Part shown: piece by piece, positions 1 through 47,520 of the stretch
Layout of the letters: each line of letters begins with the position of its first letter
How positions within the stretch are numbered: position 1 is the first letter of the stretch
From: an uncultured Psychroserpens sp.
GTDB lineage: Bacteria > Bacteroidota > Bacteroidia > Flavobacteriales > Flavobacteriaceae
Assembly (NCBI GenBank): GCA_905479815.1
Contig: CAJQOA010000021.1
Span: 1 to 47,520, forward strand
Reading direction: 5' to 3'
DNA: 47,520 bases
Position numbers and translations under genes: made by a program
The notes under the pieces: model-generated
What the model was told of the DNA's origin: nothing
The model's database searches: none
Seen by the model: only the letters and a program-made list of their open reading frames with translations

Positions 1-1490
1 TTATAATTATGAAATAAAGAACCGTTGATATCTATTTGGTTTTCTTTTATAAATTTTCCATTCAGAATTGCTTTATCTAAATACGATTTATTACCAAAGA
101 CACGATAAGCATCGACATAGGCTTTTAGCATTAAAGCATTCCAAGACGTTAATACCTTATCATCTGTTCTAGGTCTATCCTTTTTGCTTCTAGCCTTTAA
201 AAGAATAGTTTTCCAACCTAATAGTTTTGTATTAAATGCGTCTTGAGATAAATTAAAAATTTTCAAAAACTCATCGTCAGTTTTTGTTTTGAATAAAATA
301 TAATTGCTTTTTTCCCATTTTCCTTTTGCATTTATATTGTAATAAGATTTAAAAAGTTCAAAATCTTCCCCTAGTTCTGTTTGAAGTTCTTCTTTGGTCC
401 AAACATAAAAGGCTCCTTCCTCTAACTCGCCATCTTTCGATTTACTATCGGCATCTAGTGATGAATAAAATCCTCCATCTTTTTGAGTTAGCTCTCTTTC
501 TATAAAGTCTAACGTTTCGATAACAATTGTTTTGTAGGATTCTTTTTGAGTAATTTGGTAGGCATTTGAATAGAGGCTTACTAATTGTGCATTATCATAA
601 AGCATTTTTTCAAAATGAGGAACATGCCATCTATCATCAACAGAATATCTTGAAAAACCACCACCTAGTTGATCATAAATACCTCCATTAGCCATTTTAT
701 CTAAAGTGGTTAATACAAATTCTTGAAGCTCATTATCATCATACTGAAAACTATAACGTAGTAAAAAGTTCAAATTAGCAGGCATTGGAAATTTTGGTGC
801 TTTTTTTTGTCCGCCAAGTTGAAAATCTAAAGATGCGCTCCATTGTTTAACCAAAGTTTTAATTACTAATGGTTTAAATTCAATATCCTCTTCATTTACA
901 GTAATTAAATCTGAATTCTTAACACCTTCAGTTAGTTGTTCTGCGTAGGCGATTACTTTATCTGGATCGTTTTTATACAATGTGGACATGTCATCTAAAA
1001 TTTTTGTCCACTGGTCTTTAGTAAAATATGTTCCACCAAAAACAGGTCTTCCGTCTGGTAATGTGATACAATTTAAAGGCCATCCTCCACTTCCTGTCAT
1101 TAACTGAACAGCATTCATGTAAATTTGATCAACATCAGGTCTTTCTTCTCTATCAACTTTAATACTAATAAAATTCTCATTCATTATTTTAGCGACAGAA
1201 TCGTTTTCAAAACTCTCTTCCTCCATAACATGGCACCAATGGCAAGCCGAATAACCGACTGAGATTACTATGAGTTTATTTTGGTCTTTTGCTAATTTTA
1301 ATGATTCATTATTCCATGCTTTCCATTCTACTGGATTATATGCATGTTGCAATAAGTAAGGGCTAGTTTCATTTATTAAGTCATTAGCTTTTTCATTCTT
1401 TTCTTTAGTTTCAATTACTGAATTGTTCTTTTGAGTACAACTAAGCATCAAACCTACTAAGAACATCGAAAAGGCTAATTTTTTAAACAT
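1..1490 (-). CDS. DUF255/YyaL-like thioredoxin-domain lipoprotein (3' end outside window)
   Basis: This is the N-terminal part (about 496 residues) of a DUF255 protein. The reading frame is open to the window edge, so the C-terminus lies outside. It starts with a lipoprotein signal (MFKKLAFSMFLVGLMLSC), so it should be exported and lipidated; many family members are cytoplasmic. Next comes the N-terminal thioredoxin-like domain with the family signature YSACHWCHVMEEES, including the CxxC pair, followed by VDREERPDVD. The rest matches the alpha/alpha-barrel part of the family, with motifs GGWPLNCITLPDGRP, YDQLGGGFSRYSVD and HFEKMLYDNAQL. The molecular function of the family is not settled; a redox or sugar-related role is guessed from the fold. 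It lies downstream of the T9SS protein gene but behind that gene's terminator, so it is probably a separate transcript unrelated to the glucan locus. Confidence 0.9.
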   Translation of the reverse strand, partial: MFKKLAFSMFLVGLMLSCTQKNNSVIETKEKNEKANDLINETSPYLLQHAYNPVEWKAWNNESLKLAKDQNKLIVISVGYSACHWCHVMEEESFENDSVAKIMNENFISIKVDREERPDVDQIYMNAVQLMTGSGGWPLNCITLPDGRPVFGGTYFTKDQWTKILDDMSTLYKNDPDKVIAYAEQLTEGVKNSDLITVNEEDIEFKPLVIKTLVKQWSASLDFQLGGQKKAPKFPMPANLNFLLRYSFQYDDNELQEFVLTTLDKMANGGIYDQLGGGFSRYSVDDRWHVPHFEKMLYDNAQLVSLYSNAYQITQKESYKTIVIETLDFIERELTQKDGGFYSSLDADSKSKDGELEEGAFYVWTKEELQTELGEDFELFKSYYNINAKGKWEKSNYILFKTKTDDEFLKIFNLSQDAFNTKLLGWKTILLKARSKKDRPRTDDKVLTSWNALMLKAYVDAYRVFGNKSYLDKAILNGKFIKENQIDINGSLFHNY

Positions 1491-1545
1491 ATAGTTTTTA
1501 CTTAATATTTTATAGTGTAAAGTTAGTTATCTAAATTAAATATAT

Positions 1546-1581
1546 AAGAAAAGCGTGTCTATAAAAATATAAACACGCTTT
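1546..1581 (-). terminator. Rho-independent terminator of the T9SS protein gene
   Basis: Perfect 9-bp arms AAAGCGTGT (1550-1558) and ACACGCTTT (1573-1581) flank a 14-nt loop. On the minus strand the stem runs into a T-rich stretch (TTTTCTTATA). It lies just after the stop codon at 1609 and separates that gene from the DUF255 gene. Confidence 0.75.
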
Positions 1582-1608
1582 AATATTTTGATAGATATTA
1601 AAATCTAT

Positions 1609-3366
1609 TTACTCTTTGATAAGCTTAACAGTTTTTGAACCATTGTCACTTTCCATTTTAGCAAAATACATTCCAGTTTTTAATTTAGATGCATCAATTA
1701 CTGCTTCTGTTGCGTTAGGCGATAAAGACATCACTTTTTTACCTAAAATATCATAAACGTTTACAGTATTAATAATTGCACTACTAGAGATGTTCCAATC
1801 ATTTTTTGTAGGATTTGGAAACACTTTAAATTGTGCAGTATCAAATTCGCTAACTGATAATGCGTTTAATGTCAATATAATGTTATCTAAATAAACAGTA
1901 CCAGGATCAGTTACCACTTGCATAAATGTTTCAACTTTCCATTGGAAAAAGTTAGCACTTGAAAATCCTAGATTCGTAAAATGTGTCATTGGTATTGATA
2001 CTTGAACCCATTGACCAGTAACAACTGGCTCGTCTGTTCCAATTTCATAAGTATGCTCTGTAACACCACCACTATTACTAATCATTCTAAATTGAAAACC
2101 TGGCACACCTGGTTCAGCCCAATAATTAAAATTAACAAAGTTGTAAGCTGATACATCATCTGGACCACCTTCACCTTGTCCGTATCCTGCAAAAGAAAAA
2201 TCACATTTTAGAGCTAGATTCACTCCAGTTCCAGGATCTAAATCTGGCTCTCCTTCACCAGCATCTAATTCTCCAAAATCATATATAAATGGGAATACTG
2301 TCGTATAACCATTCGTATCATTGTAAATACTGTAGGTCTCACCATTTGCGTTGTTTGGTATTGGTGCCGCTTCTGGATCTCCAACAGGTGCTATATTAGT
2401 TCCACCAGCAATATCATCAATTAAATACGTACCAGTATCTCCAGAACCTGCATCGGTAAAAATAAATAATTGACCATAATTACCTGGACCACCTGGAATA
2501 GATCCATCAAAATCTAAAGCAAAATCTTGCCAAGCTGTTCCTGCTGCTGTACTAAATGCTACTTCTGCAGTTGCAGAACCACCACTTCCAACTTCAAATT
2601 TTAGTAAATGATTTCTAACTCCTAAATCTGTAGTAGCTTTCATTCTAAACGTAATCGTATTATTAGCTGCATCTGAAAGATCTACATTTTGAGCGAAATT
2701 GATTGATACATTGTCCCAATCACCGCCACCGCCAACAATTTGCATAACATCATCGCCAGCATCTGTTGTTAAACTTGGTGTAGAACCACCAGCATTAAAT
2801 AATTCAAAAGCATCACTAAAATCGATAGGTAATATAGCTTCAGGTTCTGGTGGTGCACCAATATTAGTACCTCCAGCTATATCATCAATTAAATATGTCC
2901 CAGTAGCTGCTCCTCCGCCTGCATCTGTAAAAATGATCATCTTATTATAATCTCCTGGATTACCTTGTACTGAACCATCAAAGTCTAAAGTAAATATTTG
3001 CCAATCGGTTCCTGCAGCTGTACTAAATGCAACTTCGTTTGCGTCTGAACCATTTAAACCACCTTCAAATTTTAATAAATGATTTCTAACTCCTAAATCG
3101 GTAGTTGCCTTCATTCTAAAGGTAATACTATTAGTAGCTGGATCTGAAAGATCTATCCTTCCATCAAATGTAATTCCTACATGGTCCCAATCTGCTGTTC
3201 CACCGACAACCTGCATAACATCGTTACCAGCATCATCAATGATCATTGACGTTGTTCCTTCTTCTCCAGGCATCAATTGAACCGGGTCGCTGAAATCAAA
3301 AGGTAAAGATTGTGAATACCCAAGTGACACTGTCAAAAGAATAAACATTAAAGTAATTTTTTTCAT
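1609..3366 (-). CDS. Secreted T9SS protein with two tandem glycan-binding-like modules
   Basis: The 585-residue protein has a Sec signal peptide (MKKITLMFILLTVSLGYSQ). Two near-identical modules of about 150 residues follow (residues 21-172 and 179-327; bases 2851-3306 and 2386-2832). Each contains the blocks ITFRMKATTDLGVRNHLLKF and GTYLIDDIAGGTN. A third, different beta-sandwich-like module spans about 340-500 (motif GQWVQVSIPMTHF). The C-terminal 80 residues are a type IX secretion sorting domain (FKVFPNPTKNDW, then VYDILGKKV and the usual KTG-Y module end). No catalytic motif is recognisable, so I infer a surface-attached or released carbohydrate-binding protein. It has its own promoter. 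The upstream element it shares with susC places it in the beta-glucan regulon despite the 427-base gap from the previous gene. An unrecognised enzymatic function cannot be excluded. Confidence 0.85.
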   Translation of the reverse strand: MKKITLMFILLTVSLGYSQSLPFDFSDPVQLMPGEEGTTSMIIDDAGNDVMQVVGGTADWDHVGITFDGRIDLSDPATNSITFRMKATTDLGVRNHLLKFEGGLNGSDANEVAFSTAAGTDWQIFTLDFDGSVQGNPGDYNKMIIFTDAGGGAATGTYLIDDIAGGTNIGAPPEPEAILPIDFSDAFELFNAGGSTPSLTTDAGDDVMQIVGGGGDWDNVSINFAQNVDLSDAANNTITFRMKATTDLGVRNHLLKFEVGSGGSATAEVAFSTAAGTAWQDFALDFDGSIPGGPGNYGQLFIFTDAGSGDTGTYLIDDIAGGTNIAPVGDPEAAPIPNNANGETYSIYNDTNGYTTVFPFIYDFGELDAGEGEPDLDPGTGVNLALKCDFSFAGYGQGEGGPDDVSAYNFVNFNYWAEPGVPGFQFRMISNSGGVTEHTYEIGTDEPVVTGQWVQVSIPMTHFTNLGFSSANFFQWKVETFMQVVTDPGTVYLDNIILTLNALSVSEFDTAQFKVFPNPTKNDWNISSSAIINTVNVYDILGKKVMSLSPNATEAVIDASKLKTGMYFAKMESDNGSKTVKLIKE

Positions 3367-3396
3367 AATAACATTTGTTTTAATTAATTAAAGATC

Positions 3397-3427
3397 CAAA
3401 ATTATATTTCATAGCATGTCTTTGCAA
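3397..3427 (-). promoter_or_regulatory. Bacteroidota-type promoter of the T9SS protein gene
   Basis: On the minus strand TTG (3425-3427) is followed by 20 nt and then TAATTTTG (3397-3404), an exact match to the -7 consensus TAnnTTTG. It is 30 bases upstream of the ATG at 3366. This promoter explains why the gene can be expressed separately from the FG-GAP gene upstream. Confidence 0.6.
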
Positions 3428-3499
3428 AACAGACAAGAACTCTAATTTTGTGGATTTTATAAATTTATGACTATAAGTTACGAAATCCCACATAATACG

Positions 3500-3523
3500 C
3501 ACTACAAAAAGCATACATCGCAA
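3500..3523 (-). promoter_or_regulatory. 24-bp element shared with the susC upstream region
   Basis: The minus-strand sequence begins TTGCGATGTATG and continues into a T-rich stretch. It matches 25579-25602 at 22 of 24 positions. It lies about 73 bp upstream of the -33 box of the T9SS gene. It is a candidate binding site for the LuxR-type regulator encoded at 25754-28591; the link is inferred from position only. Confidence 0.5.
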
Positions 3524-3793
3524 TAAAACTTCATTTTCGCTATGGTTTTAGCAATTTATTCAATAATAATAGGCATTTATAGCATTTTCATGATTCACGA
3601 AAAAAGACTAGATTACTGAGAGATTAAGTTTTGTATGGGTAATGTTGTGTTGTTAGCAAGCCCCGTAGTGCTTCTAGTCATTGCTTGTATGATTAGTTTT
3701 ATATGTAAAATTATAATTAAGGATATATTATAGAGATAGTCTATATGAAAACAGGCGTTTTTTGAATATTAAAAACCAAATAATAAAAGGCTA
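3524..3793. other. Intergenic stretch with no gene recognised
   Basis: This is the remainder of the 427-base gap between the FG-GAP lipoprotein gene and the T9SS gene. It is stop-rich in all frames. I found no convincing terminator (only a 5-bp AAAAC/GTTTT stem near 3753) and no RNA gene. Confidence 0.5.
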
Positions 3794-6700
3794 CTAATTA
3801 TTAAAACTATAAAAAGAAACCGCATCATTATTATTGGTAATAATTAACAAGCTTCTATTTCTTTGCTTTATAATTTTCACATCCCTACTATCAAATGGAA
3901 TATATAAACCACTTTCTATAGGTGTTAAATCTGTGAAATTATTATTACCATCACCTAATAGAACATTACCAATTCCTGCATCATAACGTGTTGTTTCAAC
4001 TTCTACTCCATAATGATTTCCAACAGTTAAAATGTCATTATGACCATCATTATTTAAGTCCAAAACTATTGATGATTTTATAGGTGTTACTTGAGATTGT
4101 ATAGGTAATGCTTTTCTAACAAGTTTACCTCCTTCATTAATTAAAATAGCACTTTCAAAATTAGTGATTTCATATGCTACACCTTCGGCTACTTTATCTT
4201 CAGGAAGTATATCAATTAATGTAGATGATGCAAAACTGTGATAATCTTTAAATTTTTCAGCAACATATGGCATTTGCTGACTTGTACACTCTCGTCCTCT
4301 CAAAGGAACATAGTCATCCTTATAAAATTTTGCGAGCACTATATCATTAGTCCCATTATTGTCAAAGTCATTAGCATACACTTTAAAAGGGTGTTCTTCT
4401 GTAGCTTTAAATTTATTATTTAATCCAAGATTTCCAATGATATAATCATCATCGCCATCGTTATCTAAATCGCTAGCAGTAATAGACCACCATAAGCCTC
4501 TTGTATTATTTAAATCGAATTTTTCAGAATTACTTTTAAATATTCCATTGTTGTTTTCTAACACTTTTACCTCCATCCATTCACCAACAATCATTAAATC
4601 ATCATCGCCATCTTTATCAATATCAGTAAAAACAGCATCTGTAACCATACCTATATTAATTAAATCAACTGCTACTTTATTAGAGGCCATAGTATAATTG
4701 CCTTTATCATTAATAAGAATATAACTACTGGCTGGAAATCCATATTTACCTGATGTAAGCCTAGTACCTATAAACAAATCTAAATCGCCATCGTTATCAA
4801 TATCAGAAGACTTCACACATATCGTACTTTCATAAATATTAGGAAGTGCATAACCGTTTTTAGTAAACTCTCCTAAGCCATTGTTTATATAGAGTCTATC
4901 CTTTAACAATTCATTGCCTTGTTTATATTCACTTCCACCACTGGTTATATATAAATCTACATCATTATCTGCATCGACATCTAAAAATAAAGCTCCAAGA
5001 TCTTCAGAGTCTTTATCTTGCTCCCAAGGTTGTGATGAGCTTTCTACGAAATTCCCATCTTGTTTTTGTATATAAAGGGCTCCTACTTGACCAGATGCTC
5101 CACCTATAAACAAATCCTCTAACCCATCACCATTAACATCTGCTATAGTTGTAAAAGGACCGTTTTGTGAAATATTATGTGGCAATAAAACTTCCTCCTC
5201 ATATTCATTGAAATCATTTTCTTGGTGAACAAAAGAAACACCTATATCTGATGGTTTAATTTTATTAAATAGTGTAGCCTTACTCGTTGGTGTTTTTGAA
5301 ATAGTTTTAGCTTTAGAATAATTTGCTATTATTTCTTTATTTGCGCTAAGGTTTTCAAACACATTGGTTTTTCCATCTGGCCAGATAACTTCGACTTTAC
5401 TTATTTCTATATCTTTTCCAAGTCCAAAGAACAAGCCTGGCTCAACAGATGACAAATAACCACGAGTTACCGTGTTCTCTGCAGTTTGCTTTTTTCCATT
5501 GTGATGAATTATAGCTTTTACGCCATAACCCAATTTGTTTTGTTCAGAACCCTTTAATTTAATCTTAAGAAAATTACCATTTGCTTTATTTTCATAAACA
5601 AATGCTGATGCTTCCATATTGTTTACAACGATATCTAAATCGCCATCATTATCTAAATCTCCATAAGACATTCCACTTGAAAAACTTGGTGTATTAAAAC
5701 CCCATTTTTCAGCAACTTTTTCAAATTTCAAATCACCTTTGTTTCTAAAAGCATGGTTAGCTAATGGTACTGAAGGCGCTGATTTAGTCATATTAAAAAA
5801 GTCTTGGGAATCGGTTTCAAGTTTTTTGTTTAAACCCGTTAAAAAATCATTGTTTCTCACATCTTTCTTAACTCCGTTTGATATTATAATGTCTTTAAGA
5901 CCGTCATTATCTAAATCAACTAATAATCCAGCCCAACTCCAATCGGTTTTTGCTATTCCTGCAATATTCGCAACATCTGAAAAACTATTACTTCCATTAT
6001 TTATTTGAAGTGTATTTGACATGTATTGGTAATGATTTCCTGAATCTACTAACTCATGAAACTTTTCAGAACTCATAGAACCCATATTCGTTTTAGATCG
6101 ATAGTGATCATCGGAAGCCATATCTAATGTAATTAAATCCATTAGACCATCATTATTGATATCACCAGTATCTGTTCCCATACTAAATTGGGATATATGT
6201 TTTAGGTTTTGATCAATTACATTTTTAAATGTCCCATTTCCATTATTGTAATACAATACATCTGGTTTATCATAATCATTTGCAATATACAAATCTGTCC
6301 AACCATCATTATTAAAATCAGAAGCACTAACACTTAACCCATAAGTCATGTCTCTAGAGATACCAACTTCTTCTGAAACATCTTTATATGTTCCGTTATC
6401 ATTTCTATAAAGCTTGTCTTTATAAAACACTTCACGCTTTTTAGGAATATTTTTATAGCGTCTAAATAATCTTGCATCTGGAAGTTGATTTACCTGATAC
6501 ATATCTAAGTCGCCATCATTATCCATATCGAAAAATACAGCTTGAGAAGAAAACCCAGCATCTGCTAATCCATATGACATAGCAGACTCTGTAAAAGTGA
6601 GATCCTTGTTATTTATGTATAATTGATTTTTGCGATCTTCAGGTGTCATAGACTCGCCATTTCTACTGACATAAATATCTAAATACCCATCATTATTTAT

Positions 6701-7090
6701 ATCAGCCATGGTGACTCCCCAAGACCAACCTGAATTTCTTGCAGCTTTAGAATTCTTAGTAATATCTTCAAATTTTAAATCACCTTTGTTTAAATACAAT
6801 CTATCACTGACTTGATTTCCGCAGAAAAAGATATCTGGAAGACCGTCGTTATTTATATCGCCAATGGCTACACCAGCACCACTATATAATTGGTTATAGT
6901 ATAAGTGATTTACTGTTTTTGATTCTTTAATAGCATTGTTAAAATCTATTCCCGTTTTTTCAGCAGATAATAACTCAAACCCACCAACTAAAGTTTCAGG
7001 ATACAAATCTCTTTTGGGTGATTCAGCACAGGTAAATACTATGTTACAAATAAGAATGGTAACTATGAATCGAATCTCTCTAATATTCAT
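3794..7090 (-). CDS. FG-GAP/VCBS-repeat lipoprotein with ASPIC/UnbV domain (CRTAC1-like)
   Basis: The 1098-residue protein has a lipoprotein signal ending VFTC, so it is an envelope lipoprotein. Most of its length is beta-propeller FG-GAP/VCBS repeats recognisable by many Ca-binding-type loops of the form D-x-[ND]-x-DG-x-x-D (for example DINNDGLPDIFF, DIDNDGDLDLFI, DLDNDGDDDYII). Between the two propeller blocks, at about residues 510-590, is an ASPIC/UnbV domain (VEPGLFFGLG, VIWPDGKTNVFENL). Such proteins are common in Bacteroidota polysaccharide loci, but their biochemical role is not established; extracellular binding or scaffolding is the usual guess. The gene begins 65 bp after the cytoplasmic GH17 gene in the same direction, so it is probably the last gene of the phosphorylase operon. 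Confidence 0.88.
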   Translation of the reverse strand: MNIREIRFIVTILICNIVFTCAESPKRDLYPETLVGGFELLSAEKTGIDFNNAIKESKTVNHLYYNQLYSGAGVAIGDINNDGLPDIFFCGNQVSDRLYLNKGDLKFEDITKNSKAARNSGWSWGVTMADINNDGYLDIYVSRNGESMTPEDRKNQLYINNKDLTFTESAMSYGLADAGFSSQAVFFDMDNDGDLDMYQVNQLPDARLFRRYKNIPKKREVFYKDKLYRNDNGTYKDVSEEVGISRDMTYGLSVSASDFNNDGWTDLYIANDYDKPDVLYYNNGNGTFKNVIDQNLKHISQFSMGTDTGDINNDGLMDLITLDMASDDHYRSKTNMGSMSSEKFHELVDSGNHYQYMSNTLQINNGSNSFSDVANIAGIAKTDWSWAGLLVDLDNDGLKDIIISNGVKKDVRNNDFLTGLNKKLETDSQDFFNMTKSAPSVPLANHAFRNKGDLKFEKVAEKWGFNTPSFSSGMSYGDLDNDGDLDIVVNNMEASAFVYENKANGNFLKIKLKGSEQNKLGYGVKAIIHHNGKKQTAENTVTRGYLSSVEPGLFFGLGKDIEISKVEVIWPDGKTNVFENLSANKEIIANYSKAKTISKTPTSKATLFNKIKPSDIGVSFVHQENDFNEYEEEVLLPHNISQNGPFTTIADVNGDGLEDLFIGGASGQVGALYIQKQDGNFVESSSQPWEQDKDSEDLGALFLDVDADNDVDLYITSGGSEYKQGNELLKDRLYINNGLGEFTKNGYALPNIYESTICVKSSDIDNDGDLDLFIGTRLTSGKYGFPASSYILINDKGNYTMASNKVAVDLINIGMVTDAVFTDIDKDGDDDLMIVGEWMEVKVLENNNGIFKSNSEKFDLNNTRGLWWSITASDLDNDGDDDYIIGNLGLNNKFKATEEHPFKVYANDFDNNGTNDIVLAKFYKDDYVPLRGRECTSQQMPYVAEKFKDYHSFASSTLIDILPEDKVAEGVAYEITNFESAILINEGGKLVRKALPIQSQVTPIKSSIVLDLNNDGHNDILTVGNHYGVEVETTRYDAGIGNVLLGDGNNNFTDLTPIESGLYIPFDSRDVKIIKQRNRSLLIITNNNDAVSFYSFNN

Positions 7091-7155
7091 CTTAATTTTA
7101 ATTAATTCAGTTTAATAAAGATATACTAAAGTCATAAAAAAAATAGAATATCCTT

Positions 7156-8040
7156 TTAAAATTTTAGCTTTTCATCTTTATCCCAAAGTCCCCAATACGC
7201 ACCAACATCACCTTCATCTCCAACTTTCCATGATTCATCGAAAGAAGAGAAATAAAACATCTCGATACCGTCTTCTTTTGACCATTTTTGAGAATTAATA
7301 AAATACTTCATTGCATTATCATAGGTAGGAAATGATCCTTCAAAATTTGTACCCATATTTGGCCATCCTGTTTCAGTAACAATGACTTTCTTACCATTCG
7401 CCGCTGATGTGGCTTGAGCAAACATTTCCTTCATATACAATAGAGAGTACTCTAAAGGGCAACCTTCCCAAAACGGGTAACAATTAGCAAGTATAACATC
7501 ACAAGCCTCAGTTATTCTAGGTCTATCGGTAAATTCATAATACGCATCTACATAACCCATTGGTACATCTGGTATAGCTTGTTTTACCTCATTCATGAAA
7601 TCTAATAGTTCATCTTCAGTTAAATCACCACGATACATAACCTCATTACCAACTGCAGCGATGTCTACATAACCATCTTTTGCTAATTTAATAAGACCCG
7701 CTATTTCTCGTTTATTAATATCATCATCGTCCCCTAACCATGCTCCTACTAATGTTTTAATACCATATTCGTTTGCAATACGAGGAATAATCTCATTACC
7801 ATCTGTACACGAAAAAGTACGAATCCATTTAGTGTATGGTTTTATAATTTCCATACGTCTACGTATTTGTTCTTCGGAAATTTCATCTCCTGCTTCTTGA
7901 CCTTCTTCATATGGGCTAAAACACAGACCATGCATCCCATTATCTAATGCACTTTTAAATAGTACTTGTAATTCTTTATCTGATTTATTAGCAAGTTTTT
8001 CACCTGCTAACGCCATTATTTTCCCTGCTCTAACTGACAT
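7156..8040 (-). CDS. GH17 family beta-1,3-glucanase/transglycosylase, cytoplasmic
   Basis: The 294-residue protein is essentially one GH17 (beta/alpha)8 barrel with no signal peptide (it starts MSVRAGKIMALAGEK), so it should be cytoplasmic. GH17 hallmarks are visible: acid/base Glu133 in IAAVGNEVM, and nucleophile Glu223 in VTETGWPNMG followed by the C-terminal FYFSSFDESWK strand. GH17 enzymes act on beta-1,3-glucan as endoglucanases or glucanosyltransferases. Because it lies 19 bp after the sugar transporter and in the same run as the large phosphorylase, it may shorten or rearrange imported laminari-oligosaccharides before phosphorolysis. Its substrate length preference, and hydrolysis versus transfer, cannot be read from sequence. 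It differs from the exported GH17 at 12081-13370, so the locus has one GH17 on each side of the inner membrane. Confidence 0.85.
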   Translation of the reverse strand: MSVRAGKIMALAGEKLANKSDKELQVLFKSALDNGMHGLCFSPYEEGQEAGDEISEEQIRRRMEIIKPYTKWIRTFSCTDGNEIIPRIANEYGIKTLVGAWLGDDDDINKREIAGLIKLAKDGYVDIAAVGNEVMYRGDLTEDELLDFMNEVKQAIPDVPMGYVDAYYEFTDRPRITEACDVILANCYPFWEGCPLEYSLLYMKEMFAQATSAANGKKVIVTETGWPNMGTNFEGSFPTYDNAMKYFINSQKWSKEDGIEMFYFSSFDESWKVGDEGDVGAYWGLWDKDEKLKF

Positions 8041-8059
8041 AGTTTAATCGTTATATATC

Positions 8060-9487
8060 TTAATTATTATTTTCTACTTTACGTTTATTTAATTCTTTTC
8101 TTACTTCTCCTGCACTTTCTTCTGTAATATTATAATTACGCATGATATACATCGCTAGAAGTGTACCAGCAACAGGAAAAAAGCAAAAGAAAGCATGTAA
8201 TCCATCTACAGCAGATTGCTGATCTGTAGTGGCTAAGTCTGGATCAAACCCTACAATACCAATAATTATTCCACTCAGTGCTCCTGCAATTGCAAATCCA
8301 ACTTTAACCATCCACCAGTAGATAGCTCCAAATATCCCTTCTCTTCGTTTTCCTGTATTAAGTTGATCCACATCAATAATATCTGCAGTCATGGACATCA
8401 TTATTGTGAATAAACTTCCAATTCCAAATGAAAAGAATGGAAGTGCAATAATATACATCCAGGGCTTTCCAGGTACGAACAAAAACCATAGCATGATGTA
8501 ACCCAAAATTGAAATACCTTGAGCAACTAAAAATGCTTTTTTCTTTCCTAAAACCTTAGACATCCATGTGACTACAGGAATTACAATAAATGTAGTTCCA
8601 AATGCTCCTAAACAGCCAAATAAAGAAACCCAAATACCACTGGCCTCTGTATCACCATTAAATAATTTATAAACGATTACAAAAAACGTAAGTGCTGCAA
8701 CTGTATTAAATGCATTAAAAATTAAAAATGTAGCTCCACATATTTTTCTAAATTCCTTAATTTTAAAGGCTTCAACAAAACTGTCGTAAATCTTAGTTAC
8801 ACTACTCCCTATATTTGCTGCATTTAAAGGCTCATAATCTTCGTCCAGTGTTGATTTGCTTTTTATAAACAGTGCAGGTACCATAGCACAAATTGCACAA
8901 GGAATCGCAACCCAAAAAGATAATTGTCTTACAGCTTCTTCTGGTGTAGGAAACCATTCAGGATCATACATAATCACCCAAAACCAAGGCGCTATCACCC
9001 AAGCCCATTGCCCAATAAATTGTGCAATTGCCATAATATTAGTACGCTCATGAAAATCGTCACTCATTTCATATCCCATAGCAACATACGGTACGCTAAA
9101 TAATGTAAGTCCCAAATAAAACACAAGAGACCATAAAAAGAAATACCAGAAATTAAATTGCAAAGAGTTTTCCTTAAAAAGTTGCCACATTATAATGTAC
9201 GAAACTCCCATAACTACGCCACCTGCTAATACATACTGGCGTCTTCGTCCCCATTTTGATTTCGTATTATCTGAAATAAAACCCATAATTGGGTCCGTAA
9301 TTGAATCAAATATTCGTGGCGCAAAGAAAATTACACCCCACATCCATCCAGGAAAACCTAAATCTTGCACTAAAACCACCATGAATATTCCCATAATAGC
9401 CGGGAACATTTGATTGGCAAACATACCAATACCAAATGCTATTTTTTGACCCAGATGGACTTTAGAAGACGTTATTAAGTTTGACAT
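8060..9487 (-). CDS. GPH-family (MelB-like) MFS oligosaccharide transporter
   Basis: The 475-residue membrane protein has about 12 hydrophobic segments. The first cytoplasmic loop carries the glycoside-pentoside-hexuronide signature: FDSITDPIMGFISD followed by KSKWGRRRQYVLAG. The central loop and the TM7-12 half (MTADIIDVDQLNTGKRREG) also fit the MFS_2/GPH group, which are cation-coupled sugar symporters of the inner membrane. Its place between the GH30 lipoprotein and the cytoplasmic GH17 suggests it imports glucose or short beta-glucans released in the periplasm. Import of intact oligosaccharides would be needed to feed the signal-less phosphorylase. Substrate is inferred from context. Confidence 0.88.
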   Translation of the reverse strand: MSNLITSSKVHLGQKIAFGIGMFANQMFPAIMGIFMVVLVQDLGFPGWMWGVIFFAPRIFDSITDPIMGFISDNTKSKWGRRRQYVLAGGVVMGVSYIIMWQLFKENSLQFNFWYFFLWSLVFYLGLTLFSVPYVAMGYEMSDDFHERTNIMAIAQFIGQWAWVIAPWFWVIMYDPEWFPTPEEAVRQLSFWVAIPCAICAMVPALFIKSKSTLDEDYEPLNAANIGSSVTKIYDSFVEAFKIKEFRKICGATFLIFNAFNTVAALTFFVIVYKLFNGDTEASGIWVSLFGCLGAFGTTFIVIPVVTWMSKVLGKKKAFLVAQGISILGYIMLWFLFVPGKPWMYIIALPFFSFGIGSLFTIMMSMTADIIDVDQLNTGKRREGIFGAIYWWMVKVGFAIAGALSGIIIGIVGFDPDLATTDQQSAVDGLHAFFCFFPVAGTLLAMYIMRNYNITEESAGEVRKELNKRKVENNN

Positions 9488-9510
9488 AGTTTTAGTTAGT
9501 TTTTTGTAAT

Positions 9511-11004
9511 CTATTTCGTTGGTATCAATATTGTTTGAATAGCTTGTTCACTGATTTTAATATTTACTGTTTTATCGCCTAAGTTTAAAGCAAACGTTTT
9601 TGCTTCTCCTCCTTCGTTAAATACGACTACAGCAATTGATCCATCAGGATTTTTTACTGCTGTGACCATTATTGATTCATCTGTTTTTTGAACACCAATC
9701 ACCACTGCGTCTGGTCGTATATACCTGCTAAAATGTGCCATTGTGTAATATATTGGTGTGAAGTAGACTTCATCATTTTCTGGATCTACAATAATTGGAG
9801 CAACACACCAATTCTCAAACCAGTTTGGCCCACCTTGTTTATCTAAAACCATATTCCAATCGATCCAACCATCTACCCAATTATTTAAACAACCAATGAT
9901 ATCTCTAGCGTATCTATTAACTGGTGCATATTTTGGATGTAAGTGCTTATCTTTATCTGAAGCCCAATCCCAACCCCAATCTGTTGCTTCTTTAGACCAA
10001 TACCACTTATCGTCTCTCCATTTAGGGATTTCAGAATCTACACAGCCTTCTGTTTCAATTAAATACTTATTAGGTGCTTTGTTGTGTGCATATTGTAGAT
10101 CTTCAGGGAAATAGTCATACGTACTCTCATACCAGTGGATAGCTGTACCAGCAAAATATTTTGAAGAGGCTTCATCTTTATACATCTCATCAACCCACTC
10201 CTTAATTCCTGCTCTATTTTGATCATATCCAAGGATATTTATAGCTCCTTTCCCATCGGCTTCTAATTTTGGGCCTAAGTGGTTTTGTACAAAATCTGTT
10301 TCCTCCTCTGGAGAAAAATGCATACTTTCCCAATTATTACCATTTCCATGTGGTTCATTAACTGGAGTTAATCCCCAAATATCAATGCCTTCAGCCTCAT
10401 AAGCTTCTATATATTTTGAAAAATATAATGCAAAAGACTCATAATATTCTGGCAGCAATTTTCCGCCGACATACGCCTTATTATCTTTCATCCAAGGTGG
10501 TGCAGTCCAAGGAGAAGCTACAATATTAAAACCATCTTTAGAGGCTGCCATCGCATCCTTAATCATTGGTATTAAATCATCCCGATCTTCATCAATTGAA
10601 AAGTTTGTTAATTCTACATCACCATCATCAGGAGCATAGGTGTAATTAGTTAGAGAAAAATCACAAGATGCTATATGTGTTCTTGTCAATGAATAACGTG
10701 CACCTGTTTCTCCAAAATAAGCTTCAATAATTTTATCTCTATTTTCTTTACTCAAACGTTGTAGTAGAGAGGCCGTAGATTCTGTAAAAGAACCGCCAAT
10801 ACCAGTGATTTTTTGATATGTTTCTTCTGGTAATAATTGTATGGTATCCATACTGTCTTCGGAAGGGAATTCAGTGATTTTTGTCAATTGATTTCCACTA
10901 GCTGAAGTTTCATAAACTTCGACTTCTAAAGGTTCTTGTTTTTTAGTACAACTCATTATTGTAATCACTAGAAGAATGCATAACCTATATTTGAATGATT
11001 TCAT
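9511..11004 (-). CDS. GH30 family glucanase/glucosidase lipoprotein
   Basis: The protein is 497 residues from the ATG at 11004. A GTG eight codons upstream is also in frame but lies inside the stop region of the preceding gene, and the ATG directly precedes a clean lipoprotein signal (MKSFKYRLCILLVITIMSC). The GH30 barrel shows IGGSFTESTA near the N-terminus, ASPWTAPPWMKDN, acid/base Glu217 in LTPVNEPHG and nucleophile Glu319 in LIETEGC. A C-terminal beta domain follows. Characterised GH30 enzymes include beta-1,6-glucanases and exo-beta-glucosidases. In a laminarin locus, removal of beta-1,6 branches is the most likely task, but subfamily assignment needs a tree. The gene overlaps or abuts the upstream GH-A gene (stop at 11012), so translation is probably coupled. 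Confidence 0.88.
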   Translation of the reverse strand: MKSFKYRLCILLVITIMSCTKKQEPLEVEVYETSASGNQLTKITEFPSEDSMDTIQLLPEETYQKITGIGGSFTESTASLLQRLSKENRDKIIEAYFGETGARYSLTRTHIASCDFSLTNYTYAPDDGDVELTNFSIDEDRDDLIPMIKDAMAASKDGFNIVASPWTAPPWMKDNKAYVGGKLLPEYYESFALYFSKYIEAYEAEGIDIWGLTPVNEPHGNGNNWESMHFSPEEETDFVQNHLGPKLEADGKGAINILGYDQNRAGIKEWVDEMYKDEASSKYFAGTAIHWYESTYDYFPEDLQYAHNKAPNKYLIETEGCVDSEIPKWRDDKWYWSKEATDWGWDWASDKDKHLHPKYAPVNRYARDIIGCLNNWVDGWIDWNMVLDKQGGPNWFENWCVAPIIVDPENDEVYFTPIYYTMAHFSRYIRPDAVVIGVQKTDESIMVTAVKNPDGSIAVVVFNEGGEAKTFALNLGDKTVNIKISEQAIQTILIPTK

Positions 11005-11011
11005 ATGCTTT

Positions 11012-12031
11012 CTATTTTTTTGTTTCACTTATACTTAAATAATTTTCTTTAAGAACATTGAAAGCTTCTTTCTTGTTTCTATCAATGTCAACAATTCCCC
11101 AATACTCTTCATTAGGATCTCCATCATAAGGTACTCCTGCACTATTTGGCGCTATACCTCCAATGTCTTGAACATCATTATTACCAGCTTTCCACCAACC
11201 ATCTGTAAAAGAAAATACTGCCACTCCTGAACAAGTCTGTTGATTATCAAAAACTTCTTTTAATATGTTTCTAGTAGCGTCTGCTTGTGCTTTTTGATTT
11301 TCACCTTGTTCGTAGCCAGCGTTTGCTACTTTCATATAACTATCTCCACCCGTTTCAGAGAGATACATTGGTTTTGAGCTTACAGCCTCCCATTCTCTAA
11401 AGATAGATGCAGGTTTATCCCATCTATATACGTTCATTCCCCAAACATCAATATTATCACTTAAAGACAATGCAAGAGCATCAGGTAAGTCTCCATGTGC
11501 TGTTGTTGTTGGGTGTGAAGGATCTTGCTCGTGAATTAAACCTGCAGCATCGTTCATCGCGTTATACCAATTCTTGATATCACCTTCAAACCATTGTGGA
11601 TGGTAATTAAATTCATTACCCAATTCCCACATCAATATGGCATTATGGTCTTTGTACTTGTTTACATAATCAATAAACGATCCTGATAAAATATCAAAAA
11701 CACCATCTTGATTATAACCAAAACCAATAATTACTTTAATTCCAGCTTGACTAATCTCATCTAAAACTTTTACATCGTCTATAGGAGCATACACTCTGAT
11801 AGTATTGATGCCAGCCTCTGTCATTAATTCTAAATCTTGAGTTAAAGTAGCCCAGCTTCTTTTGTTTGGACTTCCCTTTGGTACTGGATGATAACAAATC
11901 CCCTTAATTATATAAGGCTTATTATCTACAAGAATTGTGCGACTAGAAACAGTAACATCGCTTCGTTTTGAACTAGTGCCACAACTTAACAATGCAGCAA
12001 ATGACAACACAAACAGTATAGTTTTAAACAT
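11012..12031 (-). CDS. GH-A clan glycoside hydrolase or transglycosylase lipoprotein (GH2/GH5/GH72-like barrel)
   Basis: The 339-residue lipoprotein (signal MFKTILFVLSFAALLSC) is a single TIM barrel of clan GH-A type. The start, ILVDNKPYIIKGICYHPVP, resembles the opening of GH2 C-terminal barrels and of GH72 glucanosyltransferases. The acid/base candidate is Glu140 in MWELGNEFNYHP and the nucleophile candidate is Glu226 in MYLSETGGD. The beta-sandwich domains of true GH2 beta-galactosidases are absent. Position between GH17 and GH30 lipoproteins implies action on beta-glucan at the surface or in the periplasm. I cannot assign the family with confidence; a GH72-like beta-1,3-glucanosyltransferase is one possibility and an unclassified endoglucanase another. 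Confidence 0.75.
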   Translation of the reverse strand: MFKTILFVLSFAALLSCGTSSKRSDVTVSSRTILVDNKPYIIKGICYHPVPKGSPNKRSWATLTQDLELMTEAGINTIRVYAPIDDVKVLDEISQAGIKVIIGFGYNQDGVFDILSGSFIDYVNKYKDHNAILMWELGNEFNYHPQWFEGDIKNWYNAMNDAAGLIHEQDPSHPTTTAHGDLPDALALSLSDNIDVWGMNVYRWDKPASIFREWEAVSSKPMYLSETGGDSYMKVANAGYEQGENQKAQADATRNILKEVFDNQQTCSGVAVFSFTDGWWKAGNNDVQDIGGIAPNSAGVPYDGDPNEEYWGIVDIDRNKKEAFNVLKENYLSISETKK

Positions 12032-12080
12032 CTTATTAATTAATTAGTTAAACATTTTTTGAAACTATTTTAGTTTCAAT

Positions 12081-13370
12081 CTATCTTTGATATTCTGTAT
12101 TTGGTACTAAAACATCTTTCAACAAAGCTTCTTTATTACCGTTATATGTTTTTGAAATTGGTTTTCCTAGTCGAGTTAACCCCTTAAAAACGCCTTTATC
12201 TACTAAATCCCAAATACCGTATTTTGCTTCTCCTTTTAGATTAATTAATCCAAAATGATTTTCTGATCCCTCAGCATTCTGAACATCTTTCCATTGTTCA
12301 TCAAATGCTTCAAAGTAAAAACAAGAAATACCTTCTTTGCTAGTCCATTCTCTTAAGTGATTATAGTATAACCCTTGTTTATATTCGTCTGTTGCTTTAG
12401 ATCCATTTACACCGTAATGACCGTTTGAAGTAGTTGCCCAACCTGTTTCTCCAATGTGAATTGTTTTGGTTGAATCTATACTTTTTACATAATCTGAAAC
12501 ATCTTTATATTGCCTTTTAGCAAATTCTAATGCACGTAGCATAGCTGCATCTACTTTCTCTATGTCGGATAAGTTTTGCTCGTTTTCAGGCACTTTCCAA
12601 AACATCGGATTATAATGAGAGTTATGATAAGCGTAGGTGTGCATTGACACATAATCTACAGCTTTAATAATCTCTTCTAATTCTTTTACTCTATAACTCG
12701 TATCTCCTCCTCCCCAAGATGCAAAATCATCTGAACACGTAATCCATAAATCTTTTGGTAAGCCTCCAGTTGTTTTTAGATCCTGCAAATGATTTACCCA
12801 TTTCAATATAACATTTGGTCTAACAAAATAACTCGCTGCCCATCTTACCATTGCTTCATTACCTACAGCAACAACTTTAACAATGTCTGGATATTTATTT
12901 GCTAAAGCTACAGCTCTAGCAATTTCACCTTCGTTTTGAGCACTCTCAACTTCATGGTTTGGAGCCTTGTCTGTCCAAGCATTTTGGCAATCTATCCAAG
13001 CACCTAGCATAACATACATTTCAAAGCTTGGATCTTCCTTTTTAAGCTGACTAATAGCTTCTAAAATATTAGATGCGTGTGGTAAATCTGGCTGTACGTT
13101 ATAGGTTCTAATAATTCTTATTCCCATTGCATACAGCAATTTCATATCTCTCTTTAACTCTGGAAGTGTTGGCTGAACAGTTCTACTCTTTGCTCTATAA
13201 CCTCCATAAGAAATTGCTGGGTAATTAGGGTTTCCTAAAATATCTTTTGCGTTCAAACTTGATTGTTCTTTTTTGGTTGTCGAATTATTTTTCTTTTTTT
13301 CTGAAATATTACATGAAAACAAAACTATTACTGCTGTAACGTAGGTAATTATTTTTATACTTTTTTTCAT
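12081..13370 (-). CDS. GH17 family beta-1,3-glucanase lipoprotein
   Basis: The 429-residue protein has a lipoprotein signal (MKKSIKIITYVTAVIVLFSC) and a Lys/Ser/Asn-rich linker before the GH17 barrel (from about residue 50). Family marks are ISYGGYR and MGIRIIRTYN at the first strands, acid/base Glu172 in VVAVGNEAMVRW, nucleophile Glu308 in IHIGETGWAT, and the closing FYFEAFDEQWK. It is expected to cut beta-1,3-glucan at the outer membrane surface or in the periplasm. It starts only 11 bp downstream of the phosphorylase gene, so the two are certainly co-transcribed. It is clearly divergent from the cytoplasmic GH17 in the same run, with longer loops and an export signal, which suggests separate roles. 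Confidence 0.9.
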   Translation of the reverse strand: MKKSIKIITYVTAVIVLFSCNISEKKKNNSTTKKEQSSLNAKDILGNPNYPAISYGGYRAKSRTVQPTLPELKRDMKLLYAMGIRIIRTYNVQPDLPHASNILEAISQLKKEDPSFEMYVMLGAWIDCQNAWTDKAPNHEVESAQNEGEIARAVALANKYPDIVKVVAVGNEAMVRWAASYFVRPNVILKWVNHLQDLKTTGGLPKDLWITCSDDFASWGGGDTSYRVKELEEIIKAVDYVSMHTYAYHNSHYNPMFWKVPENEQNLSDIEKVDAAMLRALEFAKRQYKDVSDYVKSIDSTKTIHIGETGWATTSNGHYGVNGSKATDEYKQGLYYNHLREWTSKEGISCFYFEAFDEQWKDVQNAEGSENHFGLINLKGEAKYGIWDLVDKGVFKGLTRLGKPISKTYNGNKEALLKDVLVPNTEYQR

Positions 13371-13381
13371 GCAAAACTCAT

Positions 13382-16300
13382 CTATCTATTTAATTCAACA
13401 ATTACATGGTTGATTTCTCCTGTTCTATCAAATAGTGTTTTGGATGTTCCCACATCCATTTTTAATGAATTGAATTCTACAATAGATTCATTATTAAGCA
13501 CAACACTAATTTTATCTTTATTTGAAATTTTGTAAATAATTGGCACTTGACAATATGTGAAACAGAACGTGTCTTTTTCTAATAGTAATGTCTTTACTTC
13601 TTTGTTTACATCTGTATAAGTAAAGTCCTTTTGTTCTGTTAAAAATTCTTTTCGTCGTAATAATCTTGGATTAAATAACACAACTCCATTTTTAACAAAA
13701 ACTCCTAATTCACCAAATCTACACAACACATCTTCTTTTACTTGACCTGTCATTCCTGGTTGTTGAGCACCTTTTCCTGCAGGTGTATGTGAATATGGGT
13801 CTGTTGGAAAAGCACCATATAACTCTGGTGACTTATGAACTCCAATACCTTCATTAATTTCGTAATAGTGTTCTAAAAGCTTACCTATTGTGACTTCGTC
13901 TTCATTTTGATTTACAGCTAACAAGCAGTTTTCTTGAACCGCTAAAAGCAGTTTAGATACCATATGCCAATAAATAGAACCTAAACCTTCATATCCGAAA
14001 AATGTTCCAGATCTACCAGTAAATGATTTATGATCAAACATCTCTTCAAAAATATCTAATAGTAATTTTTTGTCTTCGTTAATTAAAGACAGATATCTCT
14101 CTTCTGGAAGTTGATTTAAAGCAAGTTTTAAACTTTCCGCATTATTAAAATTACCATTAAAATGGTATTGACCAATAGTATCTTTTTCTATAATTTGAGT
14201 ATTTCCATCAGCTAAAAGTTGTTGTAGTAATTTTGATTTTTCTACAGATGATGATGGAATATTGTTTTTATCTGAAAAGCGAGATAATTCCTTATTTGGG
14301 TATAAAATATAACTGTATTGATCTTGTCTGAAAAGCGCACTTGCTTTTAAAGCATCTAATAAATCTAGAGCTTCTTTTGGTTGTAAATAACCAGAACTCA
14401 ATACAGCTACTTGTCCTTCTAACATTTCGGATAAATAAGATACTGAAACTTCAGTATCACTTTTAACCGTCATTAAGTTATATGCGTGATATAAATTATC
14501 ATCTCTTTTATTTGCGACTATTGTATGATCTAAATATTGTTTTAAAACATTAAAAAACTCTACTAAATTATCTTTAGAAATGGTTTCTTTATCACTTGTA
14601 AAACCTGTTTCATATATCTTGAGTCTATAATTACTTCCAGCTGTTCCAAGACCATCTAAAATCGTTTTTCTTTCTGTATCTGAAACTTTACCAGACAGCA
14701 CATTACTGTTTTCTCTTAATGTAGCTACTACAGCTTTAAAAAAGATTGTTAACTCTGTTGAAATATTATAGTTCTCATCTGAAGAATTCTCTACTATACC
14801 TTCAAAGAAATGAATAAAACGTCTCAAATAATATAAAGTAACCATTGAAACACCATTACCAACTAAAGCATTGTTAGCATCGTTCCATTCTGGTCTTTGC
14901 GTATTTAACCAAATCCCGCCTTCTGGAATAAAATTAGAAACTTTTGCCAAAACAGTGGCCAACAATTTTTCAATTAAGTTGACTTTGTGAATAAAGTAGT
15001 TTTCGTCTCTCAATAAAGCACCATCAACACCTAATCTTTCTTTTACTAAGTTAATTTTTTCATCTAACTCATTATCAAAATCTATAGTATCTTTAGGATT
15101 CTTTAAAGTATCTTGATAGCTCTTAATTTTGTATGGCACATTAGCATACACAAACAAATCTTGTGTAAAACAACTTGATAATTTATTTGGATAGTGGTTT
15201 TCAATAAACTCTAAAAATTTAAGGAGATAGATAATTTGGTGATCTCCCCAATATCCAATGTAAGACCATGGATCATCTTCTTCAATAACTTCCCAATCAA
15301 ATCCACCTTTTGTAACACGATATGGATTATAGCCTTCAAATGTTGTTGCATTAAAGAACTTATGAATCATGCCTTCAATAAATGAAGGATATGAATGTGC
15401 TAAAGCTTCCCAGTTTTGAAAAATATCTCTCCAATTACCCTCATAATCTAAAATTTTAGAACCATCAACTTCACTACGCGTATTAATAGAAAACTTGTTC
15501 CAAGGTCTACTTGGATCACCATGCCTTCTACTAAATTTTAATGGCAGATATTCATAACACAACCTTTTAAAGTTTAAATCGTCATCATTATCTGCAATTT
15601 GTTTAATAAAATCTACATCAAAAATTTCTGGTAGGTTGTTTAAAATCTCTTCTTTCTTTTTAGAAACTTTTTTATTCGCATTTGCCATGTATTTAACAAA
15701 ATCGATTTTCTCAATTTTATAGTTGTCATCAAAAATACCACCTCTCATTATATTGAAAAGCGTATTTGCAAAATGTCTAGTGTTTCTTAATTTATTATCT
15801 CCAAGTTGAATTCCATCTGAAGCTCCAACTAGTTCTATAAGATGTTTAGTTCCAGCCTTTATATCATTTTGGATAAGTTCTTCTAGATTAATATTACTTT
15901 TGATTTTCTCTGAGATGTCGTTAATATCGCTTATAGTTTGGTTCACATTTGCTACAAACATCCAACTGTTATTGCTATTAGGCTCTATGCTTAAATCTTT
16001 AGAGATAAAGTATGCTCCTTTTTCTGCTTTAATATCTTTTTCTTGAAAAATTGCATTTCCTCTTCGGAAATTTTCAAGTTGCAATGATGATATTAAATAT
16101 GTAGGATTATCTAATCCTGAAGACCAAACAATATTAGATTTTAAAGCTTCACTAGGTTCTGCTTTATCAACAATAATTGCACTTAGAGCAAAAACGCCAA
16201 TACCAGTATCAGGTTCTAACTCACACTTTTTGTAGGCATCAACAAGGTTACTTGCTGAATTTTGAAAATCTGATGCTAAGCCATAAGGCATGATATTTTG

Positions 16301-16894
16301 AATACCATCAAGAATTGTTACATCAATTTTTTTATCTGAATTATTAATAATTTTGGCCTTTCTAACAAAGCCAAATTTATTACTCGAATTCCATTGGTAT
16401 CTAAAAGAAATCCCTAAGTCTTCGTTTACTTCTTCAAAAAGAACCTTGTTACCATAGTTATTCTTGTACAAATTTCTCTTGATAGAATAAACGCCTTGAT
16501 ATTTATTTGAAAAAGGCTCCCATAAAAATGTTTTATCATCTAAATGAACTTGAATAATAGTCTTACTTCCAGTGATTTCTGCAGATTCTGTTATTTTATC
16601 ATCTGTGTAATAAGGAAACAATGCATTATTTGCATCTTTTCTACCAGCAGTTAAGGCTCCATTACTGGATATAAACATCCAGTGGTTAGAATTACTAACA
16701 AGACTCATAAAAAATGGTCTCATTTTATTACTATTGGAAATTTTGTAATAGACTTCGTTATCAAAAGTCATTAATTCTCCTTTTACTTCATTCTCATGAA
16801 AAGTAGCCAGTTTACTTCCTATATATATATTTTTATTACTCATTGATTTAGTTGATGACTTAGTACTTATGTTTTGAATTACTGTTTCAAGCAT
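13382..16894 (-). CDS. GH149-type beta-1,3-glucan phosphorylase
   Basis: The 1170-residue, signal-less protein should be cytoplasmic. Size and layout (N-terminal beta-sandwich, helical linker, long (alpha/alpha)6 barrel, C-terminal beta cap) fit GH149, whose known members reversibly phosphorolyse beta-1,3-glucan oligosaccharides to glucose-1-phosphate. The general-acid candidate is Asp672 in TQRPEWNDANNALVGNG, comparable to the WND motif of the related GH94 phosphorylases. The conserved C-terminal block HTPAGKGAQQPGMTGQVKED may contribute to the phosphate site. GH161 is the alternative family; length favours GH149. The start is uncertain: the ATG at 16894 is used here, but an in-frame ATG 17 codons in (MSNKNIYIGSKL) may be the true one. 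It leads the second run of the locus, after the GH16 terminator, and is followed 11 bp later by GH17. Confidence 0.82.
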   Translation of the reverse strand: MLETVIQNISTKSSTKSMSNKNIYIGSKLATFHENEVKGELMTFDNEVYYKISNSNKMRPFFMSLVSNSNHWMFISSNGALTAGRKDANNALFPYYTDDKITESAEITGSKTIIQVHLDDKTFLWEPFSNKYQGVYSIKRNLYKNNYGNKVLFEEVNEDLGISFRYQWNSSNKFGFVRKAKIINNSDKKIDVTILDGIQNIMPYGLASDFQNSASNLVDAYKKCELEPDTGIGVFALSAIIVDKAEPSEALKSNIVWSSGLDNPTYLISSLQLENFRRGNAIFQEKDIKAEKGAYFISKDLSIEPNSNNSWMFVANVNQTISDINDISEKIKSNINLEELIQNDIKAGTKHLIELVGASDGIQLGDNKLRNTRHFANTLFNIMRGGIFDDNYKIEKIDFVKYMANANKKVSKKKEEILNNLPEIFDVDFIKQIADNDDDLNFKRLCYEYLPLKFSRRHGDPSRPWNKFSINTRSEVDGSKILDYEGNWRDIFQNWEALAHSYPSFIEGMIHKFFNATTFEGYNPYRVTKGGFDWEVIEEDDPWSYIGYWGDHQIIYLLKFLEFIENHYPNKLSSCFTQDLFVYANVPYKIKSYQDTLKNPKDTIDFDNELDEKINLVKERLGVDGALLRDENYFIHKVNLIEKLLATVLAKVSNFIPEGGIWLNTQRPEWNDANNALVGNGVSMVTLYYLRRFIHFFEGIVENSSDENYNISTELTIFFKAVVATLRENSNVLSGKVSDTERKTILDGLGTAGSNYRLKIYETGFTSDKETISKDNLVEFFNVLKQYLDHTIVANKRDDNLYHAYNLMTVKSDTEVSVSYLSEMLEGQVAVLSSGYLQPKEALDLLDALKASALFRQDQYSYILYPNKELSRFSDKNNIPSSSVEKSKLLQQLLADGNTQIIEKDTIGQYHFNGNFNNAESLKLALNQLPEERYLSLINEDKKLLLDIFEEMFDHKSFTGRSGTFFGYEGLGSIYWHMVSKLLLAVQENCLLAVNQNEDEVTIGKLLEHYYEINEGIGVHKSPELYGAFPTDPYSHTPAGKGAQQPGMTGQVKEDVLCRFGELGVFVKNGVVLFNPRLLRRKEFLTEQKDFTYTDVNKEVKTLLLEKDTFCFTYCQVPIIYKISNKDKISVVLNNESIVEFNSLKMDVGTSKTLFDRTGEINHVIVELNR

Positions 16895-16940
16895 AATTTA
16901 ATTATATAGTAATATTGCTAGGGTTCTTAGATCATTTATT

Positions 16941-16966
16941 ATTAAGAATTTTAAGAGATTCTTAAT
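16941..16966. promoter_or_regulatory. Inverted repeat upstream of the phosphorylase gene
   Basis: Perfect 9-bp arms ATTAAGAAT (16941-16949) and ATTCTTAAT (16958-16966) are separated by 8 nt. It lies about 50 bp upstream of the phosphorylase start. It could be an operator or a leader hairpin; no T-run follows on the minus strand, so it is not a terminator in that direction. Confidence 0.4.
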
Positions 16967-16989
16967 GTCTTTTTAGTTACAAATTACTT

Positions 16990-17017
16990 GAAAAAGGTTG
17001 AGCAATTAACTCAACCT
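16990..17017 (-). terminator. Rho-independent terminator after the GH16 gene
   Basis: Perfect 8-bp arms AGGTTGAG (16995-17002) and CTCAACCT (17010-17017) have a 7-nt loop. On the minus strand the stem is followed by a short T-run. It lies 57 bases after the GH16 stop codon and divides the susC-susD-GH16 transcript from the phosphorylase run. Confidence 0.75.
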
Positions 17018-17073
17018 CATTCAAATGATTACTCATTTCAGACAACTCATTAATTTTTATTCGTGAAGACTAA

Positions 17074-18729
17074 TTATTGATAGACTCTTACATAATCAAT
17101 CTCCATTGTATCTTCAGTAAATGCTGGATCGATATCTCCTCCTAATGTTCCTCCCATAGCTACGTTAAGAATTAAGAAAAAATCACTATCAAAAGGTAAG
17201 TCTGGAGTATTCGCTACTGTATGGTATACAGTATCATCTACTAAAAATGTAATAGCATCTGCAGTCCATTCCATAGTATAATTATGGAACTCTGTTGTTG
17301 ACGTGGTCAAAACTGTATTCCCAGAATCACCAGATCCTGGAGATACTGCAGGATGATGAGCAGTTGCTAAAACTGTGTTCTTATCTTGTCCTTTTTGCTC
17401 CATGATATCCAATTCACCACATCCAGGCCAAGTATTAGTCTGGTAATCTTCACCTAAAGTCCAAATTGCTGGCCATGTACCAATAGATGCAGGTAATTTT
17501 GCTCTTACTTCTACTCTTCCATAGGTAAACTCATATAAGTCTTCAGATTTTAAACGTGCAGATGTATAACCACCTCCGTCAGCTTTCGCTGTAATTTTTA
17601 AGAAACCATCTTCTACAATAACATTTTCCGAAGCATTAGTATAGCTTTGTACTTCTTCATTACCCCATCCACCTGCTCCAAGGTCATATGTCCATTTAGC
17701 AGCGTCTGGTGTTCCATTAACATCAAATTCATCTTCCCAAACTAAATTGTTATAGATAGAATTAAAATCTTGAGAAGGCAATGTTGTAGTAAATCTATGG
17801 TACCAGTATAAAACTGGATTAAGAGCATCAACAGTTCTCACATAAAGTGTACTGTTAGTTACTTCTATGATATCATAAGATGATGAAGACACATAATACC
17901 CCATAAATTTATCATCAGAAAAATTCATAGTTGTACCCCTAGCAACAAAATTAGGATCTGGTACAATTGACCAATCAAAAGAAGATGGTGCTAAAGACAC
18001 CATACTTACTCCAGATGTATCAAAATCAAAACAAGCATCTTCACCTGCATTTTCACCAATAACTGCTTGATGACCTGCATTGAAAAATGTTTGTCCATTA
18101 TTATTTAACTCAAAAGTTAATTGCTCACTAGCATCAAGACTAAACGTCATTTCATCATCACATAAGCAATCTGAAATTGGGTCGCTACATTTCTCAAAAG
18201 GTTGCGCTGCAAAGAATGATGGAAACCAAAAGGCATCAGCTGCTATATCTATATTACCACCAACACCTAAGTGTCCAGGTAAAGATGCATCTAAATACCA
18301 TGTTTTTGATGATCCAACACCGCCTGACAACAGGTTTTTAGCTTCTAAATCATCAAATGAACTAAAAACGTCTACCTGAATTGTTGCTGTTGTTGCAATT
18401 CCTCCAGAACCAATTGCGCTAACCACTACAGTATAGGTGTTTAAACCTACAATACTATAACGGTGAGTGTCAATACCAGAAGGCACAACACCTTCTAAAC
18501 CATCACCAAATTGGAAACTATAACTTAATGCATTATCTGCAGTAGCAATTAGTTTAACAAAACCGCTACCATCTCCATTTGGGTTTGCAGCATCTACTCC
18601 AAGGACTTCTGCTGTAATTACTAAATTTGAAGGCGCAATGATATCTCCTATCTCTGCATCATCTTCTTGACAATTGACAAAAAATGCCATTGTAAGAATT
18701 AATGTTGTAAATTTTATTATATTTTTCAT
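17074..18729 (-). CDS. GH16 laminarinase lipoprotein with N-terminal PKD-like and glycan-binding-like modules
   Basis: The 551-residue protein has a lipoprotein signal ending FFVNC. Residues about 33-120 form a PKD/Ig-like domain (FQFGDGLEGVVPSG, HRYSIVGLNTYTVVV). Residues about 134-315 form a Cys-containing beta module that resembles the tandem modules of the neighbouring surface protein: KTWYLDASLPGHLGVG, then CDDEMTF, ending VLYWYHRF. The GH16 domain starts near residue 328 (LVWEDEFDVNG). Its active site GELDIMEQKG gives nucleophile Glu439, Asp441 and acid/base Glu444 in the E-x-D-x-x-E pattern of beta-bulge GH16 enzymes. With the laminarinase-like TWPAIWTLGEDYQT block, this points to endo-beta-1,3-glucanase action at the cell surface. 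It is the last gene of the susC transcript. Confidence 0.9.
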   Translation of the reverse strand: MKNIIKFTTLILTMAFFVNCQEDDAEIGDIIAPSNLVITAEVLGVDAANPNGDGSGFVKLIATADNALSYSFQFGDGLEGVVPSGIDTHRYSIVGLNTYTVVVSAIGSGGIATTATIQVDVFSSFDDLEAKNLLSGGVGSSKTWYLDASLPGHLGVGGNIDIAADAFWFPSFFAAQPFEKCSDPISDCLCDDEMTFSLDASEQLTFELNNNGQTFFNAGHQAVIGENAGEDACFDFDTSGVSMVSLAPSSFDWSIVPDPNFVARGTTMNFSDDKFMGYYVSSSSYDIIEVTNSTLYVRTVDALNPVLYWYHRFTTTLPSQDFNSIYNNLVWEDEFDVNGTPDAAKWTYDLGAGGWGNEEVQSYTNASENVIVEDGFLKITAKADGGGYTSARLKSEDLYEFTYGRVEVRAKLPASIGTWPAIWTLGEDYQTNTWPGCGELDIMEQKGQDKNTVLATAHHPAVSPGSGDSGNTVLTTSTTEFHNYTMEWTADAITFLVDDTVYHTVANTPDLPFDSDFFLILNVAMGGTLGGDIDPAFTEDTMEIDYVRVYQ

Positions 18730-18741
18730 ATCAATTATTTT

Positions 18742-20838
18742 CTAAAGTTTTACAAGTTTGTATTGCCAGAATACGCCACCACCTACATCTATATTTACAT
18801 TCATGGTATTAGCACCATCAAAAGTGACATTATAGACTATAGTATCTGGTACAGCAACGTTTGGTAACTCCCCTTGATTATTTGCTTTTGCAAGCCCTAA
18901 ATATGAACCAGCACCATTTAAAGTAATAGTACCAGCTACAGCATCATATACATAAGTTGCAGGATTAGAGCCATCATGTGGTGCTACAGGTGCTCCACAA
19001 GAATCACCTCCACCTTGCCATCCTTCAATCCAACTATCTGCACCTAAATCATTAGTAAATGATCCATCTGCACCAAATACATAATTATCATCATAATAAC
19101 ATGCTCTTTCTACAACACATGGGTCATCACAATTAAAGAAACTAACGTCTCCTACTGCTGGTCCAACACCTAACGATCCTGCCTCTGGTGCCATTTGCCA
19201 TGTACCTGCTAGAGGATTTGCCGTTGCGCCTTCTCTTACCATTTTATATTGCCAAAACACACCTGCACCAGACTCAACATAAACGTCGATAGAATTAGCT
19301 CCTGTAAATGTTACGTTGTACGTTATCGAAGTTGGTACTGCTACAGCAGGTAATTCTCCTTGATTATTAGCTTTTGCCAAACCTAAGAAAGCACCTGTAC
19401 CATTCAAGGTTACAGTTCCTGCAGTTTCATTATATACATACGTTGCTGCGTTTGAGCCATCGTGTGGTGCAACAGGAGCTCCACAAGCGTCTCCTCCTCC
19501 TTGCCAACCTTCGATCCAACTTTCTGCACCTAAATTATTTGTAAAAGTTCCATCAGAACCGAAAATATATTCATCATCATAATAACATGCGCGTTCTGCA
19601 ACACATGGGTCATCACATCCAAACCATTGAATATCTCCAACTGAAGGACCAACACCTAAGGCTCCTGCTACAGGTGCCATTTTCCATGTTCCTTCTAAAC
19701 CTTGTGGTACATTACTAGGTTCTTTATAGAAATATACATTGTCTATAAAGAAATCAAATGTTCCTGTTGGAAGTCCAGAGAAAATTAACTGCTGAATAGA
19801 ATTTATAGAAGTCATTCCTGCATCTGTAAAGTCACTCATTGGTATTTCAATAGAAACCCATTCATTCTGCGGAAGGTTTTCAAATACTATTTCTGCTTCT
19901 GTAGCAGCTCCTCCAAGGTCAACTAATTTAATTCTGAATGTTGTAGCATTTACACTCCAAAAATCTAAGTGAAATGCTTCCATTTGAGTCGCATCTACTG
20001 CATCAGCTCCATAAAACTCTACACCAACAAAATCTGCATCTGCATAGAATTTAGTATCATTTCCGTCAATTTGAAGGTCTGTTAACGTACTTGTACTCCA
20101 ATCTGATCTCCAAGAACTTACATTAACATCTAGAGCATATGAATTACTAAACATTGAAATCACATCATTATCATCTCTACTAGGTGGTGTTGGAGCACCA
20201 GTTAATGGTTGTAAAATTTCAGTAACTACAAACTCTTCAGTATAAGAAGCTGTTTCTACAGCTGCACTAAATGCTGTTACTGTTATTGTATAAGTTCCAG
20301 CTGCATCATATACAAAAGAAACTGCATCATCAATATTCCCCATTATTGGGTCTGCGCCAGCTTGTCCAAAATCAACTTCATAAGATATTGCAAAATCAGC
20401 AGTTGCGTTTACATTTACTTGTCTTGAAATTGCTGTATCATTCTCTATAGTTACCACCAAATTTTCTGGTGCTTGAAATGAGACAATTATTTGTTGTGTT
20501 ATAGTCGTTGACAATCCATTTAAACCATTTCCTGTTATTGTAGCTTCATAGGTTCCTTCTTCATAAATGTGTTCTACACTATCACCTGGCTGTATACCAT
20601 TTGCAGCATCAGATGCATCACCAAATCCTACATTGTAATTAGTCACGCCTTCACCTAATGGTGTGATTGTAACTAAACCTGTATTGTCTTGAGTAACAAC
20701 CACGCTTGCTGAAATATTTGTTGGTGCTTGGATGCTATCAACAAAATCATTGTTATCATCATCTTGTGCACAACTATAAACCGCTAGAGCTATAAGACAA
20801 ATACCTAATACATACTTTATAATTTTCATATTTCTCAA
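18742..20838 (-). CDS. Surface glycan-binding lipoprotein with PKD domains and a tandem repeat
   Basis: The 698-residue lipoprotein (signal ending LALAVYSC in slightly shortened form ALAVYSC; start ATG at 20838 or three codons later) sits between SusD and GH16, the usual place of a SusE/F-type surface glycan-binding protein. Two PKD/Ig-like domains span about 36-120 and 123-207. A CBM-like beta-sandwich spans about 213-373 (FHLDFWSVNATTFRIKLVD, EWVSIEIPMSDF). Two near-identical modules follow (residues 381-537 and 543-698; bases 19228-19698 and 18745-19212), each with GALGVGP-type start, CDDPC, ERACYYDD, WIEGWQGGGD and a WQYK end. The four conserved Cys per module suggest disulphides. No catalytic residues are recognised; the role is presumably to hold beta-glucan for SusCD and GH16. 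The tandem copies may be prone to recombination. Confidence 0.85.
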   Translation of the reverse strand: MRNMKIIKYVLGICLIALAVYSCAQDDDNNDFVDSIQAPTNISASVVVTQDNTGLVTITPLGEGVTNYNVGFGDASDAANGIQPGDSVEHIYEEGTYEATITGNGLNGLSTTITQQIIVSFQAPENLVVTIENDTAISRQVNVNATADFAISYEVDFGQAGADPIMGNIDDAVSFVYDAAGTYTITVTAFSAAVETASYTEEFVVTEILQPLTGAPTPPSRDDNDVISMFSNSYALDVNVSSWRSDWSTSTLTDLQIDGNDTKFYADADFVGVEFYGADAVDATQMEAFHLDFWSVNATTFRIKLVDLGGAATEAEIVFENLPQNEWVSIEIPMSDFTDAGMTSINSIQQLIFSGLPTGTFDFFIDNVYFYKEPSNVPQGLEGTWKMAPVAGALGVGPSVGDIQWFGCDDPCVAERACYYDDEYIFGSDGTFTNNLGAESWIEGWQGGGDACGAPVAPHDGSNAATYVYNETAGTVTLNGTGAFLGLAKANNQGELPAVAVPTSITYNVTFTGANSIDVYVESGAGVFWQYKMVREGATANPLAGTWQMAPEAGSLGVGPAVGDVSFFNCDDPCVVERACYYDDNYVFGADGSFTNDLGADSWIEGWQGGGDSCGAPVAPHDGSNPATYVYDAVAGTITLNGAGSYLGLAKANNQGELPNVAVPDTIVYNVTFDGANTMNVNIDVGGGVFWQYKLVKL

Positions 20839-20848
20839 TTTTTATTTT

Positions 20849-22306
20849 TTAATATCCTGGATTTTGTGGCCAACGATTTCCTGCCAACTCTATTTCTATT
20901 CTTGGAATAGGAAATAACAAATTCTTATCAGTAAAGCCTGGTATTGAATTTGTTTGACCAGTTCTAACCTGATCAAAAAAGCGATGACCTTCACCAACTA
21001 ATTCTAAACGTCTTTCTAATAGTATATCTTGAGTCAAATTGCTTCCAGATGTTTCAACATCTTCTAATCCAGCTCTGTCTCTTACAAGGTTAAGATAGTT
21101 TCTTGCTTTTACATCATTAAGACCACTTCTATTGAAAGCTTCAGCAGCCATTAACAATACATCTGAATATCTAATAGCTCTGTAATTATTACTGTGAGTT
21201 AAATTTGCATCACCAGCATTTGCTTCAGCATAAGGGATATATTTTTTGTTATAAAAACCAGTGTAATCATCAGTATTACCAAAGTTAAAAGTTACACTTG
21301 GTCTTTCTGCTACAAAAGCATCCATACTCAATATTGAGGCATCTCTTCTTTCATCATCTGCAGTAAAGGCATTATATATCTCTTGTGTTGGTGGATTAAA
21401 GCTAAATCCTGAAGTAAATGGCCCAAAGTTACCTCCTGTAAATCTTGGTCCCATAAATCCTACTGCAACATTTCCTTCAACACATTGAAAGCATCCAAAT
21501 CCTCCTCCTTCACCACCAAAATGCTGAACTTCAAAAACTGATTCTTGATTATTTTCATTAGAATTTAGAAATATTATTCCAAAATCTTCAACCAATTGAT
21601 ATTGACCTGATACAACAATCTGATCTAGAGTACTAGCAGCTTCAGGAAATTTATCTTGATATAAATATATTTTCCCTAATAAGGCTAATGCAGCTCCTTT
21701 AGTCACTCTACCATTTTGATTTTGTTGCCATGGAAGGTCTTCTATTGCTAGTAGTAAATCTGATTCAAGTTGAGCATAAACTTCTGCTTTAGGAGTTCTA
21801 TCAATTGATTGCGAATCTTCAATAGATATTCTACCATCAACGTATAATGGCACATCACCGAAGAATTTTACCAATTCAGAATAATAGTAAGATCTCAAAA
21901 ACAAATTCTCTGCTAGTAATTTATCTTTACCATCAAAATCAATATTATCTTGAAATTCAACGATATAATTAGCACGACTTATTCCAGCATACATCCATTG
22001 AAAGATATTTCTTAGAGCATTGTTATCTGGAGTATGCGTCATATTATCAATTTGCTGCCAGTCTAGTACATCTGTTGGAGACTCTCCTCCACACAAACTG
22101 TTATCTGATGCAATTTCTCCTAATATATTATTAAGGTATGTAGTAGATAATAAATCGTAAACTCCTACAAGTGCATCCTCATAATCTGACTGAGAATTGA
22201 AATAAGTTTCAGAATTCTCTTGACCTTCTGGTAAGATTTCTAAATAATCTTCACATGACAGACATGTAATGATTAATACTATAGTTGTTATTTTTTTAAA
22301 ATTCAT
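20849..22306 (-). CDS. susD: SusD/RagB family nutrient-binding outer-membrane lipoprotein
   Basis: The 485-residue protein has a lipoprotein signal (MNFKKITTIVLIITCLSC) followed by EDYLEILPEGQ, the characteristic start of SusD proteins (Cys-x-D-x-L). The TPR-like alpha-helical region includes YSELVKFFGDVPLY, GRVTKGAALALLGKIYLYQDKF and the C-terminal RYSDVLLMAAEAFNR, LLERRLELVGEGHRFFDQVR and FPIPRIEI blocks typical of the family. It forms a lid on the SusC transporter and binds glycan at the surface. It starts 11 bp after susC. Substrate (beta-1,3-glucan) is inferred from neighbouring enzymes, not from this sequence. Confidence 0.95.
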   Translation of the reverse strand: MNFKKITTIVLIITCLSCEDYLEILPEGQENSETYFNSQSDYEDALVGVYDLLSTTYLNNILGEIASDNSLCGGESPTDVLDWQQIDNMTHTPDNNALRNIFQWMYAGISRANYIVEFQDNIDFDGKDKLLAENLFLRSYYYSELVKFFGDVPLYVDGRISIEDSQSIDRTPKAEVYAQLESDLLLAIEDLPWQQNQNGRVTKGAALALLGKIYLYQDKFPEAASTLDQIVVSGQYQLVEDFGIIFLNSNENNQESVFEVQHFGGEGGGFGCFQCVEGNVAVGFMGPRFTGGNFGPFTSGFSFNPPTQEIYNAFTADDERRDASILSMDAFVAERPSVTFNFGNTDDYTGFYNKKYIPYAEANAGDANLTHSNNYRAIRYSDVLLMAAEAFNRSGLNDVKARNYLNLVRDRAGLEDVETSGSNLTQDILLERRLELVGEGHRFFDQVRTGQTNSIPGFTDKNLLFPIPRIEIELAGNRWPQNPGY

Positions 22307-22317
22307 AAGTCTTAAAA

Positions 22318-25300
22318 TTAAAATGAGATATTGACACCTGTTGTGAACGTTCTTGCTTGAGGATATTGACCTAAATCTACACCAGCTCCTAAAGGACTTG
22401 CATTTGACACATCTGGATTGTATCCTCTATATTTAGTAAACGTATATAGGTTATTAATTGCAAAATAAACTCTGAAATTATCTAAGTTAAGTTTCTCAGA
22501 AACATCTTTTGGTAATGAATAACCCAATTGAACATTCTGGATTCTTAAGTAAGATCCATCTTCAACGAAAAATGATGAAAACAAGTAATTATTAGAGGCT
22601 GTATTAGAAGCTCTAGGAACCGTATTTGATGTTCCTTCTCCTGTCCATCTATTTGCATAAAAACTTGGCTTATTACTATAGGTTAAAAAACGCTCATAAC
22701 TACGAGCAATATCATTACCTATTGACGCATATAATGACGTTCCAAAATCAAATTGCTTGAAATTCACATTTAAATTGAATCCCATAGTGTAATCTGGAAT
22801 AGGGTTTCCTATAACCGTTTGATCATCACTACTTCCATACTCAATGACACCATCACCATCAACATCTACATATCTTATATCACCAGGACTTGCATTAGCC
22901 TGAAATGGTGCATCCAAATTATCAATAGCACCATCATTATTAGTATCTGTATTTAAGGCATCAATCTCAGCTTGGTTTTGATAAATTCCATCTGTTTGAA
23001 GTCCATAAAAAGTACCAATAGGCAAACCTGTTTGGAAACGAGATGTTGTTTGGTTTAAGCCGAAAAGGCCGCCTGGTATAAAACCTGCAGCATTATTTAC
23101 TTGCAATGCTTTATTTTTAATACTTGTAAGCGTATATCCTACACTAAAGCCGAAATCATCATTAAAATCATGACTATAATTAAGGCTCAAATCAATACCT
23201 TTATTTTCAATAGTTCCAGCATTTACAAAGGGAGCTGAACTACCTCCTGCAGTAGACCCTAGTATTCCCGAAATCTCAGGTACTAATAATAAATCTTCTG
23301 TAGTTTTTTTATAATAGTCAACTGTTAAGTTCATTTTACCATTAAATAAACCTAAATCAACACCTATGTTTGTTTGTGTATTTGTTTCCCATCTTAAATC
23401 AGGGTTAGCTAAAGCACCAACTGCATTTCCAAATGACAATAAATCATTGAAAGGATAAGTTGCTTCTCCAGTAGTTCCTTGTAAAAGACCTAACCATCTG
23501 AAGTTACCAATTTTATCATTACCTGTAATTCCCCAACTTCCTCTTACTTTAAGTTTATTAATAAAATCTACATTGAAAAAGTCTTCGTTTGAAACTACCC
23601 AACCTGCAGATATAGATGGAAAATTACCTATTCTATTATTAGGGCCAAATTTTGTTGAAGCATCACGTCTAACCATAGCAGAAAAGATATACTTACCTTC
23701 ATAGTCATATTGCATACGAGCAAAAAATGAATACCATCTATTCTCATTTCTTCCATCAGCAGAAGTAACTAAACTAGAGGTTACGACATCGTCTTCAACT
23801 TCAATTATTGAATTTGAATTACCTAAATAAGCATTATCCCATACTTCAGGACCACTATTTAAAGGTCCAGATCCGAAGAATCCTTTGTAAGTTTCACTTC
23901 TGATAGAGGTTCCTAGTAAAACATTAAAATTATGTTTGTCATTAAAAGATTTACTGTAGTCTATAAAATTCTCCCAAGTATAATCAAAGGAACGTTGTGT
24001 ATTTTCTGCAACTGTACCATACAAGTCTCTAGAACCATTATCATTAGTATCAGTATTGAAAGCTGCCAAATTATTAACATCTAATTGAACATTGTTTACG
24101 ACTTTTCCAGCTCCATAATATTGAAGCGGAAAAAATTGTCTTCCACCAAAATTTGAATAATTAAAATTAAGTCTTGATGTTGCTTTTAAATCTTCAATTA
24201 CATTATATTCTAATTCTATCTTACCTGTAAAACGATCTGCAAAACCTTCGTTAAACGTATTGTTTATTAGTGCAAGTGGATTTATAATCTCATTACCTTG
24301 CTCTTGTCCAATATATGCATATCCACCAGAAATATTAGATGGTGTAGAATCATCAAAAACTGGAGTTAAAGGAGAAGCATTCAAACCATAGTACAAGGCA
24401 GAACCTCTTCCTCCTTCAGGAATCCCCTTACTTCTAATATTAGTATATAATAGAAATGTATTTAATTTTAACTTCTTTGAGATATCAACGCCTAAGTTAT
24501 TCTTAATCGTCCATCTTTGATAATTTGACTTATCACTAGCTATTATACCGTCTTGACCAAAATAACTAGCGCTAAAACCATAAGTAGTCGTTTCTGAACC
24601 ACCTGTAACACTTAAATTATGGTTAAACATTGCAGCTCTTTCGAACAATTCATCCTGCCAATCTGTATTTGTATCTAAATTCTGTAAGTTAGGATAAGGC
24701 AATGGATTTCCATCTGCAGCTTCAGTTTCATTAACATATACTGCATATTCGTAGTTATTGAAAACATCTATTTGGTTATCTGCTTCTTGAACAGTGTAGT
24801 ATGTGTTGTAAGAGAAATTAGTTTCTCTATTTTTCTTACCAGACTTTGTAGTTATAAGTATAACTCCATTTGCACCTTGTACTCCATAAATTGCAGAACT
24901 GGCATCTTTAATGATATCCATTTTTTCAATATCATTAGGATCTATAATACTTAAGTCATTACCAATATTAACACCATCAACAATAACTAAAGGAGAGTTA
25001 TCACCATTAGTAGTAATACCTCTAATTCTAATATTAAGTGCTGCACCTGGAGAACCTGAATTTGCGTTAACTTGAACACCTGCTGCACTTCCTCTTAGAG
25101 CTTCTTCAATTCTAGTTGGATTTGTTTCAACAATTTTTTCAGCATCAATACTAGAATAAGCTCCAGTAACTAATTCTTTTCGTTGTGAACCATAACCAAT
25201 TACTACTACTTCATCAAGAGACTCTGTATCTTCGATAAGTACTATGGTTAAAGTGTCTCCATTTTTTACTATTACTTGTTGGTCTTGATACCCTAGATAG

Positions 25301-25518
25301 GTAACTACTAAAATAGAGTTTACTGCAACATTTTTGATTTCAAAATTACCATCAAAATCTGTTGAAGCACCTTTAGCGGTATTCTTTACTAGTACATTTA
25401 CTCCAGGTAATGGTTGCCCAGAAGCTTGATCTGTAACTGTTCCCTTTACTGTTACTTCCTGACCAAAAGTCAAACAAGTAAAAACGAGAAACAATAAGGA
25501 TAAAAGTTTTGTTGTCAT
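22318..25518 (-). CDS. susC: SusC/RagA family TonB-linked outer-membrane transporter
   Basis: The 1066-residue protein has a signal peptide (MTTKLLSLLFLVFTCLTFG). A carboxypeptidase-regulatory-like domain follows at about 22-100 (VKGTVTDQASGQPLPGVNV), then a TonB box region and plug (VVIGYGSQRKELVTGAYSS, GVQVNANSGSPGAALNIRIR, DGVNIGNDLSIIDPNDIEKM, KDASSAIYGVQGANGVILI). The remainder is a 22-strand beta-barrel ending in an aromatic terminal strand (TTGVNISF). It imports oligosaccharides with SusD. It is first in its operon, with a clear Bacteroidota-type promoter and the 24-bp shared element just upstream. Confidence 0.96.
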   Translation of the reverse strand: MTTKLLSLLFLVFTCLTFGQEVTVKGTVTDQASGQPLPGVNVLVKNTAKGASTDFDGNFEIKNVAVNSILVVTYLGYQDQQVIVKNGDTLTIVLIEDTESLDEVVVIGYGSQRKELVTGAYSSIDAEKIVETNPTRIEEALRGSAAGVQVNANSGSPGAALNIRIRGITTNGDNSPLVIVDGVNIGNDLSIIDPNDIEKMDIIKDASSAIYGVQGANGVILITTKSGKKNRETNFSYNTYYTVQEADNQIDVFNNYEYAVYVNETEAADGNPLPYPNLQNLDTNTDWQDELFERAAMFNHNLSVTGGSETTTYGFSASYFGQDGIIASDKSNYQRWTIKNNLGVDISKKLKLNTFLLYTNIRSKGIPEGGRGSALYYGLNASPLTPVFDDSTPSNISGGYAYIGQEQGNEIINPLALINNTFNEGFADRFTGKIELEYNVIEDLKATSRLNFNYSNFGGRQFFPLQYYGAGKVVNNVQLDVNNLAAFNTDTNDNGSRDLYGTVAENTQRSFDYTWENFIDYSKSFNDKHNFNVLLGTSIRSETYKGFFGSGPLNSGPEVWDNAYLGNSNSIIEVEDDVVTSSLVTSADGRNENRWYSFFARMQYDYEGKYIFSAMVRRDASTKFGPNNRIGNFPSISAGWVVSNEDFFNVDFINKLKVRGSWGITGNDKIGNFRWLGLLQGTTGEATYPFNDLLSFGNAVGALANPDLRWETNTQTNIGVDLGLFNGKMNLTVDYYKKTTEDLLLVPEISGILGSTAGGSSAPFVNAGTIENKGIDLSLNYSHDFNDDFGFSVGYTLTSIKNKALQVNNAAGFIPGGLFGLNQTTSRFQTGLPIGTFYGLQTDGIYQNQAEIDALNTDTNNDGAIDNLDAPFQANASPGDIRYVDVDGDGVIEYGSSDDQTVIGNPIPDYTMGFNLNVNFKQFDFGTSLYASIGNDIARSYERFLTYSNKPSFYANRWTGEGTSNTVPRASNTASNNYLFSSFFVEDGSYLRIQNVQLGYSLPKDVSEKLNLDNFRVYFAINNLYTFTKYRGYNPDVSNASPLGAGVDLGQYPQARTFTTGVNISF

Positions 25519-25538
25519 ATCATATAGTTGTTATAATT

Positions 25539-25571
25539 CAAACTTACATAGTGTTTATAAGAATTCGGCAA
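25539..25571 (-). promoter_or_regulatory. Promoter of the susC operon
   Basis: On the minus strand TTG (25569-25571), 22 nt, then TAAGTTTG (25539-25546), an exact match to TAnnTTTG. The -7 box is 20 bases upstream of the susC ATG, so the leader is very short. Confidence 0.65.
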
Positions 25572-25578
25572 AAAACAC

Positions 25579-25602
25579 CAATACAAAAAACATACATCGC
25601 AA
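25579..25602 (-). promoter_or_regulatory. 24-bp element abutting the susC promoter, shared with 3500-3523
   Basis: The minus-strand core TTGCGATGTATG plus a T-rich half matches the copy upstream of the T9SS gene at 22 of 24 positions. Here it ends only 7 bp from the -33 box, a position suited to an activator. No third copy was seen upstream of the phosphorylase or regulator genes. Confidence 0.55.
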
Positions 25603-25753
25603 AGTTTTAGAGCTAAATTAAAGATATTCTCAAAAAAACGAGTTTTTACGGGAGCTCATAGGCATGTTAATTAACATAAGTATAACGCTACGAACAGTAA
25701 GAAGCATCAAATGTAGTGGTAATGTATAGCTTAATCCCCTACCTGTATAGTTT

Positions 25754-28591
25754 CTATATTTCTAATATATAATTTGTCAAGCTAGCCTCATGTGGTAAAT
25801 TCATTTTTTTACGCAATCGGTAACGTTTAACTTCTACGCTTTTAGATGAGATATTAAGTAATGGAGCTATTTCTTTAGAAGATAAGTTGAGCCTTAAATA
25901 GGCACATAATTTTAAATCATTAGGAGTTAGAGAAGCGTGTTTAGTTTTTACTTTTTTAAGAAAATCTTTATCAGCATTATTAAAAGCCTCTTCAAAGAAC
26001 TTCCAATCATCTGTATTGTTTAGATTTTTGTCAATTATTTTTATAACTGGACTTAAAACCGCTGTATTATCTACGTTTTTAAGTTCTTCTTTAATATTAT
26101 TTAAAAACTCATTCTTTTTTATAAGACTCATTGTTGATATAGCTAGCTCTCGGTTTTTATTCTCAATATCTTGCTGTAATTGATCATTTCTTACAGACAT
26201 GATTTCTTGTGCATTCTCTAATTCTTGAAGCTCTAGTTCACGTTTAGCGTTTTGAATAACTTTTTGTTGCTGTGTTCTATAATACCTTCTATAATAGTAA
26301 TGTATTACTAATAATAAAATAATAGTAGACAATATGTATAATGCTATTGCCAGATTTGAGAGTAATAATGGTCTTTTAATTGTGAAAGAATAAGAAGCAA
26401 TATTATTAGTGATATTATTACCCACTTTCCCTTTTACATTAAATGTATAAGATCCAAATGGCAAGTTTTCGAAATCATGTGAAGATTTATCTGTCCAATC
26501 TGACCAATGATCCGATAATCCCAATAATTGATATTGATATTTATTCTCAACTATTTCTCCATAATTTGCAAAGCTATACTCAAAACTTATATTGTTTTTT
26601 TCGTTGTTGAAAGTTGCTTCAATCGAAGCGTCTAATCTTTCTTTTTCATGATCAATCTCGTTAACTTCAAGGGTGTTTATAGCAATCTTAAATTCTTTTT
26701 TAGGCGGTATGACCTCATCATTGATTAATAGGTATCCATTATATCGCCCTATCAAATACTCATTATTACTTATTTTAGACACATTCCCAAATCCATCAAC
26801 AACATCATTAATAGTACTGGATATAGGAAATAAGCTCATATTTGGCACATCACTCATTCCTCCATATGAAATAAACACAATATTATCATCAGCAAATCTC
26901 CAAAGCAAATTTTCTTCCCCTCCAACTTCCATCATTGTTGTTAATGGCTTATATGGTAGAAATAAATTGGTAAATGAAGAGTCTATTTCAAATTCTCGAT
27001 TTTTGTTTTGCCTAAACACCTCTTCCGTAGACACATAAATCAGCTCGCCATTATAATTAATGACATTAGAACCTACACCATTATAAATATCATCAACTCT
27101 GTTTATCTGCTCAACATTACGGTAATCATCTCCTATATTTAATTCATAAAGTCCTTTTAATTCATGATTTACATAGAGTCTATTATTTGCGAATTCAAAA
27201 AATCGACTAGAAATATCAATACCTTCTATTTTATTTCTAAACACCCAATCGCTACCAACTTTTTCTATGATGTTAAGTCCCTTGTAATTACCTTGTAAAA
27301 TTAAATTTTCAGCATTAGGAATTTGTTTAAAATCCCATGTTCCTACTGCATTCTCAATCGAATTTACAACGCTATTGTTTTCAATAATCATTGTCCCTTT
27401 ATTATGACCACAAAATAATTTATTGTCTATATAAGCTAATTTCCAAACTTGACCATTGGTTCTTTCCATGAATTGAAACTCTTTAAGTGAGCCTCTTTTT
27501 TTATAGAATAAACCTTGATTTGTTCCTAAATAAAGCATGTCATCGATAACTAAAGAAGCATAGACAGTACCTAATTTACCTGTATCATCATTGTAAATAT
27601 GATAAGGAGACGTAACATCGATAACACTAATTCCATTATCGAGCCCTAGCCATATGTTTTGATCTATATCTTGAAAAACAGATAAAACGGTATTGTTGAT
27701 CAATCCGTTACCTTGATTTATAGTATAGCTAATTTCTCCATTAGGAGTCATAAAAATCATACCGTTTGAAATAGTACCTAATGCAAAAGAGCCGTCTTCT
27801 AATTCAAGACTACTAAATACGCTAGTTTGAAATAAAGTATCATTTGCTGGAATGTCCCATTGTTTTAATCCATTAGAACTTAAGACAAAAAAACCTCTCT
27901 CTTGTGTTTGAATTAAAAATTTATTGTCATGACGAAAAGCATTGACAATTGTATTTGACTTTAAAATTAAGTCATTAGAAACCATTTCAGACTTTCCGTT
28001 AATGATCCTAAATAATCCAATATCCTTTTTCTGAAAATAGAAAATATCATCAGAAACAATCATTTTTGATAATTCTGTTTCAGAATCAATAATTTTTACT
28101 GATAAGTCTAATGAATTTATAATGTAAATTCGATTTAAAGATTGAAATAGAATCCAACCATCTAATGAAATAATATTCCAGATTTGTTCATCTTCAATAA
28201 GTTCTATTTCAAGTTTTTGCGATAAAGATATGTATTCGAGTAAACCCAATGCATTGCGTTCCCAATAACCAAATTCCATATAACCACCAGAATACACGCG
28301 ATTATTAACAACTTCTAAGGACCTTAGAACTGTTTTGTTTGGAGATTCATACAGTTGCCATTTGGCTCCATTATACTCCAAAAGACCAAGATTATTAGCA
28401 ACGTAAATATGTTTATCGTCTCCTTGAGAAATAGACCAGTTTTGGTTTTCTGCATTATAATCTTCTGCTGTGAAGTTTTGAATAGGTGGTAATTCTTGAG
28501 CTTGAAATGAAAAAACAAAAGCAAAACAAATGATAAGTGTTGCTAATATTTTACATGTTTTTAATTCTGAAGACATCTTAGCAATTTGCAT
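25754..28591 (-). CDS. Membrane-bound propeller/Y_Y_Y sensor with LuxR-type HTH (PUL regulator)
   Basis: The protein is 945 residues from the ATG at 28591; the frame extends to an upstream TTG, but an ATG at 28591 (MQIAKMSSELKTCK) or 28576 gives a sensible signal peptide (ILATLIICFAFVFSFQAQ). A large periplasmic part with two-component-regulator-propeller repeats (NIWLGLDNGISV, LGTNQGLFY) is followed by a Y_Y_Y domain (YQYQLLGLSDHWSDWT, LPFGSYTFNVK). One transmembrane helix lies at about 742-769, then a coiled coil, then a LuxR-type helix-turn-helix at about 888-945 (LTPNDLKLCAYLRLNLSSKEIA, split here as a GerE-like fold). No histidine kinase or receiver domain exists, so the sensed ligand must signal directly to the DNA-binding end. 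It very probably switches on the adjacent susC operon in response to glucan fragments. It has its own transcript. Confidence 0.88.
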   Translation of the reverse strand: MQIAKMSSELKTCKILATLIICFAFVFSFQAQELPPIQNFTAEDYNAENQNWSISQGDDKHIYVANNLGLLEYNGAKWQLYESPNKTVLRSLEVVNNRVYSGGYMEFGYWERNALGLLEYISLSQKLEIELIEDEQIWNIISLDGWILFQSLNRIYIINSLDLSVKIIDSETELSKMIVSDDIFYFQKKDIGLFRIINGKSEMVSNDLILKSNTIVNAFRHDNKFLIQTQERGFFVLSSNGLKQWDIPANDTLFQTSVFSSLELEDGSFALGTISNGMIFMTPNGEISYTINQGNGLINNTVLSVFQDIDQNIWLGLDNGISVIDVTSPYHIYNDDTGKLGTVYASLVIDDMLYLGTNQGLFYKKRGSLKEFQFMERTNGQVWKLAYIDNKLFCGHNKGTMIIENNSVVNSIENAVGTWDFKQIPNAENLILQGNYKGLNIIEKVGSDWVFRNKIEGIDISSRFFEFANNRLYVNHELKGLYELNIGDDYRNVEQINRVDDIYNGVGSNVINYNGELIYVSTEEVFRQNKNREFEIDSSFTNLFLPYKPLTTMMEVGGEENLLWRFADDNIVFISYGGMSDVPNMSLFPISSTINDVVDGFGNVSKISNNEYLIGRYNGYLLINDEVIPPKKEFKIAINTLEVNEIDHEKERLDASIEATFNNEKNNISFEYSFANYGEIVENKYQYQLLGLSDHWSDWTDKSSHDFENLPFGSYTFNVKGKVGNNITNNIASYSFTIKRPLLLSNLAIALYILSTIILLLVIHYYYRRYYRTQQQKVIQNAKRELELQELENAQEIMSVRNDQLQQDIENKNRELAISTMSLIKKNEFLNNIKEELKNVDNTAVLSPVIKIIDKNLNNTDDWKFFEEAFNNADKDFLKKVKTKHASLTPNDLKLCAYLRLNLSSKEIAPLLNISSKSVEVKRYRLRKKMNLPHEASLTNYILEI

Positions 28592-28643
28592 TTGTATAGT
28601 TATTATAAAATAATTATTGTACAAAATAACACTAAAACTACTA

Positions 28644-28674
28644 AAAACAAAACAATCATTACTCTAGTAATAAT
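28644..28674 (-). terminator. Rho-independent terminator after the esterase gene
   Basis: Arms ATCATTAC (28655-28662) and GTAATAAT (28667-28674) pair over 8 bp with one G-U and a 4-nt loop. On the minus strand the stem is followed by TGTTTTGTTTTT. It ends the lipid-side transcripts and shields the PUL regulator gene downstream. Confidence 0.6.
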
Positions 28675-28679
28675 AAGAC

Positions 28680-29564
28680 CTACTCTTTGAACTCTAAATG
28701 TTTGGTTTGAATTATTTTAGATTGCACAATTGTATTGTTTATAAAATACTTGATATTGTCCATTTCATTAAATGGAATGGACGCTATTTCATGTTGACCT
28801 CCTTCTACACGAAATAAATAGTAAGACGTATTCAATTGCTCTAATCTTTTAAAAATAATTCCAGAACCATTTAATATAAGATACCCTTTATCATTGAGTT
28901 TACATAAATGATGTGCTGCTTTTGAGTATGGGACAATATTATCGTTGGTGCCGTGAAATAAAACTGTTGGTACAGCATTTTGTTTGGTAATGTAGTGTTC
29001 ATCAATCATTGCACCTGCAAAAGAAATCACACCTGCATAATTGATGTTATCATATACTGTAGTGTTCTCAATAAAATAGTTTCTCATATAAACTGCGCTC
29101 AATACAGCCTCTGCTCCTGCACTACTTCCTCCTGCTATTATTTTTTCAGGATTTACATGAAGATAATCACTATTTTGAATGATATAGTTTGTAGCATCTA
29201 ATAAATCTTCAGCAGCTTTTGCAAACGTAAATAATTTCTCTTGCTTAGAGCATTGACAGCCAAATCCTGTTTTAGAACCTTTTCGCAATAACCTATACGA
29301 TATAGAAACACCTATAAAACCATTTTCTGTTAGATAATTCATAAATCGTTGTTCATCACTTCCATCTCTTGAACCACCTGAAAAACCACCTCCATGCATC
29401 CAAATCACAACTGGAAGTTTAGTGTCATCTTCAATAGTATTAGGAGTATAGATATCAAGTTTAAGTGAATCGCTATTTTTAATAGCATAGGTGTGCGTCT
29501 TCACAGATTGCGAAAACGCTGTAAAAGAAATAATTAGAATTATGACTTTGATAATTGATTTCAT
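28680..29564 (-). CDS. Secreted alpha/beta hydrolase (BD-FAE/carboxylesterase-like)
   Basis: The protein is 294 residues from the ATG at 29564. The frame continues 27 codons upstream through a repeated DNA element, but the ATG at 29564 precedes a normal signal peptide (MKSIIKVIILIISFTAFSQ). Esterase features are the oxyanion motif HGGG (57-60) in VVIWMHGGGFSGGS, nucleophile Ser148 in GGSSAG, then DNIVP and GGQHEIAS as Asp and His regions. It resembles hormone-sensitive-lipase-like or feruloyl/acetyl esterases of the BD-FAE group; the natural substrate is unknown. It sits between the lipid locus and the glucan locus. Its start codon lies in the 3' arm of a hairpin formed by a 92-bp repeat, so translation may depend on RNA structure. 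Confidence 0.8.
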   Translation of the reverse strand: MKSIIKVIILIISFTAFSQSVKTHTYAIKNSDSLKLDIYTPNTIEDDTKLPVVIWMHGGGFSGGSRDGSDEQRFMNYLTENGFIGVSISYRLLRKGSKTGFGCQCSKQEKLFTFAKAAEDLLDATNYIIQNSDYLHVNPEKIIAGGSSAGAEAVLSAVYMRNYFIENTTVYDNINYAGVISFAGAMIDEHYITKQNAVPTVLFHGTNDNIVPYSKAAHHLCKLNDKGYLILNGSGIIFKRLEQLNTSYYLFRVEGGQHEIASIPFNEMDNIKYFINNTIVQSKIIQTKHLEFKE

Positions 29565-29652
29565 GTGTCTTTTTTTATTGTTTTTTTTTAAGGACACATG
29601 TTGTTCGCTATTAATCATTCTCTTAGATGATAAAGTTTTTAACATGCTCGTT
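29561..29652 (-). repeat. 92-bp repeat, copy 1, covering the esterase start codon
   Basis: This is the first of two adjacent 92-bp units. On the minus strand the unit ends in CATGTGTC, an A-rich loop of about 23 nt, then GACACATG, whose final ATG is the esterase start. The 8-bp arms are perfect complements, so the mRNA can pair across its start codon. Confidence 0.75.
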
Positions 29653-29744
29653 TCATGTGTGCTTTTTTATTGTTTTTTTTAAGGACACATGCTGTTGGTT
29701 AATAATCATTCTATAGGTTGATAATACTTTTAACATACTCGTTT
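29653..29744 (-). repeat. 92-bp repeat, copy 2
   Basis: This unit is directly adjacent to copy 1 and has the same length. The hairpin arms are CATGTGT and ACACATG (7 bp). Each unit also carries a short open frame starting MLK (27 codons in this copy), probably incidental. Similarity to copy 1 is high in the hairpin, the A-rich loop and an AGAATGATTA block. Confidence 0.75.
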
Positions 29745-29777
29745 CAGAAGCAATTTTCAAAAAAAAAAGGGTTAGTT

Positions 29778-30779
29778 CTATCCTGGCTCTTTCTCAGAAC
29801 CACTTTCAATTTTAAGCAAACCTTTAAACGCATCATTAACTGTATTACCTTCATATAAAACTTTGTATACTTCTCTAGATATTGGCATATCGACCTCATA
29901 ATCATTAGCCAATTCCATAACTGCTTTTGCTGTTTTAACACCTTCAGCAACTTCATTCATCTCTTCAATAATTTGTTCTAAGCTTTTTCCTTGCCCTAAT
30001 TGGAAACCAACATGATGATTTCTACTTTTAGAACTTGAGCATGTCGCGACTAAATCCCCCATTCCTGCAAGGCCAGAAAACGTTCTACGACGTCCTCCCA
30101 TAGCAGTTCCTAATCTAGTTAACTCAGATAAACCTCTCGTTATTAAAGCTGCTCTAGTATTGTCTCCTGCATTAGCACCATCTCCCATTCCTGTGGCAAT
30201 TGCCATAATATTTTTTAGTGCACCACCAAGTTCACAACCTATAACATCATTATTAGTATAAACTCTAAACAATCCAGTACTAAACACTTTTTGTAATTGT
30301 TTTGCAATAGTTTTATCTACCATAGCAATTACTGCTGCTGCAGCTTGACCAGAATGAATTTCTTTAGCTAGATTTGGACCTGTTAACACTCCTGCTGGAT
30401 GACCCGGCAATTCTTCTTCAATAATTTGCGTCATACGCATTTTAGTATGTAGCTCTAAACCTTTAGACAAACTAACTATTGGCACCCAAGGCCTAATATG
30501 TGGTTTTGCTGCACGAAGTACTTCTCTAAAGTTCTGAGAAGGGATTCCAACTACAATTACATCTGCATTCCTAACAGTGTCTTCAATAGAACTCGAAGCT
30601 TTAAGATTCTTGTTTAATTTGGCCCCTGGTAGATATTTAGAATTTGTATGTTCTTCATTTATTTCTTTAACAGCTTTTTCATTTCTAGCCCACAAAATAG
30701 TGTCATTATTTTTTGCTGTTAAAGATGCAACGGTTGTTCCCCAAGATCCACCACCTAATATTCCAACGTTTAGTTTCAT
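29778..30779 (-). CDS. gpsA: NAD(P)-dependent glycerol-3-phosphate dehydrogenase
   Basis: The 333-residue protein matches GpsA in length and motifs: an N-terminal Rossmann fold (NVGILGGGSWGTTVAS), VVGIPSQNFREVL, VSLSKGLE, LTGPNLAKE, ELGGALKNIMAIATGMGDG with the catalytic-lysine region, and FSGLAGMGDLVATCSS. It reduces dihydroxyacetone phosphate to sn-glycerol-3-phosphate, the backbone for phospholipids and triacylglycerol. The gene follows the GPAT-HAD-LPLAT fusion gene by 94 bp in the same direction, so the enzyme that makes glycerol-3-phosphate sits beside the enzyme that acylates it. The gap holds the third copy of the 92-bp repeat, whose hairpin covers the gpsA start codon. An essential phospholipid role would be expected regardless of storage lipid. 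Confidence 0.96.
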   Translation of the reverse strand: MKLNVGILGGGSWGTTVASLTAKNNDTILWARNEKAVKEINEEHTNSKYLPGAKLNKNLKASSSIEDTVRNADVIVVGIPSQNFREVLRAAKPHIRPWVPIVSLSKGLELHTKMRMTQIIEEELPGHPAGVLTGPNLAKEIHSGQAAAAVIAMVDKTIAKQLQKVFSTGLFRVYTNNDVIGCELGGALKNIMAIATGMGDGANAGDNTRAALITRGLSELTRLGTAMGGRRRTFSGLAGMGDLVATCSSSKSRNHHVGFQLGQGKSLEQIIEEMNEVAEGVKTAKAVMELANDYEVDMPISREVYKVLYEGNTVNDAFKGLLKIESGSEKEPG

Positions 30780-30865
30780 GTGCTCAATTTTATTGTTTTT
30801 TAATAGTCACATGTAATATCCATATAATCATTTTCTAGACTTTTGAAAATTTGATTATGGATGTT
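30776..30865 (-). repeat. Diverged 90-bp copy 3 of the repeat, upstream of gpsA
   Basis: The copy shares the AATGATTA block, the CATGTG...CACATG hairpin arms (6 bp) and the A-rich loop ending at the start codon ATGAAAC. The unit ends at the gpsA ATG just as copy 1 ends at the esterase ATG. The rest has diverged strongly. Confidence 0.55.
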
Positions 30866-30873
30866 TCATGCGT

Positions 30874-33800
30874 TTAATTTTCTAGTTCATTAAGATATAA
30901 ATTTCGAACGTCTTCAATATGTTTATTGATGTTTTTTAATTTCCAAAGCGAAGTATCTACAGGGTCTAAAACCACAACCTCAATATGTGTTGGTTTAAAC
31001 ATACTTGAACCTTTAGGCATTGCCATGTATGCATTTTTGATAACAATTGGAATTATTGGAACTCCTGCTTGCATTGCTAAATGAAAAGCACCTTTTTTAA
31101 ATGTTCCTAATGTTTTACTACCACTTCTAGTACCTTCTGGAGCAATAGCGACAGAAACTCCATTCTTTAAAGCTTCAACCGCAGGTTGCATGGCTTCTAT
31201 AGCTTTTTCTTTATTTGCACGATCAACATAAATAGCTCCTAAAGCACTGAAAATTGGTCCAAATGGTGTACGTTCTAACTCCTTTTTAGCAATACCAGTA
31301 AAATCGTGTCGAATTAATTTCATAACAATAAAGAAATCGGCTGCACTTTGATGATTAAAACAAAAAACTGCGGGTCGTATTTCTTCTAAATTATGTTTTC
31401 CTTTTACTGCTATCTCTAAACCTGCCATTTTAGATCCTAAATCTCCAATACTTGAAAATGTAGCATTTGCAGCTTCTTGCCTAGACAAAGTCATTGCTCC
31501 TTTTAGCAAACCTTTTACTGCGGAAGGATAAATACTTGCCGCTGCTAATCCAGTTCTAAACCCATTAATTAAAGGTTTTTCAATAGGCTCTTCAAATCTT
31601 AATATTGGCCAATTATTCTCAAAAGCGACTTGAGATAATTTCTGATCTGGATTTATAGCTACAGGATTTCCAACAATTTTTAATAACGGAAAATCCTCAA
31701 TGCTATCGGTATAAAAATAACTTTTTGATAAATCAGTTTTATTCTTTTTGGCAAATTTTCGAGCAGCTCTTGCTTTACCTTCTCCCCAACACATCTCAGA
31801 AACACGTCCTGTGAATTTATTATTACGTACTTCCATTTCTGTAGCATACACATCCTTTATGCCTAATGCTTTTGCAATTGGCTCTATTTGATAGGTTGTC
31901 GCTGCCGAAATAATAACCACCTTATGACCTTTAGCTAAGTGCTTTTCAATAAGATCTCGAGATTCTTGATAAATTGTATCTTCTAGATACTCAGTAAAAA
32001 CTTGTTCACCTAACTCTACAAATACAGATTCATTAATACCTTTTACTCCTAAAGCTGCGACTTTAGTTAGTACTTCAAAATCTCTGTTTCCTGATGCAAA
32101 AAATAAAGCTGTCACAAATTGTGTCAAATATTCTTTAGCAGTTGTTTTTCCACTAAACAAACGTGTTGTCATGAATTTTTTAGCTGAAAAATCATTGATT
32201 AACGTTTTATCCATATCAAAAAATGCTGTGATATGTGGTCCCTCTTCTATAACTATTTCATGATTTACCTCGTCATTACCTGAATCTGGAACAACGCCTT
32301 CTTCTGTAGGCTCATCTTTAAGTCCTTTTTTCTCTAGAACAGATTCAATTTGTTTAAGATAAAATAGTCGTTCAGATAAATCTTCTAATTGATTTCCCCA
32401 GTGGTTTAATCCTTCAAAATCCAATGTTCTATCTATAGGAATCAAATTAGCGTTTTTAGCAAAACGAAGTGCATTTACTAAAAAAGGTTTAGACACACTA
32501 TCCAAACGTGTAATATTAGATTGCCAATGCAACTCCTTTCCTTTAAACATCGCTAAATCGATAAATTCATTATCTGAAAACTCATCATCAGTATCCCATG
32601 AATTTAACGTGTGACAAACCACTTTATCTGCCTCTAAATAAGACAATAAAATAGCTCTAGACACAAATAAATCTTGTTTTTTCAATAAGGACGACACATC
32701 CCCTTTTGGGTCTGATAAGATAGCTCTCCAATTTTTATCAAATCGCAATAATTCTGCTTCAATTTCACTACTAAATTTAGGCTTATTAGTATAAAAGAAT
32801 TCAAACTTAAATAAGTTTCGAAGTTCCATGATTTCTGCCCAAAAATTAGTAATTCGGTTAGCAGATACATCATCTTTAATTTTCACCAAAGCCATTTCAA
32901 TAAATGCTTGATGGTACAAATGACCTGATGCCATATTAGCATAATACGTGGCTGGTAAATATTCCGTAGACACCAAACTATATTGCGCTCGTTGTCCGGC
33001 TCTACTTTTTTGAACTATCCTTGCGCCTTGCAATAAGTTTAAAGCTTTTTGAATGGTAACACCAATCTTATTACCGCGATCTATTAAAACGTCCTCCTTT
33101 TTTTGACCAATATAGGTCATCAAACGATTGACCTTAAATTCAATTTCTTTTTTAGTTAATGCAAAATCATTCAATAACACATGACAAATTAATGACACTG
33201 TTGTTACTGGTGTAATGGCATTTGTTTTATGAATGAGTTCAAAAGCAAATCGTGGTAAGGTATTCTTATCTGCATAACTATCCTCTTCCATATCTGGAAT
33301 GATAGCTTGTTGATCTTCATCATCCTCTACAGGGTCTCCAAATCTAATGGCTGCACGACCATAATCGCTTCCTAATTTTTTAATATAACTAACAGCTTCT
33401 TTTACGTTTTCAGACTTTTTTACCTGCCCTTTACCTTCTTCTGTCATTTCTTTGACATCAGGAATTAAATCATAAACAATAGAAACTGGCACATATTTTA
33501 TAGGTCTTGAACTTTGTAGTTCACCTTCTTTAATATATTTCAAAATTCCCATTTTTGGGTATATGATTTTACCTGTTCTAGAACGTGTACCTTCAATATT
33601 CCAAGTTAAATGATCACCTTTATCTATAATTGCAGATATATAATGTCTCAATGCTGCTTTATAAATTAAATCATCTTTAAAGCTGCGACGAATAAAAATT
33701 AAACCGGCATTATTCCCTAATTGTTTCATGCCAGGAAACGCCAAATTACTACCTCCAAAAGAATAAGGAATTGGCATACCATAACGCGCTAAAGTTGAGA

Positions 33801-34104
33801 TAAGCACTAAAGTGTCTAAGTAAGTTTTATGCGTCATGATAAACGCTACAGAATTTCTCTGCATGAGTTTCATGAGTTTTTTAATACCTTTTGGATCGAC
33901 ATCAATTTTATCATTATAGGCTCTTGATAATATATAATCAAAACCTTTTACTGATATTAATTTTGCCATTGGATGCTGCTGAGCATACAACTCTTTAATA
34001 CAATTTGCGCCTTGTTTTTTTACTTCAGCAAGATCCATATCTTGCTCTTCTGCAATTTGCTTTAAAGTTTCTTGAAATTTATGATGCTCAATAATATGAT
34101 CCAT
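30874..34104 (-). CDS. Fusion of GPAT (PlsB-like), HAD-IB phosphatase and LPLAT (PlsC-like)
   Basis: The 1076-residue protein joins three enzymes. Residues 1-300 are a PlsB-like glycerol-3-phosphate acyltransferase: HX4D motif His92-Asp97 (THKTYLDTL), FIRRSF (137-142) and EGTRSRTGK (171-179). A helical region (300-600) resembles the PlsB C-terminal part. Residues about 624-840 are a HAD-IB (phosphoserine-phosphatase-like) hydrolase: FFDMDKTL with Asp630/Asp632, IISAAT, and YTDSIEDFPLL with Asp800/Asp804. Residues about 880-1076 are a PlsC-type acyltransferase: His918-Asp923 (NHQSAAD), VDRANKEKA and APEGTRSGSK (988-997). All key residues are present. Known mycobacterial PlsC-like proteins carry HAD plus LPLAT; a fused GPAT as well is notable. 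Together the parts could convert glycerol-3-phosphate to phosphatidate, and to diacylglycerol if the HAD domain acts on phosphatidate, which is unproven. The gene lies 6 bp after a hydrolase gene and before gpsA. Confidence 0.9.
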   Translation of the reverse strand: MDHIIEHHKFQETLKQIAEEQDMDLAEVKKQGANCIKELYAQQHPMAKLISVKGFDYILSRAYNDKIDVDPKGIKKLMKLMQRNSVAFIMTHKTYLDTLVLISTLARYGMPIPYSFGGSNLAFPGMKQLGNNAGLIFIRRSFKDDLIYKAALRHYISAIIDKGDHLTWNIEGTRSRTGKIIYPKMGILKYIKEGELQSSRPIKYVPVSIVYDLIPDVKEMTEEGKGQVKKSENVKEAVSYIKKLGSDYGRAAIRFGDPVEDDEDQQAIIPDMEEDSYADKNTLPRFAFELIHKTNAITPVTTVSLICHVLLNDFALTKKEIEFKVNRLMTYIGQKKEDVLIDRGNKIGVTIQKALNLLQGARIVQKSRAGQRAQYSLVSTEYLPATYYANMASGHLYHQAFIEMALVKIKDDVSANRITNFWAEIMELRNLFKFEFFYTNKPKFSSEIEAELLRFDKNWRAILSDPKGDVSSLLKKQDLFVSRAILLSYLEADKVVCHTLNSWDTDDEFSDNEFIDLAMFKGKELHWQSNITRLDSVSKPFLVNALRFAKNANLIPIDRTLDFEGLNHWGNQLEDLSERLFYLKQIESVLEKKGLKDEPTEEGVVPDSGNDEVNHEIVIEEGPHITAFFDMDKTLINDFSAKKFMTTRLFSGKTTAKEYLTQFVTALFFASGNRDFEVLTKVAALGVKGINESVFVELGEQVFTEYLEDTIYQESRDLIEKHLAKGHKVVIISAATTYQIEPIAKALGIKDVYATEMEVRNNKFTGRVSEMCWGEGKARAARKFAKKNKTDLSKSYFYTDSIEDFPLLKIVGNPVAINPDQKLSQVAFENNWPILRFEEPIEKPLINGFRTGLAAASIYPSAVKGLLKGAMTLSRQEAANATFSSIGDLGSKMAGLEIAVKGKHNLEEIRPAVFCFNHQSAADFFIVMKLIRHDFTGIAKKELERTPFGPIFSALGAIYVDRANKEKAIEAMQPAVEALKNGVSVAIAPEGTRSGSKTLGTFKKGAFHLAMQAGVPIIPIVIKNAYMAMPKGSSMFKPTHIEVVVLDPVDTSLWKLKNINKHIEDVRNLYLNELEN

Positions 34105-34110
34105 AACTTA

Positions 34111-35292
34111 CTATTTTGCGACTTGCACAATTGATTTTTTAGATTTGAATGCTTTTCTAGCTTTATTCCAAAAATTAGGGTATAAAACACGTTCAAAATT
34201 AGAACCAACATCTCTAATTTTTTTACCTTGAATATTAGCACTTAACATATTAGCAGTAACTAATAGTACACTTGCATTAGCACCCATTCCTGAATGACTA
34301 CCGTATACTTCAATGTTTTTTATATCTTTTCTAAAGGTTTCTGCTTCTATACAATGTTTCCATGGTACTAAACCATCTAGCTTAGTATAAATACAAGTTA
34401 CTGGAACTGTTGGTACGGGCTCTAATTCTGCTAAAAACCGTTCATTTCTCTCTTTTAGAGATTTCCCTCTAAAAAATTCCATTAACCCATATACTGGTGT
34501 TTTCATATCCATAACTCCCCAAATTGGGGATCCAATCGTTAAAATTTGCTCTACTTGATTCGGGTGTCTGTTCGCCATTATTTTGGCAAAAATACCACCA
34601 CCACTCCAACCAACGATGCTAACTTTCTCTTGATGTTCTTGATATATATCTGCTAACTTTTCTTCTAATCTTGGAATATAGTGTGATTTTACCATATTAA
34701 AACCCAACTCCCATTTGTAGGTTTTAAAACCTAAAGAGGTTAAATATTTCCTTACAAAGGAAGTAGATGTATCATCACCTAAATATGGTGGAATTAACAA
34801 CACTGGGCGTCCATTTCCTTTGATACGTTTAGGTATAAACGGATATAGACAATAAATAGATGTCCATTCTAATAAAGATCGACTCTCCATTACCATGTTA
34901 AATAATGGTGGTGAAGGTATTTTTTTATTGACTAAAGAGATTTCTTTTTCAAATCTATCTATGAGTGCATTGGTATACTTATATTCATTTTGGTCATGAC
35001 CATCAGAAATAGAGCTTCCAATGTTTTTCAGGATTTTAATTAAGGTAATATAATCTCTATTTGGACCTAATTCATCACAAACCAAGATGGTCTCGTCTAA
35101 TAATTGTTCGATACTATTACTTTCATCTTTGTCAATTTTATTGATGATAACTTTTACTTCATCTTTACTAGCATGATCCTTAAACTGAAGACTAGTCAAT
35201 TTTCTAGCATCCTTTAATGACATACCATTTAAAACACCTAAAGCAGTTCCAAAACGTGCGAATATTCTATATAAAATTTGGGATTCTTCCAT
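34111..35292 (-). CDS. Alpha/beta hydrolase (lipase/esterase-like)
   Basis: The 393-residue protein has no signal peptide. The N-terminal ~150 residues are helical and unrecognised. The hydrolase core begins at PVLLIPPYLGDD. The nucleophile elbow is GWSGGG with Ser230, the acid candidate is Asp306 in YTKLDGLVPW, and the His candidate is His333 in GSHSGMG. It keeps the complete triad and is plausibly an intracellular lipase or esterase. It lies between the monoacylglycerol-lipase-like gene (9 bp gap) and the GPAT-HAD-LPLAT gene (6 bp gap), so a role in acylglycerol turnover is likely, though polyester depolymerase or thioesterase activity is also conceivable. Confidence 0.8.
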   Translation of the reverse strand: MEESQILYRIFARFGTALGVLNGMSLKDARKLTSLQFKDHASKDEVKVIINKIDKDESNSIEQLLDETILVCDELGPNRDYITLIKILKNIGSSISDGHDQNEYKYTNALIDRFEKEISLVNKKIPSPPLFNMVMESRSLLEWTSIYCLYPFIPKRIKGNGRPVLLIPPYLGDDTSTSFVRKYLTSLGFKTYKWELGFNMVKSHYIPRLEEKLADIYQEHQEKVSIVGWSGGGIFAKIMANRHPNQVEQILTIGSPIWGVMDMKTPVYGLMEFFRGKSLKERNERFLAELEPVPTVPVTCIYTKLDGLVPWKHCIEAETFRKDIKNIEVYGSHSGMGANASVLLVTANMLSANIQGKKIRDVGSNFERVLYPNFWNKARKAFKSKKSIVQVAK

Positions 35293-35301
35293 TATTGTTT
35301 T

Positions 35302-36237
35302 TTAATCTTGTATGCGTGCATTTAACCAATCGAGTATTTCCTTCTGTACTGCTTCTGCATTAGTTTCATTTAACATTTCGTGTCGTCCTCCTTCATATAA
35401 ATTAAAAGTAAAATCACTCATACCTCTTTGTTTATATTGAGTAGCAACTCTTTTGACGCCTTTCCCCATTTCACCAACTGGATCTTTATCTCCTGAAAAC
35501 ATTAGTATTGGTAAATCTATAGGTGTCGCTTTAAAAGCCTCTACTTTATTCAATGTTTTAGAGTTCTTGATAACATCTAGAAATACACCTAAAGAGAAAT
35601 CTTCAACACGGTAAGGATCTTCAGCAAATAAATCTACTTGTTTTTCATCACTACTAATCCAATCTAATTTTGTTCTATTTGGCTTGAATTTCTTATTAAA
35701 TTCTCCAAAGAAGAAAGATTTCAAAAACTCATTCCCTCTTGCTCGACCTCTAAAAGCTGTTACTGTAGTTGCTGTAACTAAGCCAATATTACCTAGTCCT
35801 TTTATAAAACTTGCAGTTCCCGATAAGATTAATGCATCTAATTCCTTGCCATATTTTGTAACATATTTTCTGCTAAGGAGCGACCCCATACTATGTCCAA
35901 ATAATATGAATTTAGATTGAGGATGTTCTGTTTTCATTAAGCTAGAAAGCACATACATATCTTCTACACAATCTTCAAAATATTCTTTTCCGTCATAAAA
36001 TCCAAATAGACGTTTCATTTCCGCAGTTTTACCATGAGCGCGATGATCATTAGCATAAACCGCATATCCTTGGTCTTGTAAAAGATGTGCAATATGATCA
36101 TATCTACCAGCATGCTCTCCTAGTCCGTGAGCTATTTGCACTACACCTTTAAAAGGTGCTTTTGGGTTAGCTTCCCATTTATAATAACAAATGGATTCTC
36201 CATCTGTAGATTTTAATATACCTGTATTGTAATGCAT
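35302..36237 (-). CDS. Monoacylglycerol-lipase-like alpha/beta hydrolase (Hydrolase_4)
   Basis: The 311-residue cytoplasmic protein follows the monoglyceride lipase pattern closely: oxyanion segment AHGLGEHAGRYDHIA, the GYAVYANDHRAHGKT block, nucleophile Ser116 in FGHSMGS, Asp252 in FSGDKDPVGE and His286 in YEGGRHEMLNE. Family members release fatty acids from monoacylglycerol or lysophospholipid. It starts 3 bp after the WS/DGAT gene, so it is co-translated with the enzyme predicted to make neutral lipid. That suggests it either mobilises the store or recycles by-products. Exact substrate is inferred. Confidence 0.88.
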   Translation of the reverse strand: MHYNTGILKSTDGESICYYKWEANPKAPFKGVVQIAHGLGEHAGRYDHIAHLLQDQGYAVYANDHRAHGKTAEMKRLFGFYDGKEYFEDCVEDMYVLSSLMKTEHPQSKFILFGHSMGSLLSRKYVTKYGKELDALILSGTASFIKGLGNIGLVTATTVTAFRGRARGNEFLKSFFFGEFNKKFKPNRTKLDWISSDEKQVDLFAEDPYRVEDFSLGVFLDVIKNSKTLNKVEAFKATPIDLPILMFSGDKDPVGEMGKGVKRVATQYKQRGMSDFTFNLYEGGRHEMLNETNAEAVQKEILDWLNARIQD

Positions 36238-36240
36238 TAA

Positions 36241-38082
36241 TTATCGTTCTAAAAAAGCAGTGAGTAACTTCGTGAATTTAGTCTTACTTGCTGCTGTTCC
36301 TGTTATTTTGATTCGACCTTGAATTTTTAGCTCTTCTAAAAGTAAATTACCTTTATACAAAGCATATAAATTCTCATCTTCAATTTCAATCAAGACTTTA
36401 GGTTCCAAATTTTTCTTTTTCTTAACCACAGCTGTTGCTTTAGTAAGATCAATTTCATAGCCTTCTGTTATATCTCCTAGATCTAACTGAATATTATAAA
36501 CACCTTTATGAGCTTTAACTGCTTTAGGATTGTCTTTTAAGTATTTTCTTAACGCTGTAAAAAAGGGTGTGCTTTTAATTTTTGTTTGTTTCGTTTTTTT
36601 AACTGAAGACTTACCTTTACTGAGATCTTTAATTAAGACTTCTAGCTCATTTGCAGATTCTCTTATGTATTTTGAAAACACATCAGCATCTGGCATTGTT
36701 TTAGCATCTGAAGTCGTCGTAATACTCACTTGCCCATTATAACTAAAAGCAGCTATAATTAACCCAAAACCATCTACAACTGGAGTTAATCCAAATATTG
36801 AAACCACTTTATGTCCATTTAAATATAACAGACCTCTAGGACCTGGAACATTTGTTATTGTCACATTAAAAGGTGGTCTATGTAAGTCCTTCATGTTGTA
36901 CTTACTGTATAAGCCTGCAGCTAAATTCGCCAAACCAAAAGGCACAACATCTGCCATTTTAGCCAATGTTTTTGCACCCATTGTATTATGTCTCGATTTC
37001 CCTAACATCGTCTGTTCTTGAATATATTCTAAACGCTCTAATGGATCTTCTATATGAGTTGCTAATTGAATCATCATATTAGCAATCTGGTTATTCATTT
37101 CTTTACTATCGTCTGTTCTAATAGAAATTGGGACATTTGCTACTAAAGGATGTAAAGGCAGTTTTTCTTTTTCTACTAAATAACGACGAATAGCCCCTGC
37201 ACAAATAGCAAGAATAACATCATTAATACTACCTCCCATTATTTTTCTAAGCGCATTGATACGATCAAAAGATAAAATAGCAGTTCCCCATGTTCTTTTT
37301 GCTGAAATTTTACCGTTAAAAACTGTAATCGGAACAGGGAATTTCGTCGAACTAAATTCCTTTTGAATGCTCAATTTACTTGCAGCTTTACTTTTTACAA
37401 AATTGAAAACCGTTTCAGATACTGTCTTCGGAACTTTAAACGGATTCTTTAAAAAGCCATAGCTGCTTTTTAATAATAAGCTTAATTCGTCTGGTAACGG
37501 TTCTGGGTTAAATGGTTTTGGTTTAGAACGCTTTTTTTCTTTTCCGTTTTCATCACTATCATACAAAACACCTAACAAACCAACTCCAGAACTACCATCA
37601 ATCATCACATGATGAACTTTGGTTACAATGGCTACAGAGCCTTTTGGCACTTGAGCAATTTCATCAATCCCTTCAATAAAATGAACAGACCACAATGGTC
37701 TTCTCAAATCTAAAGGAGAACTAAATAATGATGACGTTAGCGTTCTTAATGTTTTCCAGTTTGAAGGATCTGGTAATTTAATACGGTTTAAATGTAAGTC
37801 TAAATCAAAATTTGGATCATCAACCCAATATGGATAATCCAAGTTCATTGGCACGTTTAGTAATCGTTGTCTAAACTTTGGAATCAAATGCAATTTGGAT
37901 GCAATAATTGCTTTAAAGTCTTCAAATTTTAATGATCCTTCTACAATGTTCAATGTTGCTATGTGCATTGGACTTGTTGGAGATTCTGCATATAAAAACG
38001 CAGCATCAGAGCCAGAAATTTGTTGGATTGAAGTATCAAATGCATCCTGCATGATATCCTTCAAATCAATTTTTTTTGCCAT
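36241..38082 (-). CDS. WS/DGAT-family acyltransferase with C-terminal SCP2-like domain
   Basis: The 613-residue protein is a wax ester synthase/diacylglycerol acyltransferase. It opens with the family's SGSDAAFLYAESPTSPMH. The active-site motif HHxxxDG is intact (His157, His158, Asp162, Gly163 in VHHVMIDGSSG). GSINDVILA (Asn287-Asp288) and ITNVPGPRGLLY are also canonical. Usual family length is about 450-500. The extra ~110 residues (about 505-613) look like an SCP2 sterol/lipid-carrier domain: VYNIQLDLGD, then VLIEIEDENLYALYKGNL and GRIKITGTAASKTKFTKLL. The enzyme would esterify diacylglycerol or fatty alcohol with acyl-CoA at the membrane. It leads an operon with two lipases, the GPAT-HAD-LPLAT fusion and gpsA. 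An 18-bp palindrome lies about 130 bp upstream. Triacylglycerol versus wax ester cannot be told from sequence; no fatty acyl reductase is in the window, which favours triacylglycerol. Confidence 0.9.
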   Translation of the reverse strand: MAKKIDLKDIMQDAFDTSIQQISGSDAAFLYAESPTSPMHIATLNIVEGSLKFEDFKAIIASKLHLIPKFRQRLLNVPMNLDYPYWVDDPNFDLDLHLNRIKLPDPSNWKTLRTLTSSLFSSPLDLRRPLWSVHFIEGIDEIAQVPKGSVAIVTKVHHVMIDGSSGVGLLGVLYDSDENGKEKKRSKPKPFNPEPLPDELSLLLKSSYGFLKNPFKVPKTVSETVFNFVKSKAASKLSIQKEFSSTKFPVPITVFNGKISAKRTWGTAILSFDRINALRKIMGGSINDVILAICAGAIRRYLVEKEKLPLHPLVANVPISIRTDDSKEMNNQIANMMIQLATHIEDPLERLEYIQEQTMLGKSRHNTMGAKTLAKMADVVPFGLANLAAGLYSKYNMKDLHRPPFNVTITNVPGPRGLLYLNGHKVVSIFGLTPVVDGFGLIIAAFSYNGQVSITTTSDAKTMPDADVFSKYIRESANELEVLIKDLSKGKSSVKKTKQTKIKSTPFFTALRKYLKDNPKAVKAHKGVYNIQLDLGDITEGYEIDLTKATAVVKKKKNLEPKVLIEIEDENLYALYKGNLLLEELKIQGRIKITGTAASKTKFTKLLTAFLER

Positions 38083-38211
38083 TAATTATTGGTATTAATC
38101 TATTCTTTTTTAAAACCTTTACACTTCTACTTTACAGTATAAGCATCTAAATATGCTTGCTAAATTATAAACTAATTTAGGCTTCTAGCAAGATACACAA
38201 TTTCTATAATA

Positions 38212-38229
38212 TACTATGCATGCATAGTA
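38212..38229. promoter_or_regulatory. 18-bp perfect palindrome upstream of the WS/DGAT operon
   Basis: TACTATGCATGCATAGTA is fully self-complementary. It lies 130 bp upstream of the WS/DGAT start and 7 bp beyond the stop of the ABC1 kinase gene. A 16/18 match occurs at 43541-43558. A further inverted pair AAGCAT-N6-ATGCTT sits nearer the gene, around 38139-38156. It is a probable operator for the operon; the protein that binds is unknown. Confidence 0.6.
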
Positions 38230-38236
38230 CTTTAAT

Positions 38237-39547
38237 TTATAAAGTCTTGAAATTATTAATTTTAATGTTTTGAGCTTTCAAATCAAATAATAAACTGAAT
38301 AACCCAAAAAACGTTCGATTCATGTATATAAAATGTTTTGAACCTCTATCGGCACTCATTTTACTTGAGGTCGTACTTTTATAATAGGTTTCTCCAATAG
38401 CAGAAATCTTTCCGAAAAAATTTGGATCAGAGAAATCAAAAGTATCCTCACGAAAAGGTTGGGTGAAAAAGTTTAAAACATCATGAAACATCGTCGTAAA
38501 AAACTCAATTTCGGTATCAGTATCATTTTCCCTTAAAATTTCAAGTTCAAATAATTTAGCATGAAAAAACTGAGGGTCATTCAAAATATTGATATCGAAT
38601 AATTCAAAATAAGGTGTGTAAAACTCTTCAGGAATCACCTTCATACAACCAAAATCAATCGCAATTAATTGTCCATTTTCAGAAACTAAAAAATTTCCAG
38701 GATGTGGATCTGCATGTACTTTTTTAAGGGCATGCATTTGATACAAATAGAAGTCCCATAAGGCTTGACCTAAAGTATTAGCGACCTCTTGATTAGTGTT
38801 TATTTTAGTAAATTCAGATAAGTGAACACCTTCCATCCAATCCATGGTTATGATCTGGTTGGACGACAATTTTTTGTAGTACTTCGGAAATATTAAATTA
38901 GGAATATGCTCGCATGCTGAAACCACCTCTTCGCTCTGCTTCAACTCTAGCAAGTAATTGGTTTCTTCCAAAAGCTTACTTTCAACTTCTTTAAAATACG
39001 TATCAGAATGTTCTCCTTTAATATTGAACATTTTCATAGCAATTGGTTTTACCATTGCTAAATCTGACATGATGCTATCTGCCACGCCTGGATATTGAAT
39101 TTTTACAGCTAAGTCTTTTCCATCTTTTGATGCTTTATGAACCTGACCTATACTAGCTGCATTTATGGCTTCAGAGTTAAACACGTCAAAGATGTCACTG
39201 GGGAATTTTCCAAACGATTTTTTAAACGTTTTCATTACTAATGGCGCAGATAATGGTGGAACAGAAAATTGTGATAGCGAGAATTTATCAACGTACGCTT
39301 TAGGCAAAATGGTCTTCTCCATACTCAACATTTGAGCTAACTTAAGTGCTGATCCTTTAAGATTTTTTAAGCTATCATAAATATCTGTGGCATTTGACTC
39401 ATCTAGTCGCTCTTTAGCATCAGCTTCAGAATTAACCATTTTATCACCATAATATTTGAGATAATTAACACCAACCTTAGCACCAGTTTGCACTAACTTA
39501 GATGCACGATGGATTTTAGAAATTGGTATGTTCTTTAATGTTTTCAT
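38237..39547 (-). CDS. ABC1/AarF/UbiB-family atypical kinase
   Basis: The 436-residue protein has the ABC1 layout: the family's KxGQ region reads KGSALKLAQMLS (Lys69, with Ala in place of Gly), the Ala-rich loop INAASIGQVHKA (129-139), the ATP lysine in LAVKIQYPG (Lys149), the catalytic loop HADPHPGNFLV (278-288) and the metal-binding AIDFGC (Asp298). Relatives such as COQ8/UbiB support lipid and quinone metabolism, mostly as ATPases rather than protein kinases. No ubiquinone genes are nearby. The gene follows tetR by 5 bp and lies just upstream of the WS/DGAT operon, suggesting a role in hydrophobic-lipid handling. The altered KxAQ motif may change nucleotide selectivity, as A/G swaps in this region do in studied homologues. 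Confidence 0.88.
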   Translation of the reverse strand: MKTLKNIPISKIHRASKLVQTGAKVGVNYLKYYGDKMVNSEADAKERLDESNATDIYDSLKNLKGSALKLAQMLSMEKTILPKAYVDKFSLSQFSVPPLSAPLVMKTFKKSFGKFPSDIFDVFNSEAINAASIGQVHKASKDGKDLAVKIQYPGVADSIMSDLAMVKPIAMKMFNIKGEHSDTYFKEVESKLLEETNYLLELKQSEEVVSACEHIPNLIFPKYYKKLSSNQIITMDWMEGVHLSEFTKINTNQEVANTLGQALWDFYLYQMHALKKVHADPHPGNFLVSENGQLIAIDFGCMKVIPEEFYTPYFELFDINILNDPQFFHAKLFELEILRENDTDTEIEFFTTMFHDVLNFFTQPFREDTFDFSDPNFFGKISAIGETYYKSTTSSKMSADRGSKHFIYMNRTFFGLFSLLFDLKAQNIKINNFKTL

Positions 39548-39552
39548 TTGTT

Positions 39553-40203
39553 TTACTTCACTTTCTCTTGATATAAAAACTTAGCTAAATCAATAATATT
39601 ATGAAGTGACTTCGTTTCTAGCAACTCCATGCTAGTATTGATAGATTTTTCAATAAAAATATCAGTTTTTTCGAAACCTTCAGACGTATCATCTAACCAG
39701 AATTTCATAGTAAACAGTAACTGTACCCAAGCAGATTCTTTTATGGTTTTCTTCTGTATAGTTTCTATTGTTTCTACATTTAAATTAAATGTTTCTAAAT
39801 TTAATTCATCAATAAAACTAGTGAAACTCCTCTTAAATCTTGAAAATATTGACAGTGCTTTTAATTGATTTTCAAAACCTTTCAAATTCAATTTTACAAA
39901 CTCTTGATTAAGTGAGAGGTTTTCAAAAAAGGTATAATACATGCTCAGTAACTTATCCTTTTTACTAAAACTATGGTACTCTTGACTTTCTATTAATGTG
40001 ATTAAAGAATTTTCAAAGAGTAGATTATAAATTGCTTTTTCTAAATCTTTAAAAGAAGTAAAATAGTCATAAAAAACAGCGTCATCAAACTGGTGAATTT
40101 GCGCAAAATCTTCAACGGAGTCAGGTTTACTTTGATGTTCTACCACGAAGTCCATGTAGAACGTAATAATTTGTGAAGCAGAAATTTTATCCTTCTTAGC
40201 CAT
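39553..40203 (-). CDS. TetR-family transcriptional regulator
   Basis: The 216-residue protein has a TetR-type N-terminal helix-turn-helix: ISASQIITFYMDFVVEH, then SVEDFAQIHQFDDAVFYDYF and SFKDLEKAIYNLL. The C-terminal ligand-binding domain (about 70-216) is all-helical and not similar to a family I can name. It is co-transcribed with the ABC1 kinase gene. A palindrome (40238-40257) lies 35 bp upstream of its start, as expected for autorepression. The ligand could be an acyl-CoA or fatty acid given the neighbourhood, but this is inference. Confidence 0.8.
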   Translation of the reverse strand: MAKKDKISASQIITFYMDFVVEHQSKPDSVEDFAQIHQFDDAVFYDYFTSFKDLEKAIYNLLFENSLITLIESQEYHSFSKKDKLLSMYYTFFENLSLNQEFVKLNLKGFENQLKALSIFSRFKRSFTSFIDELNLETFNLNVETIETIQKKTIKESAWVQLLFTMKFWLDDTSEGFEKTDIFIEKSINTSMELLETKSLHNIIDLAKFLYQEKVK

Positions 40204-40237
40204 TACCCATTTATTTTACCTTAAAAATACAAAATGA

Positions 40238-40257
40238 ACTTGGTTAAACAGCCAAGT
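40238..40257. promoter_or_regulatory. Palindrome upstream of tetR (candidate autoregulatory operator)
   Basis: ACTTGG and CCAAGT (6-bp perfect arms) are separated by 8 nt. The site is 35 bp upstream of the tetR start and is unrelated to the CTATGC palindromes. TetR proteins usually bind such sites over their own promoter. Confidence 0.5.
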
Positions 40258-40262
40258 ATAAA

Positions 40263-40300
40263 ACAAAAAAAACCAAGCTACACATAATATGTAACTTGGC
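40263..40300 (-). terminator. Rho-independent terminator after the phasin-like pair
   Basis: Hairpin 40273-40299 has CCAAG/CTTGG at the base and pairs on through TACA/TGTA with one G-U. On the minus strand it is followed by an 8-T run. It ends the 41541-40339 transcript before tetR. Confidence 0.8.
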
Positions 40301-40338
40301 TTTTACTATCCAATCAATCCTAAACGAATACTTATAAC

Positions 40339-40629
40339 CTAAGCGATAAGTTTAGTAAATCTTTTTTTACTTAAGATGATATGTTTTTTCATACCTGTTA
40401 AGGCATCAAAAACGATATCTTGCTGTGTTGCTGCTAATGATAAACCACCTTTTAAAGCTTTGTTACCAACAGTTTGCCATTGTTCTGCAACAACGATTCC
40501 TTCTGTTACTATATCTTCAGTTGTATGAAGTGCGTAACCATTTGCAGTTATTACTACTTTTTTTGTCTTCTTTAGAGCTTTAAACACCATTTTCTTTGGC
40601 GCGTCTAATATTGATTTTTTATTACTCAT
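40339..40629 (-). CDS. Small phasin-like protein
   Basis: The 96-residue protein is basic, helical, and has no signal or membrane segment. It is not a match I can name with certainty. It shares a motif with two neighbours: the stretch WQTVGNKALKGGLSL, then QQDIVFDALTGMKK, aligns without gaps to WQKLASKLIKKSEKV, then QINMIFDTAEAVKG of the 295-residue protein. It also aligns to the end of the 87-residue protein (NQELVFDTLNTVKG), and the segment ANGYALHTTEDIV matches ANELALNTTEKVA there. Length, amphipathic helices and context suggest a granule or lipid-droplet surface protein of phasin type. It begins 24 bp after the 295-residue gene and ends at a strong terminator. Confidence 0.65.
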   Translation of the reverse strand: MSNKKSILDAPKKMVFKALKKTKKVVITANGYALHTTEDIVTEGIVVAEQWQTVGNKALKGGLSLAATQQDIVFDALTGMKKHIILSKKRFTKLIA

Positions 40630-40653
40630 TACGTTGTATTATAAGTTAAATAA

Positions 40654-41541
40654 TTACTTCTTCACTTCTGTCTTTACTTCTGCAACTTTAGCTGTTGCTA
40701 CTTTCTTAACCTCAGCTACTTTTGCTACAGTTTCTTTTTTAACAGGTGCTACTTTTTTAACTACTGGTGTTACTTTTTTTGCTACTGGTGCTTTTGCTTT
40801 AGCAACAACCTTAGTTGCTTTAGCTTTTGTTGTAGTTGATTTTTTTGCAACAGTTTTCTTTGGCGCTGCTTTTGAAACAACTTTAGTCGCTTTAGTCTTA
40901 GTTGCTGTTGCTTTTTTAGTTACAGCTTTAGTTGCTTTAGCTTTTTTTGCTACAGTTTTCTTTGCTGTCACTTTCTTTGCTACAGGTTTCTTAGATACTT
41001 TAGCCTTTGGTGTAGACTTAGCATCTTCAATAATAGCTTCACCTTTATCAATAATCTTTGAAGCTTGCTCTAATACATCTCCTTTTAATTCATTGTATTT
41101 TGCAATTCCCATGTTTTTTAAATCTTCAGTAGCTTTTTCTGCTTTCTGAATCATTGGGTTTTCAGTTACTTTTTCAGTAATATCTTCTACAATTTCAACT
41201 ACTTTTTTACTTACTGGGTGATTGATAGCCATGTTCTTAGCTTTTTCAACTAATTCAGCATCGTAACCAACTAAATCTTTCATTTTATCAGTTCCACTTA
41301 CAAACTGTCCTTTAACAGCTTCTGCAGTATCAAAAATCATATTGATTTGTTGCTCTCTTACTTTCTCAGACTTCTTAATTAATTTAGAAGCCAGTTTTTG
41401 CCATTTCCCACCGTTATCTATAGTCGTATTAATTGCTGCGATTGAAGCATTAATCAAACTTGCATTTACTTTTTTTGCTACACTAGGTTTATTTCCTTTT
41501 TTAGTTGCTTTTTTTGTTGCTTTTTTTGTTTTAGTTGCCAT
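40654..41541 (-). CDS. Phasin-like protein with long Lys/Ala-rich histone-like tail (PhaF-like)
   Basis: The 295-residue protein has three parts. Residues 1-25 are Lys-rich (ATKTKKATKKATKKGNK). Residues about 26-178 are amphipathic helix with the shared Q-x-x-x-[VI]-FD motif (QINMIFDTAEAVKG, 65-78). Residues about 179-295 are a low-complexity tail of Lys, Ala, Thr and Val in K-K-x-x-A-K style repeats. This layout is that of PhaF, the Pseudomonas phasin whose histone-H1-like tail ties storage granules to the nucleoid; Rhodococcus MLDS is an analogous lipid-droplet protein. I infer a droplet-coat protein that can bind DNA. A pure nucleoid protein is the alternative. It has its own promoter, nearly the same as that of the 87-residue paralogue. 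Confidence 0.72.
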   Translation of the reverse strand: MATKTKKATKKATKKGNKPSVAKKVNASLINASIAAINTTIDNGGKWQKLASKLIKKSEKVREQQINMIFDTAEAVKGQFVSGTDKMKDLVGYDAELVEKAKNMAINHPVSKKVVEIVEDITEKVTENPMIQKAEKATEDLKNMGIAKYNELKGDVLEQASKIIDKGEAIIEDAKSTPKAKVSKKPVAKKVTAKKTVAKKAKATKAVTKKATATKTKATKVVSKAAPKKTVAKKSTTTKAKATKVVAKAKAPVAKKVTPVVKKVAPVKKETVAKVAEVKKVATAKVAEVKTEVKK

Positions 41542-41583
41542 AATATATTTTGTTATTGTGTTGTTGTTATTTTAATTCTGGTA

Positions 41584-41618
41584 CAAACATACAATCAGTG
41601 AGTTACAAATGAGTTGCA
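41584..41618 (-). promoter_or_regulatory. Promoter and conserved block upstream of the 295-residue phasin-like gene
   Basis: The -7 box on the minus strand is TATGTTTG (41584-41591). Nine bases further upstream an 18-bp block (41601-41618, plus strand AGTTACAAATGAGTTGCA) is identical to one upstream of the 87-residue gene. It contains an imperfect inverted repeat AGTTaCAA...TTGcACT. Confidence 0.6.
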
Positions 41619-41644
41619 CTTGAGTATGTGTCCCTTTTTTTTAA

Positions 41645-41908
41645 TTATTTGAATTTTGGTATAAACTTAGCAGCCTTTCCTTTTACTGTATTTAATGTAT
41701 CAAATACAAGCTCTTGATTTTTTGCTGAAGCTTTAATACCCTTTTTTAAAACCTTAGCAGAAAGACCTAAACCTTTTTCAGACAAACTAATTGTCTTCAT
41801 CGCTACTTTTTCGGTTGTGTTTAAAGCTAATTCATTTGCCTTAGTTACTAATCCTAATGCCTTATCAGCAGTTGTGTCGATAATTGTTGTGTGCTTTTTA
41901 GTTGCCAT
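41645..41908 (-). CDS. Small phasin-like protein, paralogue of the 96- and 295-residue proteins
   Basis: The 87-residue helical, basic protein starts MATKKHTTIIDTTADKALG, much like the MATKTKK start of the 295-residue protein. Its C-terminal half, KVLKKGIKASAKNQELVFD plus TLNTVKG, carries the family motif K-x2-K then Q-x-x-V-FD-T-x3-VKG. It looks like the coat-protein core without the DNA-binding-like tail. It is probably monocistronic, with a TACGTTTG -7 box. Function is inferred from paralogy and neighbourhood; no database family is claimed. Confidence 0.65.
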   Translation of the reverse strand: MATKKHTTIIDTTADKALGLVTKANELALNTTEKVAMKTISLSEKGLGLSAKVLKKGIKASAKNQELVFDTLNTVKGKAAKFIPKFK

Positions 41909-41946
41909 AATTATATTGTTTAATGTGTTGTTCTTAATTTATGGTG

Positions 41947-41984
41947 CAAACGTACAACGCGGTAGTTACAAATGAGTTGCAACT
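41947..41984 (-). promoter_or_regulatory. Promoter and conserved block upstream of the 87-residue phasin-like gene
   Basis: The -7 box is TACGTTTG (41947-41954). The block at 41964-41981 is identical over 18 bp to 41601-41618 and at the same spacing (9 bp) from the -7 box. Here the inverted repeat is more complete (AGTTaCAA, 5-nt spacer, TTGcAACT; arms differ at one position). Confidence 0.6.
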
Positions 41985-42076
41985 ATACTATGAAGAAAAA
42001 TAGTTAATTAAATTTCAGGATAAAAACCAATGAAGATGGAGGCTTCAAGCATTGTGAAATAAAAAAATGTTTTTTC

Positions 42077-42880
42077 CTAGTGAAGGTTTTCTATCTCTTT
42101 AAGTAATTTTTTAGTGGCAGGAAGAGGATCAATACCATACTCCAAATCTAAGACATCTGCACATTTTTGATATGCTTTTATCGCTTGAGGGCGATTACCT
42201 TTAATAATATAAGCTTGCATTTGTAAACGATACGCGTCTTCCCATGTTTTATCTATTGCAATTGCACATTGCGCTAATCTGATACTTTCTAAAGGGTTTT
42301 CATTTAATAGAATTTCAGCAAGAATAACATAAGCTCCCAAAATAAGGATTTGAATTTTTTCTCGTTCTTCAGAAGACCAATCTTCAAAAACACGATTAGG
42401 TAAATATACGCCTTGATATAAAGCAATGGCAGCTTTATAAGCAGCTTTAGATACAACTGCATCTTCACCAAAGGCTTCGTTTCCTATTATGACATATTGC
42501 TCTAGAGCTTCAACATCTATCCAAATTTTCTCTAAATCTAGTTGGTAACTAACACCCTGTCGTATTACATAACTAGGTTCTGTTCTAGAAGGTCTCTCTG
42601 GCTCCAACACTTTATTCACACCATGCAAAGCAACTTTAAAATCACGATCATCTCCATCTTCCCATAGATGATCCATAATTTTTTCTTTATGAAGTGCGTG
42701 ACGTTGTCTATTAGAAATTAAATATTGTAATAGTTGAACGGTTTTATCTCTTCCCCATTGTTTAGAGTCAACTTTATCATTAGCGCGCCACAAATTAAAC
42801 TGCCCCAAGGTTTGAATACGAATAATCGCATCCTCTTGAAATTGTTTAAGTTCTTGTAGCTTGTCTTGAAGGTGACTCAT
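42077..42880 (-). CDS. BTAD-domain (SARP-like) transcriptional regulator
   Basis: The 267-residue protein has an N-terminal OmpR-like winged helix (about 17-105: IRIQTLGQFNLWRAND, KTVQLLQYLISNRQRHALHKEKIMDHLW in two pieces) followed by a bacterial transcriptional activator domain of TPR type (about 120-265: YLPNRVFEDWSSEERE, ESIRLAQCAIAIDKTWEDAY, AYQKCADVLDLEYGIDPLPA). This is the SARP/AfsR architecture without ATPase or sensor parts. Such regulators are common in Actinobacteria and uncommon in Flavobacteria, so transfer is possible. It follows the Lys-tailed 185-residue gene by 7 bp, and their promoter region carries the second CTATGC palindrome. It is a candidate controller of the storage genes. 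A weak hairpin near 42031-42047 with a short T-run may end the transcript. Confidence 0.82.
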   Translation of the reverse strand: MSHLQDKLQELKQFQEDAIIRIQTLGQFNLWRANDKVDSKQWGRDKTVQLLQYLISNRQRHALHKEKIMDHLWEDGDDRDFKVALHGVNKVLEPERPSRTEPSYVIRQGVSYQLDLEKIWIDVEALEQYVIIGNEAFGEDAVVSKAAYKAAIALYQGVYLPNRVFEDWSSEEREKIQILILGAYVILAEILLNENPLESIRLAQCAIAIDKTWEDAYRLQMQAYIIKGNRPQAIKAYQKCADVLDLEYGIDPLPATKKLLKEIENLH

Positions 42881-42887
42881 TTAAGAT

Positions 42888-43445
42888 TTACTTCTTTTTA
42901 GGTGTAGTCGCCTTTTTTGTTGTTTTTGGAGCTCGACTAGTTTTAACAGGCTTACTAATGGCATCAACTTTTGCATTTAGCTTTTTCATCTCATCTGCTA
43001 ATTGAGAAATAGAGTCTTTAATTGAATTAAAATCTGATCTTGATGCATTTCTCCATTGGTCTATTGGAACTTTATCCATTAAGTCCTCTCCAAAATCACT
43101 AATCTGATCCTGAAGATGAGCCACTTGTTTCCTTGGATCCTTAATAGTTTCCATGATTACTTTAGGACCTTCTTTAGCCATCGTTTTCCACAAAGAAAAA
43201 CTCTTTTTTAATAAAGAATCTTGCAACTCTGGTGATTTATCTTTAGTCGCTTCTATAGTTAAATCTGCTAGTCTCTCTTGAATAAATTTAACGGCATCAT
43301 TAAAATCTGAAAAACTTTGATCTTCACCTCCTTGCACATGCGATACTTTTCCGCGCCATTGCACTTTAGATTCACCATCTTCTTCAAAAATAATTTGATT
43401 AAATCGCACCATGAAAGATGCTGTTTGATCTGCTTTTTTAGCCAT
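42888..43445 (-). CDS. Putative granule-associated protein with Lys-rich tail, paired with the BTAD regulator
   Basis: The 185-residue protein has a short N-terminal domain (about 8-55: FMVRFNQIIFEEDGESKVQW, RGKVSHVQGGEDQSFSDF, DAVKFIQ), then a long amphipathic helical region (about 60-162) and a basic tail (SRAPKTTKKATTPKKK). The middle resembles phasins in length and heptad pattern (DSISQLADEMKKLNAKVDA is coiled-coil-like). It does not carry the QxxxFD motif of the three other small proteins. Its N-terminal pattern W-R-G-x-[IV]-x-H-V-x-x-G recurs in uncharacterised bacterial proteins as far as I recall. I infer a droplet or granule surface protein, with modest certainty. It is the first gene of the BTAD transcript, divergent from glpK. 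Confidence 0.65.
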   Translation of the reverse strand: MAKKADQTASFMVRFNQIIFEEDGESKVQWRGKVSHVQGGEDQSFSDFNDAVKFIQERLADLTIEATKDKSPELQDSLLKKSFSLWKTMAKEGPKVIMETIKDPRKQVAHLQDQISDFGEDLMDKVPIDQWRNASRSDFNSIKDSISQLADEMKKLNAKVDAISKPVKTSRAPKTTKKATTPKKK

Positions 43446-43540
43446 AATATAAAATTTACATCGCTTACAAATTACGATTCTTTTTTTGATAAACTAAATG
43501 AGTATTATATAAACCAATACTACAAAAATTAAAAATAGTT

Positions 43541-43558
43541 TCCTATGCAAGCATAGTA
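43541..43558. promoter_or_regulatory. Second copy of the CTATGC palindrome, between the BTAD operon and glpK
   Basis: TCCTATGCAAGCATAGTA matches the perfect palindrome at 38212-38229 at 16 of 18 positions and keeps the arms CTATGC/GCATAG. It lies in the 196-bp divergent region, about 96 bp from the Lys-tail gene start and 84 bp from glpK. A regulator bound here could act on both transcripts. Confidence 0.55.
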
Positions 43559-43641
43559 TTTTAAAATTATTTTCAGTTCTTTATACTTTAACTCTTTTAA
43601 GACAATCAATTACTCTGATCAATTTCAAAAAAAAGAAGACA

Positions 43642-45132
43642 ATGAATAAAAAGTTTATAATTGCATTTGATCAAGGTACGACAAGCACCAGAACTATCAT
43701 TTTTGATAACCAAGGTAATATTCAAGGTGTTTCACAAAAGGAACTAACACAATATTATCCAGAATCTGGTTGGGTAGAACATGATCCAAATCAAATTTAT
43801 AACGATCAAAAAGACACTTTTGAAACCGTTTTAAAAGATACAGGAATATCTCCTGAAGATATAGCTGCCATTGGTATTACAAATCAACGTGAAACGACTG
43901 TTGTATGGGACAAAGAAACAGGTGAACCAATTTATAATGCTATTGTATGGTTAGATAATCGTACCAAAGATATTTGCAATAAGCTGAAACATGATGGGCT
44001 AGAACCTTATGTTCGTGAGTATACAGGCTTAGTCATTGATTCCTATTTTTCGGGAACCAAATTAAAATGGATTTTAGATAATGTACCTGGAGCACGAGAA
44101 AAAGCTAAAGCCGGGAAACTTTTGTTTGGAACCATTGATAGTTGGTTGATTTATAAATTTACTAATGGAAAACAACATGTTACAGATCACACAAATGCAT
44201 CACGAACCATGCTTTATAATATTAAAGATTTAAAATGGGATGACACATTATTATCTGCCTTAGATATTCCAAAATCAATGCTTCCAGAAGTAAAAACTTC
44301 ATCTTCAGATTTTGGTTCGGTGACTTATAATAACATAAACATCCCTGTTTATGGTGTTGCTGGCGATCAGCAAGCTGCGCTGTTTGGCCAAGGAGGCTTA
44401 GTTGAAGGTATTGCAAAAAACACTTACGGGACAGGTTGCTTTTTACTTTTAAATAATGGTAAAGATTATGTCGCTTCTAAAAACGGATTAATTACAACTT
44501 TGGCTTGTAGTTTACCTGAACAACCCAAAAATTATGCTCTAGAGGGTAGCATTTTTATTGGCGGAGCATCTATTCAATGGTTAAGAGATAAAATGCAATT
44601 AATAAATGAAGCCAAAGAAACAGAACAAATTTGCAATGATATTCCTCCATTAAAAGATTTATATGTAGTACCTGCTTTTGCAGGTTTAGGAGCGCCATAT
44701 TGGGATGGAAACGCAAAAGGCGCCATTTATGGTATTACACTAGATATTGGAAAAAAAGAAATTATTAAAGCAACTGTTGAAGCTCTAGCTTATCAAACCA
44801 AGGATGTCATAAAAGCCATGGAAGAAGATAGTGGAAAACCAATTACAGTACTAAAGGTTGATGGTGGAGCAAGCTCGAATACTTACTTAATGCAATTTCA
44901 ATCAGATGTATTAAATGTCCCAGTTGACAGACCAAAAATAATCGAAATCACAGCTTTGGGAGCAGCAATGTTAGCAGGATTAAAAGCTGGAGTTTGGACA
45001 AAACAAGACATAGCATCTATTCGCGAAATTGATCAAATTTTCAAACCTGAAATGGACGTTAAAACTAGAACCGAAAAGTATTCAGGATGGTTAGACGTCA
45101 TTAGAAGAACTCAAACAATTAATAAAGCTTAG
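43642..45132 (+). CDS. glpK: Glycerol kinase
   Basis: The 496-residue protein is a standard FGGY kinase: phosphate-1 motif FDQGTTSTRTIIFD near the start, GWVEHDP, ITNQRETTVVWD, the substrate region IVWLDNRT, GVAGDQQAALFGQ, and the C-terminal KVDGGASSNTYLMQFQ with the ATP-site. It phosphorylates glycerol to sn-glycerol-3-phosphate. It is followed 8 bp later by glpD. No glpF facilitator is present in the window. Divergent placement from the BTAD operon, with a shared operator-like palindrome between them, links glycerol use with the storage genes. An A-rich stretch with AGAAGA precedes the ATG as ribosome-binding region. Confidence 0.96.
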   Translation: MNKKFIIAFDQGTTSTRTIIFDNQGNIQGVSQKELTQYYPESGWVEHDPNQIYNDQKDTFETVLKDTGISPEDIAAIGITNQRETTVVWDKETGEPIYNAIVWLDNRTKDICNKLKHDGLEPYVREYTGLVIDSYFSGTKLKWILDNVPGAREKAKAGKLLFGTIDSWLIYKFTNGKQHVTDHTNASRTMLYNIKDLKWDDTLLSALDIPKSMLPEVKTSSSDFGSVTYNNINIPVYGVAGDQQAALFGQGGLVEGIAKNTYGTGCFLLLNNGKDYVASKNGLITTLACSLPEQPKNYALEGSIFIGGASIQWLRDKMQLINEAKETEQICNDIPPLKDLYVVPAFAGLGAPYWDGNAKGAIYGITLDIGKKEIIKATVEALAYQTKDVIKAMEEDSGKPITVLKVDGGASSNTYLMQFQSDVLNVPVDRPKIIEITALGAAMLAGLKAGVWTKQDIASIREIDQIFKPEMDVKTRTEKYSGWLDVIRRTQTINKA

Positions 45133-45140
45133 TAAGATAA

Positions 45141-46817
45141 ATGAAAGCAAAACCTTTTTCTATACTGAATAGAGCTGAGCAGATTAAAACAGTCTCAGCA
45201 CAAAAATTTGATCTTGTCATCATTGGTGGTGGAGTAACTGGCGCAGGAATTGCCTTAGATGCAGCATCGCGTGGCATGAAAATATGCTTGATTGAAAAAA
45301 ATGATTTCGCCTCAGGAACTAGTAATAAATCTACAAAATTGATTCATGGTGGTTTACGCTATTTAAAACAATTAGAAATTGGTTTAGTAAGAGAATCTGG
45401 CAGAGAACGTGCTATTGTACACAAACTCGCACCACATTTAGTGATCCCAGAAAAAATGCTTTTACCACTTGTAGAAGGTGGTACCTACGGAAAAATGATG
45501 ACTTCTATTGGGTTAAAAGTTTATGATTTTTTGGCAAGTGTTGAAGGTGATGATCGCAGGAAAATGCTAGACAAAGAAGACACTTTAAAGAAGGAACCAC
45601 TATTGGATGCTAAAACAATTCTTGGTAGTGGTTATTATTCTGAATACAGAACAGATGATGCGCGATTAACTATAGAGTTACTTAAAAAAGCTTCAGAATT
45701 TGGAGCGCAAATTCTTAATTATTGTGAAATGGACACCTTCATTTATAATACAAGAGGGCAAATTAAAAGTGTTGATTGTATTGATCATAATTCTGGAGAA
45801 ACTATAAATATTACTTCTAGGAATTTTGTTTCTGCAACTGGACCATGGGTAGATATATTACGAGAGAAAAATGCTTCTAAAAGCAATAAATATTTACATC
45901 TCACTAAAGGTGTACACCTCGTTTTTCCTTTTGAAAAATTTCCTTTAAAACAATCGGTATATTTTGATGTTGCCGACGGTCGTATGATTTTTGCAATCCC
46001 AAGAGGACACGCAACTTATGTTGGTACAACTGATACAGACTATTTTGGTAACTTAGAACGAGTTGTTACCACTAAAACAGACATTAACTATTTACTTGAT
46101 GCTGTTAATGCTGCTTTTCCAAAAATTAATTTAAATGAAGATGATATAAAATCTAATTGGGCTGGTTTAAGACCATTAATTCATGAGGATAAAAAAGACC
46201 CTTCAGAATTATCAAGAAAAGATGAAATATTTATTTCTGATAGCGGATTAATCTCTATAGCTGGAGGAAAACTAACAGGCTATAGAAAAATGGCACACCG
46301 CGTCATTGATGCCGTTATAAAAACGATGACAAGTATACAAGCATCTAAATTAAAAGAATCATATACCGAAGACATTGCACTAACAACAAACCCAATGTCT
46401 TCTTCTAAAGGCGTTAGAGTTTATCAGAAAAAATTAGAATTAAAGCTAAATAAAATTGGGATTCAAGACGATTATTTTGCTTGGTATTTAACGTCTAATT
46501 ATGGAAAACAGGCAGATGTAATATTAAAACAAATGCAATCATTTTCAAATGAAAACGCAGAATTACGTCTTATTAGAGCTGAGCTTTGGTATGGGATTCA
46601 TTTTGAAATGATTAATAGTCTAGCCGATTTTTTTGTAAGAAGAACAGGTCGTTTATATTTTAATATTTCAAGTGTTTCTAAATATAAAAATGTGGTGATA
46701 AAGGATTGTGTCTTATACTTAAATTGGGACGAAATACGTATTAAAAAAGAAAAAGAAGTCTTAAAAACACTTGTAAAAGATGCTACTCATTTTTATGACA
46801 AAGAATTAAACTCATAA
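45141..46817 (+). CDS. glpD: FAD-dependent glycerol-3-phosphate dehydrogenase
   Basis: The 558-residue protein has the N-terminal FAD dinucleotide-binding motif (DLVIIGGGVTGAGIALDAAS, residues 25-44), then KSTKLIHGGLRYLKQ and the GlpD core (LLDAKTILGSGYYSEYRTDD, SATGPWVD, HLTKGVHLVFP, YVGTTDTDYFG, GLRPLI, SIAGGKLTGYRKMA). A C-terminal helical domain follows. It oxidises glycerol-3-phosphate to dihydroxyacetone phosphate at the inner membrane, feeding electrons to the quinone pool. It is co-transcribed with glpK. It runs opposite to gpsA, so the locus can route glycerol-3-phosphate either into lipid or into glycolysis. Confidence 0.96.
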   Translation: MKAKPFSILNRAEQIKTVSAQKFDLVIIGGGVTGAGIALDAASRGMKICLIEKNDFASGTSNKSTKLIHGGLRYLKQLEIGLVRESGRERAIVHKLAPHLVIPEKMLLPLVEGGTYGKMMTSIGLKVYDFLASVEGDDRRKMLDKEDTLKKEPLLDAKTILGSGYYSEYRTDDARLTIELLKKASEFGAQILNYCEMDTFIYNTRGQIKSVDCIDHNSGETINITSRNFVSATGPWVDILREKNASKSNKYLHLTKGVHLVFPFEKFPLKQSVYFDVADGRMIFAIPRGHATYVGTTDTDYFGNLERVVTTKTDINYLLDAVNAAFPKINLNEDDIKSNWAGLRPLIHEDKKDPSELSRKDEIFISDSGLISIAGGKLTGYRKMAHRVIDAVIKTMTSIQASKLKESYTEDIALTTNPMSSSKGVRVYQKKLELKLNKIGIQDDYFAWYLTSNYGKQADVILKQMQSFSNENAELRLIRAELWYGIHFEMINSLADFFVRRTGRLYFNISSVSKYKNVVIKDCVLYLNWDEIRIKKEKEVLKTLVKDATHFYDKELNS

Positions 46818-46845
46818 TCATTCTTAAAAACATAAAGTTACTTCC

Positions 46846-46859
46846 CGAATAAAAATTCG
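46846..46859. terminator. Possible bidirectional terminator between glpD and the desaturase gene
   Basis: A 5-bp perfect stem CGAAT/ATTCG with an AAAA loop lies in the 54-bp gap between convergent genes. T-richness follows only loosely, so it is weak. Confidence 0.3.
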
Positions 46860-46871
46860 TTTAATACATTT

Positions 46872-47520
46872 TTACTTTTTAGAAGCGTTGGCAAGTTCTA
46901 AACGTATTTGTTTTATGGTTAATGTACTACCATCATGACTCCAACCAGGGGGTCCAAAAACGTACATAAACCTGTGATACCAATTGCGAGATTTCTTTAA
47001 ATCCTCCCAAATATTTTTGTACTCATGTGTTAAAATAACATACAAGTTATAAGAGTTTGGAGGTATAGACACCCCATATTCAATATCTACGTTATCATCA
47101 AGTTCTTTCCAAGTCCCAAAAATCCTATCAAATATATTAAGGAAACCACCATGGTTTTTATCCATATACTCAATATTCTTTGCGTGATGTACTTGGTGCA
47201 TGGTATGCGTATTAAGGACTTTTTCTATAATACCCATTTTTTTAATGTATTTAGTGTGCAATTGGAATTGCCATAAGGCTTCAATTCCTAAACAAACAAC
47301 AAGCATCTCTGGCGGAAAACCAATAATTACAATCCAAACATAAAAGAAAGGTTTATAAAAAATAGTAAACCAACCATTACGTACAGCAGTTCCTAAATTA
47401 AAATTATCTGAAGAATGATGTACAATATGTGCAGCCCATAAAAATCTAACCATATGGTTTTGGCGATGAAACCAGTAATAGGTAAAATCATCTAAAAGCA
47501 TACAAATTACCCAAATGTAC
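46872..47520 (-). CDS. Sterol desaturase/fatty acid hydroxylase family membrane protein (5' end outside window)
   Basis: The frame is open through the window edge, so this is the C-terminal part (about 215 residues) of a larger protein; an internal ATG at 47501 is not the real start. The three His clusters of the di-iron fatty acid hydroxylase superfamily are present: HRQNH, HIVHHSS and HTMHQVHH. Around them are DDFTYYWFHR and FNLGTAVRNGW, and hydrophobic segments between. Members hydroxylate or desaturate sterols, carotenoids, fatty acids or alkylglycerol ethers. The substrate is unknown here. It is convergent with glpD and need not belong to the storage locus, though a lipid-related role is compatible. 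Confidence 0.88.
   Translation of the reverse strand, partial: YIWVICMLLDDFTYYWFHRQNHMVRFLWAAHIVHHSSDNFNLGTAVRNGWFTIFYKPFFYVWIVIIGFPPEMLVVCLGIEALWQFQLHTKYIKKMGIIEKVLNTHTMHQVHHAKNIEYMDKNHGGFLNIFDRIFGTWKELDDNVDIEYGVSIPPNSYNLYVILTHEYKNIWEDLKKSRNWYHRFMYVFGPPGWSHDGSTLTIKQIRLELANASKK

Follow-up and report, generated by a model that had tools for sequence, protein, structure and literature searches.

The genes at 29778-46817 of contig CAJQOA010000021.1, from an uncultured Psychroserpens sp., form a conserved module, and we consider it probable that this module is a self-contained system for the storage of neutral lipid, most likely triacylglycerol, that combines synthesis, coating, tethering and mobilisation. 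The stretch of DNA analysed (the window) is 47,520 nucleotides long, and an original prediction made from its letters had read this part of it as a locus that makes, coats, regulates and mobilises droplets of neutral lipid. Every gene named in that prediction was found at its place and the reading is supported, with the droplets as something that we infer.

Flavobacteria and Saprospiraceae are better known for their use of polysaccharides. If our reading is correct, neutral-lipid storage would be a conserved, self-contained trait of many of them, and there would be named genes with which to ask if these bacteria store algal-sugar carbon in the form of oil, as well as candidates for the coats and tethers of droplets in bacteria other than Actinobacteria. 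Fat storage by flavobacteria has been predicted before and, as far as could be found, the literature holds no test of it. The cluster is carried by named isolates, which makes a direct test possible; among the best 80 of 126 relatives these are of Lacinutrix, Polaribacter, Winogradskyella, Ulvibacter, Dokdonia and Croceivirga.

Gene layout

Twelve genes, from p185 to gpsA2, lie on the minus strand with intergenic gaps of 3-168 bp, and glpK and glpD lie on the plus strand, divergent from this run. The gene set and operon spacing are as had been predicted, with the WS/DGAT, the fusion domains, gpsA, glpK, glpD, ABC1, TetR and BTAD all above their family cut-offs, and the active-site motifs of WS/DGAT, GPAT, HAD, LPLAT, H1, H2 and GpsA are present in 10/10 orthologues tested. 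A terminator-like hairpin between p96 and tetR (40268..40304, minus strand; 17 pairs and then a T run), which is a consensus match only, suggests a separate transcript for the coat genes; consensus matching gives 14 such sites in the region against a mean of 8.0 in shuffled sequence. A search of the gaps between genes for TTG-N-TAnnTTTG, which we take to be a flavobacterial promoter pattern, gave no match.

Predicted synthesis and mobilisation of glycerides

Glycerol-3-phosphate would be supplied by GpsA2 together with GlpK. The gpsA2 gene (29778..30779, minus strand; PF07479/PF01210) encodes a predicted NAD-dependent glycerol-3-phosphate dehydrogenase dedicated to the cluster; it is the second gpsA of the genome, with 32% identity to the copy on contig C262, and the same-genus genomes tested (8/8) hold only a gpsA copy that is 30-31% identical to it. 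In one of the 11 genomes with the cluster, G250, a single gpsA was seen. Two acyl chains would be added by the GPAT and LPLAT parts of GHL, a GPAT-HAD-LPLAT fusion in one frame of 1076 aa (30874..34104, minus strand; PF19277 + PF12710 + PF01553), and the phosphate would be removed by its HAD part to give diacylglycerol, the chain being predicted to combine a glycerol-3-phosphate acyltransferase, a HAD phosphatase and a lysophosphatidate acyltransferase. It carries the motifs HKTYLD, EGTRSR, FDMDKT, NHQSAAD and PEGTRS and lies above the cut-offs of TIGR01490 and TIGR00530. Its best NCBIfam match, PRK03355, presumably a mycobacterial model, reaches 422.8 bits, below the cut-off of 721, so this is the nearest model to the GPAT and not one of which it is a member.

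The third chain would be added by the WS/DGAT acyltransferase (36241..38082, minus strand; TIGR02946, PF03007, PF06974, PF02036), which scores 408.3 bits against TIGR02946 (cut-off 309.95) and 182.9 against PF03007 (cut-off 23.6) and has its active-site motif, HHxxxDG, as HHVMIDG at residue 157, kept in 10/10 orthologues. Family model and motif point to a WS/DGAT, with acyl-CoA:diacylglycerol acyltransferase as the predicted activity. Its C-terminal SCP2 lipid-binding domain (PF02036; 27.8 bits, cut-off 21.3), which the original prediction lacked, probably presents acyl-CoA or lipid. The WS/DGAT tree serves only to place the window sequence among its close relatives, its outgroup rows being unreliable, and no monophyly is claimed from it. 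In the sequence sets a length filter removed one WS/DGAT, one glpK and one glpD row.

WS/DGAT enzymes may make wax esters or use other acceptors, and TIGR02946 makes no distinction between wax ester synthases and triacylglycerol synthases. The main product might then be wax ester, or a mixture of wax ester and triacylglycerol, with the Kennedy-pathway genes also serving membrane lipids, but we think this unlikely, given that the cluster has a complete predicted path from DHAP or glycerol to diacylglycerol with a dedicated GpsA2, that no acyl-CoA reductase is predicted among its genes and that a monoacylglycerol-lipase-like hydrolase suits glycerides.

In the triacylglycerol reading, fatty acids would be released by two hydrolases, H1 and H2, and glycerol recovered by GlpK and GlpD. 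Both hydrolases had been predicted to be lipase-like. H2 (35302..36237, minus strand) is a monoacylglycerol-lipase-like serine hydrolase with a GHSMG motif and a PF12146 match of 163 bits. H1 (34111..35292, minus strand) is an alpha/beta hydrolase and candidate intracellular lipase which reaches no Pfam cut-off, its matches below cut-off being to alpha/beta-hydrolase-like families only; the nucleophile-type motif GWSGG is present. The glycerol kinase gene glpK (43642..45132, plus strand; PF00370/PF02782) and the glycerol-3-phosphate dehydrogenase gene glpD (45141..46817, plus strand; PF01266/PF16901) follow one another, and the best long match to glpD in the 22 genus relatives is 37% identical. 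The cluster also encodes an ABC1/UbiB-family atypical kinase (38237..39547, minus strand; PF03109, 191 bits) with HADPHPGN and DFG in 10/10 orthologues; in the place of KxGQ, which we take to be the named motif of the ABC1 family, the window has KLAQ and 9/10 orthologues have K-x-A-Q.

The GPAT and LPLAT activities lead to phosphatidate too, and at the end of the contig there is a gene for a fatty-acid (FA) hydroxylase (46872-47501), both of which would suit membrane-lipid remodelling, in which an alternative phospholipid route operates, the WS/DGAT acylates an unusual acceptor and there is no storage inclusion. We regard this as very unlikely, as two hydrolases and inclusion-like proteins accompany the WS/DGAT-SCP2 protein from locus to locus, and a comparison with 90 other loci gave no homologue of the FA hydroxylase at 1e-10. 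For the latter reason the FA hydroxylase was dropped as a member of the cluster. An FA-hydroxylase HMM match in locus L083 came from a model of two sequences into which a 30%-identical protein had been mixed.

Conservation and linkage

A search for co-occurrence in other Bacteroidota, put forward with the original prediction as a check, gave a strongly positive result. Of 397 Flavobacteriaceae genomes 11 have WS/DGAT, and these same 11 are the ones that have p185. Linkage was counted in the best 80 of 126 relatives. A locus entered the count if it had 9 kb or more on each side (37/50 flavobacterial and 13/30 other), and a match if it scored 60 bits or more, the floor for the printed map being 25 bits. 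Within this sample WS/DGAT is linked to p185, BTAD, GHL, H1, H2 and gpsA, each in 37/37 well-flanked flavobacterial loci, to p295 in 36/37, p96 in 33/37, tetR in 27/37 and ABC1 in 22/37, and p185 with BTAD is near WS/DGAT in 10/13 well-flanked loci of other Bacteroidota, the three without them being L105, L119 and L123. When all loci of the sample are taken, full or cut, p185 is found in 46/50 flavobacterial and 24/30 other loci. Several named loci are evidently genomes already among the 11 carriers, so the p96 search of carriers and the locus linkage counts are not independent samples. The glycerol genes, predicted as part of the locus, are present here but are neighbours in a minority of relatives (glpK in 8/37 and glpD in 9/37 well-flanked flavobacterial loci, again among the best 80 of 126); at least one further linked glpK, in L052, is masked because it was read in one frame with glpD. 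Nine neighbourhoods of other Bacteroidota WS/DGATs (L192-L200) and two of family f33 (L188, L190) were scanned, with no other cluster gene alongside.

WS/DGAT is found in 0/22 other genomes of the genus, so either relatives can do without the trait or this contig is open to doubt. In this genome the cluster directly adjoins a glucan-type utilisation locus, and an assembly or binning artefact could have joined that locus, which belongs to the genus, to a foreign lipid cluster; we judge this unlikely. Besides the 0/22 count, collinearity with genome G017 stops right before gpsA2, the assembly consists of 265 contigs with 3.94% contamination, and the right flank is unanchored, but the sequence is continuous, with no N, across the junction. 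By tetranucleotide composition the cluster comes closest to its counterparts in Arcticiflavibacter and Lacinutrix, a comparison that decides nothing because it is confounded by homology, which alone could explain it. The same cluster is present in the single-contig genome G212 and in other near-complete genomes, and the module is therefore real whatever this contig is.

WS/DGAT-SCP2 proteins of Bacteroidota have already been published (Galvan et al., 2023; PMC10351704), and the available part of that paper partly overtakes the view, taken in the original prediction, that storage triacylglycerol is unexpected in Flavobacteria. There the proteins have the same architecture and length (613 +/- 15 aa, PF02036 being detected in 2/4 of their sequences), come from overlapping genera and have an AGPAT/hydrolase gene adjacent, whereas p185, BTAD, the p87/p96/p295 family, gpsA2 and the hydrolases do not appear in the available Bacteroidota text (PMC10351704). 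Among Actinobacteria, the accessible portions of two papers describe an atf9-plsB-plsC(AGPAT-HAD) operon in R. jostii (PMC4850399) and, in M. tuberculosis, the WS/DGAT cluster Rv2482c-Rv2485c beside a putative carboxylesterase, LipQ (PMC10699116). As in our cluster, where the linkage is kept in 37/37 flavobacterial loci (best 80 of 126 relatives), these combine WS/DGAT, GPAT and a HAD-AGPAT fusion (PMC4850399, PMC10699116). Unlike them, the flavobacterial cluster has GPAT, HAD and LPLAT in a single chain and SCP2 on its WS/DGAT, and it adds coat-like, tether-like and regulatory genes.

A coat-like protein family

Four small basic helical proteins of phasin style had been predicted. Three of them, p87 (41645..41908), p96 (40339..40629) and the N-terminal part of p295 (40654..41541), all on the minus strand, are one homologous family, but p185 lies outside it, with a beta-rich N-domain and a nearly neutral charge, and no phasin family is matched above cut-off. 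The term phasin-like thus stands as an analogy and not as family membership: PF05597 and PF09361 are below cut-off for all of the cluster's small proteins, the nearest approaches in this family being a p295 relative (L067) against PF05597 at E 0.0071 (16.8 bits, cut-off 28.8) and one of 36 p96-family members against PF09361 at E 0.072. Against the sequences of solved structures p96 has no relative at E 1.

The p96-class set (A6) was made of 34/60 rows and two window proteins. The p96 family model matched 7/264 Flavobacteriaceae genomes, all carriers, always with three copies and all at the cluster; four further carriers (G322, G330, G381 and G384) are not among the matches listed for that scan, and a separate search finds p96 in all four. 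The AF2 model of p96 is one long helix of low confidence (58, with 61 for p185, likewise low). Against shuffles p96 is not clearly amphipathic (z 1.6, reached by 31/400), p295 has z 2.4, and 49 of the 50 family members computed, out of 60, lie above z 2; ordinary control segments gave z 3.5 (ABC1), 2.6 (GHL) and 2.3 (TetR). We propose that amphipathic helices of p87, p96 and p295 would coat the droplet. Beyond the common helical domain, p295 has a Lys/Ala-rich, histone-H1-like tail (41 K and 26 A in 125 aa), and it is a candidate for tying droplets to the nucleoid. A helix-hairpin-helix-type pattern occurs in 29/53 p295 relatives, is absent from the window's own p295, and HHH_5 is above cut-off in one of eight proteins scanned and below it in three more, so that some relatives may end in such a domain. 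This coat-like family, with an H1-like or helix-hairpin-helix tail on its long member, is apparently new.

The arrangement resembles PhaI/PhaF of P. putida, a tail-less and a tailed protein with a common amphipathic helical N-domain, the tailed one having a nucleoid-protein-type DNA-binding C-terminus according to the available text (PMC3574117). Here p87 and p96 would be the tail-less and p295 the tailed partner; the differences are that the 11 cluster genomes have no PHA synthase above cut-off, that no phasin family is matched above cut-off and that some tails may be of helix-hairpin-helix type. MLDS/MLDSR of Rhodococcus jostii, a DNA-binding droplet protein in one operon with a regulator as described in the accessible part of that paper (PMC5504291), is likewise comparable, by description and not by sequence, in that a candidate droplet-DNA tether is encoded with regulators, which in the flavobacterial case are BTAD and TetR.

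The same tails, with the HHH_5 matches, would also suit nucleoid or stress proteins (histone-H1-like or HU-like), with p87, p96, p295 and p185 merely travelling with the lipid genes and located off the droplets, and the H1-like AlgP affects the spacing of polyphosphate granules in Pseudomonas, going by the part of the source available (PMC9239181). We find this improbable, since p185 and the p96 family co-occur with WS/DGAT and all four proteins are linked, the tail-less p87 and p96 have no DNA-binding feature, and a PHA operon is headed by a gene with the p185 N-domain.

p185, the regulators and a link to PHA operons

For droplet storage we suggest that expression would be set by TetR (39553..40203, minus strand; PF17931, TetR_C_23, 128 bits) and by a BTAD-domain, SARP-like regulator (42077..42880, minus strand; PF03704, 55.5 bits, cut-off 22.1; N-terminal Trans_reg_C match below cut-off) paired with p185, the latter being perhaps an inclusion-facing or sensing partner. 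BTAD adjoins p185 in 67/69 loci having both (among the best 80 of 126 relatives). p185 (42888..43445, minus strand) belongs to an uncharacterised family (set A5, 54/70 relatives and the window) and is an inclusion-associated candidate with a beta-rich N-domain in its model, amphipathic helices, a Lys tail and 34 K+R against 29 D+E. A fold search gave no match at E 0.001 or better, a plasmid search none, and a comparison with sequences of solved structures only coiled-coil chains (best E 0.0023) and no relative; PF05597 is matched by 15/55 members at E 1 or lower, the best value being 0.0026 and all below cut-off, amid many coiled-coil matches.

Another family, f33, has a class III PHA operon (phaE, phaC, phaB, phaA) with genes for BTAD and a p185-like protein at its head, the p185-like protein aligning with p185 over residues 7-88 only, and the 130-aa protein of that operon has no detectable kinship to p96. 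This position of a p185-like N-domain with BTAD is, on present comparison, apparently new. The window cluster differs in being without phaC, phaE, phaA and phaB, and PHA metabolism was ruled out for it, as 0/11 carriers hold a PHA synthase above cut-off, in agreement with the original prediction. It is conceivable, and we advance it tentatively as somewhat doubtful, that Bacteroidota share a polymer-independent kit for storage inclusions, in which p185-BTAD would act on PHA granules in one family and, in many others, on triacylglycerol droplets, there alongside new coat proteins of the PhaI/PhaF kind, the long one of which would tie droplets to DNA (by H1-like tail or helix-hairpin-helix), the pair sensing or organising the inclusion surface and switching the pathway; PHA granules and oil droplets would then share an organising module. 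In the search for PHA synthases PF07167 found none in the 11 cluster genomes, and TIGR01836, whose cut-off is reached by 3/3 positive controls and by 0/11 cluster genomes, gave weak matches in 4/11, the best (E 1.2e-4) being the H1 gene of G129, which look like alpha/beta-hydrolase elbows.

Gene content and layout of the cluster

The assembly that contains the window comprises 3.31 Mb in 265 contigs and is 88.7% complete, the window being the whole of one contig (C21; 47,520 b). The genes from which a neutral-lipid droplet locus was originally predicted were all found between 29778 and 46817, with support from Pfam and NCBIfam. Specifically, the minus strand carries a run of twelve genes with intergenic gaps of 3 to 168 bp, encoding a GpsA (here GpsA2); a 1076-aa chain with GPAT, HAD and LPLAT domains (GHL); two serine hydrolases (H1 and H2); a WS/DGAT acyltransferase with a C-terminal SCP2 domain (PF02036, 27.8 bits against a cut-off of 21.3); an ABC1 protein (38237-39547); a TetR regulator; three small proteins without a family match (p96, p295 and p87); a SARP-like regulator (BTAD); and p185, which matches no family above cut-off. 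GlpK and GlpD, likewise supported by family models, are divergent from the twelve. A terminator-like hairpin, identified by consensus match only, lies in the gap between p96 and tetR. The active-site motifs of WS/DGAT, GPAT, HAD, LPLAT, H1, H2 and GpsA are each present in 10 of 10 orthologues.

The ABC1 family is characterised by a KxGQ motif. At this place the window protein has KLAQ, and K-x-A-Q occurs in nine of ten orthologues; in the tenth, K-x-x-Q was not found there. A 171-aa open frame on the plus strand (40634-41149), antisense to p295, is probably a by-product of the Lys-rich p295 tail and not a gene. Adjoining glpD, a gene of the FA-hydroxylase family (46872-47501) is interrupted by the contig end, and no homologue of it was detected at 1e-10 in 90 related loci.

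Conservation across the Bacteroidota

PF03007 was matched in 11 of 397 Flavobacteriaceae genomes and in 21 of 395 genomes sampled across the phylum, the window's own being counted in both. Of the flavobacterial WS/DGAT copies, ten read as open frames of 611-633 aa and one is cut by a contig end. The order of the twelve genes from p185 to gpsA is identical in eight of the ten other carriers, and in a ninth (L044) it is kept as far as the contig reaches. In the tenth (L039, genome G129) blocks are rearranged, TetR and ABC1 are absent from the stretch read, and three p96-family genes are located at its edge or just past it. Four of these ten have glpK/glpD alongside.

Among the best 80 of 126 relatives kept from a scan of named genomes, the flavobacterial ones include Lacinutrix, Arcticiflavibacter, Bizionia, Winogradskyella, Ulvibacter, Dokdonia, Patiriisocius, Croceivirga, Allomuricauda, Lutibacter, Polaribacter, Aquimarina and Oceanihabitans, and the others Saprospiraceae, Lewinellaceae, Microscillaceae, Spirosomataceae, Chitinophagales and Lacihabitans. 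Linkage was counted at loci flanked by 9 kb or more on each side (37 of 50 flavobacterial, 13 of 30 other). In the 37 flavobacterial loci p185, BTAD, GHL, H1, H2 and gpsA are each always present, followed by p295 (36), p96 (33), TetR (27), ABC1 (22), p87 (21), glpD (9) and glpK (8). The 13 non-flavobacterial loci have p185 and BTAD in 10, H1 in 8, GHL and p96 in 7 each, gpsA in 5, p295 in 4 and H2 in 1, and p87, TetR, ABC1, glpK and glpD in none. Wherever both are found, p185 and BTAD are nearly always adjacent on the same strand (67 of 69 loci). H2 at L048:11846-12777 and WS/DGAT at L100:735-2593 are each split over two frames, reflecting a broken gene or a sequencing error.

The p185 model matched the identical 11 of 397 genomes as PF03007, for which the chance would be about 1e-21 if genomes were independent; they are not, but the carriers represent 10 genera. 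Matches to the p96 model came from seven of 264 Flavobacteriaceae; each is a carrier and has three copies at the cluster. The cluster gpsA is a second paralogue, since a distant copy (29-31% identical) also occurs in nine of the ten other carriers, and all eight genus relatives tested have the distant copy only. In one carrier, G250, only the cluster gpsA was found and not the distant one, and this copy may serve the whole cell.

Place of the cluster in the genome

Positions 1-29645 hold a glucan-type utilisation locus, presumably of laminarin type, with GH16, GH17, GH30, SusC and SusD. This region also encodes a protein matching a Glyco_hydro_2_C TIM-barrel, an MFS transporter and a Y_Y_Y regulator, together with a protein of 1170 aa that matches nothing in Pfam at 1e-8 and recurs in 17 of the 22 other genomes of the genus. 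Bar a few differing genes, the region is collinear with the same-genus genome G017, at 49-90% identity per protein, and collinearity ends after an esterase (28680-29645), directly before gpsA2. The left half is thus the genus's own and the cluster a present/absent segment, either gained in this genome or lost by other members of the genus. WS/DGAT was found in none of the 22 other genomes of the genus, and the best long match to glpD among them is 37% identical. The contig may instead be chimeric in this one genome. The WS/DGAT tree puts the window copy with Winogradskyella, Lacinutrix, Bizionia, Arcticiflavibacter and Oceanihabitans, in a group of 11 rows that has a support of 99.

Proposed mechanism and precedents

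We hypothesise that GpsA2 and GlpK would supply glycerol-3-phosphate, from which GHL would form diacylglycerol and WS/DGAT-SCP2 triacylglycerol. The droplet would be coated by p87, p96 and p295, the last tethering it to DNA, with BTAD/p185 and TetR acting in regulation and H1/H2 with GlpK/GlpD in mobilisation and recovery. We infer that the HAD domain of GHL is a phosphatidate phosphatase, as has also been raised for rhodococci (PMC4850399). The nearest cluster precedent is Rv2482c-Rv2485c of M. tuberculosis, encoding a probable GPAT, PlsC, a TAG synthase and LipQ (PMC10699116).

The observed gene cluster is real, is better supported than the sequence alone allowed, and was partly anticipated in print. 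Galvan et al. (2023; PMC10351704) report WS/DGAT homologues in 3% of Bacteroidota genomes, the SCP-2-fused form and an AGPAT/hydrolase gene nearby, and call accumulation in Bacteroidota unexplored. A polyester-type infrared peak is described for Antarctic Flavobacteria (PMC10878007). Among the open-licence papers listed by literature searches, no title or abstract opening describes the coat-like family, the p185-BTAD pair or the full module. What is new would apparently be the fixed module, its dedicated GpsA, the coat-like family and the p185-BTAD pair as a link from oil clusters to PHA clusters.

The p185-BTAD pair and a PHA operon

The p185 model has a beta-rich N-domain (residues 11-66, pLDDT 71-79), followed by strongly amphipathic helices (z 5.4) and a low-confidence remainder with a Lys tail; a fold search against solved structures gave no match. 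Across the 395 phylum-wide genomes, strong matches outside its own genome occur only in three genomes of another Bacteroidota family, f33 (E 6e-21 to 6e-19, N-terminal part), with weak matches in four further genomes (E 4e-4 to 8e-3). The window and f33 proteins align firmly over residues 7-88 only (E 3e-20).

At two f33 loci, L187 (8971-15811) and L189 (8823-15720), BTAD and the p185 relative stand at the head of an operon-like run, followed by genes for a 130- to 132-aa protein, PhaE, class III PhaC, a PhaB-like reductase, a protein of about 160 aa and a PhaA-like thiolase. At L187, PhaC scores 490 bits against a TIGR01836 cut-off of 365, and PhaE is above cut-off for PF09712 (95 against 26) and below it for TIGR01834 (79 against 155); the PhaB and PhaA models are best fits, yet below their cut-offs. 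Class III PhaC is above cut-off in all three f33 genomes, in G559 about 2.2 kb from the p185 relative. The pair that heads this PHA operon is thus also the one that accompanies WS/DGAT-SCP2 most constantly. A divergent WS/DGAT of their own is present in the f33 genomes on other contigs, and in the two genomes where its surroundings were read no cluster gene lies beside it. The 130-aa and 161-aa operon proteins match no family above cut-off.

A coat-like protein family

Cross-hits and profile comparison (97.6% probability, E 4e-12) place p87, p96 and the N-terminal part of p295 in one family. The p96 model is one long helix of low confidence (pLDDT 58). Helix amphipathicity against shuffles exceeds z 2 in 49 of 50 family members, the window proteins giving 1.6 (p96), 3.3 (p87) and 2.4 (p295); control means were -0.1 to 1.5, with single segments up to 3.5 (ABC1), 2.6 (GHL) and 2.3 (TetR). 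The window p295 tail is Lys/Ala-rich (41 K and 26 A per 125 residues), and 29 of 53 relatives carry a pattern for a helix-hairpin-helix end, HHH_5 passing its cut-off in one of the eight small proteins scanned and matching three others below it.

PhaI consists of its domain alone, and PhaF of the domain with a DNA-binding tail (PMC3574117); p87/p96 and p295 would share this arrangement of domain alone against domain with a putative DNA-binding tail. They apparently form a new candidate coat family of the PhaI/PhaF kind, its tails being of two DNA-type forms, and also resemble the droplet-DNA protein MLDS (PMC5504291).

The small proteins had been likened to phasins; by sequence they match no phasin family above cut-off. 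Long p96-class proteins occur in Lacihabitans (L117:11839-12567), Chitinophagales (L118:6256-7083) and Saprospiraceae (L095:5834-6433). They show likeness to apolipoprotein A1/A4/E (E 7e-6 and 2e-7, far below cut-off) and, for that of L095, to the Senescence domain (E 0.004, below cut-off), and are possibly longer droplet coat proteins.
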